Virus record (IMG/VR): IMGVR_UViG_3300040751_004089
Span: 1-46,431 of that record
Strand: one strand, 5' to 3'
From: a virus
DNA length: 46,431 nucleotides
Part shown: one piece after another, positions 1 to 46,431 of the stretch
How positions within the stretch are numbered: the first letter of the stretch is position 1
How the letters are laid out: every line of letters begins with the position of its first letter
The notes under the pieces: model-generated
The model's input: only the letters and a program-made list of their open reading frames with translations
What the model was told of the DNA's origin: nothing
Database searches by the model: none
Program-made: the position numbers and the translations under genes

Positions 1-498
1 CCAGAAACACCAGAAGATCCTGAAGTTCGTAGTAGGGTAGAAAAATTTTTAACCCTAAAGGACGAGAGGTTCCAAGATCTTGTTCCATTAGAATCTGAGC
101 TTAAGGTGTTCTCCAAAAAATGGAGATTGGCTGGAACTGTGGATCAGCCTTTCCTTATGTGGGACAAAAAGGAAAATAAGCTTTTGTTCCTAATCGGTGA
201 TTGGAAGACTAATAAGGAATTTAAGGATGATAAACACCCAAAAGGTAGATTCAAAAAGCTTCTACATCCATTTGCTGACCTTTATGAAAATTCGCATAAT
301 GAGTATTCCATACAGATTAGTTTGTATAGATTGATCATAGAGGAAGAAACCGGTTTGGAAACGCACGGGGGTTTTCTTTGTCATATCGGACCCCAGGATA
401 AACCTAAGTTATATCCGGTAAAAGATTTGCGGGAAAGACTCAAGATATATTTACAGCATAACAGGGAAGAATTCGATGTTTTCGACATCTCTGAGTGA
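1..498 (+). CDS. PD-(D/E)XK nuclease-like protein, 5'-truncated by the window edge
   Basis: The reading frame is open from base 1, so the gene begins upstream of the window; an internal GTG at 106 is probably not the true start. The visible 165 residues contain AGTVDQPFL, then LFLIGDWKTNK, then a Gln/Tyr segment (YSIQISLYRLIIEE). That order, D then (D/E)xK then QxxxY, is typical of Cas4/RecB-type PD-(D/E)XK nucleases, and the Asp-Trp-Lys of GDWKTNK would be the catalytic pair. A role in DNA recombination or end processing is inferred from the fold only. The first catalytic motifs may lie outside the window. Confidence 0.6.
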   Translation, partial: PETPEDPEVRSRVEKFLTLKDERFQDLVPLESELKVFSKKWRLAGTVDQPFLMWDKKENKLLFLIGDWKTNKEFKDDKHPKGRFKKLLHPFADLYENSHNEYSIQISLYRLIIEEETGLETHGGFLCHIGPQDKPKLYPVKDLRERLKIYLQHNREEFDVFDISE

Positions 499-539
499 AA
501 CATTATTGTTTAAGCAACTAAAAAATAAAAAGAAATCAA

Positions 540-1055
540 ATGGCAAAGAAAAAAACAGAAGGCAAGGTAGTAGAACTTGATGCAAATCAACTTGCAGACG
601 CTGTAGGCGAGGAAGCACTTTCTCGTTTAAACGAAGGAAGAATCAAAGCAGCCGAGGAAAACTTGGAAAATGCAAAAAAGAGGGTATCCACAAAAGTTTA
701 TGCAGTCCAATTTGATTCTATGGATCATATTGATAGGTTTGTAACCTTCATGGAAAACGATGCAGAGTGGAAGGAAAAGGAATCCCTTGGTGTAATTGAG
801 ATTTGTAAGGTTTTAGACAAACTCAAATCTGATGGCATTAAAAATAACATTCTTTACTTGCAAGCTTTGCCTTTAGAAGCAAGCCACTACTTTATCTCTA
901 AGCAGAGTGGTAAAGGTCTTAAAGAGGCTAAAGAATTTATCTCCTTATTGAAGCCCTTTGAACAAGGACTTGAATCTGCAAAAGCTGATGCAAGGGAGAT
1001 TCAGGATTTGGAAAAAGAACTCGCTGCAGCTCAACAAGGGCTTGAATTAGCCTAA
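540..1055 (+). CDS. hypothetical protein, 171 aa
   Basis: I do not recognise this protein. It is charged and mostly helical, with a Lys/Glu-rich N-terminus and a C-terminal coiled-coil-like stretch (EIQDLEKELAAAQQGLELA). The ATG follows an A-rich leader (aaaaataaaaagaaatcaa) with no Shine-Dalgarno sequence, which is the normal context in this window. A strong hairpin terminator lies just after the stop codon, so the gene ends a transcription unit. Confidence 0.7.
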   Translation: MAKKKTEGKVVELDANQLADAVGEEALSRLNEGRIKAAEENLENAKKRVSTKVYAVQFDSMDHIDRFVTFMENDAEWKEKESLGVIEICKVLDKLKSDGIKNNILYLQALPLEASHYFISKQSGKGLKEAKEFISLLKPFEQGLESAKADAREIQDLEKELAAAQQGLELA

Positions 1056-1082
1056 GAGCACATTAACAAAACCATAGTTTTA

Positions 1083-1114
1083 AATAGGCTCCAGGTGATT
1101 GGGGCCTATTTTTT
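1083..1114 (+). terminator. rho-independent terminator
   Basis: The arms 1083-1092 and 1101-1110 (aataggctcc / ggggcctatt) form a 10-bp stem with one G-U pair and an 8-nt loop, followed by a T run at 1109-1114. It ends the 540-1055 unit immediately before a late-type promoter. Confidence 0.85.
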
Positions 1115-1135
1115 AGTGTATATGGTTTTGGGTTA

Positions 1136-1146
1136 GATATATAGTA
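1136..1146 (+). promoter_or_regulatory. late-type promoter motif GATATATAGTA
   Basis: GATATATAG lies 32 nt upstream of the ATG at 1168 and just downstream of a terminator. The same motif and spacing recur before many genes here and resemble the T4 late promoter TATAAATA. Confidence 0.7.
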
Positions 1147-1167
1147 AAACTAAAATTGTAAATAATC

Positions 1168-1461
1168 ATGGTACAAAAGATTAAAGACAACTTCCAATTT
1201 ATAGTATTGGGGTTCCTAGTATTGGTTTTTTTCAGACAATGCGGAGTAAACAGAGATATTGACCGTATCGAAAAGGAGCTTAAAGCTTCTAACACTGAAT
1301 TAAATACTAAGCTTGACTCGATTAACACGCTTACAAAAGCAGAGATCAGACACGAAATGAATCAGGTAATGTTCCAATTCCTTATTTATGAAGATGATTT
1401 TGATAAGAAAAGAATTTCCTTGTCTGAGATTAAAAATAAGATAGAAGCAAGTGAAGAGTAA
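1168..1461 (+). CDS. small membrane-anchored coiled-coil protein, 97 aa
   Basis: Residues 10-23 (FQFIVLGFLVLVFF) form one membrane segment near the N-terminus. A charged coiled-coil-like region follows (about residues 30-55). A late-type promoter sits 32 nt upstream and the gene overlaps the next membrane-protein gene by 11 nt, so the two are probably co-translated. A single N-terminal membrane segment plus a coiled coil would fit an inner-membrane lysis or spanin-type protein, but no family was recognised and this is only a suggestion. Confidence 0.65.
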   Translation: MVQKIKDNFQFIVLGFLVLVFFRQCGVNRDIDRIEKELKASNTELNTKLDSINTLTKAEIRHEMNQVMFQFLIYEDDFDKKRISLSEIKNKIEASEE

Positions 1462-2221
1462 ATCAAAACTGGTTAACGGTTTCATCATAAGCACCTTTGT
1501 ATCTCTGTATTTGATGGTGTCTGTGATTTCCACTATCCACGTAATTGACTTCTTTAAACTATCTAACCCAACTTGGTTAGCTATATCTCTTGCTATAGCA
1601 TTTGAGGTGGGTGCAGCTGCATCCCTTGCTTCATTAATAGCTATGGAAAAAATGAACAAGTCACTGGTGTGGTTCTTGTTTATCCTTTTAACTGCAATGC
1701 AAGCAATGGGTAATACCTATTATGCCTTTGTAAATCTTGGTGATTATACCTCTTGGTCTGAGCTTTTCGGTCTGATTGAGGAAGAGGAAATATTCCAAAA
1801 GAGAGTTCTTTCTATAGTTTCTGGTGCTATTCTACCGATAGTGGCTTTGGGCTTTATTAAGTCATTGGTTGATTACATAAAACCTGAAGAGAATGAAGTT
1901 TCCAATTCTAAAGAACACGAAACTACTGAAATCGATTCACAGGATGAAGATTCTCACGAGAGTGAACTTCAGGATATAAGTGAACCTTTAATTTATGACT
2001 CGCATTTGAGCTTAATAAATTTACAAGGGGAAACACTCCAATCTGAAGATGCTGCTGAATCTGATAAAGTAGAGGAGGACAAAGAAGCAGAAAAGAAACC
2101 GATAGTTCAGGATAACGTTGAGGTAGTTAATGTGAATTCGAATAAGGAAACAGCCACTAGAAAAAGAACTCCTAGTGTTAAAACCCCAGATGATCCTAAT
2201 TTAAACCCAACTAAGCTTTAA
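1451..2221 (+). CDS. polytopic membrane protein with long acidic tail, 256 aa
   Basis: The N-terminal half contains about four hydrophobic segments (near residues 9-30, 39-66, 72-93 and 118-138). The C-terminal ~110 residues are hydrophilic and very acidic, ending in a basic/Pro segment. The start is a GTG overlapping the 3' end of the previous gene; it is the first start in an otherwise open frame. Together with the preceding small membrane protein it forms a late membrane-protein pair. The function is unknown; lysis timing or host-envelope modification are possibilities the sequence does not decide. Confidence 0.65.
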   Translation: MKSKSKLVNGFIISTFVSLYLMVSVISTIHVIDFFKLSNPTWLAISLAIAFEVGAAASLASLIAMEKMNKSLVWFLFILLTAMQAMGNTYYAFVNLGDYTSWSELFGLIEEEEIFQKRVLSIVSGAILPIVALGFIKSLVDYIKPEENEVSNSKEHETTEIDSQDEDSHESELQDISEPLIYDSHLSLINLQGETLQSEDAAESDKVEEDKEAEKKPIVQDNVEVVNVNSNKETATRKRTPSVKTPDDPNLNPTKL

Positions 2222-2222
2222 T

Positions 2223-2897
2223 ATGAGCGCAAACATAGGTGATAGCTTTGAAATATTTGGAGGCGGGTCCAGTAACGGAGGTACCGGATCTGGTACCCCC
2301 TTTGGTTATGGTGATAGTAATCCTGCTTTAACAACAGGGCAGTCCGGTCCGTGGAATACTAAATACACATTAATTGCAAACGATCCTGGATCACTGAAGA
2401 GAGTAAACCTTACTTTCTCCAACTATAATGATCCTCATGAAGTTAGAATATTTCAAACCTCGCTAAACGTAACATATCAGGCTGAGATAGAGGAGAAATT
2501 GGATTTATCTGAGTACTTCCACCCACTCCAGTCCTTTTCAAGCTACCAAAAGCAAACCTTTGTTATATCACCAGATGCTTCAATAAATTTGGATCCTGGT
2601 GATTTTGACACAACATTGGGTGAAGTAAGCTTGTTGATGGCCAGGGCTCATTACAAAGCGGATGCAGTTGAGGACCAAAGGCTTTTATACTGGCATTACA
2701 ATTCTGGGTATAGGAATATTATGTCTGATATGATGATGCTTACTGGGCAGGTAAAGCCAGATGCTGCATGGAAGGGATGGCAAACATTACCTAATATCGA
2801 CGAGCAAGTCGGATATACTGGAGCAGCAACAGGCGGATTCGTTTTTTCAAATCCAACTGAATATCCAGTTAAACTTACAATATTAACTGCAAGCTAA
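2223..2897 (+). CDS. predicted virion structural protein, paralogue of the next gene
   Basis: The N-terminus is Gly/Ser-rich (FGGGSSNGGTGSGTPFGYG), and the rest looks beta-rich. Its C-terminal ~75 residues match the next gene product in order: a W-x-Y element, NI..MM.LTG, a GW, then GG..FSNP and a closing VKL.I segment. The two genes therefore appear to be a tandem duplication with divergent N-termini. The composition suits a head-decoration or tail-fibre protein; no named family was recognised. Confidence 0.6.
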   Translation: MSANIGDSFEIFGGGSSNGGTGSGTPFGYGDSNPALTTGQSGPWNTKYTLIANDPGSLKRVNLTFSNYNDPHEVRIFQTSLNVTYQAEIEEKLDLSEYFHPLQSFSSYQKQTFVISPDASINLDPGDFDTTLGEVSLLMARAHYKADAVEDQRLLYWHYNSGYRNIMSDMMMLTGQVKPDAAWKGWQTLPNIDEQVGYTGAATGGFVFSNPTEYPVKLTILTAS

Positions 2898-3442
2898 TGG
2901 CAACTAGACCTATTATATGTCCACCGCAGCCGATAGACGGATTCCTTTTTAGAAAGGACAAATTTGTTCTTGAGGAAGATTACAACATCACGAACTTCTT
3001 TGATTTCAGTGACCTTCAGGATGAGGTCATTTCATATTCAAGGATGAAAGTAACATTAAAAAAGAACAAGAGTGTAAAGATTAGCCAGACTGATATAGGG
3101 GATGATAATGGCTTTGTTAAATGGGTAGCTGTTAAGGTAAAATACCCAGCACCAAAGAATCCTGTATTATATGGGGCTCAAACTCCTATTATACCTGGGG
3201 TACCAACACCAACTAACGGAACCCCTCAGGTTAAAAAATACATCTATTGGACATATAGGGGAAATACCTATAATATTGGGGAGATGATGATCTTGACCGG
3301 TGATAAATTGGGATCTACTGATTCTGAAAAAAGCGGCTGGAATCTTAGCGAGGATTTTCTCCCATACGAAGATGGGGGAATAACCTTTAGCAACCCACAC
3401 ACTGATATTGATGTAAAGCTTGAAATTATTATAGCTAGGTAA
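2897..3442 (+). CDS. predicted virion structural protein, paralogue of the previous gene
   Basis: The ATG overlaps the upstream stop codon (TAATG), indicating translational coupling. The C-terminal half (YIYWTYRGNTYNIGEMMILTG ... GGITFSNP ... VKLEIIIA) is the conserved module shared with the gene before it, while the N-terminal ~100 residues differ. A Pro/Gly/Thr-rich linker (about residues 96-113) separates the halves. It is probably exposed on the virion, but whether on head or tail cannot be told from sequence. Confidence 0.6.
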   Translation: MATRPIICPPQPIDGFLFRKDKFVLEEDYNITNFFDFSDLQDEVISYSRMKVTLKKNKSVKISQTDIGDDNGFVKWVAVKVKYPAPKNPVLYGAQTPIIPGVPTPTNGTPQVKKYIYWTYRGNTYNIGEMMILTGDKLGSTDSEKSGWNLSEDFLPYEDGGITFSNPHTDIDVKLEIIIAR

Positions 3443-3505
3443 TTTTTTCTAAAATTTTGACTTTAGCTGGAATATATAATGGAAAAGTTTCAATATCACA
3501 GGTGT

Positions 3506-3516
3506 GATATATAGAA
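3506..3516 (+). promoter_or_regulatory. late-type promoter motif GATATATAGAA
   Basis: The motif lies 31 nt before the ATG at 3537. It overlaps a possible GTG start at 3504, which argues that translation really starts at 3537. Confidence 0.7.
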
Positions 3517-3536
3517 AGCAAAAAAACACAAGTAGA

Positions 3537-6272
3537 ATGGACTTACTTAATCAATTAAAAACTCTTAGGGAAACAACCACTAACCCTGAAGTTAAATCTA
3601 TTTGCGAATCTCATATTAATAAAATACAAAACGGGGAGAACGTAAATGAATCCGCGGTCCTTGAATCTGTTGATCAGGTTGTAAAGGAAAGCGAAGGTGA
3701 AAGCGCTGTAAATCCTATGGAGATGATCAGACAACAAGAAATTGAAAGATCTAAATCTGCAGCCCAAAGGTTGATGGAATCTTGGGGAGGCATTGGATCA
3801 TCAACTTCAAGAAATGCAGGATCATACGTAGATGCTGAAAAGAATGAGAGCAATAACGAGGTAAGCAATATCTCAGAAAGCTTGAAAGAGGTTGCTGAAA
3901 AAGATCCAGCAGCTAAGGCTTTTATTGATTCCCAAGCGGTAAACAACTTAGGAGTTTACGAGTCTATTCTTTCACTTAAAGGAACTGGTATTTATGAGCA
4001 TCCTAATGTTAAGATCCTATGTGAAAAATATACACACTTGCTAAAAAGCAACAATGTGCCTGAGTTTTTGCTTGCTGAATCCTTTGTACAGGAGCTACAG
4101 AACTTTAACTGGGATAATAAAGTTAAGTCTGCTGTAGAAGCTATTAGTGAAAAAGTCCAATCACACCTACCTGAAATTGAGGTATCTAAAGCTCTTTACT
4201 CTATTGAGAAAAGCGCTGGTGCTGATTTCTACTCACCAGTAACTGAATCTTTGAATAAGTGGTTGATTTCAGAGAACAAATCAGTTGCCTTGCTTTCGAA
4301 GGAACTATCAAGATGGTCTTTTAACCCAACGGTTAGAAATCTTGTTAATTCACTTTCTTTGATGGAGTCATCAGAAAGTAAATTAAGTATTCCAGTTAAT
4401 AACGGAAATTCTTCAGTTAAGAAAGTTTACTCTCCGGTACATGTAAGTGGCGGTAAAACCGTGTTTACTATTGGTAATAATGTCTTTGAAGGAAACTCTG
4501 AAGGAATTAAAAGGCTTAATAGAGCAGAATTTGAAGCTCTTCCAGCATCTTTTAGATCTTTATTAGAATCTTTCTATTCTTCTATGGTTAAGATTAACGA
4601 AAATGGTCTTAGCTTCTATGTTGGAAACAGCAGCTTTAAGCTTGTTGAAGAAAGCGATTCAGTTTCTATCTACTCGAAAGAAACAAAGATCAACTTCAGT
4701 GACCTTAATCAACTTGCTAAGCAAGTAGCTTTGGAGATTTCTGGTAGCTTAGGAGTTAATGAATCTAAAGCGGTTTCAGATCTTATTAACTTATATGAGA
4801 ATTTCGAAAATATCGTTGAGTTGGATTTTGCTAAGAGATTGGAATCAAAGGTATTTGAAGGTGTATCTGTAAACCTTATTAAATGGAACTCAAACCTTTA
4901 CCTTAACAGGATCAACGAGGGAATGAATGAGAATTCTCTATTTAAGGTTAACGGATCACAAGCTACCAACATGGTTAAGGATTTGATGAAGTACGACATC
5001 TCTGAAGGATTAACAGAATTCTTGGATGGCGAGAACAGAATCAAGTCTATTATGCTTAACGATAGAAAGCAAATCATTGATAACATTTCTATTGTCGAGA
5101 ATGAAATCAATAAGATTTCACATGCAATGGCTACAAACCCCCTTTACGAAAACTCAAAAGAAATGCACAGAGCCAAGCACATGCTTGAGCAAGAGCTTTC
5201 TTCATTGAGGAAAAAATGGGCGGCTGTTAACGAGGAGATTGAAAAGATTGAGTCAACTGCAACAGAGGTAAACGACTTGAACGAGGACGAGAAATTTACT
5301 GTAGGCGACTACGTGAAAGTAAAAGAGTCTGGTAATACTGGTAAGGTAATTTCAGTCGATAGCACTTCTGGATCTTATACAGTTCTTATGGACAACGGAA
5401 GAACTGGTGATTTCAGAATGGACGAGATCGTTGATATCGAAGAGGCATTAAAATCTGCTGGTGAAGAAAACCAAGAAGCGGACGAGACTCAGGAAGAAAT
5501 TAAGGAGCAAGAAATGGCAGTAGCTCCTGAAAAACAAACTGAATCTGCAAAAGATAAAACTCCTGCTGCTACACTTAAGGCTAATACTTCTGCAGCTCCT
5601 TCTGCTAAGGATCAAGAAGATGCTGGTAAAAAAGACATCGAAAAGGAAGATCATGCTAATTTAGAGGAAGCTCCAGAAGGTAGCGAGAAGGAAACCAAAT
5701 ATGACATAAAGTTAAAAGATTCTTTGGTTGACAAAATGGGATACAACGTGAATGAAAATTCTGAAGACGTTGAGTCTACTGAATCTGAAATGGCTGAGGC
5801 TCCTGCTGACGGTAACACTGAGTTATCCGAAAGAGACGTTGAAAACACTGATCAAAACCTAGCAGAAGCACCAGGTGGAAGAGATCATGCAGATTATGAT
5901 GTAAAAGCTGCTCATGCAGAGGAGAATAATCCTGACATGGTTAAAACAGACCCTGAAATGGCTTCAGCTCCTGGTGATGGTACAGATAAAGAAATGCATC
6001 ACGAGGTTGGTAAAGAAATGGGATACAATCTTGATGAAGCCAACGACGTTGAAAAGACAGATCAACAACTTGCAGTAGCACCAGGTGGTGAACACAAAGC
6101 AGAATATGATGTTGAAGTTGCTAAAGCTGAAAAGGCAGTAGCAGATGTCATGAAGACAAACCAAGAATTGGCTGAAGCTCCTGCAGCAGGAACTGAAGCT
6201 GAAACTGATGTTGAGGTAAACCCAGAAATGGGATATAACATTGACGAAAGCGAAGAGTCAAAAAAAAACTAA
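3537..6272 (+). CDS. large acidic repeat protein, probably virion or prohead-core associated (911 aa; 970 aa if frameshifted)
   Basis: The ATG at 3537 is preferred over the in-frame GTG at 3504 because the GTG overlaps the promoter and the ATG has the standard promoter spacing. Residues 1-580 are mixed alpha/beta with many [I/L/V/M]xE-S/A sites of the type cut by T4 gp21-like proteases. Residues about 585-635 look like a small KOW-type beta barrel (FTVGDYVKVKESGNTGKVIS). The last ~200 residues are acidic and repetitive, with recurring LAxAPGG and MGYNxDE units. The stop codon directly follows a slippery A_AAA_AAC, and the -1 frame continues for 59 codons containing one more repeat-like unit (KMSVAPDGKE). 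The exact role is unknown. Confidence 0.7.
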   Translation: MDLLNQLKTLRETTTNPEVKSICESHINKIQNGENVNESAVLESVDQVVKESEGESAVNPMEMIRQQEIERSKSAAQRLMESWGGIGSSTSRNAGSYVDAEKNESNNEVSNISESLKEVAEKDPAAKAFIDSQAVNNLGVYESILSLKGTGIYEHPNVKILCEKYTHLLKSNNVPEFLLAESFVQELQNFNWDNKVKSAVEAISEKVQSHLPEIEVSKALYSIEKSAGADFYSPVTESLNKWLISENKSVALLSKELSRWSFNPTVRNLVNSLSLMESSESKLSIPVNNGNSSVKKVYSPVHVSGGKTVFTIGNNVFEGNSEGIKRLNRAEFEALPASFRSLLESFYSSMVKINENGLSFYVGNSSFKLVEESDSVSIYSKETKINFSDLNQLAKQVALEISGSLGVNESKAVSDLINLYENFENIVELDFAKRLESKVFEGVSVNLIKWNSNLYLNRINEGMNENSLFKVNGSQATNMVKDLMKYDISEGLTEFLDGENRIKSIMLNDRKQIIDNISIVENEINKISHAMATNPLYENSKEMHRAKHMLEQELSSLRKKWAAVNEEIEKIESTATEVNDLNEDEKFTVGDYVKVKESGNTGKVISVDSTSGSYTVLMDNGRTGDFRMDEIVDIEEALKSAGEENQEADETQEEIKEQEMAVAPEKQTESAKDKTPAATLKANTSAAPSAKDQEDAGKKDIEKEDHANLEEAPEGSEKETKYDIKLKDSLVDKMGYNVNENSEDVESTESEMAEAPADGNTELSERDVENTDQNLAEAPGGRDHADYDVKAAHAEENNPDMVKTDPEMASAPGDGTDKEMHHEVGKEMGYNLDEANDVEKTDQQLAVAPGGEHKAEYDVEVAKAEKAVADVMKTNQELAEAPAAGTEAETDVEVNPEMGYNIDESEESKKN
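5730..6268 (+). repeat. degenerate protein repeats LAxAPGG / MGYNxDE
   Basis: The C-terminal part of the 911-aa protein repeats the pattern xTDxxLAxAPGG, then an acidic stretch with YDV or similar, then KEMGYNxDE. MGYN occurs three times (MGYNVNEN, MGYNLDEA, MGYNIDES). The [L/M]AxAP element occurs about six times or more, and once more in the -1 frame extension downstream. Confidence 0.75.
6263..6269 (+). promoter_or_regulatory. candidate -1 ribosomal frameshift site A_AAA_AAC
   Basis: The heptamer is in the correct phase for -1 slippage: zero-frame codons are AAA (6264-6266), AAC (6267-6269), then TAA stop (6270-6272). After slipping, reading resumes at CTA (6269-6271) and stays open to TAG at 6446-6448. 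It sits in a run of nine A's (6260-6268), so a one-base assembly or sequencing error is the main alternative. Confidence 0.55.
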
Positions 6273-6448
6273 GAAAAATACTTAGTAAAGTTTGGGCTTT
6301 TGCTCCAACGGGAAAGGATCAGTCTGAAACACCAGAGCCTTTCGTCGATGAGATAAAAGATAAAATGAGCGTCGCCCCAGATGGAAAAGAACCAACTGGA
6401 GACACGCTCATTTCTTCTGAAGATGGATCTGAAGAGGATAAGGTCTAG
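6269..6448 (+). other. -1 frame extension of the 911-aa protein (59 codons)
   Basis: This frame begins LRKILSKVWAFAPTGKD, includes KDKMSVAPDGKEPTGD and ends EEDKV at TAG. It has no plausible start codon of its own near the beginning. Its composition (acidic, AP-D/G-K repeats) matches the repeat region it would extend, which supports it being a genuine continuation. Without it, 6273-6502 would be an unexplained gap. Confidence 0.55.
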
Positions 6449-6502
6449 GCCGAAACTAACCTCGAGGTTTAAACTAAAAATAATATAAGTATTAATAAGG
6501 TT

Positions 6503-6862
6503 ATGGCAAAGGCTTATGTAAAAAATAAAGACCTGTTGGCTGCTATTCTAGAGTCAAAGGAAAAAGGTGAGCTAACACCAGAGACCATCGAGATGTTTGG
6601 TTTAATGGTTCAAGGCATTTCAAAAAAGATGGCTTACCGTGACCCAGACGATAAAGCTGATTGTATGGCTTTTGCTATGGAAGACCTTTGTAAATATTGG
6701 AACAGGTTCAATCCAGAAAAGTCGAATAATCCATTTGCATATTATACACAAATTGCAAAAAATGGGTTTGCAAAGGGGTGGAAGAAAATACATCCGCCAA
6801 AGGCACCAAAAACGATTCCATTCTCTTACATAACAGGCGATGACAATACATATAATGTATAA
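6503..6862 (+). CDS. 55: T4 gp55-like late sigma factor
   Basis: The N-terminus AYVKNKDLLAAI closely resembles the T4 gp55 start region (YVNNKELL.AI). The later GISKKM and the segment RFNPEKSNNPFAYYTQIAKNGFAKGWKKI match the gp55 core, where 'F+..K..NP.AY.TQ...NAF...IKK' forms the sigma region-2-like domain. At 119 aa it is shorter than T4 gp55 (about 185 aa) and lacks most of the C-terminal region that carries the sliding-clamp-binding tail. It would direct host RNA polymerase to late promoters, presumably the GATATATA elements found across this window. Confidence 0.8.
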   Translation: MAKAYVKNKDLLAAILESKEKGELTPETIEMFGLMVQGISKKMAYRDPDDKADCMAFAMEDLCKYWNRFNPEKSNNPFAYYTQIAKNGFAKGWKKIHPPKAPKTIPFSYITGDDNTYNV

Positions 6863-6864
6863 TC

Positions 6865-7350
6865 ATGCCCGATATAAAGAAAATAAAACCCAATGGGGAC
6901 TATAAGTCTGGCTTATACGTTCCACAAAACCCGGACAAGTACATTGGTGACGTCCATAACATAATCTGCAGATCTTCTTGGGAATTCAGGTTTTGTCGTT
7001 ATTGCGATACTAACGACAAAATACTTAAATGGAGTTCTGAACCAATCTCTATTCCTTATTACAATCCTTTGGATAAAAAAGAACACCAATATAATGTGGA
7101 CTTTTATATGCAAGTTCTAAAGGACGATGAGCAAACTCAGGACTGGATAATAGAGGTCAAGCCAGAGAAGCACTTCAAGAAACCTATCCTTGAAGGAAAT
7201 TCAACACTCAAGAAACTTAAGTCCTACAACCATAAAATGCAGATTTGGATTACCAACCAAGCCAAGTTCAAAGCAGCACAAAGATGGGCAGATGCTAGAG
7301 GATACAAATTTGGTGTGGTTGATGAGAATTTTTTATTTAAAAGCAAGTGA
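6865..7350 (+). CDS. 4: T4 gp4-like head-completion nuclease
   Basis: Residues 17-52 (LYVPQNPDKYIGD then RSSWEFRFCRYCD) match the start of T4 gp4 (IPQHPEKYIGD, FRS.WE.RFC). A PD-(D/E)XK nuclease core is visible: Glu40 in SSWEFRF, Asp79 in YNVDFY and Glu97-x-Lys99 in IIEVKP. In T4 this protein completes packaged heads before tail joining. Length (161 aa) is normal for the family. It lies 2 nt after the late sigma gene and overlaps the next gene by 4 nt (GTGA). Confidence 0.85.
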   Translation: MPDIKKIKPNGDYKSGLYVPQNPDKYIGDVHNIICRSSWEFRFCRYCDTNDKILKWSSEPISIPYYNPLDKKEHQYNVDFYMQVLKDDEQTQDWIIEVKPEKHFKKPILEGNSTLKKLKSYNHKMQIWITNQAKFKAAQRWADARGYKFGVVDENFLFKSK

Positions 7351-7952
7351 AACCTTTCGAAGAGCAAATTAAGGACCTAAGAAAGGAATCACAGTCGATT
7401 TCTAGCATTTCTAAGGAATCGAATGGTTTGTTTAAGAAAAAATATGGACCGAATGGTTCTGGTGGAAGACTAGAATTCAATGGAGATTTCATACCAGGTA
7501 AATTCTATACCTGCGAATATAAAACGAAAACCAAGATTTCTGATAAAGTTCCCTTTATTGATAGGGAACCCGTTTTCATCTTTTTGAAAAAAGAGAAGTT
7601 CCAATCTGGATCTATAGCGGTATCTGTAGATCTTGGTGTCATCCCCCCTGATTATAGGGGTAATATTATGGTTAAGTTGTGGAACCAGTATTATAATATA
7701 TTTAAGGATAATGAGTCCTTACCATATACTTCCCAAATTCCCATACAAGGGATCAGTAGGGCATTTGATGCTTTATTAAACGGTACTGGGTGGAAAACTT
7801 CTCTTACCGGATTTAAGCTCGATTTTATGAATAATATAAAGGTTGTGGACTATACTGATCTTGTCAGGATCCCATATCTTTCTGATTTTATGATAGAGGG
7901 ACAATCAATTAATGGGATATATAGTGATTATAGATCGAAATTAAATCTCTAA
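7347..7952 (+). CDS. conserved myovirus protein of unknown function, 201 aa
   Basis: Translation appears to start at a GTG overlapping the previous stop. The central part reads GKFYTCEYKTKTKISD..PFIDREPVFIFL, then GVIPPDYRGNIMVKLWNQYYNIF. This recalls a T4-like phage family with a 'Y.F.Y.PKTK..LPYYD..P' segment and a following 'LPP..R..L' segment, whose function I cannot name. Its position between the head-completion nuclease and the portals suggests a head or neck/tail structural role. Confidence 0.55.
   Translation: MKPFEEQIKDLRKESQSISSISKESNGLFKKKYGPNGSGGRLEFNGDFIPGKFYTCEYKTKTKISDKVPFIDREPVFIFLKKEKFQSGSIAVSVDLGVIPPDYRGNIMVKLWNQYYNIFKDNESLPYTSQIPIQGISRAFDALLNGTGWKTSLTGFKLDFMNNIKVVDYTDLVRIPYLSDFMIEGQSINGIYSDYRSKLNL
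7916..7926 (+). promoter_or_regulatory. late-type promoter motif inside the preceding gene (GATATATAGTG)
   Basis: GATATATAG lies in the 3' end of the 7347-7952 gene, 70 nt before the portal ATG at 7986. Two other motifs inside genes have similar spacing (21674 to 21750 and 25174 to 25244). Confidence 0.45.
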
Positions 7953-7985
7953 GATAAAGTACAAAAGACAGATCTTATTTTATAA

Positions 7986-9614
7986 ATGGCCGGATTTAAC
8001 GAAACACCAGAAGGGAACCCGATATTCCAAAGGATTAGAGAGTCTGTAAAGTCTCTCAGCAATTTTGGTATGAGGTATGGTGATATGGTCATTAAAAATT
8101 CACAGGCCATTGGATCGATAGAAGCTGATTTTATGAAAAAGCAATCTATCGATGATGAGAGCTTGCTTTATTCTCTCGGTAGACAAGACACGACCACAAG
8201 ACAATTTATCAGCTACTATGATAAGGATTATGCAGGAAAGAGAGATTATCTTAGGAAGTTTGCTCTGAATCCTGAGATAGAGTACATCTTGGATACTGTC
8301 TGTGACGAAGCGATAACTTTTGACCCATACAACTTCTTTGCATATCCAGCATTTTTAAATCTTACCGATGTAAAGGATAAGATAAAAAACCGTCTGGACG
8401 AGAATTATAAGAATTTGTATGACATGTTCGGCTTCGGCGATGATATCAGCGGGTGGCAATACTTTAGACAGCTAATGGTCGATGGCTTTCTTGCCTTTGA
8501 AATAGTTTATGATGACAAAGGTAAGAAGATTATTGGATTTAAGGAATTAGATGCAACTACTCTAATGCCATCTGTTGAAAAGCAGCCTGATGGTACTTAT
8601 TTGAGTGTTTGGTATCAATACCCAAAGGATATCAATAAGAGGAGGATGCTATATGACTCCCAGGTGATTTACATATCATTTGCTAAGGGAAACACAGTTT
8701 CTAGGATTAGCTATGTCGAAAGACTTATAAGGCCCTACAACATTCTTAGGATAATCGAGTACACTAGGGTAATATGGTCGGTTATGAACGCATCGTTCAG
8801 AATGAAAATGACTGTACCGATTGGATCGAGATCTCCACAGAAGTCTATGCAAACCTTGGGTGAGCTTATGAGTATCTATAAGGAAGATATTAGGTTCAAT
8901 GATGAGAGTGGGGAGTTAACAGTAGATGGTAGACCTAAGATACAGTTTTATAAGAATTATCTAATGCCTTCTGGTGTTAATGGAACACCAACAATAGAAC
9001 CTATTAATAATGCTGGTCCAAACTTAAACGATCCCCAGCCTCTTGCTTATTTCTACGATAAGCTAGTTCAGGAATCTAAAATTCCTTTTTCTAGGTTCCA
9101 AGGTCCTGATGGTGGATCTATAGGAAACTATTCGAATGGTGCAGAAGGATTGGATAAAGAGGAAATAAGGTTTGGTAAGTTTATTAGTAGGCTTAGATCT
9201 ATCTTCCAGGATCTTTTGGTTAAGCCACTTTGGATTCAAATGTGTAAGGATTTTCCGGAGTTGGAGAAGGATTACTTATTTAAGAGTCAACTGGGGTTGG
9301 AATATGTTTCTGATAATCCATTCAGGGTTAATCAAGAGATAGAAACCATGCTTAAAAAGAAAGAGCAAATTGATGGTATGTATGCTCTTACCGATGATAG
9401 CGGTGAGCCTTTCTTTTCATTGGCTTATCTAATTGAGTCTCATTTGGGAATGACTGACGATGATATAAAGGCAAATAAGGAAGCTATCAAGAAAAGGAAA
9501 GAGGAGGAAAAAAAGAAAGCTGACGAAGAGGCTAAATCTTCGGAGGAAGAACCCGCAGAGGAAGCTCCAGAAGAATCTCCGGAGGAAACCCCGGAAGAAC
9601 CCCCACAAGAATAA
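7986..9614 (+). CDS. 20: portal vertex protein, T4 gp20-like (copy 1)
   Basis: The protein shows the gp20-family core: early YILDTVCDEAITFD, then WQYFRQLMVDGFLAFEIVYDDKGKKI, then LDATTLMP, and YVERLIRPYNILRIIEYTRVIWSVM. The 542-aa length suits T4-type portals (T4 gp20 is 524 aa). Portals form the dodecameric ring for DNA packaging and tail attachment. The last ~60 residues are a Lys- then Glu/Pro-rich tail (EEEPAEEAPEESPEETPEE). It is followed 9 nt later by a clearly related second copy. Confidence 0.85.
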   Translation: MAGFNETPEGNPIFQRIRESVKSLSNFGMRYGDMVIKNSQAIGSIEADFMKKQSIDDESLLYSLGRQDTTTRQFISYYDKDYAGKRDYLRKFALNPEIEYILDTVCDEAITFDPYNFFAYPAFLNLTDVKDKIKNRLDENYKNLYDMFGFGDDISGWQYFRQLMVDGFLAFEIVYDDKGKKIIGFKELDATTLMPSVEKQPDGTYLSVWYQYPKDINKRRMLYDSQVIYISFAKGNTVSRISYVERLIRPYNILRIIEYTRVIWSVMNASFRMKMTVPIGSRSPQKSMQTLGELMSIYKEDIRFNDESGELTVDGRPKIQFYKNYLMPSGVNGTPTIEPINNAGPNLNDPQPLAYFYDKLVQESKIPFSRFQGPDGGSIGNYSNGAEGLDKEEIRFGKFISRLRSIFQDLLVKPLWIQMCKDFPELEKDYLFKSQLGLEYVSDNPFRVNQEIETMLKKKEQIDGMYALTDDSGEPFFSLAYLIESHLGMTDDDIKANKEAIKKRKEEEKKKADEEAKSSEEEPAEEAPEESPEETPEEPPQE

Positions 9615-9623
9615 TAATATAGA

Positions 9624-11228
9624 ATGGCAGGTTTTTTAGATTATGTAGCAGAAAGATCCTTCTTGGGTAACCTGTATAAGAATTTATCCAAGGTTGGAAG
9701 GTTTGGAATGGAATACGAAGATATGGTAATTCGTAATTCCCAAGCTGTTGGTGCTACTGAATCTAACTTTTTCAACGAACAGGGAAGTGGATTTACTGAA
9801 AACAACGCATTTTATTGGACCCTTGGATATCAGGATACGAAGGTTAGAAAATATATTGCCTACTTCGACAAGGACTACATGGGTAAAAGAGACTTCCTTA
9901 GGAAATTCTCTTTGAATGGCGAAATTGATTTTATCCTGGATACACTTACTGATGATGCTATCAATTACGATGACAAAAATTTCTTTAGTTATCCGTCTTT
10001 AGCTAACATTGATCTAAAGCCTGATGTGCTTGATAAGGTAAACGAGACATATCAGAATTTGTATATGCTGTTTGGCTTTCAGCAAAGCATATTAGCTTGG
10101 CAATATTTTAAGCAGTTTTTGATTGATGGGTTTTTGGCTTTTGAGATTGTTTATTCTACTGATGGCAAGAAAATAGTTGGATTTAAAGAATTAGATCCAA
10201 CCTCCCTTCAACCCGCTACAGAACAGCAGCCAAATGGTGAATTCCAACAGATTTGGATACAATACCCAGAGGATAATAAAATGACAAGGAAGCTCAGAAG
10301 TGAGCAGATCATTTATCTTTCGTATGCTAAAGGAAATACAATTTCTAGGGTAAGCTATGTGGAGAGACTTATAAGGTCTTATAACATTCTAAGAATCATG
10401 GAAAACACCAGGGTTATTTGGAATGTGATGAATGCTTCTTACAGACTTAAGTTTGTAATCCCTGTTGGTTCACAGTCTCAGCAAAAAGCAATGCAAACCC
10501 TTGGACAGCTAATGTCTATCTATAAAGAGGAAATGGAAATTAATGATTCCTCGGGTGAACTAACAGTAAATGGTAGGCCTAAGGTTCAGTTTTATAAGAA
10601 TTATCTTTTCCCTGAGAAAGATGGACAATCCCCACAGATTGAAACCCTTGATCCTAATGGACCAGATTTCAATGTTATGGATAATGTTATTTACTTCTAT
10701 AACAAGCTTAAACTGGATTCGAAAATACCTTATGCAAGGTTTGCTTTCCGAAATGGTACCCCGGCTAACTATCAAATAAGTATAGATCAGCTAGAAAGGG
10801 ATGAAATTAGGTTTGAGAAATTCTTAACAAGACTAAGATCGATCTTCCAAGAAATATTGGTCAAACCTCTTTACATACAAATGTGTTTGGACTTCCCAGA
10901 ATTAGCTAAGGATAGATCATTCAAAGCAAATCTGGGCCTAAGTTATGTAAGAGAAAACCTTTTCGAGGAGTTTATTCAATTGCAAAACTATACAAAACGC
11001 ACCCAGTTTATAAATGACCTTGGTGAAATGAAGCAAAAGATTGGCGAGGAAGAGGAATCTTATTTTGACAAAGAATTCCTGATTAAAAGGTATCTCGGTT
11101 TAACCATGGACGAATATAAGAAGAACGAGAAATATAAGGAAGCTGAAGCTAAGCTTGCTGAGGAAAAGGCTAAGGAAGCCGGATCTGAGGGCGGAGAGGA
11201 AGGCGGAGGCGAGTCATTCACCCTATAA
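9624..11228 (+). CDS. 20: portal vertex protein, T4 gp20-like (copy 2)
   Basis: This is a full-length paralogue of the preceding gene, collinear throughout (for example FGMEYEDMVIRNSQAVG versus FGMRYGDMVIKNSQAIG, and WQYFKQFLIDGFLAFEIVY versus WQYFRQLMVDGFLAFEIVY). Neither copy shows a truncation or frameshift. The tails differ: this one ends in a Glu/Ala/Gly-rich segment. T4 has a single portal gene, so either the ring is a hetero-oligomer or one copy has another role. The same transcription unit presumably carries both. Confidence 0.8.
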   Translation: MAGFLDYVAERSFLGNLYKNLSKVGRFGMEYEDMVIRNSQAVGATESNFFNEQGSGFTENNAFYWTLGYQDTKVRKYIAYFDKDYMGKRDFLRKFSLNGEIDFILDTLTDDAINYDDKNFFSYPSLANIDLKPDVLDKVNETYQNLYMLFGFQQSILAWQYFKQFLIDGFLAFEIVYSTDGKKIVGFKELDPTSLQPATEQQPNGEFQQIWIQYPEDNKMTRKLRSEQIIYLSYAKGNTISRVSYVERLIRSYNILRIMENTRVIWNVMNASYRLKFVIPVGSQSQQKAMQTLGQLMSIYKEEMEINDSSGELTVNGRPKVQFYKNYLFPEKDGQSPQIETLDPNGPDFNVMDNVIYFYNKLKLDSKIPYARFAFRNGTPANYQISIDQLERDEIRFEKFLTRLRSIFQEILVKPLYIQMCLDFPELAKDRSFKANLGLSYVRENLFEEFIQLQNYTKRTQFINDLGEMKQKIGEEEESYFDKEFLIKRYLGLTMDEYKKNEKYKEAEAKLAEEKAKEAGSEGGEEGGGESFTL

Positions 11229-11238
11229 TTTTATCTAA

Positions 11239-12246
11239 ATGGATCTAAAGGATCTCCTGTCTTCAAAGAAAATTCTGGTAGTTGGTGATGTTATATTAGA
11301 CCATTACATCTATGGTAAGGTTTATCGGGTTTCTCCGGAAGCACCAGTACCTGTAGTGCTAAAATCAAATTCAACATATTGTTTGGGTGGATCAGCAAAT
11401 GTCGCACAAAATGTTTCTTCTTTCGGGTCTGAATGCTGGCTTCTAGGTGTTTATGGTAATGACCAGGGATCTGTAGAGATCGACAATCTTCTCGGTGAGA
11501 AGAATATACACTCGCTTATGATAACCGATATCTCTAGACCAACCGTAGAAAAAACCAGGGTTATTGGGAATAGTCATCAGATTGTTAGAATAGATTCCGA
11601 GACAAGTGACCCGTTGACATCTGATATCCAGGATGAGGTATTGGAATCCTTTAAAAACATTATACACCAGATGGACGGTGTTATTATACAAGACTATGGG
11701 AAGGGAATGCTTGGGGAGGAGCTTATAAGTAAGATAACTGATATCTGCACCGAGCTGGAAATCCCTACTCTGACCGATCCTAAGGATAGAGATTTTTCCA
11801 AATATATTGGATCTACCTGGATAAAACCAAATCTTAGTGAGTTTAAGTCATCCCTTAATATTCCACAGCCTGAAGCAATTGACTTAAAACGTACCACGAA
11901 ACTCATGGATTCTTTGATGGACTCTTTTGGTTTTAGGGGAGTTTTGCTTACCCTTTCCGAGGATGGTATGATGTTAAAGACGAATTCAGATTTCGAACAG
12001 GTCGATGGAATCCAAATAGAGGTAACTGACGTTTCTGGAGCGGGTGATACCGTTAGTGCTGTTTTCATGCTTCTGCTAACAAATAACGTCTCTTATCTCG
12101 ATTGCTTGAGAATATCAAATCTTGCTGGTTCTTTGGTTTGTCAAGTATCCGGAGCAGTACCGGTAGATTCCAATAACCTTTATATGACACTTCTTAAAAA
12201 TTCTTGGGTTATCACAAGCCGTTCTGGAGAGCCTATTTTGATTTAG
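11239..12246 (+). CDS. PfkB-family kinase, HldE/RfaE heptose-kinase-like
   Basis: The N-terminal segment (KILVVGDVILDHYIYGKVYRVSPEAPVPV) is characteristic of the kinase half of HldE/RfaE, which phosphorylates D-glycero-D-manno-heptose 7-phosphate in LPS heptose synthesis. Other PfkB signatures are GGSANVAQN (residues 50-58) and DVSGAGDT (264-271), with Asp270 the expected catalytic base. The nucleotidyltransferase half of bifunctional HldE is absent (335 aa). It lies directly after the portal genes. Substrate assignment is by family resemblance only; another sugar kinase remains possible. Confidence 0.75.
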   Translation: MDLKDLLSSKKILVVGDVILDHYIYGKVYRVSPEAPVPVVLKSNSTYCLGGSANVAQNVSSFGSECWLLGVYGNDQGSVEIDNLLGEKNIHSLMITDISRPTVEKTRVIGNSHQIVRIDSETSDPLTSDIQDEVLESFKNIIHQMDGVIIQDYGKGMLGEELISKITDICTELEIPTLTDPKDRDFSKYIGSTWIKPNLSEFKSSLNIPQPEAIDLKRTTKLMDSLMDSFGFRGVLLTLSEDGMMLKTNSDFEQVDGIQIEVTDVSGAGDTVSAVFMLLLTNNVSYLDCLRISNLAGSLVCQVSGAVPVDSNNLYMTLLKNSWVITSRSGEPILI

Positions 12247-12250
12247 ATCA

Positions 12251-12290
12251 TTTTTTTAGTACGTTTTGGTTTCTTATATTTGTATTATAA
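12251..12290 (+). promoter_or_regulatory. possible non-late promoter upstream of DNA ligase
   Basis: A T-run, CGTTTTGG, then TATATTTG (12275-12282, fitting the Bacteroidota -7 box TAnnTTTG) lie 25 nt before the ligase ATG. A very similar arrangement precedes the Fpg/Nei gene at 19341-19371. No GATATATA motif is present here. Confidence 0.45.
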
Positions 12291-12299
12291 TAAAAGCAT

Positions 12300-13646
12300 A
12301 TGAAGAAGGAACTGGAGATATTTATGGAGATAGAAAGCCTTTCTGGTAATGGATCTCAGAAGGTAAAGCAAACACTCATTTCAGAGAATTTGTCTAATGA
12401 AATGGAATACCTTTTGGATGTTTGCTTCAATCCATTTATTACAACAAAGCTCCACAAGTTGAATCTTAATACACATACTCCTGGAAGAAAATACCAGAGA
12501 GACCCTGAGGAGTTTTGGAACACATTTAAAACATTGGTGGAAGAGCTTAAAGCTGCACCTGCTGCAAATGATTCCCTTAGACAAAGGGCTGAGGATCTTC
12601 TTGAGCACACTTTTGATCCCGACAGCGATGTTGATCTGGGTATAAGGAAGATGCTCATGAAAGTCCTAACTAAAAGGATGAATATCGGGCTAGGTGCTAA
12701 GTTGATCAATAAAGCAGTTGGGTCTGAGATTATCCCGGATCCGTCTTTAATGCTTGCAACTGACAAGCAGGAGGAGATTGAAACCTGGGACAAAATCTAT
12801 TGTGAAGAGAAGTATGACGGTGTTAGGGTTATAGCTATGATGAATCCTGACAGGTCATTCTCTTTTTATACACGTGCATTCAATGAGCTAGACTCTTCCA
12901 AATTAAGCAAGATTGCGAAGGACCTTTCCACAATCTCAGATAAGGCTGGTCACACTAATGTATTTTATGATGGTGAGCTAACAGATTTCGATAGAAAGTC
13001 AGTTTCTGGAAAGGTAACTCAGATTTTAAAAGGAACAGCCCCTGATAATATAGATGACAATTTCCTTTTTAATGTGTTTGACTTGGAGGACAATGCAACA
13101 CTTGAAAAAGGAAAGGGCTCTGTACTGTATACAGAGAGAAGAAGGTCTCTTGCAGAGACGTTGAACTTTCTACCTGAAGATTCCAACATTAGGCTCGGTC
13201 AGATGTGGGAGGTAGATTCCATGGAGGATACCCTGATAATCTATAAGGATATCGTTTCTAAAGGTGGTGAGGGGGTTATTTGCAAGAATGATCATTTATA
13301 TGAGTGCAAAAGAAGCAAAAGCTGGATTAAGCTTAAAGAAGTAAATGATTGCGACTTAGTGGTAGTTGGATGGTATCCAGGAGAGGGTAAAAGAGAGGGA
13401 TTCATAGGAGGACTTATTTGTACTGACCAATCAAAAACACTAAACGTAAAAATTGGTGCAGGATTTACAGATCTCGATCTTGAGACATTGAGCCAAAACC
13501 CAGATGATTTGATCGGTAGAATTGCTGCTGTTCAATACAATGTGCCTATTACGGATAAGCATCAAAATCGAAGCTTATTCCTGCCAAGATTTATTGAGAT
13601 TAGGACTGATAAGATGTTCCCCGACGACATCTCTAACTTGTTCTAA
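12300..13646 (+). CDS. 30: ATP-dependent DNA ligase (T4 gp30-like)
   Basis: Motif I is EEKYDGVRV with Lys171 as the adenylated nucleophile. Later motifs are FYTRAFNELD (motif Ia/III region), FYDGELTD, KGGEGVICKN (motif IV) and WIKLKEVNDCDLVVVGW (motif V), followed by an OB-fold-type end. The 448-aa length is near T4 ligase (487 aa). It seals nicks during replication, recombination and repair. It has its own upstream promoter-like region and ends at a hairpin terminator. Confidence 0.92.
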   Translation: MKKELEIFMEIESLSGNGSQKVKQTLISENLSNEMEYLLDVCFNPFITTKLHKLNLNTHTPGRKYQRDPEEFWNTFKTLVEELKAAPAANDSLRQRAEDLLEHTFDPDSDVDLGIRKMLMKVLTKRMNIGLGAKLINKAVGSEIIPDPSLMLATDKQEEIETWDKIYCEEKYDGVRVIAMMNPDRSFSFYTRAFNELDSSKLSKIAKDLSTISDKAGHTNVFYDGELTDFDRKSVSGKVTQILKGTAPDNIDDNFLFNVFDLEDNATLEKGKGSVLYTERRRSLAETLNFLPEDSNIRLGQMWEVDSMEDTLIIYKDIVSKGGEGVICKNDHLYECKRSKSWIKLKEVNDCDLVVVGWYPGEGKREGFIGGLICTDQSKTLNVKIGAGFTDLDLETLSQNPDDLIGRIAAVQYNVPITDKHQNRSLFLPRFIEIRTDKMFPDDISNLF

Positions 13647-13657
13647 ATGGGAAACTT

Positions 13658-13695
13658 AAGGCTCTTTTTTCTGTACAAGAATAAAGAGCTTTTTT
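13658..13695 (+). terminator. rho-independent terminator after DNA ligase
   Basis: The arms gctcttt (13661-13667) and aaagagc (13683-13689) are followed by a T run (13690-13695). The next ATG begins at 13696, directly at the end of the T run, so the clamp-loader gene may be expressed by readthrough or from a transcript starting in this gap. Confidence 0.65.
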
Positions 13696-14643
13696 ATGAT
13701 AGACCAACTCCTCACAGAGAAGTTAAGACCCAAACAAATCAAGCATATGATCCTTCCAGACAGGATCAGAAAATTGTTCGACGAAAAGGGACTTAACCAT
13801 AATGTTTTATTAGCAGGATCTCCTGGGTGTGGAAAGACAACTTTAGCAAAGATTCTTTCCAACGATCTCCCACACATTTTTATAAATGTATCTGACGAGA
13901 GCTCTGTTGATACCATCAGGACCAAGATAAATGAATTCTGTTCCACCATGAGTATCATGGATGGGAAGTCATCTAAAAAAGTGGTTGTACTGGATGAGTT
14001 TGATGGTGCTTCTGATCAATTCTATAAGGCATTAAGGGGAACAATCGAAAAGTTTGCTTCCAATACTAGGTTTATTGCAACCTGTAATTGGCTGAATAAA
14101 GTACCAGAAGCTATTCAAAGTAGGTTTGAGGTTATCAATTTCGATCCGATAAATCAAGCAGAGGAGGAGTTTTTACGAAATGAATGGAGAAGTAGGATCA
14201 AGCTAATTCTTGGGAAGTTGAGCATCTCTATTGACGATGCATCTCTTGATGAGTTTGAGAAGGAGTACTTCCCAGATCTTAGATCTTCCCTAAACCGAAT
14301 CCAATCCTGGGTTATCGAAGGAGTTCAAACAATTGATATTTCTAGGGTAAGGGATTCTGGCTGGTCATATGATGATCTCTACAATATGATCTTTTCTTCT
14401 AAGGATCCGATTGGTAATTACCAGGTGATAGTTGGTCAATATTCATCTAAGGTCGATGATGTTATGGCTGCTTTAGGGGAGGAGTTTATACAATGGATCA
14501 TGAAGAATAAATCTACGTACGCTAAGATTATTCCAGCAGTAGTAGTTGAGGTTGCTCATCACCAGGCACAGAGACAACTGGTTATTGATCCAGTAGTGAG
14601 TTTGTTGTCTCTGATTTTTAAGATACAAAAACTAGTAGACTAA
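13696..14643 (+). CDS. 44: AAA+ sliding-clamp loader large subunit (T4 gp44-like)
   Basis: An AAA+ ATPase with Walker A GSPGCGKT (residues 41-48), Walker B VVVLDEFD (96-103), sensor-1-like ATCN (128-131) and the arginine-finger SRF (142-144) in place of the usual SRC. The 315-aa length matches T4 gp44 (319 aa). It loads the sliding clamp on primed DNA. The stop overlaps the next ATG (TAATG). A candidate small subunit is encoded at 16924-17349, four genes further on. Confidence 0.9.
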   Translation: MIDQLLTEKLRPKQIKHMILPDRIRKLFDEKGLNHNVLLAGSPGCGKTTLAKILSNDLPHIFINVSDESSVDTIRTKINEFCSTMSIMDGKSSKKVVVLDEFDGASDQFYKALRGTIEKFASNTRFIATCNWLNKVPEAIQSRFEVINFDPINQAEEEFLRNEWRSRIKLILGKLSISIDDASLDEFEKEYFPDLRSSLNRIQSWVIEGVQTIDISRVRDSGWSYDDLYNMIFSSKDPIGNYQVIVGQYSSKVDDVMAALGEEFIQWIMKNKSTYAKIIPAVVVEVAHHQAQRQLVIDPVVSLLSLIFKIQKLVD

Positions 14644-14933
14644 TGGATTTATTACCTGAAGAAATAAGAAAGAACACTTACCTCTACAAATTTTATAAAA
14701 GAGGTGAAAGAACAATGATGTATGAACAAATAGAGCCAAGCACTGGACAAACAGTAGGGTTTGAGATATTTAAGAGAAAGATAGACAAACCAAAGGTAGT
14801 ATTTGGTATCCAATTGAATGAGAGAGAAATCTTTCCAGGAAACGAGGATTTTGGTAAATGGGCATGGTCCATTACTGATGAGGGAAGAGCTCTAGAAAGA
14901 TTTAACCTAATTGAGAGTCAAACCGATGAATAA
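14643..14933 (+). CDS. hypothetical protein, 96 aa
   Basis: A small soluble protein with no family I can name. It contains YKFYKRGERTMMYEQIEP and later GNEDFGKWAWSITDEGRALERF. It is translationally coupled to the clamp loader (TAATG) and overlaps the next membrane-protein gene by 8 nt. It is far too short and unlike T4 gp62, so I do not call it the clamp-loader partner. Confidence 0.65.
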   Translation: MDLLPEEIRKNTYLYKFYKRGERTMMYEQIEPSTGQTVGFEIFKRKIDKPKVVFGIQLNEREIFPGNEDFGKWAWSITDEGRALERFNLIESQTDE

Positions 14934-15270
14934 GCAGGGACTAGTATTTTTCTTAATTATAGCCCTTGCACAATCCGGTGCATGGTTCCAGCAGTTTTCC
15001 CAAGTGAGATGGGAATGGTTTAAAAACAACAACTGGTTTAATATTGGTATCCTTGGAATTCTCCTTTCTATACTTTTTGTGTATGGTGCAAGAATCGGGT
15101 ACACTGCCTGGGAAAGTGTTTGGAAAGTTCGATTGATACAATTTTCGATTGGAGCATTTGTCGTATCCTTTTGGAGTTGGATAATTTTAGGAGAGGGAGT
15201 CAACTTGAAAACCTTTGTTTGTTTGTTACTAGCATTAATGATTATCCTTATTCAGGTTTTTTGGAAATAG
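14926..15270 (+). CDS. small membrane protein with about four membrane segments, 114 aa
   Basis: The ATG at 14926 overlaps the previous stop and is preferred over an in-frame TTG at 14911. Hydrophobic segments lie near residues 5-20, 36-55, 67-87 and 92-112. The last two (FSIGAFVVSFWSWIILGEGVN... then LLLALMIILIQVFW) recall the end of small DMT/EamA-type transporters, but the match is weak. It is an unusual neighbour within a replication-gene run. Function unknown. Confidence 0.6.
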   Translation: MNKQGLVFFLIIALAQSGAWFQQFSQVRWEWFKNNNWFNIGILGILLSILFVYGARIGYTAWESVWKVRLIQFSIGAFVVSFWSWIILGEGVNLKTFVCLLLALMIILIQVFWK

Positions 15271-15273
15271 AAT

Positions 15274-15795
15274 ATGAAAAGGCTTATTATAGTAGGTAAA
15301 GGGGGTTCAGGTAAAGATCATCTTAGGAAAAAACTAGAAGACAGAGGATTTAAATATTGTGTATCCCACACAAGCAGGCCACCGCGCCACGGAGAAATTG
15401 ACGGGAAGGATTATCACTTTATATCCCTGGATACTGCAATCCATGAATTTATTGAAACCAATAGATTCTATGAGCATGTTATTTTCAATGGCTGGGTTTA
15501 CGGTACTTCTCTTGACGAATTTAACTCGAGTAATCTTTTTATTATGACACCCTCTGGTTTGTCTTCTATGAAACCCAGAGATAGGGAAGAGTCTTTTGTG
15601 GTTTATTTGGATATAGCCGAGGATGTAAGAAGGTCTCGATTATCTAAAAGAAACGATGCTGATAAGCTTGAAAGAAGGCTTCAAGCAGACTATGATGACT
15701 TTAAGAACTTTTTTGATTATGACGAGATGATTACTGATCCTTTATTTGACAGTGTAGGTGATTGGGGAAATTTAAAATTTTATAGCAATGATTAA
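15274..15795 (+). CDS. guanylate-kinase-like (deoxy)nucleoside monophosphate kinase
   Basis: The P-loop GKGGSGKD (residues 8-15) is followed by SHTSRPPRHGEIDGKDYHF (31-49), the guanylate kinase signature that binds GMP. A late basic segment (RRSRLSKRNDADKLERR) fits the lid. At 173 aa it is slightly short for the family. It would supply dGTP precursors, or phosphorylate another nucleotide, during phage DNA synthesis. It overlaps the RNase H gene by 8 nt. Confidence 0.8.
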   Translation: MKRLIIVGKGGSGKDHLRKKLEDRGFKYCVSHTSRPPRHGEIDGKDYHFISLDTAIHEFIETNRFYEHVIFNGWVYGTSLDEFNSSNLFIMTPSGLSSMKPRDREESFVVYLDIAEDVRRSRLSKRNDADKLERRLQADYDDFKNFFDYDEMITDPLFDSVGDWGNLKFYSND

Positions 15796-16924
15796 CGTAC
15801 TTATTGACGGAAACTACATATTTCATAAAACATTTGGTGTTTTTGGTGGATATGGGAATAAAAACCCTGGCGATATCTTAGGAACCCAAAATGAGCAGTC
15901 AATGTTTATTAGAAAAATATCGACTGACCTAACATCATCCCTCAGATCTATTCCTATTGGTGGAAAGCTAGTTTTTACTGTTGACAGTAGGAGTTGGAGA
16001 AAGGATGTTGAAATTGAAGGTGGAGGTTATAAATCCAACAGGGTGAAGGATGAGGAAGTTGATTGGAGTGTTTTCTTTAACCTCCTTACTTCTTACGGGG
16101 AACACCTTGAAAAAATGGGATTTATATTTTCCAAAGTAAATGGAGCTGAAGGTGATGATTTGCTTTATTTCTGGGCTGATTACCTAAATACCAAGGGTGA
16201 AAATTGTATCATCATTTCGGGGGATAAGGATTTACATCAGCTGGCTAGATGGAAAAAAGATAATTGGACCATAGTTTGGAACGCAAATTCTAAAAACAAT
16301 ATTCTCTCTGTGCCCGAAGGCTGGGAGGATAACTGGCTTAATAAAAACACAGAGGCAAGTGTATTTGATATGGGCAGTGTAATGGACCCAGATAAAGATA
16401 AGCTTAAGGAATTTATTAAGAAGGTTGAAGTAAATGAAATTAATCCTAGGGATTTCATTTTCATTAAAATGCTTGTTGGTGATAAGGGAGATGCTGTCCC
16501 AGGTATATGGGAGGTACAAGCAGGATCAAAAACCCAAAGAGTTACCCCCAAGAAAGCTGAGACTGTTATGGAATCCTTGCAATCAACACAATGGGCTAAA
16601 CTTCCCTTTGCTGAACTTATTGAAGACGACCAATTCCTGGAGTGGACTGCAGGCTATTGTATTAGACTTCTCAAGGATATAGACAACAAGGATAATCGGG
16701 AAAAAGCTGCTGAGAATCTAAAAAGAAATTATAAACTCATGTGGTTGGACAAGACCGTAATCCCACAGGAGGTAATTCAAGGAACCGTAGAGGAATTAAA
16801 AAGAGGAATATCCTTGCCTAAAAAATCTATTACCCTCGATAGGGTGAAGATTCTTGAGGGAACAAGCTGGATAAGCTCACAAAATGCTCCTAGTCAATTT
16901 GACCCCTTTAAAAACTTTGGATAA
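15788..16924 (+). CDS. rnh: 5'-3' exonuclease / RNase H, FEN family (T4 Rnh-like)
   Basis: The flap-nuclease acidic motifs are present: LIDGNYIFHK (Asp7), GAEGDDLLYFWAD (residues 119-131), SGDKDLHQL (144-152) and MLVGDKGDAVPGI (228-240, the helix-hairpin-helix region). T4 RNase H removes Okazaki RNA primers and adjacent DNA. The 378-aa length is longer than T4 RNase H (305 aa), with extra sequence around residues 165-220 and at the C-terminus. Its stop overlaps the next ATG. Confidence 0.85.
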   Translation: MINVLIDGNYIFHKTFGVFGGYGNKNPGDILGTQNEQSMFIRKISTDLTSSLRSIPIGGKLVFTVDSRSWRKDVEIEGGGYKSNRVKDEEVDWSVFFNLLTSYGEHLEKMGFIFSKVNGAEGDDLLYFWADYLNTKGENCIIISGDKDLHQLARWKKDNWTIVWNANSKNNILSVPEGWEDNWLNKNTEASVFDMGSVMDPDKDKLKEFIKKVEVNEINPRDFIFIKMLVGDKGDAVPGIWEVQAGSKTQRVTPKKAETVMESLQSTQWAKLPFAELIEDDQFLEWTAGYCIRLLKDIDNKDNREKAAENLKRNYKLMWLDKTVIPQEVIQGTVEELKRGISLPKKSITLDRVKILEGTSWISSQNAPSQFDPFKNFG

Positions 16925-17349
16925 TGGAATTATTTGATGTAGTTAAAACAATTTTCAAGAAGGATAAAGACTGGGATAAGGTTTCCAGGAACGATAAGGT
17001 TAGAAATTTCTTTATGATTAACCGGATAATGTCCATCCAATTTCCTATCCAGGCGGATCAGTTCAACCACACAAAGATTTTACCAAGGCCTGTTGTGGAT
17101 TGGTGGCACGACACGCTGAGCAAGCATTATACCAGAATGCCTGGTTGGATCTTCACCAAAACCAAAAAATCCAAAAATAAGACAGCCCCAACCTCCGATA
17201 TTGAGATCGATAAATCTATCGAGGAGTTTGTAGCAAACAAGTACGAGGTATCATTAAGAGACCTTTCTGATCTGAAAAGATTCTATCCGGAAAAATATGA
17301 GAATTGGATGAGATCTATAGGGGAACAAGTCACTATGATGAAAAAGTGA
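16924..17349 (+). CDS. 62: probable sliding-clamp loader small subunit (T4 gp62-like)
   Basis: The order of elements resembles gp62 of T4-like phages: FFMINRIMSIQFPIQADQFN near the start (compare an 'F.NR.LS....AN..N' block), a basic central part ending PGWIFTKTKKSK, then FVANKYEVSLRDLSDL (compare the T4 'LAKRYQVNTNDA' region). It is shorter (141 aa) than T4 gp62 (187 aa). Location beside RNase H and a few genes from the gp44 homologue fits. The identification rests on a weak pattern match. Confidence 0.4.
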   Translation: MELFDVVKTIFKKDKDWDKVSRNDKVRNFFMINRIMSIQFPIQADQFNHTKILPRPVVDWWHDTLSKHYTRMPGWIFTKTKKSKNKTAPTSDIEIDKSIEEFVANKYEVSLRDLSDLKRFYPEKYENWMRSIGEQVTMMKK

Positions 17350-17355
17350 TTGTGT

Positions 17356-17366
17356 GATATATAAGA
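17356..17366 (+). promoter_or_regulatory. late-type promoter motif GATATATAAGA
   Basis: The motif lies 32 nt before the ATG at 17388, in the short gap after the 16924-17349 gene. Confidence 0.65.
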
Positions 17367-17387
17367 TGTTCCCTAATTAGATTTTTT

Positions 17388-17927
17388 ATGAGAAAGGATT
17401 TCAGGAAATTAATAGAAAAGGTATTGTCTAGTTTAGATTGGGATACCATTTTTGAAATACACAAAGTTTTTAAATTCGGAGTTGGTGAGGGTAGCGAAGT
17501 AATTCCTGGGCTGAAAAGAAAGATCTATAGCGAGGATCTTACTAAGAATGATGTTAAAAACGAACTCAAGTCCCTACTTAGATTTGTAATCAATAACGAC
17601 GTTTCTAAATTTGGATATGGACCGTGGATGATTACCTGGTTTAATCAGGATTGGGATATTATTTTCAACAATGAGCCTGAGGAGGATTTTGGTGATGACG
17701 AGTTGGATGATATTCAATTCGATTCAAGACTAGAGGTTGTTTATGCTCCACAGCGTATTTGTCTCACTGTTAATGCCGCTCCTGATGCTAAGGAAGAGAT
17801 TTCTTCGGAGGAAAGTGTGCTAAATAAAATGCTCAAAAAAGCTCTTAAGTCCGAAAATTATGAACTTGCTGGAAAAATCCAGGAAATCTTAGATGAAAAG
17901 AAATCTAAGGAGAGTTCAGATAAATAG
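17388..17927 (+). CDS. hypothetical protein with C-terminal UVR-like motif, 179 aa
   Basis: The C-terminal segment (about residues 143-173: LNKMLKKALKSENYELAGKIQEILDEK) resembles the UVR helical hairpin found in UvrB/UvrC, where it mediates protein contacts. The N-terminal 140 residues are unrecognised and the middle is acidic. It has its own late-type promoter. Confidence 0.6.
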   Translation: MRKDFRKLIEKVLSSLDWDTIFEIHKVFKFGVGEGSEVIPGLKRKIYSEDLTKNDVKNELKSLLRFVINNDVSKFGYGPWMITWFNQDWDIIFNNEPEEDFGDDELDDIQFDSRLEVVYAPQRICLTVNAAPDAKEEISSEESVLNKMLKKALKSENYELAGKIQEILDEKKSKESSDK

Positions 17928-17935
17928 TATAAATA
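17919..17935 (+). promoter_or_regulatory. variant late-type promoter GATAAATAGTATAAATA
   Basis: This element contains ATAAATA as in the T4 late consensus and parallels GATATATAGTATAAATG at 28365. Its first base is 26 nt before the TTG start at 17945. It overlaps the end of the previous gene. Confidence 0.5.
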
Positions 17936-17944
17936 AATTTATCC

Positions 17945-18427
17945 TTGAGGTACATTAAAACCATAAATGAATTTTTTGACGTTGGTGTTTTTGGAGACAC
18001 CTACGGATATGGTGGGGCAAATGGTATATTCAAGGTTCAATATAAGCCTTATAAGGATCTTTCCGTTTCTGTTGGTCCTGATCCAAATGTAAAGAGGAAT
18101 GTAAGAGGATCGCAATTTCAGGTTGGTGATATTGTTATTGGACAGCCTGTAGATTCTGAGAAGAAAGTTGCTGGAATGATCGTTAGAGCTGAAAGAGCCC
18201 CTGACAACAAATCCTATAAGTATTTCGTTCAGGTTCACACTAAAGGAAAGGACACAGAGGAGGTATTAGAGCTTATCCCGGATTCGGTTGAATTCGTTGA
18301 CAATGGCGATAAAGGACATAAGCAAATTATCTCTCACTTTAAGCTGGATACCATGCCGGGTGGGGTTTACAATTCTCCTACTGTTTACAACAACACAAAA
18401 CTTGGCATCGAGGCTATAGGAAGTTAG
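17945..18427 (+). CDS. hypothetical protein, possibly with a capsid-targeting-type N-terminus, 160 aa
   Basis: The best start is a TTG at 17945, since no ATG is near and the promoter spacing fits. The N-terminus RYIKTINEFFDV resembles the aromatic capsid-targeting segments seen in the head cluster, but lacks the clear xE cleavage site. Residues about 58-100 (FQVGDIVIGQPV...AGMIVRAE) look like a small beta-barrel. Function unknown. Confidence 0.55.
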   Translation: MRYIKTINEFFDVGVFGDTYGYGGANGIFKVQYKPYKDLSVSVGPDPNVKRNVRGSQFQVGDIVIGQPVDSEKKVAGMIVRAERAPDNKSYKYFVQVHTKGKDTEEVLELIPDSVEFVDNGDKGHKQIISHFKLDTMPGGVYNSPTVYNNTKLGIEAIGS

Positions 18428-18461
18428 AAACTTTCACTCTTTTTACTGCTAAGATGTATTG

Positions 18462-19340
18462 ATGATTCTAAGCAGGAACTTAAACAAAATAGGCTACATT
18501 AACAGGGAGATACCTCAATCCCTGGCAGGCGTTTCGCAGTTCCTATCTTTGATCCTAGATAACCTAAAACTTGATAGTGATAGAGGTATTCCTGTATCGT
18601 GCTTTGAGGTTCCTCAGGGATTCCAAGTTTTGGATTTTTCATCTATTGAAGAAGGGTCTGACGATTCTTCTAAGGTGTGGGAGATTTTCCAATTTCTTAA
18701 AAGTAGTAAGCAAAGAATTTTCTTTTACTTGCCTAATTACTATTTCTTAGGTAGTCAAATACCAGAAGTGGTTGAAACTACCAGAGGAATGATTTCATCA
18801 CTTTGCTCTTTTTTGGAGCAGGTTGGTGTCAGGGAAACCTCGGTTGTTATTAGAATTGGTAGTGCTTATGGTGCAAGAAAAGCTACCATGGATAGATTTT
18901 GTAGCGAGATTAGATCCTTCGATAAAACAACAATTGCAAAGCTTTCTGTTTGTAATGATGAAAAACCAAGTCTCTTCTCGGTAACAGACCTTTTAAGTGG
19001 AGTCTTCTATCAGGTTGGAATACCTATCGCCTTTAGATTTCTACCGCATCAGTTTAATAATGGTGGACTTTCGGTTAGGGAGGCTTATTTTCTTGCTGTC
19101 TCGACTTGGGATAAAAACCAAGTCCCCGTTTTCTTTCACTCAGAGTCCGAAGAAGTTGATGAGAACGGTTATTCTCTATCTCCATCTCCCTCTTTGAAGC
19201 TAAGACACCGAATACCCACTTTTGGACTTGAGATTGATGTTATCTTGGATTCTTCTGACGGTCTTTCCACTTGTGCAAATTACTTAGGGAATTATCTTTC
19301 TCTTAAGCCTATGGTAATTAATAAAGTTAGTAAGAAATAA
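18462..19340 (+). CDS. UV-damage-endonuclease (UvsE/UVDE)-like TIM barrel, degenerate active site
   Basis: The ATG at 18462 follows an in-frame TTG. The protein tracks the UVDE fold: IGYINREIPQ at the start, then IGSAYGARKATMDRF (compare 'GG.YG.K...L.RF'), LSVCNDEKPSLFSVTDLL (compare 'L.LEND...YS..DLL'), GIPIAFRFLPHQFN (compare 'IP.VFD.HHH..N') and VFFHSESEE (compare 'HYS...'). Family metal ligands appear changed: LEND reads VCND and FDxHHH reads FRFLPHQ. It may therefore be inactive or use another chemistry. It precedes a base-excision glycosylase gene, consistent with a repair module. Confidence 0.65.
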   Translation: MILSRNLNKIGYINREIPQSLAGVSQFLSLILDNLKLDSDRGIPVSCFEVPQGFQVLDFSSIEEGSDDSSKVWEIFQFLKSSKQRIFFYLPNYYFLGSQIPEVVETTRGMISSLCSFLEQVGVRETSVVIRIGSAYGARKATMDRFCSEIRSFDKTTIAKLSVCNDEKPSLFSVTDLLSGVFYQVGIPIAFRFLPHQFNNGGLSVREAYFLAVSTWDKNQVPVFFHSESEEVDENGYSLSPSPSLKLRHRIPTFGLEIDVILDSSDGLSTCANYLGNYLSLKPMVINKVSKK

Positions 19341-19380
19341 TTTTTATTAGCGTTTGTTTTCCTTAGTTTTGTGTAAAACA
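19341..19380 (+). promoter_or_regulatory. possible non-late promoter upstream of Fpg/Nei gene
   Basis: T-run, CGTTTG, then TAGTTTTG (19364-19371, fitting TAnnTTTG) lie 22 nt before the ATG at 19386. The layout matches that before the DNA ligase gene, suggesting a shared promoter class for replication/repair genes. Confidence 0.45.
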
Positions 19381-19385
19381 AGAAT

Positions 19386-20165
19386 ATGCCTGAGTTAGCG
19401 GAGCTTAAACTTACTTCTGATTTTGTCAATGGAGTTGTAAAGGATAAGGTGTTTACACACATATCTAAAAATCCAGAGCACAAATGGATTGAGGTTGATT
19501 TTGGTGAACCCTTTGCTTTGAGGTCTTTCAGCAGGGGTAAAGAGATTAAACTGGTTCTTGAATCTGCAGAAACTGACAAGGTCGATAATCTTATGATGAC
19601 CATGGGCATGGGAGGTCATTTCCAATGGGCTTCTCGAGGAGAGACTATAAAACATACCCACCTTTTCTTTCACTGTAATGACGGTGGACATTTGGCCTTT
19701 GTTGATGTGAGGAGATTTGGTAAATGGAAGTGGGGAGATTGGAACAAAGATAGAGGTCCAGATCCAACCACTGAATATTTCCTCTTTTGTAATAACATTT
19801 TGCAAAATCTACACAAGAGAGCTTTTGATAAACCCATCTATGAGGTGCTAATGAACCAGAGGTACTTCAATGGAATTGGAAATTATCTGAGAGCAGAGAT
19901 TTTAATCAGAATTCCTGATGAGGATCCTTTCCAATCTGCCAGAGAATTTATCAGTAAAAGGAAATGGGAACTATTTGAATTGTGTAAGGATATACCAATT
20001 CTTGTTTATGAAATAGGAGGGGGGACACTAAAAGATTGGAAGAATCCCTTTGGTGAAGTATCCTCAGTTCGGGACTTTATGAAGTGTTACGGAAATCCAC
20101 TAATGGAAAAAATAGAAGATCGTGGCGGAAGAATGTTCTGGTACGACCCAAAATGGAAAAATTAA
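19386..20165 (+). CDS. Fpg/Nei-family DNA glycosylase without a canonical zinc finger
   Basis: The N-terminus MPELAELK provides the catalytic Pro and Glu of the MutM/Nei family (MPELPE). The helix-two-turn-helix segment NQRYFNGIGNYLRAEIL matches the family NQ..I.GIGNIYA.E.L element. The C-terminal finger keeps VRDFMKCYGNPLM... and GGRMFWYDPKWK in the right places, but the four zinc cysteines are reduced to one. This resembles the 'zincless finger' of NEIL1-type enzymes. It excises oxidised bases. The 259-aa length is near normal. Confidence 0.85.
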   Translation: MPELAELKLTSDFVNGVVKDKVFTHISKNPEHKWIEVDFGEPFALRSFSRGKEIKLVLESAETDKVDNLMMTMGMGGHFQWASRGETIKHTHLFFHCNDGGHLAFVDVRRFGKWKWGDWNKDRGPDPTTEYFLFCNNILQNLHKRAFDKPIYEVLMNQRYFNGIGNYLRAEILIRIPDEDPFQSAREFISKRKWELFELCKDIPILVYEIGGGTLKDWKNPFGEVSSVRDFMKCYGNPLMEKIEDRGGRMFWYDPKWKN

Positions 20166-20169
20166 AAAT

Positions 20170-20877
20170 ATGGTAGATAAAAGAATTTTAGAAAATTGTC
20201 TCTTCCTTGACGTTGAAACAGCTACGGGATACAGATCCTTTGAAGATCTGGAGACTGAAAATCCAAGACTAGCAGATCTTTGGTCAAAAAGAGCAAAGTA
20301 CTACAGAACAGTATATGAAGACATGAATGGTCTTTCGGATTCTGAGATCTATAAGGAAAAAGCTACACTCGAACCTGAATTTTCTAGAGTTGTATGTGTA
20401 TCCTTTGGTGTACTACAAGAAAGTGGACAAGTGAGAATGACCTCTTTTTATGGAGACGATGAGGAAGAAATATTAACCAAGTGTGCTAAGGTCTTTAATA
20501 ATGCACACGTAAAGGGTATGAAGCTTGCTGGTCATAATATTAAGGGATTTGATATTCCATGCTTGGGTAAAAGCATGATCTATAAGTTAAGCTCACCAGA
20601 ATTACCTCCAAATTTGGTTATCTGGGATAAGAAACCTTGGGAAATACCGTACTTAGATACCTCTGAGGTTTTTTCCTTTGGTAGCTGGTCTCACCAAAAA
20701 TATCTTTCCCTTGACCTATTAGCATGCTCTCTTGGTATCCAGTCTCCTAAGGATGATATGGATGGATCAAAAGTAAGTGAACACTTTTGGGCAACTGGAG
20801 ATTGCGAGAAAATTAAAGAGTATTGTGAGAGAGACGTACAAACGGTAATTGATGTTTTGCTAAAGGTGGCTAAATAA
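20170..20877 (+). CDS. DEDDy 3'-5' exonuclease, DNA polymerase B exonuclease-like
   Basis: The ATG at 20170 is preferred; an upstream in-frame ATG at 20122 lies within the glycosylase gene. Exonuclease motifs appear in order: LFLDVETAT (Exo I, Asp/Glu), LAGHNIKGFDIPCL (Exo II, Asp), and YCERDVQTVIDV (Exo III, Tyr/Asp). WATGDCEKIKEYCERD is typical of the PolB-like predicted 3'-5' exonuclease family (PF10108-type). At 235 aa it is a free-standing domain, so a proofreading or repair trimming role is likely. Confidence 0.8.
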   Translation: MVDKRILENCLFLDVETATGYRSFEDLETENPRLADLWSKRAKYYRTVYEDMNGLSDSEIYKEKATLEPEFSRVVCVSFGVLQESGQVRMTSFYGDDEEEILTKCAKVFNNAHVKGMKLAGHNIKGFDIPCLGKSMIYKLSSPELPPNLVIWDKKPWEIPYLDTSEVFSFGSWSHQKYLSLDLLACSLGIQSPKDDMDGSKVSEHFWATGDCEKIKEYCERDVQTVIDVLLKVAK

Positions 20878-20902
20878 GATTTCCCTTTATTTAAATCCTC
20901 CT

Positions 20903-20943
20903 GGGATTGTTTGGATATATAAGATTCAAATAATCCCTTTTTT
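20903..20943 (+). terminator. hairpin terminator with a late promoter in its loop
   Basis: The arms 20903-20913 (gggattgtttg) and 20927-20937 (caaataatccc) form an 11-bp stem with one G-U pair, followed by six T's (20938-20943). The 13-nt loop (20914-20926) is GATATATAAGATT, the late promoter core for the next gene. Confidence 0.75.
20914..20924 (+). promoter_or_regulatory. late-type promoter motif GATATATAAGA in terminator loop
   Basis: The motif lies 30 nt before the GTG at 20944 and forms the loop of the upstream gene's terminator. Confidence 0.7.
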
Positions 20944-21735
20944 GTGAGCGTAGTTAAAGGCTTTAGTGATTTTGTTCTAAACGAAGACAAGGTAGGTTCC
21001 TTTTATAACGATGAACTTAATCCCAAGTTTTGGGATAAGTACAAAACTAAAGACGGAAAGGAAGAATGGGTCTTTGATAGAATAGTAAGGAAAAAACTTC
21101 TTAAGATTGCTGAAGACTTCTATGAAAAGTATGAGGATCTTCTGGGAGATCTCCCTATATCAGATATACAGCTCACTGGATCCTTAGCTAATTTTAACTA
21201 CACCGATAAATCGGACCTTGATGTACACGTCTTGGTAGATTTTAATAAGATAAAATCCAAAAGGGATATTGTTAAAGCTGCAGTGGATGGAGTAAGGTTC
21301 GTTTGGAACCTCAGACATGATGTTATCATTAGAGGTCATGACGTAGAACTTTATCTTCAGGATGTTCACGAACCACATACAGCTTCTGGTTTATATTCTC
21401 TTATGGATGATAAGTGGATACGTAAACCAAAGTTTGATCCACCAGAAGTTGACGAGCATGATGTTAGGAAGAAGTTCGATGGATTTGCTTCTGAAATCAA
21501 CCAAATGGAATCTAAACTTGTTACATCCTCTGCTTTGCCTGACAATGCAAAAGAGATGTACAAGCGTCTCTTGAGGATCAAGGAGAAGATTCAAAAGATG
21601 AGAAAAGATGATCTTGCCAAGGATGGTGAGTTCTCTGTGGGTAACCTAGCCTTTAAAATGCTCAGGAATGAGGGATATATAGGTAAAATAATAGATCTTA
21701 TTTCTAAAGCTTACTCTAGGATCTATTCAGAATAA
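20944..21735 (+). CDS. nucleotidyltransferase (Pol beta superfamily) with capsid-targeting-type N-terminus
   Basis: The GTG start is set by promoter spacing and by the N-terminus VVKGFSDFVLNED. That segment resembles the T4 internal-protein targeting peptide (F..F..E, cut after LNE). Residues 78-95 (TGSLANFNYTDKSDLDVHVL) are the nucleotidyltransferase motif GS...DxD with Asp91 and Asp93; Glu135 in DVELYLQD is a likely third metal ligand. The C-terminal ~80 residues are helical and charged. By family it could transfer an NMP to an RNA, protein or small molecule. If packaged, it would act early in the new host, like T4 Alt. The target is unknown. Confidence 0.75.
   Translation: MSVVKGFSDFVLNEDKVGSFYNDELNPKFWDKYKTKDGKEEWVFDRIVRKKLLKIAEDFYEKYEDLLGDLPISDIQLTGSLANFNYTDKSDLDVHVLVDFNKIKSKRDIVKAAVDGVRFVWNLRHDVIIRGHDVELYLQDVHEPHTASGLYSLMDDKWIRKPKFDPPEVDEHDVRKKFDGFASEINQMESKLVTSSALPDNAKEMYKRLLRIKEKIQKMRKDDLAKDGEFSVGNLAFKMLRNEGYIGKIIDLISKAYSRIYSE
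21674..21684 (+). promoter_or_regulatory. late-type promoter motif inside the nucleotidyltransferase gene (GATATATAGGT)
   Basis: GATATATAG lies 76 nt before the ATG at 21750, within the 3' end of the preceding gene. The spacing resembles the motifs inside genes at 7916 and 25174. Confidence 0.4.
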
Positions 21736-21749
21736 TAAAAAGAAAGACA

Positions 21750-24482
21750 ATGTTATTAGTATTCAGAAAAGGATTGGAATATGATGGTAGCATGAACGGC
21801 GAACCGTCGGACAAAGAAGCCAATATATTTCCACTAATGTCTTTGCCTCTAGATATGGAGGGAGAAGAAACGGATTTAAATGATTTCCAGTGGTGGGCAT
21901 ATTCCGATAAATGGAAAGAGTGGCTAGAAGATAATCCTAGAGAATGGCAAGCAGAATCTAAAGCCTCTGACTTCGATAAAGCTGAAGCTATGCTGGAGAG
22001 CATGGTTACTTCTAAGGGGGGTATTACTGAATATGTCTCAAGTCAGATTAAGAATATCTGGAATAATGGTAAGGTATCTTCATTTAGTGATTATGTGAAG
22101 CTTTTGGAAGCAGAGGGTGAATCAGGATCCTCTGAGTCATTCAAAAAGTTTGTAAAGCTCGGGTTTGCTCTTGAAAAACTTGCTAAAGATGGCAAGCTGA
22201 AAGACAAACTAAAAATGGAAGATCTTGAGGAAGGCAAGGAATATTCAATTGTTATAGATCCTATGACAGAGGAAGGAGATCCTATCCAAGAAGCAAGACA
22301 AGCTATTAGAATTAAAAAACTGGACGAGTCCGCAGGTTTTATCCTTGCAGATTTCGACTACAGCATTCCTGTTGGAGAAGTTAAAGATACTGAAAGTTAC
22401 CTCGATAAGGTTTCTGAGTTTGCGAAGGATGTTGCTATAGCAGGAGCAGGCTTTGCAAGTCTTTATGCTGCTGCTTATATTGGCGGGGGTCTACTATCAT
22501 CTTGGGTCTTAATGAAGTCAGCACGTGGCGTTTATAGAACCTTTTCAAGAGGTAGAAGAATATATGGCGCGGTCCAAGCAGCTAGAGGCTCGTCTGCTAT
22601 TAGAGGCGGATTTTCAGCTGTAAAAAACTTTGCAACTAGAGCATTTGGTAGAAGAGCAGCTCAAGGAGCTTTAACTAATGCCGCAAGAATAACTTTGCCC
22701 TCTGGTGCTTTTGTTGAGGGTGGACTTGCTTATTCAACAAGGGCTACTGGTAATGTTCTTTTAAAGGGAGCAGCAGAACAATCGGTTAAAGCTGCAGCAT
22801 CAAGAGCAGTTGCACAAGGCGGTGCTCGTGCAGCAACCGCTATAGGTGCAAGGGCAGCAGCCGGGGCAGGAGCAGGTGCTCTTGCTGCAGAAGCATCTAA
22901 TCCTGTTGGATGGATTATGTTAGCTGTTCAGGTTGTAGGTTCTGGAATAAACCAGCTTTGGAATTGGTACAGCGATAAGCAGGCACCTAGATATGGTGAG
23001 GTTGAAGATTTTGCTTATGGTACATTTAAGCCTAAAAATATTCCTATTGGAAAATCAATCACTGTTTGTTGGACAAGCGACGGAGGAGCAGGCTGGGGTG
23101 AATACATCTTGGATATAATAACAATGAGCAAGGATGACACAAGGACTACTATGGAGATAGTTAAGATTGGTGAATTTGACGGTAGATCTATTTTCATGGT
23201 TTTGCAGATTAATTCGGAAAGGTTCCAGAAAGCTTTGCAAGATAACGATCTAATGCTTATGTCATTTAGCAATAGTGATGTATTTGAAAGGGGATACATA
23301 GATAATGATGATTTGGAGTTCCAAACAATCCTAATCCCAGACATCACCGAGATTACAATCGCTACTTCATTTGTTGGTTATTCAACCTGGGACGAAATGG
23401 AGGAGGCTTATAATAAAGCCCCAGACAATCCAGTATATGTTCCAAAGGATGCTAAGAAAACTTACGAATTCCATTATGTGGATTCTGAGGGCAGGGATGT
23501 AAACGTAACTGGTAGTCTTGTTAGTGCAAGTGAACTTGAGGGAAGTGTGTTAAAAGAACTTATACCTGGTGAAGCAGATGCTGTTGAAGAATCTTTTGAC
23601 GGATCAAGAGAATTTGGTGATCTTTTAAACGAAAGTAAAGTGGTTTCGTTCTCTGATTTTTCTATGAGAACCTCTAATTTAATAAAAGAGGAAGAAAATG
23701 AAGATCCTGCACAAGCAGAAGAAAAACCAGCAGAGCAGGCAGAAGAGAAACCAGCAGGGCAGACAGAAGAAACCCCAGCTGAAGATGAAAACGAGGAACT
23801 AGAAGGATATGAGGCTGAACTTGATGAGGTAATCAATTCTGGGGCTGGCTTAAAGAAAACATCTTATTCTAGAATTCCGATTGTTTCTTATACGGTAAAT
23901 ACAATCAATTTTGTAGATCCTAATATCAATGAATCCCCTGAGGAATTTTCATACTTCTTAGTTGGTGATCAAAGTTTAGACCCTAAACCAAACCAGCCTA
24001 TTTTGGTAGAGTCTGCTTCTGAGGATCTAATTGGAGAACCAAGATTCGGTTTGAAAAAATACGTACCACCTACTGAGGAAGATGGAGAAGGTACTATTGT
24101 AGAACCAGATGAGGAAGTAATTGATATAGAGGATGTTGATAAGGAAAGAACTAAAATTTCTACCAATCGTGCTGATGTACAGATAAAGAGCGGTTCTAGA
24201 TCTCTTTCGATTAAAGATCGAGATATCGAAGGCGGTATAAGCATCCTCGACGAGTTTGGAAACGACGCTCTCAAGAGGGATCTTAATATTGAAGATTGGA
24301 AAGAGGTTTCTAGTGTCAAGGTAAGAGAAGATAGTGATGGTGAACCAATCAAAGTAATACTTAAGAATAGGTTTGCAAAAATGGGTGATAGAAGAAGGGT
24401 TCTTAGAAAAGGAGAACAAGGATTCAACACTGCACTGAAATTTGCTAACTCGGTTGAGGATGGTATATCTTTCTCTGGATAA
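21750..24482 (+). CDS. large mosaic virion/internal head protein with internal targeting-like segments, 910 aa
   Basis: I do not recognise the whole protein. The first ~105 residues are Trp- and acid-rich. Residues about 108-121 (GKVSSFSDYVKLLEA) look like a capsid-targeting peptide with an LxE cut site. Residues about 225-410 are Ala/Gly-rich and hydrophobic with basic patches (AIAGAGFASLYAAAYIGGG; later NPVGWIMLAVQVVGSG), plausibly membrane-active. A beta-rich domain follows. Near residue 630 a second targeting-like block occurs (LNESKVVSFSDF), then an acidic Glu/Ala/Pro linker and a C-terminal domain. The arrangement suggests a polyprotein cut by the prohead protease, or fused internal proteins. 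Confidence 0.65.
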   Translation: MLLVFRKGLEYDGSMNGEPSDKEANIFPLMSLPLDMEGEETDLNDFQWWAYSDKWKEWLEDNPREWQAESKASDFDKAEAMLESMVTSKGGITEYVSSQIKNIWNNGKVSSFSDYVKLLEAEGESGSSESFKKFVKLGFALEKLAKDGKLKDKLKMEDLEEGKEYSIVIDPMTEEGDPIQEARQAIRIKKLDESAGFILADFDYSIPVGEVKDTESYLDKVSEFAKDVAIAGAGFASLYAAAYIGGGLLSSWVLMKSARGVYRTFSRGRRIYGAVQAARGSSAIRGGFSAVKNFATRAFGRRAAQGALTNAARITLPSGAFVEGGLAYSTRATGNVLLKGAAEQSVKAAASRAVAQGGARAATAIGARAAAGAGAGALAAEASNPVGWIMLAVQVVGSGINQLWNWYSDKQAPRYGEVEDFAYGTFKPKNIPIGKSITVCWTSDGGAGWGEYILDIITMSKDDTRTTMEIVKIGEFDGRSIFMVLQINSERFQKALQDNDLMLMSFSNSDVFERGYIDNDDLEFQTILIPDITEITIATSFVGYSTWDEMEEAYNKAPDNPVYVPKDAKKTYEFHYVDSEGRDVNVTGSLVSASELEGSVLKELIPGEADAVEESFDGSREFGDLLNESKVVSFSDFSMRTSNLIKEEENEDPAQAEEKPAEQAEEKPAGQTEETPAEDENEELEGYEAELDEVINSGAGLKKTSYSRIPIVSYTVNTINFVDPNINESPEEFSYFLVGDQSLDPKPNQPILVESASEDLIGEPRFGLKKYVPPTEEDGEGTIVEPDEEVIDIEDVDKERTKISTNRADVQIKSGSRSLSIKDRDIEGGISILDEFGNDALKRDLNIEDWKEVSSVKVREDSDGEPIKVILKNRFAKMGDRRRVLRKGEQGFNTALKFANSVEDGISFSG

Positions 24483-24513
24483 AAAAACGTCAATTTTTCT
24501 GAAAAAGAAAATC

Positions 24514-24524
24514 GATATATAAAG
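24514..24524 (+). promoter_or_regulatory. late-type promoter motif GATATATAAAG
   Basis: The motif lies 34 nt before the protease-scaffold ATG at 24548. No other late-type motif lies immediately upstream of the capsid gene at 26578, so this promoter and the one at 25174 probably serve it too. Confidence 0.7.
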
Positions 24525-24547
24525 TTAAATAATAGTAAAGTCAAGAA

Positions 24548-26554
24548 ATGAACGAGTCTTTATTGAATGAAAACCTCCTTTTTATTCTTGAAAAACAAGA
24601 TAATAATCTTGATGTTTCAAAGGATGGTGCTGAAAATGGCTATGTACTGAAAGGTATAGCAGCTCAATTTGGCAAGGAGAACAATAACAATAGAATATAC
24701 GAGGAAGGTGAATACTTGCCTCACCTTGAATATCTAAAGGATAAGATAGGACAGAAGAGATTGGTTGGTGAATTAGATCACCCCGAAAAATTCGATGTCT
24801 CTCTTAAAAACATTTCTCACGTTGTTGAGGATCTAGTTTATGATAAAGACGGAAGAGTATTAAACATTAAAGTTCGTTTGCTTGACACTCCGGCAGGACA
24901 AATTGCTAAAAAGCTTGTTGATGCTGGTATACCTCTTTCTATTTCATCTAGAGCAGCTGGAAATGTTGGTCCGGATAAGAAAGTCCAGATCAAAAAAATC
25001 TTTACATATGATCTAGTAGCTGATCCTGGTTTTCAGGACGCACAGCTCGAGAGGGTTTACGAAAGCGCTGGTTTTGATGCTTTTGAATTTGAAGAAAGAT
25101 CAAAAAAGTCTGTAGTAAACAACTTAGAGTGTGTAAACGAATCGCTAGGGCTAGAAAATGAATCTAGTGTAAAGATATATAAAGTTGAAAATAGCGAAGA
25201 ATTCGAAAAAATCCTTAATCAAGACAAAAATAAATCCAACATTATGGAGGCCAACAAAGAATATGTTACTGCTGACGAGCTTAACAAGTATTCTATCTTT
25301 TTGAAAAATAAGATGGATGAGCTGGAAACGCAGATTTCTGAAATGAAACAACAAGAAGCTCAGGTATCTGAGAGTGAAACTGACAGTGTAGACTGTAAAG
25401 CTCTGGAAGAAAGAGTTGCTAAACTTGAAAAGTATTCAGAATATCTTGCTGAAAACCTAGAGAGTGCTATTAAGTACGGTGAGTACCTAGCAGAAAATCT
25501 AGATAGCAGCATTACTTATTCGAAGTATTTAGCTGAAAACCTAGATAAGACTATTTCTTATTCTAAGTATTTGGCTGAAAATGTTGATAAGGGTATTTCA
25601 TATTCAGAGTACGTGGCTGAAAATGTTGATAAGGCAATCGATTATTCTAAGTATCTTGCTGAAAAGCTAGATGATGGAATTCAATACACAGAGTATGTTG
25701 CTGAGAATCTTGATAAGAACATCGCTTATTCAGAATATCTAGCAGAGAATGTTGATAAGAACATTGCTTACTCTGAATATTTGGCTGAGAATCTTGATAA
25801 AGGAATTTCTTATTCTGAATACCTTGCAGAAAACCTTGATAAAGGTATTGCTTATTCTGAGTACATCGCAGAAAAGCTTGATCAAGGTATCAACTATACA
25901 GAGTACCTTGCAGAAAACCTAAACAAAGGAATTGCTTACTCTGACTATTTGGCTGAAAAACTAAATGGTAATATAGCTCAAACTGAAGCTATTCACGAAA
26001 GTGCTAAAACTCAAGTTTCTCCTTCTCTAAATGAGAACGCAAGAGAAACTGCTGAAAGCGCTTCAAAAACTGAATTGGTCGAATCAGGATTTGCTGGAGA
26101 TTACGAAAATCTCGGAAGCAAAATTGATTCTCTAATTGAATCGGTCAAGACACAAAAGACTGAGGAAAATATAAACGAGGCTAATACGAAAGTACAGCCA
26201 ACTGCTCAAACACAAAAAGCAGATGAGGCAATCAACGAAGCCGAAGAAACTGTGGTAGAATCATCAGGTCACAAATTTATTGATGAAATGCCAGAAGATT
26301 ACGCTCCGATTTGGGAGTCACTAAATGAAAGCCAAAAGCAATCAATCATTGCACAATCAGCTTTCTATAATTTAGAGACAAACTATCAGATCAAGAATTT
26401 CTGGTCAACTCGTCAGCTTGGTGCTAAGCCAGTAGGTTTACAGAAACTTCAAGAAAGCCAAGAAACACCAGAGCCTAAGACGGCTTCAAACCCTCAGGGG
26501 TACTCAAATGATTACCTTAATTGGGTCGCTAAGTCGCTCGAAGGTAAGTTTTAA
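24548..26554 (+). CDS. 21: prohead protease (T4 gp21-like) fused to a repeat-rich scaffold domain
   Basis: Residues about 30-172 are a T4 gp21-type (S80) serine protease: GELDHPEKFD contains the catalytic His78, and LSISSRAAGNVG carries the catalytic Ser (133 or 134), as in T4 GELNHP and VSSRGLG. After a linker, residues about 233-295 are coiled-coil. Thirteen 14-residue repeats then run from residue 296 to 477, and a Glu/Ser/Thr-rich region leads to a conserved-looking C-terminus. T4 encodes protease and scaffold (gp22) separately, so this is a fusion. An internal ATG at 25244 (Met233), preceded by a late-type motif at 25174, could produce free scaffold. Confidence 0.82.
   Translation: MNESLLNENLLFILEKQDNNLDVSKDGAENGYVLKGIAAQFGKENNNNRIYEEGEYLPHLEYLKDKIGQKRLVGELDHPEKFDVSLKNISHVVEDLVYDKDGRVLNIKVRLLDTPAGQIAKKLVDAGIPLSISSRAAGNVGPDKKVQIKKIFTYDLVADPGFQDAQLERVYESAGFDAFEFEERSKKSVVNNLECVNESLGLENESSVKIYKVENSEEFEKILNQDKNKSNIMEANKEYVTADELNKYSIFLKNKMDELETQISEMKQQEAQVSESETDSVDCKALEERVAKLEKYSEYLAENLESAIKYGEYLAENLDSSITYSKYLAENLDKTISYSKYLAENVDKGISYSEYVAENVDKAIDYSKYLAEKLDDGIQYTEYVAENLDKNIAYSEYLAENVDKNIAYSEYLAENLDKGISYSEYLAENLDKGIAYSEYIAEKLDQGINYTEYLAENLNKGIAYSDYLAEKLNGNIAQTEAIHESAKTQVSPSLNENARETAESASKTELVESGFAGDYENLGSKIDSLIESVKTQKTEENINEANTKVQPTAQTQKADEAINEAEETVVESSGHKFIDEMPEDYAPIWESLNESQKQSIIAQSAFYNLETNYQIKNFWSTRQLGAKPVGLQKLQESQETPEPKTASNPQGYSNDYLNWVAKSLEGKF
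25174..25184 (+). promoter_or_regulatory. late-type promoter motif inside the protease-scaffold gene (GATATATAAAG)
   Basis: The sequence GATATATAAAGTTGAAAATAG closely matches the gene's own promoter region at 24514 (GATATATAAAGTTAAATAATAG). It lies 70 nt before the in-frame ATG at 25244. Confidence 0.45.
25433..25978 (+). repeat. 13 tandem 42-bp repeats encoding YSEYLAENLDKGIA
   Basis: Thirteen uninterrupted 14-residue units occur (first YSEYLAENLESAIK, consensus YSEYLAENLDKGIA, last YSDYLAEKLNGNIA). Fourteen residues equals two heptads, so a long coiled coil is expected. DNA copies have drifted at third positions while the protein pattern is kept, showing selection on the peptide. Confidence 0.9.
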
Positions 26555-26577
26555 AATCTAAAAAATATCTAAAAAAG

Positions 26578-28299
26578 ATGAAACTAATCAACGAAGCAGA
26601 AATCTTCGAAACCTGGTCTCCTATCATCGAGCAGAAGGCTGGAATTCAAGATGCTGAGAAAAAAGGATGGTTGAGCAAGTACTGCCACTACCATTCATTA
26701 AACGAGTCTGCTGGAGCTTACCAGTCTCTAGCAACTGTAAACGGTATGGGTGCCGTACAACCACCCGCATACCCAGGTGGGTATAACTCAACTGGTTCTG
26801 CAGTAGGTACGCAAGCTAACGCAGCTTTCTACAACTCTGCTAACCAAGGTTCAGGAGATAAGTTTCCTTCACTTCTTCCTTTGGCAATTCAGGTTGCTGC
26901 GAAGACTGTTGGATTCGATATCGTTCCTGTAATTCCTATGTCAGGTCCTACTGGCGTACTTTCTTACCTAGATTACGTATATTCAGGTGGTAAAATCAGC
27001 CCAGCATCAGCTGGTACAACTGCAGCAGATGCTCTTGCAACTGCACCATCTATGATCAAGGTACAATTGACTAGCCCAGCTTCTGGATATCCTGGAGATT
27101 TTGCAGTAGGTACTACTTACTACATCACTAACGCTTCTTCAGCTGGTGCATACATCACTACTGAGTTTGTTGGTCTATCTAGAATTGATGCATTCCCAAT
27201 CTTTAGAGTTATGGGATTAACTGCTGGCGAGACTATCTCTGACGTTCTTGATGGTGGTGCTACTAAAATTGGTACTGCAGTAGACGGTGCTCAAGCAGGT
27301 ACTACAACTGCAAGAGCAGAATTGGTAAAAGCTCTTGAGGATCACATCCAAGGATTCTCTGGTGCTGGTTTCAACAACGACCAAGACTGGCAAGGTCCAT
27401 TCGTAGACGGTACTAAGACTTACAACCCAATGCTAAGAGGTGTTGGTGAGAGCACTTACTACCAATCAATGGGTCTTTCAACGTTCACTAAGTTCGTTGA
27501 AGCTGATACTTTCCAAGTAGCTGCTTCAGTAACTACTGAGCAAATCCAAGACTTGAACAAGCAGTTTGGTATCGACGTTATCTCAATGATCGAAAATGCA
27601 TTGGTTAACGAAGTATCACAAGCTATCAACAAGCACATCCTTTCTAGAGCATTTGCTCTCGGATGGTCTAACCACGACGAATTCTTAACTACAGAAGGAC
27701 AAAACTTGAACTTAAACCTCGTTATCGGTGGTACTGCAGGTTCTTACACTATTCCTTCTTACGTAGGTAAGTCTGACACTGGTCTTACAATCGCATCTGT
27801 TGCAGGTCCTGCTTCAGGAGGATACGAGAACTTGTCAACTCTACAGAGAAGACTATTCTCTAGAATCTTAGCTTCTGCTAACGTAGTAGCTAACAGAGGA
27901 AGAAGAGGTCCTGCTAACTTCATCGTTACTAACGCTAACGTTGCAAGTGCATTGCAAGACATCTCTCAGTTCACTTTTGCTCCTTTCTCTAACACTCTTA
28001 CTCAAAACAACGGAACACTTTACCCAGTAGGTTCGCTTGCAGGTATGACCGTTTATGTTGATCAGAACATGAAGTTCGGCGATAACAGAGTACTAGTTGG
28101 AAGAAAAGGTGGTGACGACGAACCAGGACTTAAGTTCATGCCTTACATGATGGCTGAGTCTATCCAAACAATCTCTGAAGGTACTATGTCACCTAAGATT
28201 GCGGTTAAGTCTCGTTACGCTCTAGTAGAAGCTGGTTTCCACCCAGAAACTATGTACTTCTGTTTCCACGTGAACGTTCCTGCTGGAGGTCTATCCTAA
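26578..28299 (+). CDS. 23: major capsid protein (T4 gp23-like)
   Basis: The protein directly follows the prohead protease-scaffold, is 573 aa, and has the gp23 layout. The N-terminal propeptide MKLINEAEIFETWSPIIEQ resembles T4 gp23 'KAELLNKWKPLLE'. Then comes LPLAIQVAAKTVGFDIVPVIPMSGPTG (compare the T4 IP.LIAFDICGVQPMNSPTG block), and the end is rich in HK97-fold features (ISEGTMSPKIAVKSRYAL). A gp21-type cut is predicted after LNE (Glu43), leaving about 530 residues. Codons favour AAC, TAC and TTC far more than neighbouring genes, as expected for a highly expressed gene. Confidence 0.92.
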   Translation: MKLINEAEIFETWSPIIEQKAGIQDAEKKGWLSKYCHYHSLNESAGAYQSLATVNGMGAVQPPAYPGGYNSTGSAVGTQANAAFYNSANQGSGDKFPSLLPLAIQVAAKTVGFDIVPVIPMSGPTGVLSYLDYVYSGGKISPASAGTTAADALATAPSMIKVQLTSPASGYPGDFAVGTTYYITNASSAGAYITTEFVGLSRIDAFPIFRVMGLTAGETISDVLDGGATKIGTAVDGAQAGTTTARAELVKALEDHIQGFSGAGFNNDQDWQGPFVDGTKTYNPMLRGVGESTYYQSMGLSTFTKFVEADTFQVAASVTTEQIQDLNKQFGIDVISMIENALVNEVSQAINKHILSRAFALGWSNHDEFLTTEGQNLNLNLVIGGTAGSYTIPSYVGKSDTGLTIASVAGPASGGYENLSTLQRRLFSRILASANVVANRGRRGPANFIVTNANVASALQDISQFTFAPFSNTLTQNNGTLYPVGSLAGMTVYVDQNMKFGDNRVLVGRKGGDDEPGLKFMPYMMAESIQTISEGTMSPKIAVKSRYALVEAGFHPETMYFCFHVNVPAGGLS

Positions 28300-28324
28300 T
28301 CAGTAGTTAGTACACACTAATACT

Positions 28325-28354
28325 AAACCCCAGGTTTTTGCCTGGGGTTTTTTT
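28325..28354 (+). terminator. strong rho-independent terminator after the capsid gene
   Basis: Perfect 10-bp arms aaaccccagg (28325-28334) and cctggggttt (28341-28350), a 6-nt loop and a T run to 28354. Confidence 0.95.
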
Positions 28355-28364
28355 ATTGCTAGGG

Positions 28365-28381
28365 GATATATAGTATAAATG
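28365..28381 (+). promoter_or_regulatory. late-type promoter GATATATAGTATAAATG
   Basis: The element lies 30 nt before the ATG at 28395 and 11 nt after the capsid terminator, marking a new transcription unit for the internal-protein cluster. Confidence 0.75.
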
Positions 28382-28394
28382 TGGTCGTTGCATA

Positions 28395-29495
28395 ATGAGT
28401 AGAATTAAATCACATAAGCAATTTTTAGTCGAGAGAGATCTTTCACAAGAGGTTGATCAGGTTGTTCTTGCTGAGATGCTCTTAGAATATTACAATATTA
28501 ATGAGGGTAAGGCTTTAGATACCCTTAAAAATAGTGTATCTAAAGCTCTATTAGGGCCCTTTTCGAGATTGTCAGTTATTGATACTATTAGAAAGGGAAA
28601 TCTAGATATCCAAAAAGAAATCATAACCAAGCAATACGACGTTGAAGATGAGGTTCTTGATCTAGAAGGTAAGATAGATGACCTTAGGAGCAAAGGTGCA
28701 TCAAGGAATGATATTGCCAGAATTCGTACCCAAATCGAGAGGAAGAATAAGGAATTCCGTTCTTTTGTTAAAATGAAGAGGGAACAGATGAATAAAGGGA
28801 TGAAACTCCTGGAAAAAACCATTGGTAAAAACCCTAGGAGAAAGGAATATTACGAGGCAGGTTTCATCGACGATAAGTATGACCTTGCTAAATTTGAATA
28901 TGAGTTAGCTCAAAAGAAATCCAGCGATCAAGATAGTATTAAAAAGCTAAAATCCGATTTGGAAACAGCATCGAAGAAGGCAGAGTCTTTTGCTTCTAAA
29001 ACTAAGGAATCCTCTAAGAAAGAAGCTTCTATTAAAGATGCAGATCTTGGGGATCTTTCGCAGATTAGAAAAAATGTTGGCAGTAAGGATCTTGGGGTGG
29101 TTGTCTCATTAAGGGAAAAATCAAGAGCAAAGATTAAGGATTTGAAGTCTAGCATGTCAAAAGTGCTTTCTGACATTAAGTCTTTTATGTCAAAGTCTCC
29201 CTCTTACGATGAGGTTCAGAAATCCGGAAAGATCTCTAATGGTATAAAAGATTTGGAGGAAAGTGCTAACGAGCTTGATTCACTGGAGAATTTAGTATCT
29301 GTTTATAGCAATGTAATTAGTAATAAGGGAAAGGATCTTTCCAACGAATCTTCTTTGACCTCCCTTTTTTCTAAAATTAATAATGCAATTAATGACGGAA
29401 ACGATGCGGGGTCTGGAATAACCAAGGAGGTAATTGATCTTAAATCTGATATAACCCTTAAAAAGGTTGGTAATCTAATAAAAAAATTAGCCTAA
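28395..29495 (+). CDS. probable internal head protein, Lys-rich helical, 366 aa
   Basis: The N-terminus SRIKSHKQFLVERD matches the capsid-targeting pattern of T4 internal proteins (aromatic/Gln/Phe core, then VE at the cut). The remainder is helical and Lys/Ser/Asp-rich, with coiled-coil segments (VLDLEGKIDDLRSK; IRTQIERKNKEFRSF). The basic, heptad-rich composition suits a protein packed among DNA inside the head. It heads a four-gene cluster of similar proteins after the capsid gene. No enzymatic motif was seen. Confidence 0.65.
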   Translation: MSRIKSHKQFLVERDLSQEVDQVVLAEMLLEYYNINEGKALDTLKNSVSKALLGPFSRLSVIDTIRKGNLDIQKEIITKQYDVEDEVLDLEGKIDDLRSKGASRNDIARIRTQIERKNKEFRSFVKMKREQMNKGMKLLEKTIGKNPRRKEYYEAGFIDDKYDLAKFEYELAQKKSSDQDSIKKLKSDLETASKKAESFASKTKESSKKEASIKDADLGDLSQIRKNVGSKDLGVVVSLREKSRAKIKDLKSSMSKVLSDIKSFMSKSPSYDEVQKSGKISNGIKDLEESANELDSLENLVSVYSNVISNKGKDLSNESSLTSLFSKINNAINDGNDAGSGITKEVIDLKSDITLKKVGNLIKKLA

Positions 29496-29496
29496 C

Positions 29497-30390
29497 ATGT
29501 TGTTAAGTTTTAAACAGTGGGAGTCACAAAACATAAATGAAAAAGATGGTGGTCTGGATAAGATCATGAATTGGCTGAGTTCTAATTTTGGGGGTACAAT
29601 TTCTAAGATTGATTCATTGCTTTCTGATATCAATTCTATTGAAACCCAATATTCAAAAGAATGGAATGATATACAAACTGACATAGATGCTTTGGAGGTT
29701 AAAAAGGCACAAACCAAAAGCGATCCTGCTGAAGCTAAAAAATTGGAAAGAATGATCGATAGGAATCAAAAACTTCTTTCAGCTTTGGGCAAGAAAAGGA
29801 AAGCTGATATAGAAAAGATTGATAGCAAAGTCGAGAAGCTTACCAAGGGTAAACAAAGACTTATTTCTTATTGGAATCTTAAGAAATCTGAACTTGAAGC
29901 AGACTTAGCAGAGAAGCTATATAAGATGGCTAAAAGTTTAACCGACGATTCAATTGCTGATGAGTTATATGATAAGTATAAAAAAGCAGCTTTAGATGCT
30001 AAGAGTAAGGATGAGAAATTTAGGGAAAAATTTGGTAAGCTAGATCTTGCTAAGCCATCTACTCTAAAATCAGATGCTGAATCAAGAGTAATCTCGAGTG
30101 CTAATTTTTCAATGGATCCTATATTTTCTATGAATGCACCACAGTTTACCAAATTTGTGCAAGATCTAGAAAAAAGCCAAGTGGGTGCATTAATTAAAGC
30201 TATGCAATCTGAAAGGAATGAAAGATATGCCACTTTAGATACCGAAAGGGATAGACTGGAAGCTCAAGCTAAAAAGAAAGGATTGTCTGCTGATAGTGTC
30301 AAAAAGGATATGTCTGATTTAAGAGAAACCTTAATGAGAAAAATTAGAGATCTCAGAACTAAAATAACTATTGCTAGAAGATATGCTTAA
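29497..30390 (+). CDS. probable internal head protein, coiled-coil, 297 aa
   Basis: The protein starts LLSFKQWESQNINEKDGG, a capsid-targeting-type segment ending in INE. Most of the rest is Lys/Asp/Glu-rich coiled coil (IDALEVKKAQTKSDPAEAKK; RDRLEAQAKKKGLSADSVKK), resembling the neighbouring internal-protein candidates. The gene starts 1 nt after the previous stop and overlaps the next ATG by 8 nt. Function inside the head is unknown. Confidence 0.65.
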   Translation: MLLSFKQWESQNINEKDGGLDKIMNWLSSNFGGTISKIDSLLSDINSIETQYSKEWNDIQTDIDALEVKKAQTKSDPAEAKKLERMIDRNQKLLSALGKKRKADIEKIDSKVEKLTKGKQRLISYWNLKKSELEADLAEKLYKMAKSLTDDSIADELYDKYKKAALDAKSKDEKFREKFGKLDLAKPSTLKSDAESRVISSANFSMDPIFSMNAPQFTKFVQDLEKSQVGALIKAMQSERNERYATLDTERDRLEAQAKKKGLSADSVKKDMSDLRETLMRKIRDLRTKITIARRYA

Positions 30391-30652
30391 GCACATTAAG
30401 AAACTTGAGGAATTCCCTTTGTTTGAGGGCGTAAATGAAGATCTGGTGAAAGCAAAAGCAGACGTTAATGCTAAGCAGGCGGAAATTGCTGAGGAAATTG
30501 CAAAGCAAAAGGAAACCACGGATTTGAAACAAAAAGCAGCTAGTATCAGGAACCAAGCAAGATTGGTTGGTCAAATGCCAGCTCTACTAAATGCTTTAGC
30601 TAATGCTATGGACGCAAAGGCTGACTCTGGCGATACAACAAATATTTATTAA
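30383..30652 (+). CDS. small probable internal head protein, 89 aa
   Basis: The ATG at 30383 overlaps the previous stop (ATGCTTAA). The N-terminus LKHIKKLEEFPLFEGVNED fits the targeting pattern, with a VNE cut site. The rest is one Ala/Lys-rich helical stretch (AKADVNAKQAEIAEEIAKQK). An upstream in-frame TTG is possible but less likely. Confidence 0.55.
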   Translation: MLKHIKKLEEFPLFEGVNEDLVKAKADVNAKQAEIAEEIAKQKETTDLKQKAASIRNQARLVGQMPALLNALANAMDAKADSGDTTNIY

Positions 30653-30654
30653 AG

Positions 30655-33039
30655 ATGTCAAACAATTATCTTAGAAATAACCCAGTAGCAAATCAATTAT
30701 CCATAGATACCTTTAGACTCTATGAGAATAAGGATGTTGACGATGCGTTGAAAATATCAATTGACACTCTTTTAGCAGCGTGTAAGAAGATTATTTTTGA
30801 TTTTGCTTCTGACCGAAACAGAACGTATGAGTCTTTTGCAAAGAAGATAGAAATGATTAGTGATACATCTACCATCAAGGGATTGATTGCTAATATAAAA
30901 GATGCTTGTGAAGATACTGAATTGCATGATTCTATTCTTGCACCTCTCAAAAAATCTTATTTGGATTCTATCGATCTAATTGGTGATGCAATTAAAAGAA
31001 TGGTTGAACTTGACCCATCCCTCGAGTCAAAAGCTATCCAAAATTTTAAATCTGCTGGAAAAAGATTGGTTGAGAGTGTAAAGAGAACTGCTGATGAGTA
31101 CCAGGAGAAATTGAACGAGTCTAATGAGATTGGAGTTCCTGGAAGAGTTCATAGACTGAAGAAAATGCTCATTAACCACATTGTCGATTCTAAAGGTAAG
31201 GATGCAAAGTCTGGATATGGTAGAGATTGGCACAGACTTTTTTCAACTTTAGCACAAAAGCTTTCTTCTATCAATAGTGATAAAGCTACTTTCTCTGACA
31301 ATGACAGAAAAACACTTGCTGAACTTGAAAAGAAAACCGATAACCTTGCACAGGAATATGCTCAGTACTCTGTTAAAGCGGTAGAGTCTATTATGTCAAA
31401 ACTTATGAAGGACGATGACTTGGAAGCCAAGTTTTCAGATTTCTTTGAGATGATGACTAACGCTTTAGACAAAGTTACTAAATCTAATACGGATGAAGGC
31501 CTAATTGAAGTAAAGGTTAGAGAAGATTTGGAGGACAAAGAAACAAAAATGAATGATAGAGTTTTCCCTCTAAAGATTGGTGACAAGGATAATGATACAA
31601 AACTTAAAGGTTCTGGGCTAATCTCTGCTGTACAAAAAGCACTTATTGATTCATTTGTGCCAATTAAAAACCTAATGGATCCAAGAGGTGGTGCTAACGG
31701 TAAGTATGAAACTGCAACTGAAGTCGCAGTGAAGTCAATCCAATCTACCTTAGGTAATAAGGACGTAAATGGAAAATTGGATAAGCCATTGCTTGACATA
31801 ATTCTTAAGCTGGATCAAGTATCAAAAGAAAATAAGGAGGCTATCAAGGAAGCGATCAGCCAACTTAGGGGTTCTTATTCTTCTGTGAGAGAATCTAGTA
31901 ATGCATTATCAGCTGCTGATTTCATGAGGCTGATGGAGGCTATGACTTATATTGATCCCAATGAGATAGAGGCTAATATCAAGAATTACAGTCAGGAGCT
32001 GGCTGAAGATGATGAATCGATGTCTCAACCAACAACCTCTGATTATTCTTTAGCTGAAGCCCTTGCTAAAATTTTAAGAACTAAGGATTATAACAAAAAT
32101 GTAGAAGCTGAAGATTTCTTGAAAGAGGATGGAACTCTAAAAGGATCATGCCCTCACGATTATGTTGATTGCTGGACCAAGGCAGTTTCTGGGGATAAGC
32201 CAGTTTCTTTCTTTGTTATGGTTGATGATAATGACAACTGTTCTCTTTTCCCGACAAAAAGAATCTCCGGCAGTGTAAACAAACCTTGCAACTGGAAAAG
32301 GTATAAATCTATTGCAGGTGACGACATAGAGGATGTCCACAAATTTGGAAATTGGTACACCTCGTACTGGAAAAATTTTGGTGGTGTAGGTTCTGAGATT
32401 AAGTCTAAAGTCTTGGATGAGGTAATGTCATCGAATTGTAAGCTTGCTAAGGAAGAGAACCTAAGTGATGTTGCTGCTATTTACGAGGAGTTAGAGGGAG
32501 CTTTTGTTCCAAACAAGGATGAAGTTGCAGGAGGTTATATTAGGCCAAATTCTATGAGATCCTTGGTATCTAGCATTAAAGGTATGGTAGGTAATGATGG
32601 TATATCCAATCTTAGTCCTGGGGAGCTCAGAGCTTTGTACAACACCGTAATTGTGTGTTCACCTATGATAACTTATAATAGAGACAAAGATGAATGGGTC
32701 CCTGCAGTAAAGATGCTATGTAATTCCTTGGACATAACCGAGGATGAGCTTATTTCTGATATAAGAAAGAATGGATCACTTGGTAAGAGCGGAAAAATGT
32801 CTGTTGAAAAGGTAGCTTTGTTTGATACCAATTCTGGAGACAATGAAATATTAAAATCCACTATAATCGGAACCACAGAAGATCCAGATAAGGTAAATGT
32901 TATGAAGGAGAGCCTGGGTAAGGTTAAGCCAATTATGAACAGCCTTTCTAAACACTGTAAAAGAATCGGTGTAGATAGAATGGATGATATTACTCCGGAT
33001 ATCTCTGACTCGATGATCGTTATAACAAGAGAGGGATAA
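30655..33039 (+). CDS. large probable internal head protein with peptidoglycan-binding-like domain, 794 aa
   Basis: The N-terminus includes LSIDTFRLYENKD, a possible targeting segment. Residues 30-310 are helical. Residues about 313-385 (GSGLISAVQKALID ... GKYETATEVAVKSIQSTLGNKDVNGKLDKPLL) resemble the PG_binding_1 fold, with 'AVQ..L', 'G.(Y/F)...T..AVK..Q' and 'G......L' in order. The C-terminal half has a Cys/Trp-containing globular domain (PHDYVDCWTKAV ... NKPCNWKRYKS). If packaged, the peptidoglycan-binding-like module may act during DNA delivery; otherwise this may be a structural protein. A hairpin follows the stop. Confidence 0.6.
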   Translation: MSNNYLRNNPVANQLSIDTFRLYENKDVDDALKISIDTLLAACKKIIFDFASDRNRTYESFAKKIEMISDTSTIKGLIANIKDACEDTELHDSILAPLKKSYLDSIDLIGDAIKRMVELDPSLESKAIQNFKSAGKRLVESVKRTADEYQEKLNESNEIGVPGRVHRLKKMLINHIVDSKGKDAKSGYGRDWHRLFSTLAQKLSSINSDKATFSDNDRKTLAELEKKTDNLAQEYAQYSVKAVESIMSKLMKDDDLEAKFSDFFEMMTNALDKVTKSNTDEGLIEVKVREDLEDKETKMNDRVFPLKIGDKDNDTKLKGSGLISAVQKALIDSFVPIKNLMDPRGGANGKYETATEVAVKSIQSTLGNKDVNGKLDKPLLDIILKLDQVSKENKEAIKEAISQLRGSYSSVRESSNALSAADFMRLMEAMTYIDPNEIEANIKNYSQELAEDDESMSQPTTSDYSLAEALAKILRTKDYNKNVEAEDFLKEDGTLKGSCPHDYVDCWTKAVSGDKPVSFFVMVDDNDNCSLFPTKRISGSVNKPCNWKRYKSIAGDDIEDVHKFGNWYTSYWKNFGGVGSEIKSKVLDEVMSSNCKLAKEENLSDVAAIYEELEGAFVPNKDEVAGGYIRPNSMRSLVSSIKGMVGNDGISNLSPGELRALYNTVIVCSPMITYNRDKDEWVPAVKMLCNSLDITEDELISDIRKNGSLGKSGKMSVEKVALFDTNSGDNEILKSTIIGTTEDPDKVNVMKESLGKVKPIMNSLSKHCKRIGVDRMDDITPDISDSMIVITREG

Positions 33040-33057
33040 GCTAGAAACTTATCCCCC
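33033..33057 (+). terminator. hairpin overlapping the stop codon, probable terminator
   Basis: The arms gggataag (33033-33040) and cttatccc (33048-33055) have a 7-nt loop and are followed by cccctttctt, a weak T-rich tail. Confidence 0.55.
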
Positions 33058-33092
33058 CTTTCTTCCTATAATTCATTGAAAATCTTTTTTTA

Positions 33093-34028
33093 GTGAATAA
33101 CCTTGGTAAGTTTTATTTTCTAACTTTCTGTAGTCTAGGTCCACCCCATGATTCTGGACAGGATTTAAGTAAAAATATTTCCAACATCAAGACACTCCTT
33201 GGTCACTACTTTGACGATATAATTTTTTACACCCCGTCAAAACTTAAAGAGTGTGATGGTAGTGATGACTTCTGCAATGTCCTTGATGGTGTTTTCCCGC
33301 TCAACCCTGGTATCAATTCCAATGGATGTGGGGATTTTAAATCTTTTATTATTGACAAGACCTTGTCCGAGATTGACGAGAATGATGTACTGTTTTACCA
33401 CGACTGTAACTTCGAGAAGTATACACAATATTGGCAGACGGACTGGGAAAATATTAGGGAATCTATCGATTTTTTGCTGACCCAAAATAAATCTGATTTT
33501 TTCATTCCTTTTGAAAGTGAAGCTTTTGGTCAGATTCCACAAGTAAGATTACACGGAAAAAGATATACAACCGAAGCTATTTTAGAAGATCCTGTGGAAT
33601 CTGATATAGTTTCTAGATGCTGGGAAATAGCTTCGAATCGGATGATTATAAAAAACACCCAAGCATCCAGGGATTTCTTTTCTGATTATAAAAATCTTTG
33701 TGGAAGGAAGGACCTTCTCATGAAATATCCAAACCCAGATCCATACCCTCAATTCACACACAGCTGCCCTGAACAGCATGTTCTAAATTGTCTAATCTAC
33801 AAATATATTTTGGATGGAAAACTAGATCCTGAGTTTCCAAGATTTTCTTTCCCGAATAGAAAATTTATCTTAAATTCTGGTGTTGAAGTAAGAGTAAACT
33901 CTGAATTGTCGAAATATATGCAAACCAAGTCGATAAAAGAGTTTGAAAGAAGAAAAACAACTAATGGAATCAAAGATCAAGATATTCGAGGGACCAAGGA
34001 ATTCGGGCAAGACCTTTTTAGCACGTAA
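33093..34028 (+). CDS. glycosyltransferase-like protein, 311 aa
   Basis: The best start is GTG at 33093. The protein has a GT-A-like layout: an N-terminal strand GKFYFLTFCSLGPPHDSG, later IDENDVLFYHDCNFEKYTQYW, where the Asp-rich 'HDCN' region could be the metal/nucleotide-sugar site, and a mid-region EAFGQIPQVRLHGKRY. No family was named with certainty. It opens a three-gene cassette with a P-loop kinase and asparagine synthetase, and another glycosyltransferase-like gene lies at 37101. Possible substrates are virion proteins, DNA or host surface sugars. Confidence 0.4.
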   Translation: MNNLGKFYFLTFCSLGPPHDSGQDLSKNISNIKTLLGHYFDDIIFYTPSKLKECDGSDDFCNVLDGVFPLNPGINSNGCGDFKSFIIDKTLSEIDENDVLFYHDCNFEKYTQYWQTDWENIRESIDFLLTQNKSDFFIPFESEAFGQIPQVRLHGKRYTTEAILEDPVESDIVSRCWEIASNRMIIKNTQASRDFFSDYKNLCGRKDLLMKYPNPDPYPQFTHSCPEQHVLNCLIYKYILDGKLDPEFPRFSFPNRKFILNSGVEVRVNSELSKYMQTKSIKEFERRKTTNGIKDQDIRGTKEFGQDLFST

Positions 34029-34512
34029 GTATTCTGAGGTACATAGCATTCCGATCTTTAAGTTCGATTTTGTTGGCTGGTTCAACAGGCTTTCTTTGGA
34101 TGACCAATCACACGAGACCCACAGCTTTGCTCTAGGCAAAGAGTTAATGCTATTGCAATTGTGTCGAGATGGGTTGCTACCTACTTTTATATTAGATCGT
34201 GGATTTCTAACAGTTCTTACTTGGGGAATACTCTCTGGCCGTATTACTGAAGATGAGGCAATGAATCAATTGAAAATGATTGCTGAAGAGGGATTGCTTA
34301 AAGATTGTGAAATCTATTTTGTAACTGGTGACAATCCAAATAAGGGGGACAGAAACAAGGATAATTGGGATTTTAGGGATGGGGATTCAAAGGAGCAAGA
34401 GATTATGGAAAATCTGAGAGACTATGTTATGAATCAACCATACAATGTTTATGTCCATCGGATATTCAACAGCTTTGATAATAAAACAGTAAACGACTTA
34501 AGTCATATCTAA
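33964..34512 (+). CDS. P-loop kinase, nucleoside/nucleotide-kinase-like, 182 aa
   Basis: The ATG at 33964 overlaps the previous gene by 65 nt, in another frame. Residues 4-18 (IKIFEGPRNSGKTFL) are a Walker A motif, and FILDRGFLTVLTW resembles the 'DR' element of thymidylate and deoxynucleoside kinases. A lid-like polar stretch lies near GDNPNKGDRNKDNWDFRDGD. It probably phosphorylates a nucleotide or related small molecule; substrate unknown. It ends directly before the asparagine synthetase gene. Confidence 0.6.
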   Translation: MESKIKIFEGPRNSGKTFLARKYSEVHSIPIFKFDFVGWFNRLSLDDQSHETHSFALGKELMLLQLCRDGLLPTFILDRGFLTVLTWGILSGRITEDEAMNQLKMIAEEGLLKDCEIYFVTGDNPNKGDRNKDNWDFRDGDSKEQEIMENLRDYVMNQPYNVYVHRIFNSFDNKTVNDLSHI

Positions 34513-35913
34513 ATGTGTGGAATAGTAATCACAAAAACACCAGGTGAAGAAATACTGGATACTATAAAACATCGGGGCATTGAAAAAACCGTTGTTGAAA
34601 AAAACGGACTTAGTATTTGCCACCATAGACTTCCAATCCAGACCGTTGATGGTGATGATTGGAATCAACCAATAGAGATAGCAGAAGGCATCTATTTGCT
34701 TTTTAACGGGGAGATTTTTAACTATGACCGTGAAAGATTTGATTCTGACGTAGAATATCTTACTAATATTTTCGGTAGGTATCGTGGAGGGAGCTTTGAA
34801 ATGTTTTGTTCTTTGTTTATACCAGAAATCCAAACTTGGGATGGATTTTGGGCAATAACGATATATGATGCAAACACTAATGATGTTATTGCTTTTACCG
34901 ACCCTCTAGGACGTAAATGTCTTTATTATAATTCTCTTGGTGATATTGCTTCGGAGATAAAACCCCTTGTGTATGAAAATTCTCAGATAGACGAGACCTT
35001 TATCAGCACGGTAAGAAAATGGGGGTACAACACGGATGAAAGGACATCTTATAGTGATATCAAAAGGATACTACCAAATAACATATACAGTTTTAATTTA
35101 GATGCCCCTGAATTTAAGAATGTGTATAGCACCTATTATAGAGGCTTTGATTTCCCGATCCAAGAATTGGTTGGTAAAAGCTACGAAGAGCACATGGAGT
35201 GGCTTTGGTCTAAAATGTTCGAATCAGTAAGGAACAGATTGGTTTCTAAGGATTATCCTATATCTCTTCTTATTTCAGGTGGACTAGACTCCTCTATTAT
35301 TGCATCCGTTTTAAATGAAATTGGAGCTGATGTTAGATGGTTTAGCATTGAAAATGGGGAAAAAGAGTTTGTAGACATTCTCTCTGAAAGACTTGGTAAG
35401 GAGGTTTCTTTTTTAGATTACAACATGGATGAATCTATGAATGAGGAGATTTATAAAAAATGGAACGAGTCACCAATAGACCTTGGATCTGTTATACCAC
35501 AGTATCATTTGTTTGATGCTGTTAAGAGGTTTGGTGGTTACAGAATAGTTCTCTCTGGAGATGGAGCTGACGAGCTTTTCGGTGGGTATAAAAGAATCCA
35601 CGAATATGATTCACAAAAGTCAGATGTATTTGACGAGTTAACTTACTACCATTTGCCAAGATTGGATAAGATGTCTATGGCTCACACCTTGGAACTTAGG
35701 AGTCCCTTCTTGAATCTAGATCTTGTAAGATTTGCTTTGCATTTACCTATAGAGTGGAGGACTGATAAGAAAATCCTTAAGGACACATTTTCACCACTGC
35801 TTCCTGATGAAATAGTAAACCGGAAAAAAGCACCTCTTAAAAACCCTAAGATTAAGGAGGATAAAATTGCTTACCGGTATAAAGCAGTAGATCTTTTTCT
35901 GAGGAATAGATAA
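34513..35913 (+). CDS. asparagine synthetase (glutamine-hydrolysing), AsnB-like
   Basis: Cys2 is the glutaminase nucleophile in MCGIV, followed by LLFNGEIFNYD (ammonia/glutamine site). The synthetase half has the PP-loop SGGLDSS (residues 255-261) and the SGDGADELFGGYKR signature, then SPFLNLDLVRF near the end. Length (466 aa) is shorter than E. coli AsnB (554 aa) but both domains are present. It normally makes asparagine from aspartate, but a phage homologue could amidate another carboxylate. It starts immediately after the kinase gene (TAA then ATG). Confidence 0.85.
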   Translation: MCGIVITKTPGEEILDTIKHRGIEKTVVEKNGLSICHHRLPIQTVDGDDWNQPIEIAEGIYLLFNGEIFNYDRERFDSDVEYLTNIFGRYRGGSFEMFCSLFIPEIQTWDGFWAITIYDANTNDVIAFTDPLGRKCLYYNSLGDIASEIKPLVYENSQIDETFISTVRKWGYNTDERTSYSDIKRILPNNIYSFNLDAPEFKNVYSTYYRGFDFPIQELVGKSYEEHMEWLWSKMFESVRNRLVSKDYPISLLISGGLDSSIIASVLNEIGADVRWFSIENGEKEFVDILSERLGKEVSFLDYNMDESMNEEIYKKWNESPIDLGSVIPQYHLFDAVKRFGGYRIVLSGDGADELFGGYKRIHEYDSQKSDVFDELTYYHLPRLDKMSMAHTLELRSPFLNLDLVRFALHLPIEWRTDKKILKDTFSPLLPDEIVNRKKAPLKNPKIKEDKIAYRYKAVDLFLRNR

Positions 35914-35928
35914 ATTCGTCTAAGGAGC

Positions 35929-35939
35929 GATATATAAAG
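35929..35939 (+). promoter_or_regulatory. late-type promoter motif GATATATAAAG
   Basis: The motif lies 24 nt before the ATG at 35953, returning to head-protein genes after the metabolic cassette. Confidence 0.65.
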
Positions 35940-35952
35940 AAAAAAGCTCCAA

Positions 35953-36627
35953 ATGGCAAATAATATTAAGTCCTTTGAGGATTTTAAATCTGAGTCTGTT
36001 AATGAGAATTGGTTCAGTGATAGTCTAAGTGGTTTACTTGGCTATGCTGGAAATGCTTTCTCTGACGTTTTAAAGGGAAAAGCCTCTGCATATCTTTTAA
36101 GCTTCTTTGGAATTGGTGAACAATCAATCTTCAGTAAGCTTGTACAAAACTTTGTTGAACAAATCCCAGTTGCTGATTTAACTAAAATTATTTTTGCAGG
36201 AAAGGCTAATTCCGCTTACCTTGCCCCTAAGATGGCTGATGCATCAATTGAATTCTTGACTGAAAAGGGTTTAGATGGTATCGCTCAGGATCTTGGTATT
36301 GAGCAAGATGGGTGGATTTATAGAACAATCTCTGAAATGCTTACTAACCAAGTTAGAAGGGAGAACTTTAGAAATTCTTTGGAAGAATTTTATTTACAGG
36401 CTTTTAACGGGTTTGAAGGTGCTTCGGACAAGGAAGATTTTATGAGATCCCTTTCATCAACAGAGGAAAGAACACTAAGGAGTGGAATCGATAGAGTGGT
36501 AGGTGCTAAAGGTGAAGATGTAGATAGGTCTTCTGGAGACTTTGTATCCGATTTTCTTTCTAGGTTATCTGGAAATGGGCAATCACTGCAATCTTTAGGA
36601 TTAAGCTCTGGTGGAACTATACAATAA
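35953..36627 (+). CDS. probable internal head protein, 224 aa
   Basis: The N-terminus ANNIKSFEDFKSESVNENWF is among the clearest capsid-targeting-type segments here (F-E-D-F, then VNE). The mature part is helical with hydrophobic stretches (LLGYAGNAFSDVL; ASAYLLSFFGIGEQ) and ends in a Ser/Gly-rich tail. No enzyme motif was recognised. It has its own late promoter and is followed 13 nt later by another targeting-type gene. Confidence 0.6.
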   Translation: MANNIKSFEDFKSESVNENWFSDSLSGLLGYAGNAFSDVLKGKASAYLLSFFGIGEQSIFSKLVQNFVEQIPVADLTKIIFAGKANSAYLAPKMADASIEFLTEKGLDGIAQDLGIEQDGWIYRTISEMLTNQVRRENFRNSLEEFYLQAFNGFEGASDKEDFMRSLSSTEERTLRSGIDRVVGAKGEDVDRSSGDFVSDFLSRLSGNGQSLQSLGLSSGGTIQ

Positions 36628-36640
36628 AAATTTTTAGATC

Positions 36641-37009
36641 ATGAATATAAATGACGTTTCGAAGAGGGAAGTTTTAGACTTCGATCAATTTAAGAAAAAA
36701 GTACACGATGAGACATTTAAGCCTTTTGCTGCTGAAAATCAAGAGGGCGGTGAAGGTAAAACTGGCTTGCATAAGATAAAAAGAGAACCTGCTTATGATT
36801 GGGTTGGCTATGCAGATGCAGTATTTAGCCCAGAGAAAGCTGGTATTGAGGTACCTGGTTACAATGCTGATGGAGATAGAGAGTACAACATTGCTAATGC
36901 AGGTCCATCTATTGTGAATGCACCAAATTCTGCTCAAACTCTTTCTAGTGCACTTGGTGAATCTGAGATCAATGAATCTTTTTCCATAAAGAGACTAGAG
37001 GATTTTTAG
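36641..37009 (+). CDS. small probable internal head protein, 122 aa
   Basis: Near the start VLDFDQFKKKVHDE fits the targeting pattern, and a second possible cut (FAAE) follows. The middle is Gly/Pro/Asn-rich and likely flexible. The extreme C-terminus INESFSIKRLEDF repeats the Phe-rich pattern in reverse order. The gene ends at a strong terminator. Function unknown. Confidence 0.55.
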   Translation: MNINDVSKREVLDFDQFKKKVHDETFKPFAAENQEGGEGKTGLHKIKREPAYDWVGYADAVFSPEKAGIEVPGYNADGDREYNIANAGPSIVNAPNSAQTLSSALGESEINESFSIKRLEDF

Positions 37010-37031
37010 TAATATCTTTTAAAGAGTCTAT

Positions 37032-37065
37032 AAAGACAAGTTTCTTTTGAAACTTGTCTTTTTTT
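37032..37065 (+). terminator. strong rho-independent terminator
   Basis: Perfect 12-bp arms aaagacaagttt (37032-37043) and aaacttgtcttt (37050-37061), a 6-nt loop and T's to 37065. Confidence 0.95.
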
Positions 37066-37069
37066 GTGT

Positions 37070-37080
37070 GATATAAAAAA
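37070..37080 (+). promoter_or_regulatory. late-type promoter variant GATATAAAAAA
   Basis: This lies 31 nt before the ATG at 37101, directly after the terminator. It keeps GATATA and spacing but lacks the final TA step. Confidence 0.55.
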
Positions 37081-37100
37081 ACAAAGATTCGGAGCACATA

Positions 37101-37769
37101 ATGAATATTAAATTAGTACATATACTTACAGAGCCTGAAACCAGAAGAGAACAAGCTTCTATAAACTCGTTATCTCCTCTTGGTGAAATGGGCTTAACTT
37201 ATCAGCAACAGGTTAATGAGAGATATAAGGGGGAAGAGTGGAAGGAAGTTCCTGCTCTTTCCCAATCCCCTGCTACCAATCACGGACCTGGTCATTACGG
37301 GGCATTCCAATCTTTTAAAAAGGCAATGCTAGAAAATTTTACTGAGGATCTTGATGCTTTGGTACTTTGTGAGTGTGATTGTGTATTGGAGACCTCACAT
37401 GAAAACTTCATGAAAACCCTAAGAGGTGGTATTGAATTTTGCAATGAGAATGATCTTAAATACCTTTCATTAGGTTCTAGGTTTGTAAAGGGGGTTTTAC
37501 AGTCCCCCGAGACTGATTCTGACCCTAATTTCCCAGATTTCTATGTTACTAATAAGGTAATTTTGGCTCACTGTGTTGTGCTACCAGCAATATCTAGAGA
37601 TATCATATTAGATTCTTTAGATAAGTTTAGCTGGGATAGCCCAGATATCTGGTTTAACGAGGCACTTTGGCGCAGTGGACACAACAGGTTTGGGATAGTA
37701 AAAGAAAGACTTGCCAGACAACACGAAGGTGTTTCGTTGATAGACAATGTTTGGAAGGAGTCTCAGTAA
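37101..37769 (+). CDS. glycosyltransferase-like protein, 222 aa
   Basis: The start MNIKLVHILTEPETRREQAS, the HGPGHYGAFQSFKKAM block and LDALVLCECDCVLE (a strand followed by an acidic 'DxD-like' element) suggest a GT-A nucleotide-sugar transferase; SPDIWFNEALWRSG lies where acceptor residues are often found. Substrate unknown. It has its own late-type promoter. Its stop codon abuts the stop of the minus-strand gene with no base between. Confidence 0.5.
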   Translation: MNIKLVHILTEPETRREQASINSLSPLGEMGLTYQQQVNERYKGEEWKEVPALSQSPATNHGPGHYGAFQSFKKAMLENFTEDLDALVLCECDCVLETSHENFMKTLRGGIEFCNENDLKYLSLGSRFVKGVLQSPETDSDPNFPDFYVTNKVILAHCVVLPAISRDIILDSLDKFSWDSPDIWFNEALWRSGHNRFGIVKERLARQHEGVSLIDNVWKESQ

Positions 37770-38498
37770 TTACTTCTTTTCCCTCTGCTCATTGTTTATT
37801 TCCCTAACAAACAGTTCTTTAGCAATTTTAAGAATAACCGAATCCTCGTTAAAATCCTCGTATATCTCCATGATATCAATCTCAGGGTCTACGTTTGGTT
37901 TTAAGTCTATGGTTTCTATCGCCTCGTGTGCAATAAATTCATAAGAAAGAGAAAAATGTGGATTTCTTAACGGAATCTTCTTAAGCATAGTGGCATCAGA
38001 TCCCTTATTTGTTTTTCCACATTGCCACCAATAGCAAACTACATTATCTGAGGACATGTTTCTAAAAATAAGAATACCACACTCTCTGTTCTCCTTTCTA
38101 CCAAACCTTTCTAGATTAAAAGCTCTAATTCTACCTTCTAGATTTTTCCACAAGTCCATTCCAAGATCTGCGTATTTGTAAAGAATACTTAGGGAGTTGT
38201 CAATTATGGACAAGATCTCATCTATCTCCAGTTGGTTAAAATCACTCTGTTTGAAGTATGTGATAATGTCGCTGATCTGCTTAGGTAATTCTCCAGGTGG
38301 ATCTTGAAATTCATTTTCGATCCAAACTTTAAGAGAGGTTAGCTCCTTTATCATGGAGAAGATTCTCTTAATAGGATAGTAGATATCCTCATCCTCGATG
38401 TCTTTGTTAACAGTGGATAAAAAATCCAATAAGATGTACTGTTTGTATTCTTGATCGATTGGATACTCGATGAACCATGTGTGTTTGATGTCTTTCAT
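37770..38498 (-). CDS. hypothetical protein, the only minus-strand gene, 242 aa
   Basis: The start is set at the ATG whose complement is 38496-38498; upstream in-frame codons run into the promoter region. I do not recognise the protein. It is acidic, with helical N-terminal ~115 residues and a C-terminal domain containing ENRECGILIFRNM and VVCYWWQCGKTNKG. It converges on 37101-37769 with zero spacing. A late-type motif (AATATATAG, complement of 38524-38532) lies 34 nt before its start, so it is probably a true late gene in inverted orientation. Confidence 0.7.
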   Translation of the reverse strand: MKDIKHTWFIEYPIDQEYKQYILLDFLSTVNKDIEDEDIYYPIKRIFSMIKELTSLKVWIENEFQDPPGELPKQISDIITYFKQSDFNQLEIDEILSIIDNSLSILYKYADLGMDLWKNLEGRIRAFNLERFGRKENRECGILIFRNMSSDNVVCYWWQCGKTNKGSDATMLKKIPLRNPHFSLSYEFIAHEAIETIDLKPNVDPEIDIMEIYEDFNEDSVILKIAKELFVREINNEQREKK

Positions 38499-38521
38499 GG
38501 TAAGAAGAATTATGTTTAATA

Positions 38522-38532
38522 CTCTATATATT
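38522..38532 (-). promoter_or_regulatory. late-type promoter on the minus strand, AATATATAGAG
   Basis: Read on the minus strand the motif begins at 38532, 34 nt before the start at 38498. It forms a divergent pair with the plus-strand promoter at 38581. Confidence 0.55.
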
Positions 38533-38580
38533 ATCCCCCCGCCGATCTTCTTGACTTTTAAAGAACTGGTTTTGGATTGC

Positions 38581-38591
38581 GATATATAATA
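38581..38591 (+). promoter_or_regulatory. late-type promoter motif GATATATAATA
   Basis: The motif lies 32 nt before the ATG at 38613 and points away from the minus-strand gene. Confidence 0.65.
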
Positions 38592-38612
38592 CATAAAAAA
38601 AGTGGTTTCCGA

Positions 38613-39050
38613 ATGCCAAGAATAGACGACTATATTTCTTTTAGCTCAAATAAGAAAAACAGGGTTTCAAATGAATTTTCTTTTTCAGCTGAGCTTGGAA
38701 TGCTGGATGTAGAGATAGTGAACAGACCTCCTGAGATTTCTGATGTTGATTCTTTGGAGTGCGAAATAGATTACAAGGCTGGTATAGAAAGAAAAAAAGA
38801 GGGGATCCAGGATTTGGCATTCTCTGTTGATAGCATTGAATTAGAGATTAAAGTTGATGACTATCCGAACGGTCAAAAGGAATTCGAATTTGATATAGTT
38901 CCTGATGCAACGATTCCGCTTACCTCTGTTATAATCCAGAAGGGAACTAGATTGGTTCCGACAGATCCAACTTTTGTAAGAGTTGATATGAGAAAATCTA
39001 TGAACCCAAAGGACTTTAAGGTACAAATCCTTTTTGGAACCAATGAGTAA
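38613..39050 (+). CDS. hypothetical beta-rich protein, 145 aa
   Basis: The ATG at 38613 is chosen because upstream in-frame codons lie in the promoter. The protein is acidic and appears beta-stranded (FSFSAELGMLDVEIV; FDIVPDATIPLTSVII). It overlaps the next ATG by 8 nt. It could be a small virion component; no family recognised. Confidence 0.6.
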   Translation: MPRIDDYISFSSNKKNRVSNEFSFSAELGMLDVEIVNRPPEISDVDSLECEIDYKAGIERKKEGIQDLAFSVDSIELEIKVDDYPNGQKEFEFDIVPDATIPLTSVIIQKGTRLVPTDPTFVRVDMRKSMNPKDFKVQILFGTNE

Positions 39051-39954
39051 GGCACTTACTTTTCAGCTATTTGGAAAAATTAACGAATCGAAATCTATCT
39101 CGAAGGGGGATATTGGTGTAATCGGGCCAAACCTGCAGGGTGAGATTAAGATCAGGGTTGAAAATCCAGGCCTGGTTTTGAAGAGAGTCGAGGAGGGTGA
39201 TGATTATGTTTTCAGTGTTGGTGAAAAATCTTGCTCTATTCCTAAAAAGTATGTTAGTCTATCTACCCAACCAGGATATGATGTGATTACATTTGATACT
39301 AACATGAATTGGTTTAAGCAAGGAGAAAATAAAGATGTCTTTGACGATGTTATCGACGAATACGTTTCATTGCAATTCTCAAAAATGGGCAAATCCTTCA
39401 ATCCCATGGAGGAAGATGCAAACATGATCTTGGATATTTTGGGTATAGATTCGGACATCAAATCCTGCAATCAGTCTTCACCTCTTTCTTTGGAGGCTGA
39501 AATTTCCAACGGGATGGAGATGGAAATGGTAAAGGAAACAGATAAGGACATTTTCAAAAAGGTCTTTATCTATAAGAATTCTGACGACATACACCCTTTA
39601 TTATCAATTAAGAGAAAGGGCAATCGATATAATTGTGAATATAAAACTCCAAAAGGTAAGTTTGAATGCAAGCATGACTCTGTTGCTGAAATGCTCGAAA
39701 ATCCCATTGACAATTATCTTTTGTGTGTTTCCACAGGTAGAGATTTGGAAAGTCCTCAGAGGGATTTGGTAGATCATCTAATGAAGTTATTTAAGTACCA
39801 TTCTTGGTCAAACCCGGACCAAAAAAGTCCAAAGCATATTCAGGAGAGGAAAGAGATTAAGAGAATAATGGAAATCCTTAAAAATTCTATTCCTGAAGCT
39901 CATATCGAGGAAATGTATTCTGATGCTAGGACAAAATACTTTCCTAAGCAGTAA
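39043..39954 (+). CDS. hypothetical protein, 303 aa
   Basis: The ATG at 39043 overlaps the previous stop. The N-terminus SKALTFQLFGKINESKS carries an aromatic block and an INE-S site, a weak match to the targeting pattern. The first ~90 residues look beta-rich, and the C-terminal ~100 are helical and charged. No enzyme motif recognised. About 118 nt of sequence with no recognised feature follows before the next gene. Confidence 0.6.
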   Translation: MSKALTFQLFGKINESKSISKGDIGVIGPNLQGEIKIRVENPGLVLKRVEEGDDYVFSVGEKSCSIPKKYVSLSTQPGYDVITFDTNMNWFKQGENKDVFDDVIDEYVSLQFSKMGKSFNPMEEDANMILDILGIDSDIKSCNQSSPLSLEAEISNGMEMEMVKETDKDIFKKVFIYKNSDDIHPLLSIKRKGNRYNCEYKTPKGKFECKHDSVAEMLENPIDNYLLCVSTGRDLESPQRDLVDHLMKLFKYHSWSNPDQKSPKHIQERKEIKRIMEILKNSIPEAHIEEMYSDARTKYFPKQ

Positions 39955-40072
39955 AAGTTGGAACACTTTACCTGGTTCACCATATAATTCTTGAATCTAG
40001 TAATGCTGTCCGGTGAATTGTTATCTTACATATCTTTTAGAGTTAAAGCTAAACTCCTAATATTTGAAAAAG

Positions 40073-40738
40073 ATGAGATGGCTGAGTCGACTATTCAAGA
40101 AAAAGAAAATGGATTTAAAGGAAAAAACTTTACCAGAATTAAAGGAAGAATTATCCCAGGTTGATTTCCAGTGGATTAAAGGGGATAAAATGGGAAATGT
40201 CGAAAAGTTTGAAGGCATTTTTCAGGACGAATCAACGGGAATGACCTTTGTAACTTTTATTGGCGGGGCAAGAATCAACATAGAATTGCTTGAGGAATAT
40301 TTAGAAGCATTCCCTGCTTCAAAAGTTGATTATAACAATACTGCAGGTAATATTGACCTGACCCAACCAGATTCTCAGCCCCAACAGACACAACCACAAA
40401 AGAGTTCCCAGAAACCTGTTAGAAACACGGTTTCTTCTATTGAGCTTGAGGAATCCCCGATATATAAGTTACTGAAGCAGCAGAATGAGAATTGGGTAAA
40501 TGTGAACATCTCCCTAAAATTAAACCTGCCTTCAAAGAATTTGTATAATGTTTTGATTACTTCTTTTGATGGTGCCAACGAGGAGATCATAAACTACGTA
40601 ACGGAGGGTGTTGATATCGAAGACATCCGTTCTGCTTTAGCAGAATCGATTACAACATATTATGGAGCTACTCAAAAACCAACGAGTCAAAGAATTAAGA
40701 AAAAGCAGGAAACGAAATCAGTAGACGATGACGAATAA
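40073..40738 (+). CDS. hypothetical protein, 221 aa
   Basis: The ATG at 40073 is preferred to the TTG at 40064. The protein has a basic N-terminus (MRWLSRLFKKKK), a compact N-terminal domain with KFEGIFQDESTGMTFVTF, a Gln/Pro/Ser linker (about residues 102-120), and a C-terminal alpha/beta domain followed by a basic tail. It overlaps the Nudix gene by 11 nt. Function unknown. Confidence 0.6.
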   Translation: MRWLSRLFKKKKMDLKEKTLPELKEELSQVDFQWIKGDKMGNVEKFEGIFQDESTGMTFVTFIGGARINIELLEEYLEAFPASKVDYNNTAGNIDLTQPDSQPQQTQPQKSSQKPVRNTVSSIELEESPIYKLLKQQNENWVNVNISLKLNLPSKNLYNVLITSFDGANEEIINYVTEGVDIEDIRSALAESITTYYGATQKPTSQRIKKKQETKSVDDDE

Positions 40739-41303
40739 AGTATTATATGAAACTAAGGGATTAAATCTCGTTGAAAGAGATGGCAGGGTTGGAGTTGTGC
40801 CAACTTTCATGAATGTGGTTGTTATGCCCTTTGTTTCCGATGAGCAAGGACTACCCCTTGCTATAGGCGTTTTAAAAGAACCAAATCCATTTAGAGAAGG
40901 TGGCTTAACAGTTTCCCTTATAACCGGAACTAGTGATGATGAGGATCCGGATCTTCTAACTACAGCAAAGAGGGAGCTTTTGGAGGAGAGTGGTTTTGAT
41001 GCACCTGAAAATGATAGATGGTATTATTTGGGATCTGTTACATCATCTAAATTTGTAGACCACGAGCAACCTTGCTTTGCTGTTGACGTCACTGGATTAC
41101 AAAAGGGTGAAGCAATTACTGACGGTAGCAAGGAAGAGCAAGAAATGGAATTTAAATTCATACCAGCGAACGATGTTGTGAAGGCCAAGGATATTTTTAT
41201 ACCCGGTCTTTTCTTGAAGTTGTTTAAATATGTCCTGGGAATTGATATCCAAGGTACCTCTACTGCCTCTGATGACGAGGCTTTTAAATTTTCTGCAGAA
41301 TGA
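40728..41303 (+). CDS. Nudix hydrolase-like protein, 191 aa
   Basis: The second half of the Nudix box is intact: AKRELLEESGF at residues 80-90 (REUxEExGU). The first half (LITGTSDDEDPDLLTTA) keeps a Gly but lacks the canonical Glu seven residues before Arg82, with Asp/Pro there. Surrounding strands (VVVMPFVSD; PLAIGVLKE) fit the fold, and ADP-sugar or nucleotide diphosphate substrates are typical. It overlaps a small basic protein gene by 4 nt. Confidence 0.75.
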   Translation: MTNKVLYETKGLNLVERDGRVGVVPTFMNVVVMPFVSDEQGLPLAIGVLKEPNPFREGGLTVSLITGTSDDEDPDLLTTAKRELLEESGFDAPENDRWYYLGSVTSSKFVDHEQPCFAVDVTGLQKGEAITDGSKEEQEMEFKFIPANDVVKAKDIFIPGLFLKLFKYVLGIDIQGTSTASDDEAFKFSAE

Positions 41304-41638
41304 GCCAATCGAGAAGACAAAGAAGACAAATGGCCAAACAATTTGGTCTATTAGGAAAAAAGGAATCCTTTTCTGATATGAGGGAAAGGATCAGGAGGTC
41401 ACAACAGATGGGTAAACAAATCCATCTTAAAAATATGGAGGAGATTAGAAATAATCAAATCGAAGCGGATCAAAATCGCGAGAGGGAGATCAAAAATTCT
41501 TTAGCCAAAGAGATTTCTAGTAATATTCCACAGGAGGAGCCCGAAATTGAATTAAATGCTGGGTCCTTCGACTTTTTAAATGATGTAAAGAGTGGTCCTC
41601 AAGCTTCAGATGAAAATGTGAACGAGGATAATGCCTAA
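41300..41638 (+). CDS. small basic/acidic hypothetical protein, 112 aa
   Basis: The N-terminal third is very basic (SQSRRQRRQMAKQF), the middle helical, and the end acidic (SSNIPQEEPEIELNAG). It is translationally coupled on both sides (ATGA overlap upstream, 8-nt overlap downstream). No family recognised; a nucleic-acid-binding or scaffold/assembly role is possible. Confidence 0.55.
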   Translation: MSQSRRQRRQMAKQFGLLGKKESFSDMRERIRRSQQMGKQIHLKNMEEIRNNQIEADQNREREIKNSLAKEISSNIPQEEPEIELNAGSFDFLNDVKSGPQASDENVNEDNA

Positions 41639-41966
41639 AGAAATACCAAATACAACATTTTTGCTTACCTCAAGGTCTTTGAAAGAGGCCAAAAGAAAGT
41701 ATTGTTCTGATAAAACTTACTATATTGTTGATATAGGAAAGATAATTAGAGAGCTTGGCTATGATACAGAAGAACTGACGCCAGAGTCAGAGTTTGTTAT
41801 CAATTACGCCGTTCAGAAGAAAATAACACAAGGAATATATAGTACAAGATGTAATGACATCTTGGTGGTGTACAAAAACATCTCCCAAAGATTCGCAGAA
41901 AATTTAGAGCATTTTCTAGGCGAAGAAATGGAAGAGGATTTTGAGTTCACCATCACGGTAGAATAA
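41631..41966 (+). CDS. hypothetical protein, 111 aa
   Basis: A small alpha/beta protein containing KTYYIVDIGKIIRELGYDTEEL and GIYSTRCNDILVVYKNIS. It overlaps the previous gene by 8 nt and is followed 17 nt later by a large structural gene. I do not recognise the family. Confidence 0.55.
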   Translation: MPKEIPNTTFLLTSRSLKEAKRKYCSDKTYYIVDIGKIIRELGYDTEELTPESEFVINYAVQKKITQGIYSTRCNDILVVYKNISQRFAENLEHFLGEEMEEDFEFTITVE

Positions 41967-41983
41967 AAATCTTGACTATATAA

Positions 41984-43942
41984 ATGGCAGGAAATAATAG
42001 TAATTCCCAAACTGGGTCTGTATCAGCAACAGAAGGTCTAACTAACAGACTTTCCAAGTTTAATTATGGTGCTTCTAATGCTGCCAATAATCCAATTTAC
42101 GGTTCAAGGGAAACACAAAAAGATGCTGCTTCTGCTCAATTAACCGGAAGGCTTTCTAATCTTGGTTCTGCAAATCCTAATAAAGGTCCTACTGCAAGGA
42201 CTCTTTTTTATAACGGCGGGTTTTATAGCACGGATGATGCTAAATACGGCCAGTTTCTACTTTACTCGTTTGGTAATAACCAAAACAACTTTATACAGGA
42301 GTATTATAAATCGGAAAACAGGGAGTTTAATTCAAATATCTCTTCGGTTTTAAGTGTAACTGGTAGGGGTGCTAGTAAAAATCCATCTGCGGGTCAATTA
42401 GTCAATCTAACTCAAACTACTCTTAATTCATTAAATTCAGATTCCGCTACAAGTGACACCAATACAAGTTTGGGAACACGTGGCAATAAATCGCTAATCA
42501 TAGGAGGGGCTTCAGCTCCTTATTACTGGAAGGATTTCCTGTACTGTAAATATTATGGAACCATTCCAAATAATTACATGATAACGCTTAGGAGGTTTCC
42601 TGCACCTATGAGGGATAATCTTTCTATTCCAGATCAGCTCTTAGCAAGTGATCTTTATAAAAATCAAGGTGCAGGTAGACCGGTTGCACAAGCAGTTACT
42701 TGGTGGGGTGGAGATACAGACAATACTCTAGATGATGTTATCGGATTTGCTGCTGGTCTTACATGGGAGTCAAAAACCCAATCGGATGTTCTCTATCAAA
42801 AAGGATTTGACCAAGGATTTTTCAAGAGTGTTCTGGGTAGAGCTTTTGCTGGAGCAGCTGCTGGTGCTGGTGGTGGAGAACTTCTTTCAAAAATGGGCGA
42901 TGTTGCAAACATTGCAGTAGCAGCCACGACCGGGGGAAGGGACGAAGTGACCATACCAAAGATTAACTTTGCTCTTAGGGATAAAATGATAACGGATGGT
43001 GGGCCATTGTCGGATTTCATCTTTGTTTCTGTTGATACCGTTGATAAGACCTGGGTTAGAGGAAGGGGCCTTACATTTAATAGTGAGGATGTAATCCAAT
43101 TAAAGTTCCATTATGAGCTTACCTCAGTTGGTGAGGTAAACACCAAAGCTGCAATGCTTGATATTCTCGGCAATATGCTTGCCTTAGGTACAAATTATGG
43201 TAATTTTTTAACCCCAGATATCAGGTACGATAACACTTTCCCAGCTATTGGGTTTCCTGGGGGTGAGGATGGATTAAAGGCTTTCTATTCGGATCCAATT
43301 GGGTGGACAAAAACTGCTATCAAATACTTAGCAAACCCGGATGCCGAAACTATGAATGACCCTCAAGCACAGGCTTTTAAAGAATCAACTGCATCCATTG
43401 AAAAAGCAATAAGTGAACTTCAGAGCGTGGTTAAACAATTGGCAGAAACTGATCTTGCAGGCTTAAGTGATCTTATAGAGAGCGACGCAGCAGTAGGTAA
43501 TATACTTGCGTTTGCCCTTGCGGATGACTTCATAGAAAATATACAGCTCCCAGTGGCTTTGCAAACTGGAGCTCCTACTGGGGAATGGCATTTGGTTGTT
43601 GGTAACCCGATGAATCCTATAGCAATGATAGGAAACCTGATTTGTGATGGTGTTGATATACAATTCAGTGAGGTTTTAGGACCTGATGATTTTCCAACTG
43701 AGCTTTTTGCTACCTTTACGCTAAAACACGGTAGGGATAGAGAAAGAGGCGAGATCGAAAGTATGTTTAATAGAGGTGATGGTAGACTTTACCAAAGTAC
43801 TATCCCAACTTATGCAAACAATCAATCGGTATTCAGTCAAGGACTAAGCGATGGATCTATAGTTTCTACCTTCCAGCAAGGTACACCTACTACACTGTCG
43901 CCACAAGACAAAGCAGCAGAAACAGGAGCAGTACCGAAATAA
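41984..43942 (+). CDS. tail/baseplate structural protein, 652 aa
   Basis: The C-terminal part has the conserved pattern GEWHLVVGNPMNPIAMIGNL..DG...F.E.LGPDDFPTELF..FTLKHGRDR, found in large myovirus virion proteins associated with the tail or baseplate (assignment from memory of the pattern). The middle includes NNYMITLRRFPAPM and an Ala/Gly-rich hydrophobic segment (residues about 286-300). The N-terminal ~70 residues are Asn/Ser/Gly-rich and probably disordered. It leads a run of three further structural genes. Confidence 0.6.
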   Translation: MAGNNSNSQTGSVSATEGLTNRLSKFNYGASNAANNPIYGSRETQKDAASAQLTGRLSNLGSANPNKGPTARTLFYNGGFYSTDDAKYGQFLLYSFGNNQNNFIQEYYKSENREFNSNISSVLSVTGRGASKNPSAGQLVNLTQTTLNSLNSDSATSDTNTSLGTRGNKSLIIGGASAPYYWKDFLYCKYYGTIPNNYMITLRRFPAPMRDNLSIPDQLLASDLYKNQGAGRPVAQAVTWWGGDTDNTLDDVIGFAAGLTWESKTQSDVLYQKGFDQGFFKSVLGRAFAGAAAGAGGGELLSKMGDVANIAVAATTGGRDEVTIPKINFALRDKMITDGGPLSDFIFVSVDTVDKTWVRGRGLTFNSEDVIQLKFHYELTSVGEVNTKAAMLDILGNMLALGTNYGNFLTPDIRYDNTFPAIGFPGGEDGLKAFYSDPIGWTKTAIKYLANPDAETMNDPQAQAFKESTASIEKAISELQSVVKQLAETDLAGLSDLIESDAAVGNILAFALADDFIENIQLPVALQTGAPTGEWHLVVGNPMNPIAMIGNLICDGVDIQFSEVLGPDDFPTELFATFTLKHGRDRERGEIESMFNRGDGRLYQSTIPTYANNQSVFSQGLSDGSIVSTFQQGTPTTLSPQDKAAETGAVPK

Positions 43943-43956
43943 AAGAGTTTTAATAA

Positions 43957-44526
43957 ATGCTACAAATTGATACATTAAGTAAAAACAAAGGTCTCTTTAA
44001 CCCAAATGCTGAACAGCTTGAAAGAAATTATGGAATTTGGGATTTAACAAGATCTAGTATTACGTATTCCGGTGTGGATGTCAGGTTTAAAAACTATGTG
44101 GTTATAAAAAGCGACGACCAAATGCGACCCGATTTATTGGCATTTAGGTCCTTTGGTGATATGAATTATACCGGTAGCTTACTTAAACTAAATTCTATTT
44201 CAAATCCATTCGCTGTTCAAGAGGGCGAAGTATTTGCTATTCCAACACCAAAGTCTGTTGATTCTATGTTTTCAAACAAGAAAGCCCTTAAAGACGAGAC
44301 CAATAATAATCCGAATGCTAAATTTAGGGATTCCCAGGAGCAAAGGAAATTTAAGGTAAGTGATTCCAGGAAAGAGTTTTTAGCTAAGAGAAAGAATCCA
44401 ACCCCTCAAGTTCTTCCACCTAATGTTTTACAAAATGGAGAAAGGCAGACAGTTAGAACGAATTCTGTTATTGGATTAGCTCCTGATGTAAGTAACGCAA
44501 CACCAAATCCTAATGCTAATATTTAA
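43957..44526 (+). CDS. baseplate wedge-type protein, gp53/LysM-like core, 189 aa
   Basis: Residues about 57-96 (RPDLLAFRSFGDMNYTGSLLKLNSISNPFAVQEGEVFAIP) match the pattern 'P.LL..+.YGD..Y...L+..N.I.NPF.L..G....IP', typical of baseplate proteins such as T4 gp53 and related LysM-like tail proteins. The C-terminal half is Pro/Asn-rich and likely extended. It sits between the large structural protein and the hub-like gene. Confidence 0.6.
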   Translation: MLQIDTLSKNKGLFNPNAEQLERNYGIWDLTRSSITYSGVDVRFKNYVVIKSDDQMRPDLLAFRSFGDMNYTGSLLKLNSISNPFAVQEGEVFAIPTPKSVDSMFSNKKALKDETNNNPNAKFRDSQEQRKFKVSDSRKEFLAKRKNPTPQVLPPNVLQNGERQTVRTNSVIGLAPDVSNATPNPNANI

Positions 44527-44531
44527 ATCAG

Positions 44532-46037
44532 ATGCCTTCGGATCAGATAGTCATAAACAATTTTGCTAAAACTAGCATACTTCTAGACGAGCTTGTTGTG
44601 CCTAATAGGTCCGGGCAAGAAATTCCCGATCAGCCTTTGGCTAGCGATACCGATGATAAATCGTGGGGAGCTTATCGTCCAGTGGTTTTTATCAATGGAT
44701 ACTATGTAGATAGGTACGTAGATTTCTTCGAGTTTAGTCAAGTTGATTTTTTGCCCACTGTGAGACTTAGTTTCACTATGGATGATCCGATGTTTATTAG
44801 CGTAAACTATCCTAAGGATGGCGATATTATTTCTATGTACATTAGGTCTAGGGAGGAAGTCTACAAGCCAATTAGAATGGATTTTAATATTCTTAGTGTT
44901 AGGTCTTCACAATCTCAAGATCCTGAGGGAAAAAAGATAAGGTTTACCATATTAGGGGAAACAAGAATTCCTGGTCTTTACTCAGAGGTTTCTAGGGCTT
45001 TAAGAGATATGACCTCATACGAAGCTCTATTTGAAGTCTCTCAAGCTTTAAATCTAGGATTTTCTTCTAATGATGATGGCTTGGCTGATTCGATGACATG
45101 GATCTGTCCAAATTTTTCTCTTTATCAATTTATCCATGAGATATGTGAGAGATCTTATAAAAACGATGAGAGTTTTTATAAGGTTTGGATTGATCCTTAT
45201 TACAACTTAACCTTTGTAAACCTAAACAACCAGCTTACGGCTGATGACTATGTTCAGCAGGTTAAGGTTATCCGTGGAGATGTGAACACTGCAAATGACA
45301 CATTTCTTCCCGGTACCGAGTTGGATATGCAAGAAATGCCTTTAGCCTTTACAAACCAAAAAGGCTCTGGCGATCTTCCTTTCTATATAAGGAACTTTAC
45401 TCTTCTATCCAAGTCTGGAAATACCAATAACAAGTATGGTTATATCCAAGAGGTACAATTCTATGACGAAGCTATAGTACCAGAAAATGGTAACTTCTCA
45501 GAAAAGTATGTAAAGTACACTATAGAGGCTACAACAACTGAAAACATTGGAGTTAACCAAGTTCTCCAGAAAGGCAGACCCAAGGAGGACCTTTATAAGG
45601 TGGAGGTTAGAAAATCTTGGTATGGATCATTAAACAATAGTCCAACTGGTGGAGGTGTACATGAGAATTTTATACAAGCTCTCATACAGAACGAATTTAA
45701 TATCAGTGACCTTGAAAAATTTACTCTTAAGGTAGAGCTTAGTGGATATTATGCTGGAATTTACAGGGGTCAGGCAGTTCCAGTTTTGATTTATGCTAAT
45801 GAACAGGGTAAGAGGAAGGAAAACACTGGTCTTTCAGACGATCAAAAACCAGAGAGTGAAGTTAATCCAGTTTTGGATAGGTTTTTGTCCGGTATTTATA
45901 TTGTAACTGGGATGGAGGTAAAATACGATACCCTAAGAGGGATGTATCAGGTACTCCATTTGAATAAAAGAGAATGGACACTTAACAGTGCAGGTGCATT
46001 CCCTAAATCTTTCCCTATAAATCTCCTTACTGGATAA
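44532..46037 (+). CDS. baseplate hub protein, gp27-like (late-control-D/VgrG fold), 501 aa
   Basis: The N-terminal block PVVFINGYYVDRYVDFFEFSQ...LPTVRLSFTMDD, the central ALNLGFSSNDDGLADSMTWICPNFSLYQFIHEICERSYKN, and DESFYKVWIDPYYNLTFVNL follow the layout of tail hub proteins, where a substituted interface domain precedes the spike-binding part. Assignment is by layout, not close sequence match. The gene order with a gp53-like neighbour supports a baseplate operon. Confidence 0.5.
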   Translation: MPSDQIVINNFAKTSILLDELVVPNRSGQEIPDQPLASDTDDKSWGAYRPVVFINGYYVDRYVDFFEFSQVDFLPTVRLSFTMDDPMFISVNYPKDGDIISMYIRSREEVYKPIRMDFNILSVRSSQSQDPEGKKIRFTILGETRIPGLYSEVSRALRDMTSYEALFEVSQALNLGFSSNDDGLADSMTWICPNFSLYQFIHEICERSYKNDESFYKVWIDPYYNLTFVNLNNQLTADDYVQQVKVIRGDVNTANDTFLPGTELDMQEMPLAFTNQKGSGDLPFYIRNFTLLSKSGNTNNKYGYIQEVQFYDEAIVPENGNFSEKYVKYTIEATTTENIGVNQVLQKGRPKEDLYKVEVRKSWYGSLNNSPTGGGVHENFIQALIQNEFNISDLEKFTLKVELSGYYAGIYRGQAVPVLIYANEQGKRKENTGLSDDQKPESEVNPVLDRFLSGIYIVTGMEVKYDTLRGMYQVLHLNKREWTLNSAGAFPKSFPINLLTG

Positions 46038-46043
46038 ATATAA
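46033..46043 (+). promoter_or_regulatory. variant late-type promoter GATAAATATAA
   Basis: The element contains ATAAATA as in the T4 late consensus and lies 28 nt before the ATG at 46061. It overlaps the stop of the hub gene. Confidence 0.45.
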
Positions 46044-46060
46044 GAAAATAATAAGCCCTT

Positions 46061-46431
46061 ATGGGAATTAGAGCTACAGACAGAAATAGGAATATGTTCC
46101 TGAAAGGATTTAAACTTTCCGATTCAGGGATGAACGAGGATCCAACTTATCTTGGATTCAAGATTGTTTTTGATCCTGGTATATTACCAATTAATCCTGA
46201 GTATGGCTGGGCTCCTAGCCCTTTATTAAGAGCAGACAACTACACACAAGGGAATGGTGCCTCGTTTGCCACATCCCTTGGAAATCCATTTGGACAGCCA
46301 CAATATGAGAGAAGACAGAGCGATGTCATTTATTATTCAGCTTATAACTATCTCTTGGAGAGGGAAGCAAATTTCCCAGGTCAGAACACCCAAAGGAGAG
46401 CACAAGCTCTTAGACAATTTCAAAAGCTTCT
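46061..46431 (+). CDS. tail/baseplate structural protein, 3'-truncated by the window edge
   Basis: The frame is open from ATG at 46061 to the end (123 codons visible). The start GIRATDRNRNMFLKGFKLS is followed by DPTYLGFKIVFDPG and later REANFPGQNTQRRAQALRQF. The position after the hub gene and the 'PTYLGFK.VFD' style of sequence suggest a baseplate protein. The full length and family are unknown. Confidence 0.6.
   Translation, partial: MGIRATDRNRNMFLKGFKLSDSGMNEDPTYLGFKIVFDPGILPINPEYGWAPSPLLRADNYTQGNGASFATSLGNPFGQPQYERRQSDVIYYSAYNYLLEREANFPGQNTQRRAQALRQFQKL

Follow-up and report, generated by a model that had tools for sequence, protein, structure and literature searches.

A short peptide tag recurs on otherwise unrelated proteins encoded in the 46,431-nucleotide stretch of viral DNA analysed here (the window), which comes from a huge phage whose head is of the T4 type. 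The tag comprises an element of seven residues that approximates [IVL]-[KL]-x-[FL]-x-[DE]-[FW], a variable spacer, and a Phi-x-E site that is mostly LNE, INE or VNE; element, spacer and cut motif are conserved among orthologs and are found on many proteins per genome. We put at roughly 80% the probability that these segments are T4-type capsid-targeting sequences (CTSs) that load tagged proteins into the head, with packaging, cleavage and injection as the steps that we infer from sequence. On our best reading, a T4-type system appears to have grown to cover some 15-30 proteins in each contig searched, and its apparently removable tag also comes in C-terminal and internal forms.

N-terminal tags around the head genes

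The sequence-only reading had placed a gp21 homologue among the tagged genes, and the protease gene does adjoin them. It encodes a Peptidase S77 (gp21-type) prohead protease-scaffold fusion (24548..26554, + strand; PF03420 at 31.2 bits against a cut-off of 27; PHROG 207, head maturation protease, 1.2e-33), with 13 [LVI]AE repeats at 14-residue spacing at about 25412-25957. The idea that the tag is a copy of this scaffold unit (Y-x-E-Y-L-A-E, resembling T4 YQEFIAE) found no support: with our matrix the repeats score -2.7 to 5.2. A gp23-type major capsid protein (MCP) is also encoded (26578..28299, + strand; PF07068, 5.2e-41); its predicted maturation site, between LNE and S after residue 43 (26698-26706), lies where the maturation cut is expected, and LNESA is present in the 44 close MCP N-termini listed.

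Six N-terminal tags had been proposed near these genes. All six open reading frames are in the ORF list where that reading had them, the 30383 protein being listed from a TTG at 30371 with ATG 30383 in the same frame; gene starts are the calls of our own ORF caller. When orthologs from 80 IMG/VR loci are aligned, five of the six tags hold up, with the hydrophobic/aromatic core and the downstream Phi-x-E kept and the spacer varying: VKGFSDF-VLNE on a nucleotidyltransferase-like protein (20944-21735; tag 20944..20985), IKSHKQF-LVE together with a second conserved site between INE37 and G (28395..28505), LLSFKQW...NINE (29497..29541; conservation seen among the aligned rows listed), IKKLEEF...GVNE (30383..30439) and IKSFEDF...SVNE (35953..36006), all on the + strand. 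For each family, distinct orthologs were scored with a matrix built without that family, and at least 8 bits was reached by 41 of 43 (35953), 20 of 23 (30371/30383), 36 of 51 (28395), 21 of 45 (20944) and 16 of 49 (29497), the last two families being the weakest because these fractions are the lowest. An overlooked protein (39034-39954) carries a degenerate tag, ALTFQLF-GKINE (39034..39087, + strand), that scores just 3.0 bits in the window; 11 of 14 orthologs in this family, which was never used for training, are tagged. A short N-terminal element that is hydrophobic or aromatic at positions 4 and 7 is thus common to these five proteins and the 39034 family, with the residue classes at both positions partly imposed by the pattern used to extract the matrix. 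The [L/I]-x-E type motif, a putative cut site, follows and is coupled to the element.

Across the window, 7 of 48 proteins have an N-terminal element of at least 10 bits (shuffled N-termini: mean 0.25, maximum 2 in 100 shuffles); two of the seven, portal 7986 (VKSLSNF, 11.1 bits; orthologs down to 4.5) and the N-terminus of 36641, are in our view not tags. Orthologs of the remaining hits went into training the matrix, so the out-of-family figures and other genomes are the fairer test. Among orthologs outside the training families, 26 of 46 score at least 8 bits, against 2-2.5% of internal segments, and 20 of 46 fall below 8 bits. The 17945 protein has a conserved short N-terminus, MKxIKSINE, like the type seen in phage PAU, and was left out of the tag counts.

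The gene at 28395 is preceded, by about 30 bases, by a GATATATA element (28365..28372, + strand) that also occurs at 20914-20921, 24514-24521 and 35929-35936 and is a candidate late promoter. Regions upstream of tagged genes show no enrichment for the T4 late-promoter consensus TATAAATA. Testing a broadly defined tag for association with the upstream element gave mixed results: p 1.5e-4 in genome G001, 0.33 in G003 and 0.59 in G006.

What, then, are the tagged proteins beside the head genes? The predicted mature part of the 20944 protein (20986..21735, + strand) is a putative Pol-beta-type nucleotidyltransferase-like domain with a helical C-terminus. It contains GS...DLD and DVELY, which we take to be the Pol-beta-type nucleotidyltransferase motif; it falls in PHROG 36119 (E 4.1e-38), a function-unknown family, and scores below the Pfam cut-offs for PF01909 (NTP_transf_2; 17.1 against 21 bits) and PF22600 (19.2 against 27 bits). 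Matches to nucleotidyltransferase folds are weak (6xz0, E 6.6e-4; 2rff, Z 6.5 over 106 residues, rmsd 4.3, with unrelated helical rows scoring higher, up to Z 9.0). Residues 1-15 of the whole 20944 protein, spanning the tag, are disordered in the model (pLDDT below 50). Outside the clade its relatives are mixed: MLKYNSFIKEE in LR756501 looks tagged, and the N-termini in Maribacter Molly_1, Caulobacter Cr30 and Synechococcus DSL-LC03 are unconvincing as tags; the Cr30 and DSL-LC03 genes are located near replication genes. The 35953 protein had no match at E 0.01 among annotated phages by tblastn.

A competing explanation, to which we give about one chance in three in plain terms of belief, is that 28395, 29497, 30371 and perhaps 35953 and 36641 belong to the prohead core as T4 gp67/gp68 do: the tag would bring them in, after which they would be degraded or kept as structural parts instead of being injected, and only the scattered tagged enzymes would be cargo. 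The genes for 28395, 29497 and 30371 adjoin those for the protease and MCP, the products of 28395 and 29497 are charged, look mostly helical on inspection by eye and have no Pfam family above cut-off, and 28395 has its second conserved site; however, the adjoining 20944 protein is enzyme-like and bears the same tag, and tagged enzymes occur elsewhere. Within the cargo-loading reading, these three head-cluster proteins may still be prohead-core components rather than injected.

Elements at a C-terminus and inside a large protein

The sixth proposed tag, at the N-terminus of 36641, failed: the residue after HD/MD is D in 16, E in 10, N in 10 and Y in 3 of 39 orthologs, so that the supposed cut residue E is present in just 10. 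The element lies instead at the extreme other end of this protein (36641-37009), as INE-SFS-IKRLEDF (36968..37006, + strand; ortholog alignment and matrix), with IKRLEDF at the very C-terminus and at least 8 bits within the last 20 residues in 34 of 39 orthologs.

Two further elements, overlooked by the sequence-only reading, lie inside the 910-residue protein 21750-24482. The first, VSSFSDY (residues 109-115, extending to E120; 22074..22109, + strand), gave 36 matches of at least 9 bits over 45 orthologs, with E120 invariant and F112, at element position 4, nearly so; the second, LLNE-SK-VVSFSDF-SMRTSNLIKE (residues 625-647; 23622..23690, + strand), gave 37 over 45, with F634 and F637, at positions 4 and 7, nearly invariant and possible cut sites on both sides. 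Both fall in regions that are disordered in the model (70-124 and 606-684). The best match of the 910-residue model to the PDB in a structure search had E 0.13. Because they are not N-terminal, we call the elements of 36641 and 21750 CTS-like rather than CTSs. By the same evidence, a C-terminal element, in 36641 and some genes elsewhere, and an element inside one large protein would both be new relative to T4.

Tagged proteins in other genomes

The tagged set had been predicted to be large, and a motif search of the window and its relatives gave numbers above expectation. Out-of-training N-terminal tags, compared with the number expected from internal segments, were 28 against 1.65 in G001, 18 against 1.23 in G003, 11 against 1.13 in G006, 21 against 1.77 in LR745206 and 11 against 2.16 in LR756500. 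An [ILVM]NE no more than about 10 residues past the tag was found in 10/28 tagged and 16/492 untagged proteins in G001, 7/18 and 11/394 in G003, 3/11 and 1/233 in G006, 3/11 and 12/523 in LR756500, and 6/21 and 12/450 in LR745206; many tagged proteins have no Phi-N-E (18/28 in G001, for example). A RecA-like-looking LR756500 protein (11.5 bits) was rejected as tagged, its orthologs scoring down to 2.6. The motif is short, the first examples were chosen by eye and one of six was wrong, and N-termini rich in M, K, F and E might mimic it by chance; we regard this start-region explanation as very improbable, since shuffled G001 N-termini gave 2.26 tags (maximum 5, 100 shuffles) against 33 of 620 actual, phiKZ showed no excess (1 against 1.4 expected, 160 kb scored), and the element is conserved at C-terminal and internal positions.

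The tagged proteins include an adenylate kinase, an ATP-grasp ligase, an exonuclease, cell-wall hydrolases and the nucleotidyltransferase-like protein. NCBIfam gave clear names in just two cases, for the adenylate kinase (below its cut-offs) and for a C-terminus like that of a peptidoglycan hydrolase, with an additional weak serine-rich match; PADLOC, run on ten tagged proteins, indicated counter-defence for none and gave weak or general matches for three (20944, the exonuclease and the adenylate kinase). Adenylate kinase or ATP-grasp enzymes inside a capsid would be unexpected, which counts against the cargo reading. The 735-kb phage LR756501 has another shared peptide of its own, DPYGEE[DE]W, which may be a second, clade-specific address with a related purpose.

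These metabolic and wall enzymes, and the precedent in LR756501 for shared motifs of unknown purpose, could suit an element that docks proteins to another phage structure or adaptor rather than the head, with Phi-N-E incidental. We consider this unlikely, as the element is coupled to Phi-N-E in the relatives, to the T4 internal proteins, to the 'internal capsid' notes of PAU and to the upstream element of the head genes.

A proposed route into the head and known systems

If the segments are capsid-targeting sequences, the 7-residue element would bind the prohead core (the protease-scaffold fusion with its 13 repeated units), and the tagged protein would become part of the prohead. Next, the S77 protease would cleave the Phi-x-E sites, many of them Phi-N-E, and leave the mature protein free within the head; cuts on both sides of the internal elements of 21750 could release separate cargo proteins. 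The tag and scaffold pieces would leave, DNA would be packaged around the cargo, and some cargo might enter the host together with the DNA. A bolder version, to which we give an even chance, is that in huge T4-type phages a single address peptide works regardless of its place in the protein (N-terminal, C-terminal or internal) and brings tens of different proteins, with many enzymes among them, into each head, including a polyprotein cut inside the prohead, so that the virion delivers a ready-made host-takeover set.

If true, a short sequence rule would predict what internal proteins uncultured huge phages have, singling out which of hundreds of unknown genes are probably head-carried and may reach the host first. 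T4 internal proteins block type IV restriction enzymes, so the rule would rank candidates for first-response effectors. The N-terminal packaging signal of T4 would gain C-terminal and internal counterparts, and the non-DNA contents of very large heads would become directly testable by proteomics.

Among known systems, SPN3US and phiKZ share with the window a prohead protease and, in the parts of the literature consulted, have many packaged head proteins and propeptides thought to target; there, the motif is AxE, propeptides are mostly 111-254 residues and about 80% of head proteins are uncut (PMC10052503, PMC5694885, PMC13282480). Unlike these propeptides, the window's elements are short, and their sites are mostly [LIV]xE.

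Phage PAU (NC_019521) is like the window in having an N-terminal tag on many genes and a gp23-type MCP (capsids: PMC5646251, in the part consulted). Its variant tag, MKx[LIVN]xx[LMF][YF]E, is on 19 of 289 genes, including 4 of 5 noted 'internal capsid protein', notes for which the record gives no basis; gp1 and gp10 (both 'internal capsid vertex protein') and gp70 are without it. The PAU consensus differs, and at 8 bits our clade's matrix misses it (3 against 3.3). PAU has one gene for the protease and another for the scaffold, which are fused in the window.

The closest comparison is T4, as the sequence-only reading had recognized. In the sections consulted, IPI-III and Alt carry a capsid-targeting sequence at which gp21 cuts, Alt undergoes processing at its N- and C-terminal ends, and such tagged proteins number four in T4, with at least 10 IPs in relatives (PMC9026906, PMC5694885, PMC12373910, PMC9391042); CTS genetics there assigns targeting mainly to residues 4 and 7 and processing to residues 8 and 10 (PMC9026906). 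The window shares a short element whose positions 4 and 7 are aromatic, the Phi-x-E motif and an S77 protease in the head cluster, and its clade's matrix gives scores of at least 8 bits to ten T4 genes, ipI, ipII and ipIII among them and Alt not; KVP40 gave only 5 against 2.0 expected. Unlike T4, with its four tagged proteins in those sources, the window's clade has roughly 15-30 per contig, varied enzymes among them, spacers that can reach a dozen residues or more, conserved C-terminal elements and, in one protein, internal elements.

Tags at the ends of head-cluster proteins

The window, a linear virus record of 46,431 bases, encodes a gp23-like major capsid protein (MCP; Pfam), and its nearest annotated phages are LR756500 (462 kb, 46%) and the Lak megaphages (about 540–550 kb, 40%), followed by uncultured 630–735 kb phages (30–31%) and cultured ones such as Tenacibaculum PTm1 and PAU (31–33%). 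Of 210 confirmed IMG/VR loci, the best 80 (MCP identity 71–99%) supplied the orthologs; some of these loci are carried on contigs of 230–434 kb. The sequence-only reading proposed capsid-targeting segments at six N-termini. Five of these families do carry a seven-residue core, a variable spacer and a Phi-x-E site; the sixth, whose ORF starts at 36641, does not. The spacer spans 0–7 residues among orthologs of 20944, 1–10 for 29497 and 0–13 for 35953, and such fixed ends around a variable middle are what a tag plus a cut site predicts. When each family was scored with a matrix built from the remaining ones, at least 8 bits was reached by 21/45 orthologs of 20944, 36/51 of 28395, 16/49 of 29497, 20/23 of 30371 and 41/43 of 35953. 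The N-terminus of 36641 is rigid and lacks a conserved E; the protein is tagged, but at its other end, where the last seven residues are IKRLEDF. Among its orthologs, 34 of 39 score within the final 20 residues (IKRLSDF, IKKLSDF, ITRLKDF and others), and the element is frequently preceded by S-E-S or N-E-S. One overlooked family, 39034, has clear N-terminal tags in 11 of 14 members, for example VLNFKDFILNES, the window copy being degenerate (3.0 bits). The 20944 product is nucleotidyltransferase-like; the tag is disordered in its model (pLDDT 80.9), and fold matches are weak.

Protease, scaffold and a candidate polyprotein

The gp21 homologue reported in this cluster is indeed there: 24548–26554 encodes an S77 protease (Pfam, PHROG) fused to a scaffold, in which 13 repeats (25412–25957) follow one another at an exact 14-residue spacing. 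Each unit holds [LVI]AE, a predicted protease site, and 10–14 copies occur among 58 full-length orthologs; with a site in every repeat, cutting would dissolve the scaffold part into 14-mers. At the expected maturation place of the MCP, LNESA stands in the 44 close N-termini listed, LYE in LR756500 and LNE in Lak-A2, and a similar site lies near the N-terminus of most, though not all, of the proteases listed. Scaffold repeats also occur elsewhere, stand-alone or fused (L240 minus strand; L241:452), in an 87-residue ORF of LR745206 and a 210-residue ORF of LR756501, the latter with GVSGSAG repeats. Second, shorter gp21-like copies lie far from the head cluster in LR756500 (154846–155136), LR756501 (11437–11784, with the C-terminal end DPYGEENWSE) and contig G002 (54248–54589). 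By eye, 7986–9614 and 9624–11228 form an adjacent pair of similar portal-like proteins; 3504–6272 encodes a 922-residue protein with many NE motifs, matched only in LR756500 and Lak-A2 among the compared loci.

The 910-residue protein 21750, also overlooked, contains two internal elements (residues 109–115 and 631–637), which account for 36 and 37 matches of at least 9 bits over 45 orthologs, vs 9 at every other position combined. Across 36 aligned orthologs, at a column identity averaging 35%, E120 never varies, and F112, F634 and F637 hardly do. AlphaFold (mean pLDDT 64.7) leaves 70–124 and 606–684, which contain both elements, disordered between folded modules, and element 2 often lies between two possible cut sites (LLNE|SKVVSFSDF...IKE). 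The protein is most naturally read as a polyprotein from which the tags are cut out. Between the elements, at 22479–22953 (about residues 244–401), runs a long, poorly modelled, hydrophobic Gly/Ala-rich stretch that by eye resembles a membrane-active ejection segment.

Number and identity of tagged proteins

How many proteins carry the tag? With a matrix built from the distinct 7-mers of six families (31, 32, 30, 20, 29 and 26), N-terminal elements of at least 10 bits were found in 33/620 genes of G001 (434 kb), 23/504 of G003 (373 kb), 16/298 of G006 (230 kb), all relatives' contigs, and 11/623 of LR756500, vs 2.26, 1.42, 1.47 and 2.39 with shuffled N-termini. With the threshold unchanged, C-terminal elements numbered 4 vs 0.8, 5 vs 0.6, 1 vs 0.6 and 1 vs 0.9, respectively. 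The large tagged set that had been anticipated is borne out by this genome-wide search, since leaving out the training families still gives 28, 18, 11 and 11 N-terminal tags in the same four and 21 in LR745206, vs 1.1–2.2. Judged by motif, contigs of the window's clade would each encode roughly 15–30 tagged proteins after background. The 67 tagged groups (61 N-terminal, 6 C-terminal), which contain false positives such as portal, include 35 with an ortholog on another contig; outside the training families, 26/46 ortholog rows reach 8 bits and 20/46 fall below, vs 2–2.5% of internal segments. That the tag and its expansion are real is very likely.

Among 30 of the 67 groups, picked by eye for a Pfam scan, 14 score at or above a curated cut-off. 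These are adenylate kinase (3.9e-39; with the tag in 3/3 relatives), RimK-like ATP-grasp, a second ATP-grasp, exonuclease, CHAP, glutamine amidotransferase, lysozyme, SLT transglycosylase, three peptidoglycan-binding proteins, DUF5856, DUF2201 and FMN reductase, whose element is C-terminal. Several head genes of the window and tagged genes elsewhere share an upstream element, GATATATA. Counting only genes that have 30 or more free bases in front of them, it precedes 12/16 tagged vs 45/240 comparison genes in G001, 14/16 vs 37/225 in G003, 4/8 vs 26/110 in G006 and 3/3 vs 5/15 in the window, figures that are descriptive because the element was chosen from the same data.

Other peptide tags and the comparison with T4

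Phage PAU shows no excess with the window-clade matrix (3 vs 3.3, genes of at least 100 residues) and is an independent case with a short tag of its own, MKx[LIVN]xx[LMF][YF]E, at 19/289 N-termini; over 61,561 residues the pattern matches internally just once. Beyond PAU, this pattern begins two proteins of LR745206 and none in eight other sets. Four of five PAU genes noted as 'internal capsid protein', a label for which the record gives no basis, carry it (hypergeometric 6.5e-5; two distant from the head cluster); gp70, gp1 and gp10 (the last two noted 'internal capsid vertex protein') lack it. In the window, 17945–18427 encodes a conserved protein with a similar N-terminus, MKxIKSINE.

A further shared peptide tag is the octapeptide DPYGEE[DE]W, encoded 41 times with varied codons in LR756501 (735 kb; reversed control pattern, 0) and absent from G001, G003, LR745206, LR756500 and Lak-A2. 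In the LR756501 stretches covered (L245–L264, L241, L132), 33 ORFs together hold 40 copies; 17 of the ORFs have it 10–11 residues from the C-terminus, and many of these also begin with an element like the T4 capsid-targeting sequence (CTS). It recurs in 56 stretches from 23 IMG/VR contigs; the open-access literature searched yielded no mention of DPYGEEDW.

The proposed likeness to T4 holds for ipI, ipII and ipIII: a matrix free of T4 sequences lists ten genes of that phage at 8 bits, these three included and Alt not. When only genes of 100 residues or more are counted, the hits number 7 vs 1.4 in T4, 5 vs 2.0 in KVP40, 37 vs 5.4 in LR745206 and 37 vs 6.1 in LR756500, with no excess in phiKZ (1 vs 1.4). 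Internal proteins (IPs) and the CTS are classical knowledge. PMC12373910 reports at least ten IPs among T4 relatives, with Ip1–3 each blocking different type IV restriction enzymes, and according to a suggestion in PMC9026906, T4-like phages can package various proteins by means of the CTS. The tagged proteins are likely packaged into the head, and injection of at least part of them is plausible. We found no paper on this tag set in the open-access literature searched, and none of the papers there that contain the phrase 'capsid targeting sequence' concerns uncultured huge phages by title; what is new is how many proteins carry the tag, together with its C-terminal and internal forms. In the T4 CTS, according to PMC9026906, residues 4 and 7 matter most for targeting, and 8 and 10 for processing. 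The conserved F residues of the window's clade sit on positions 4 and 7, where our extraction pattern itself imposed residue classes, the 21750 alignment being independent of that pattern.
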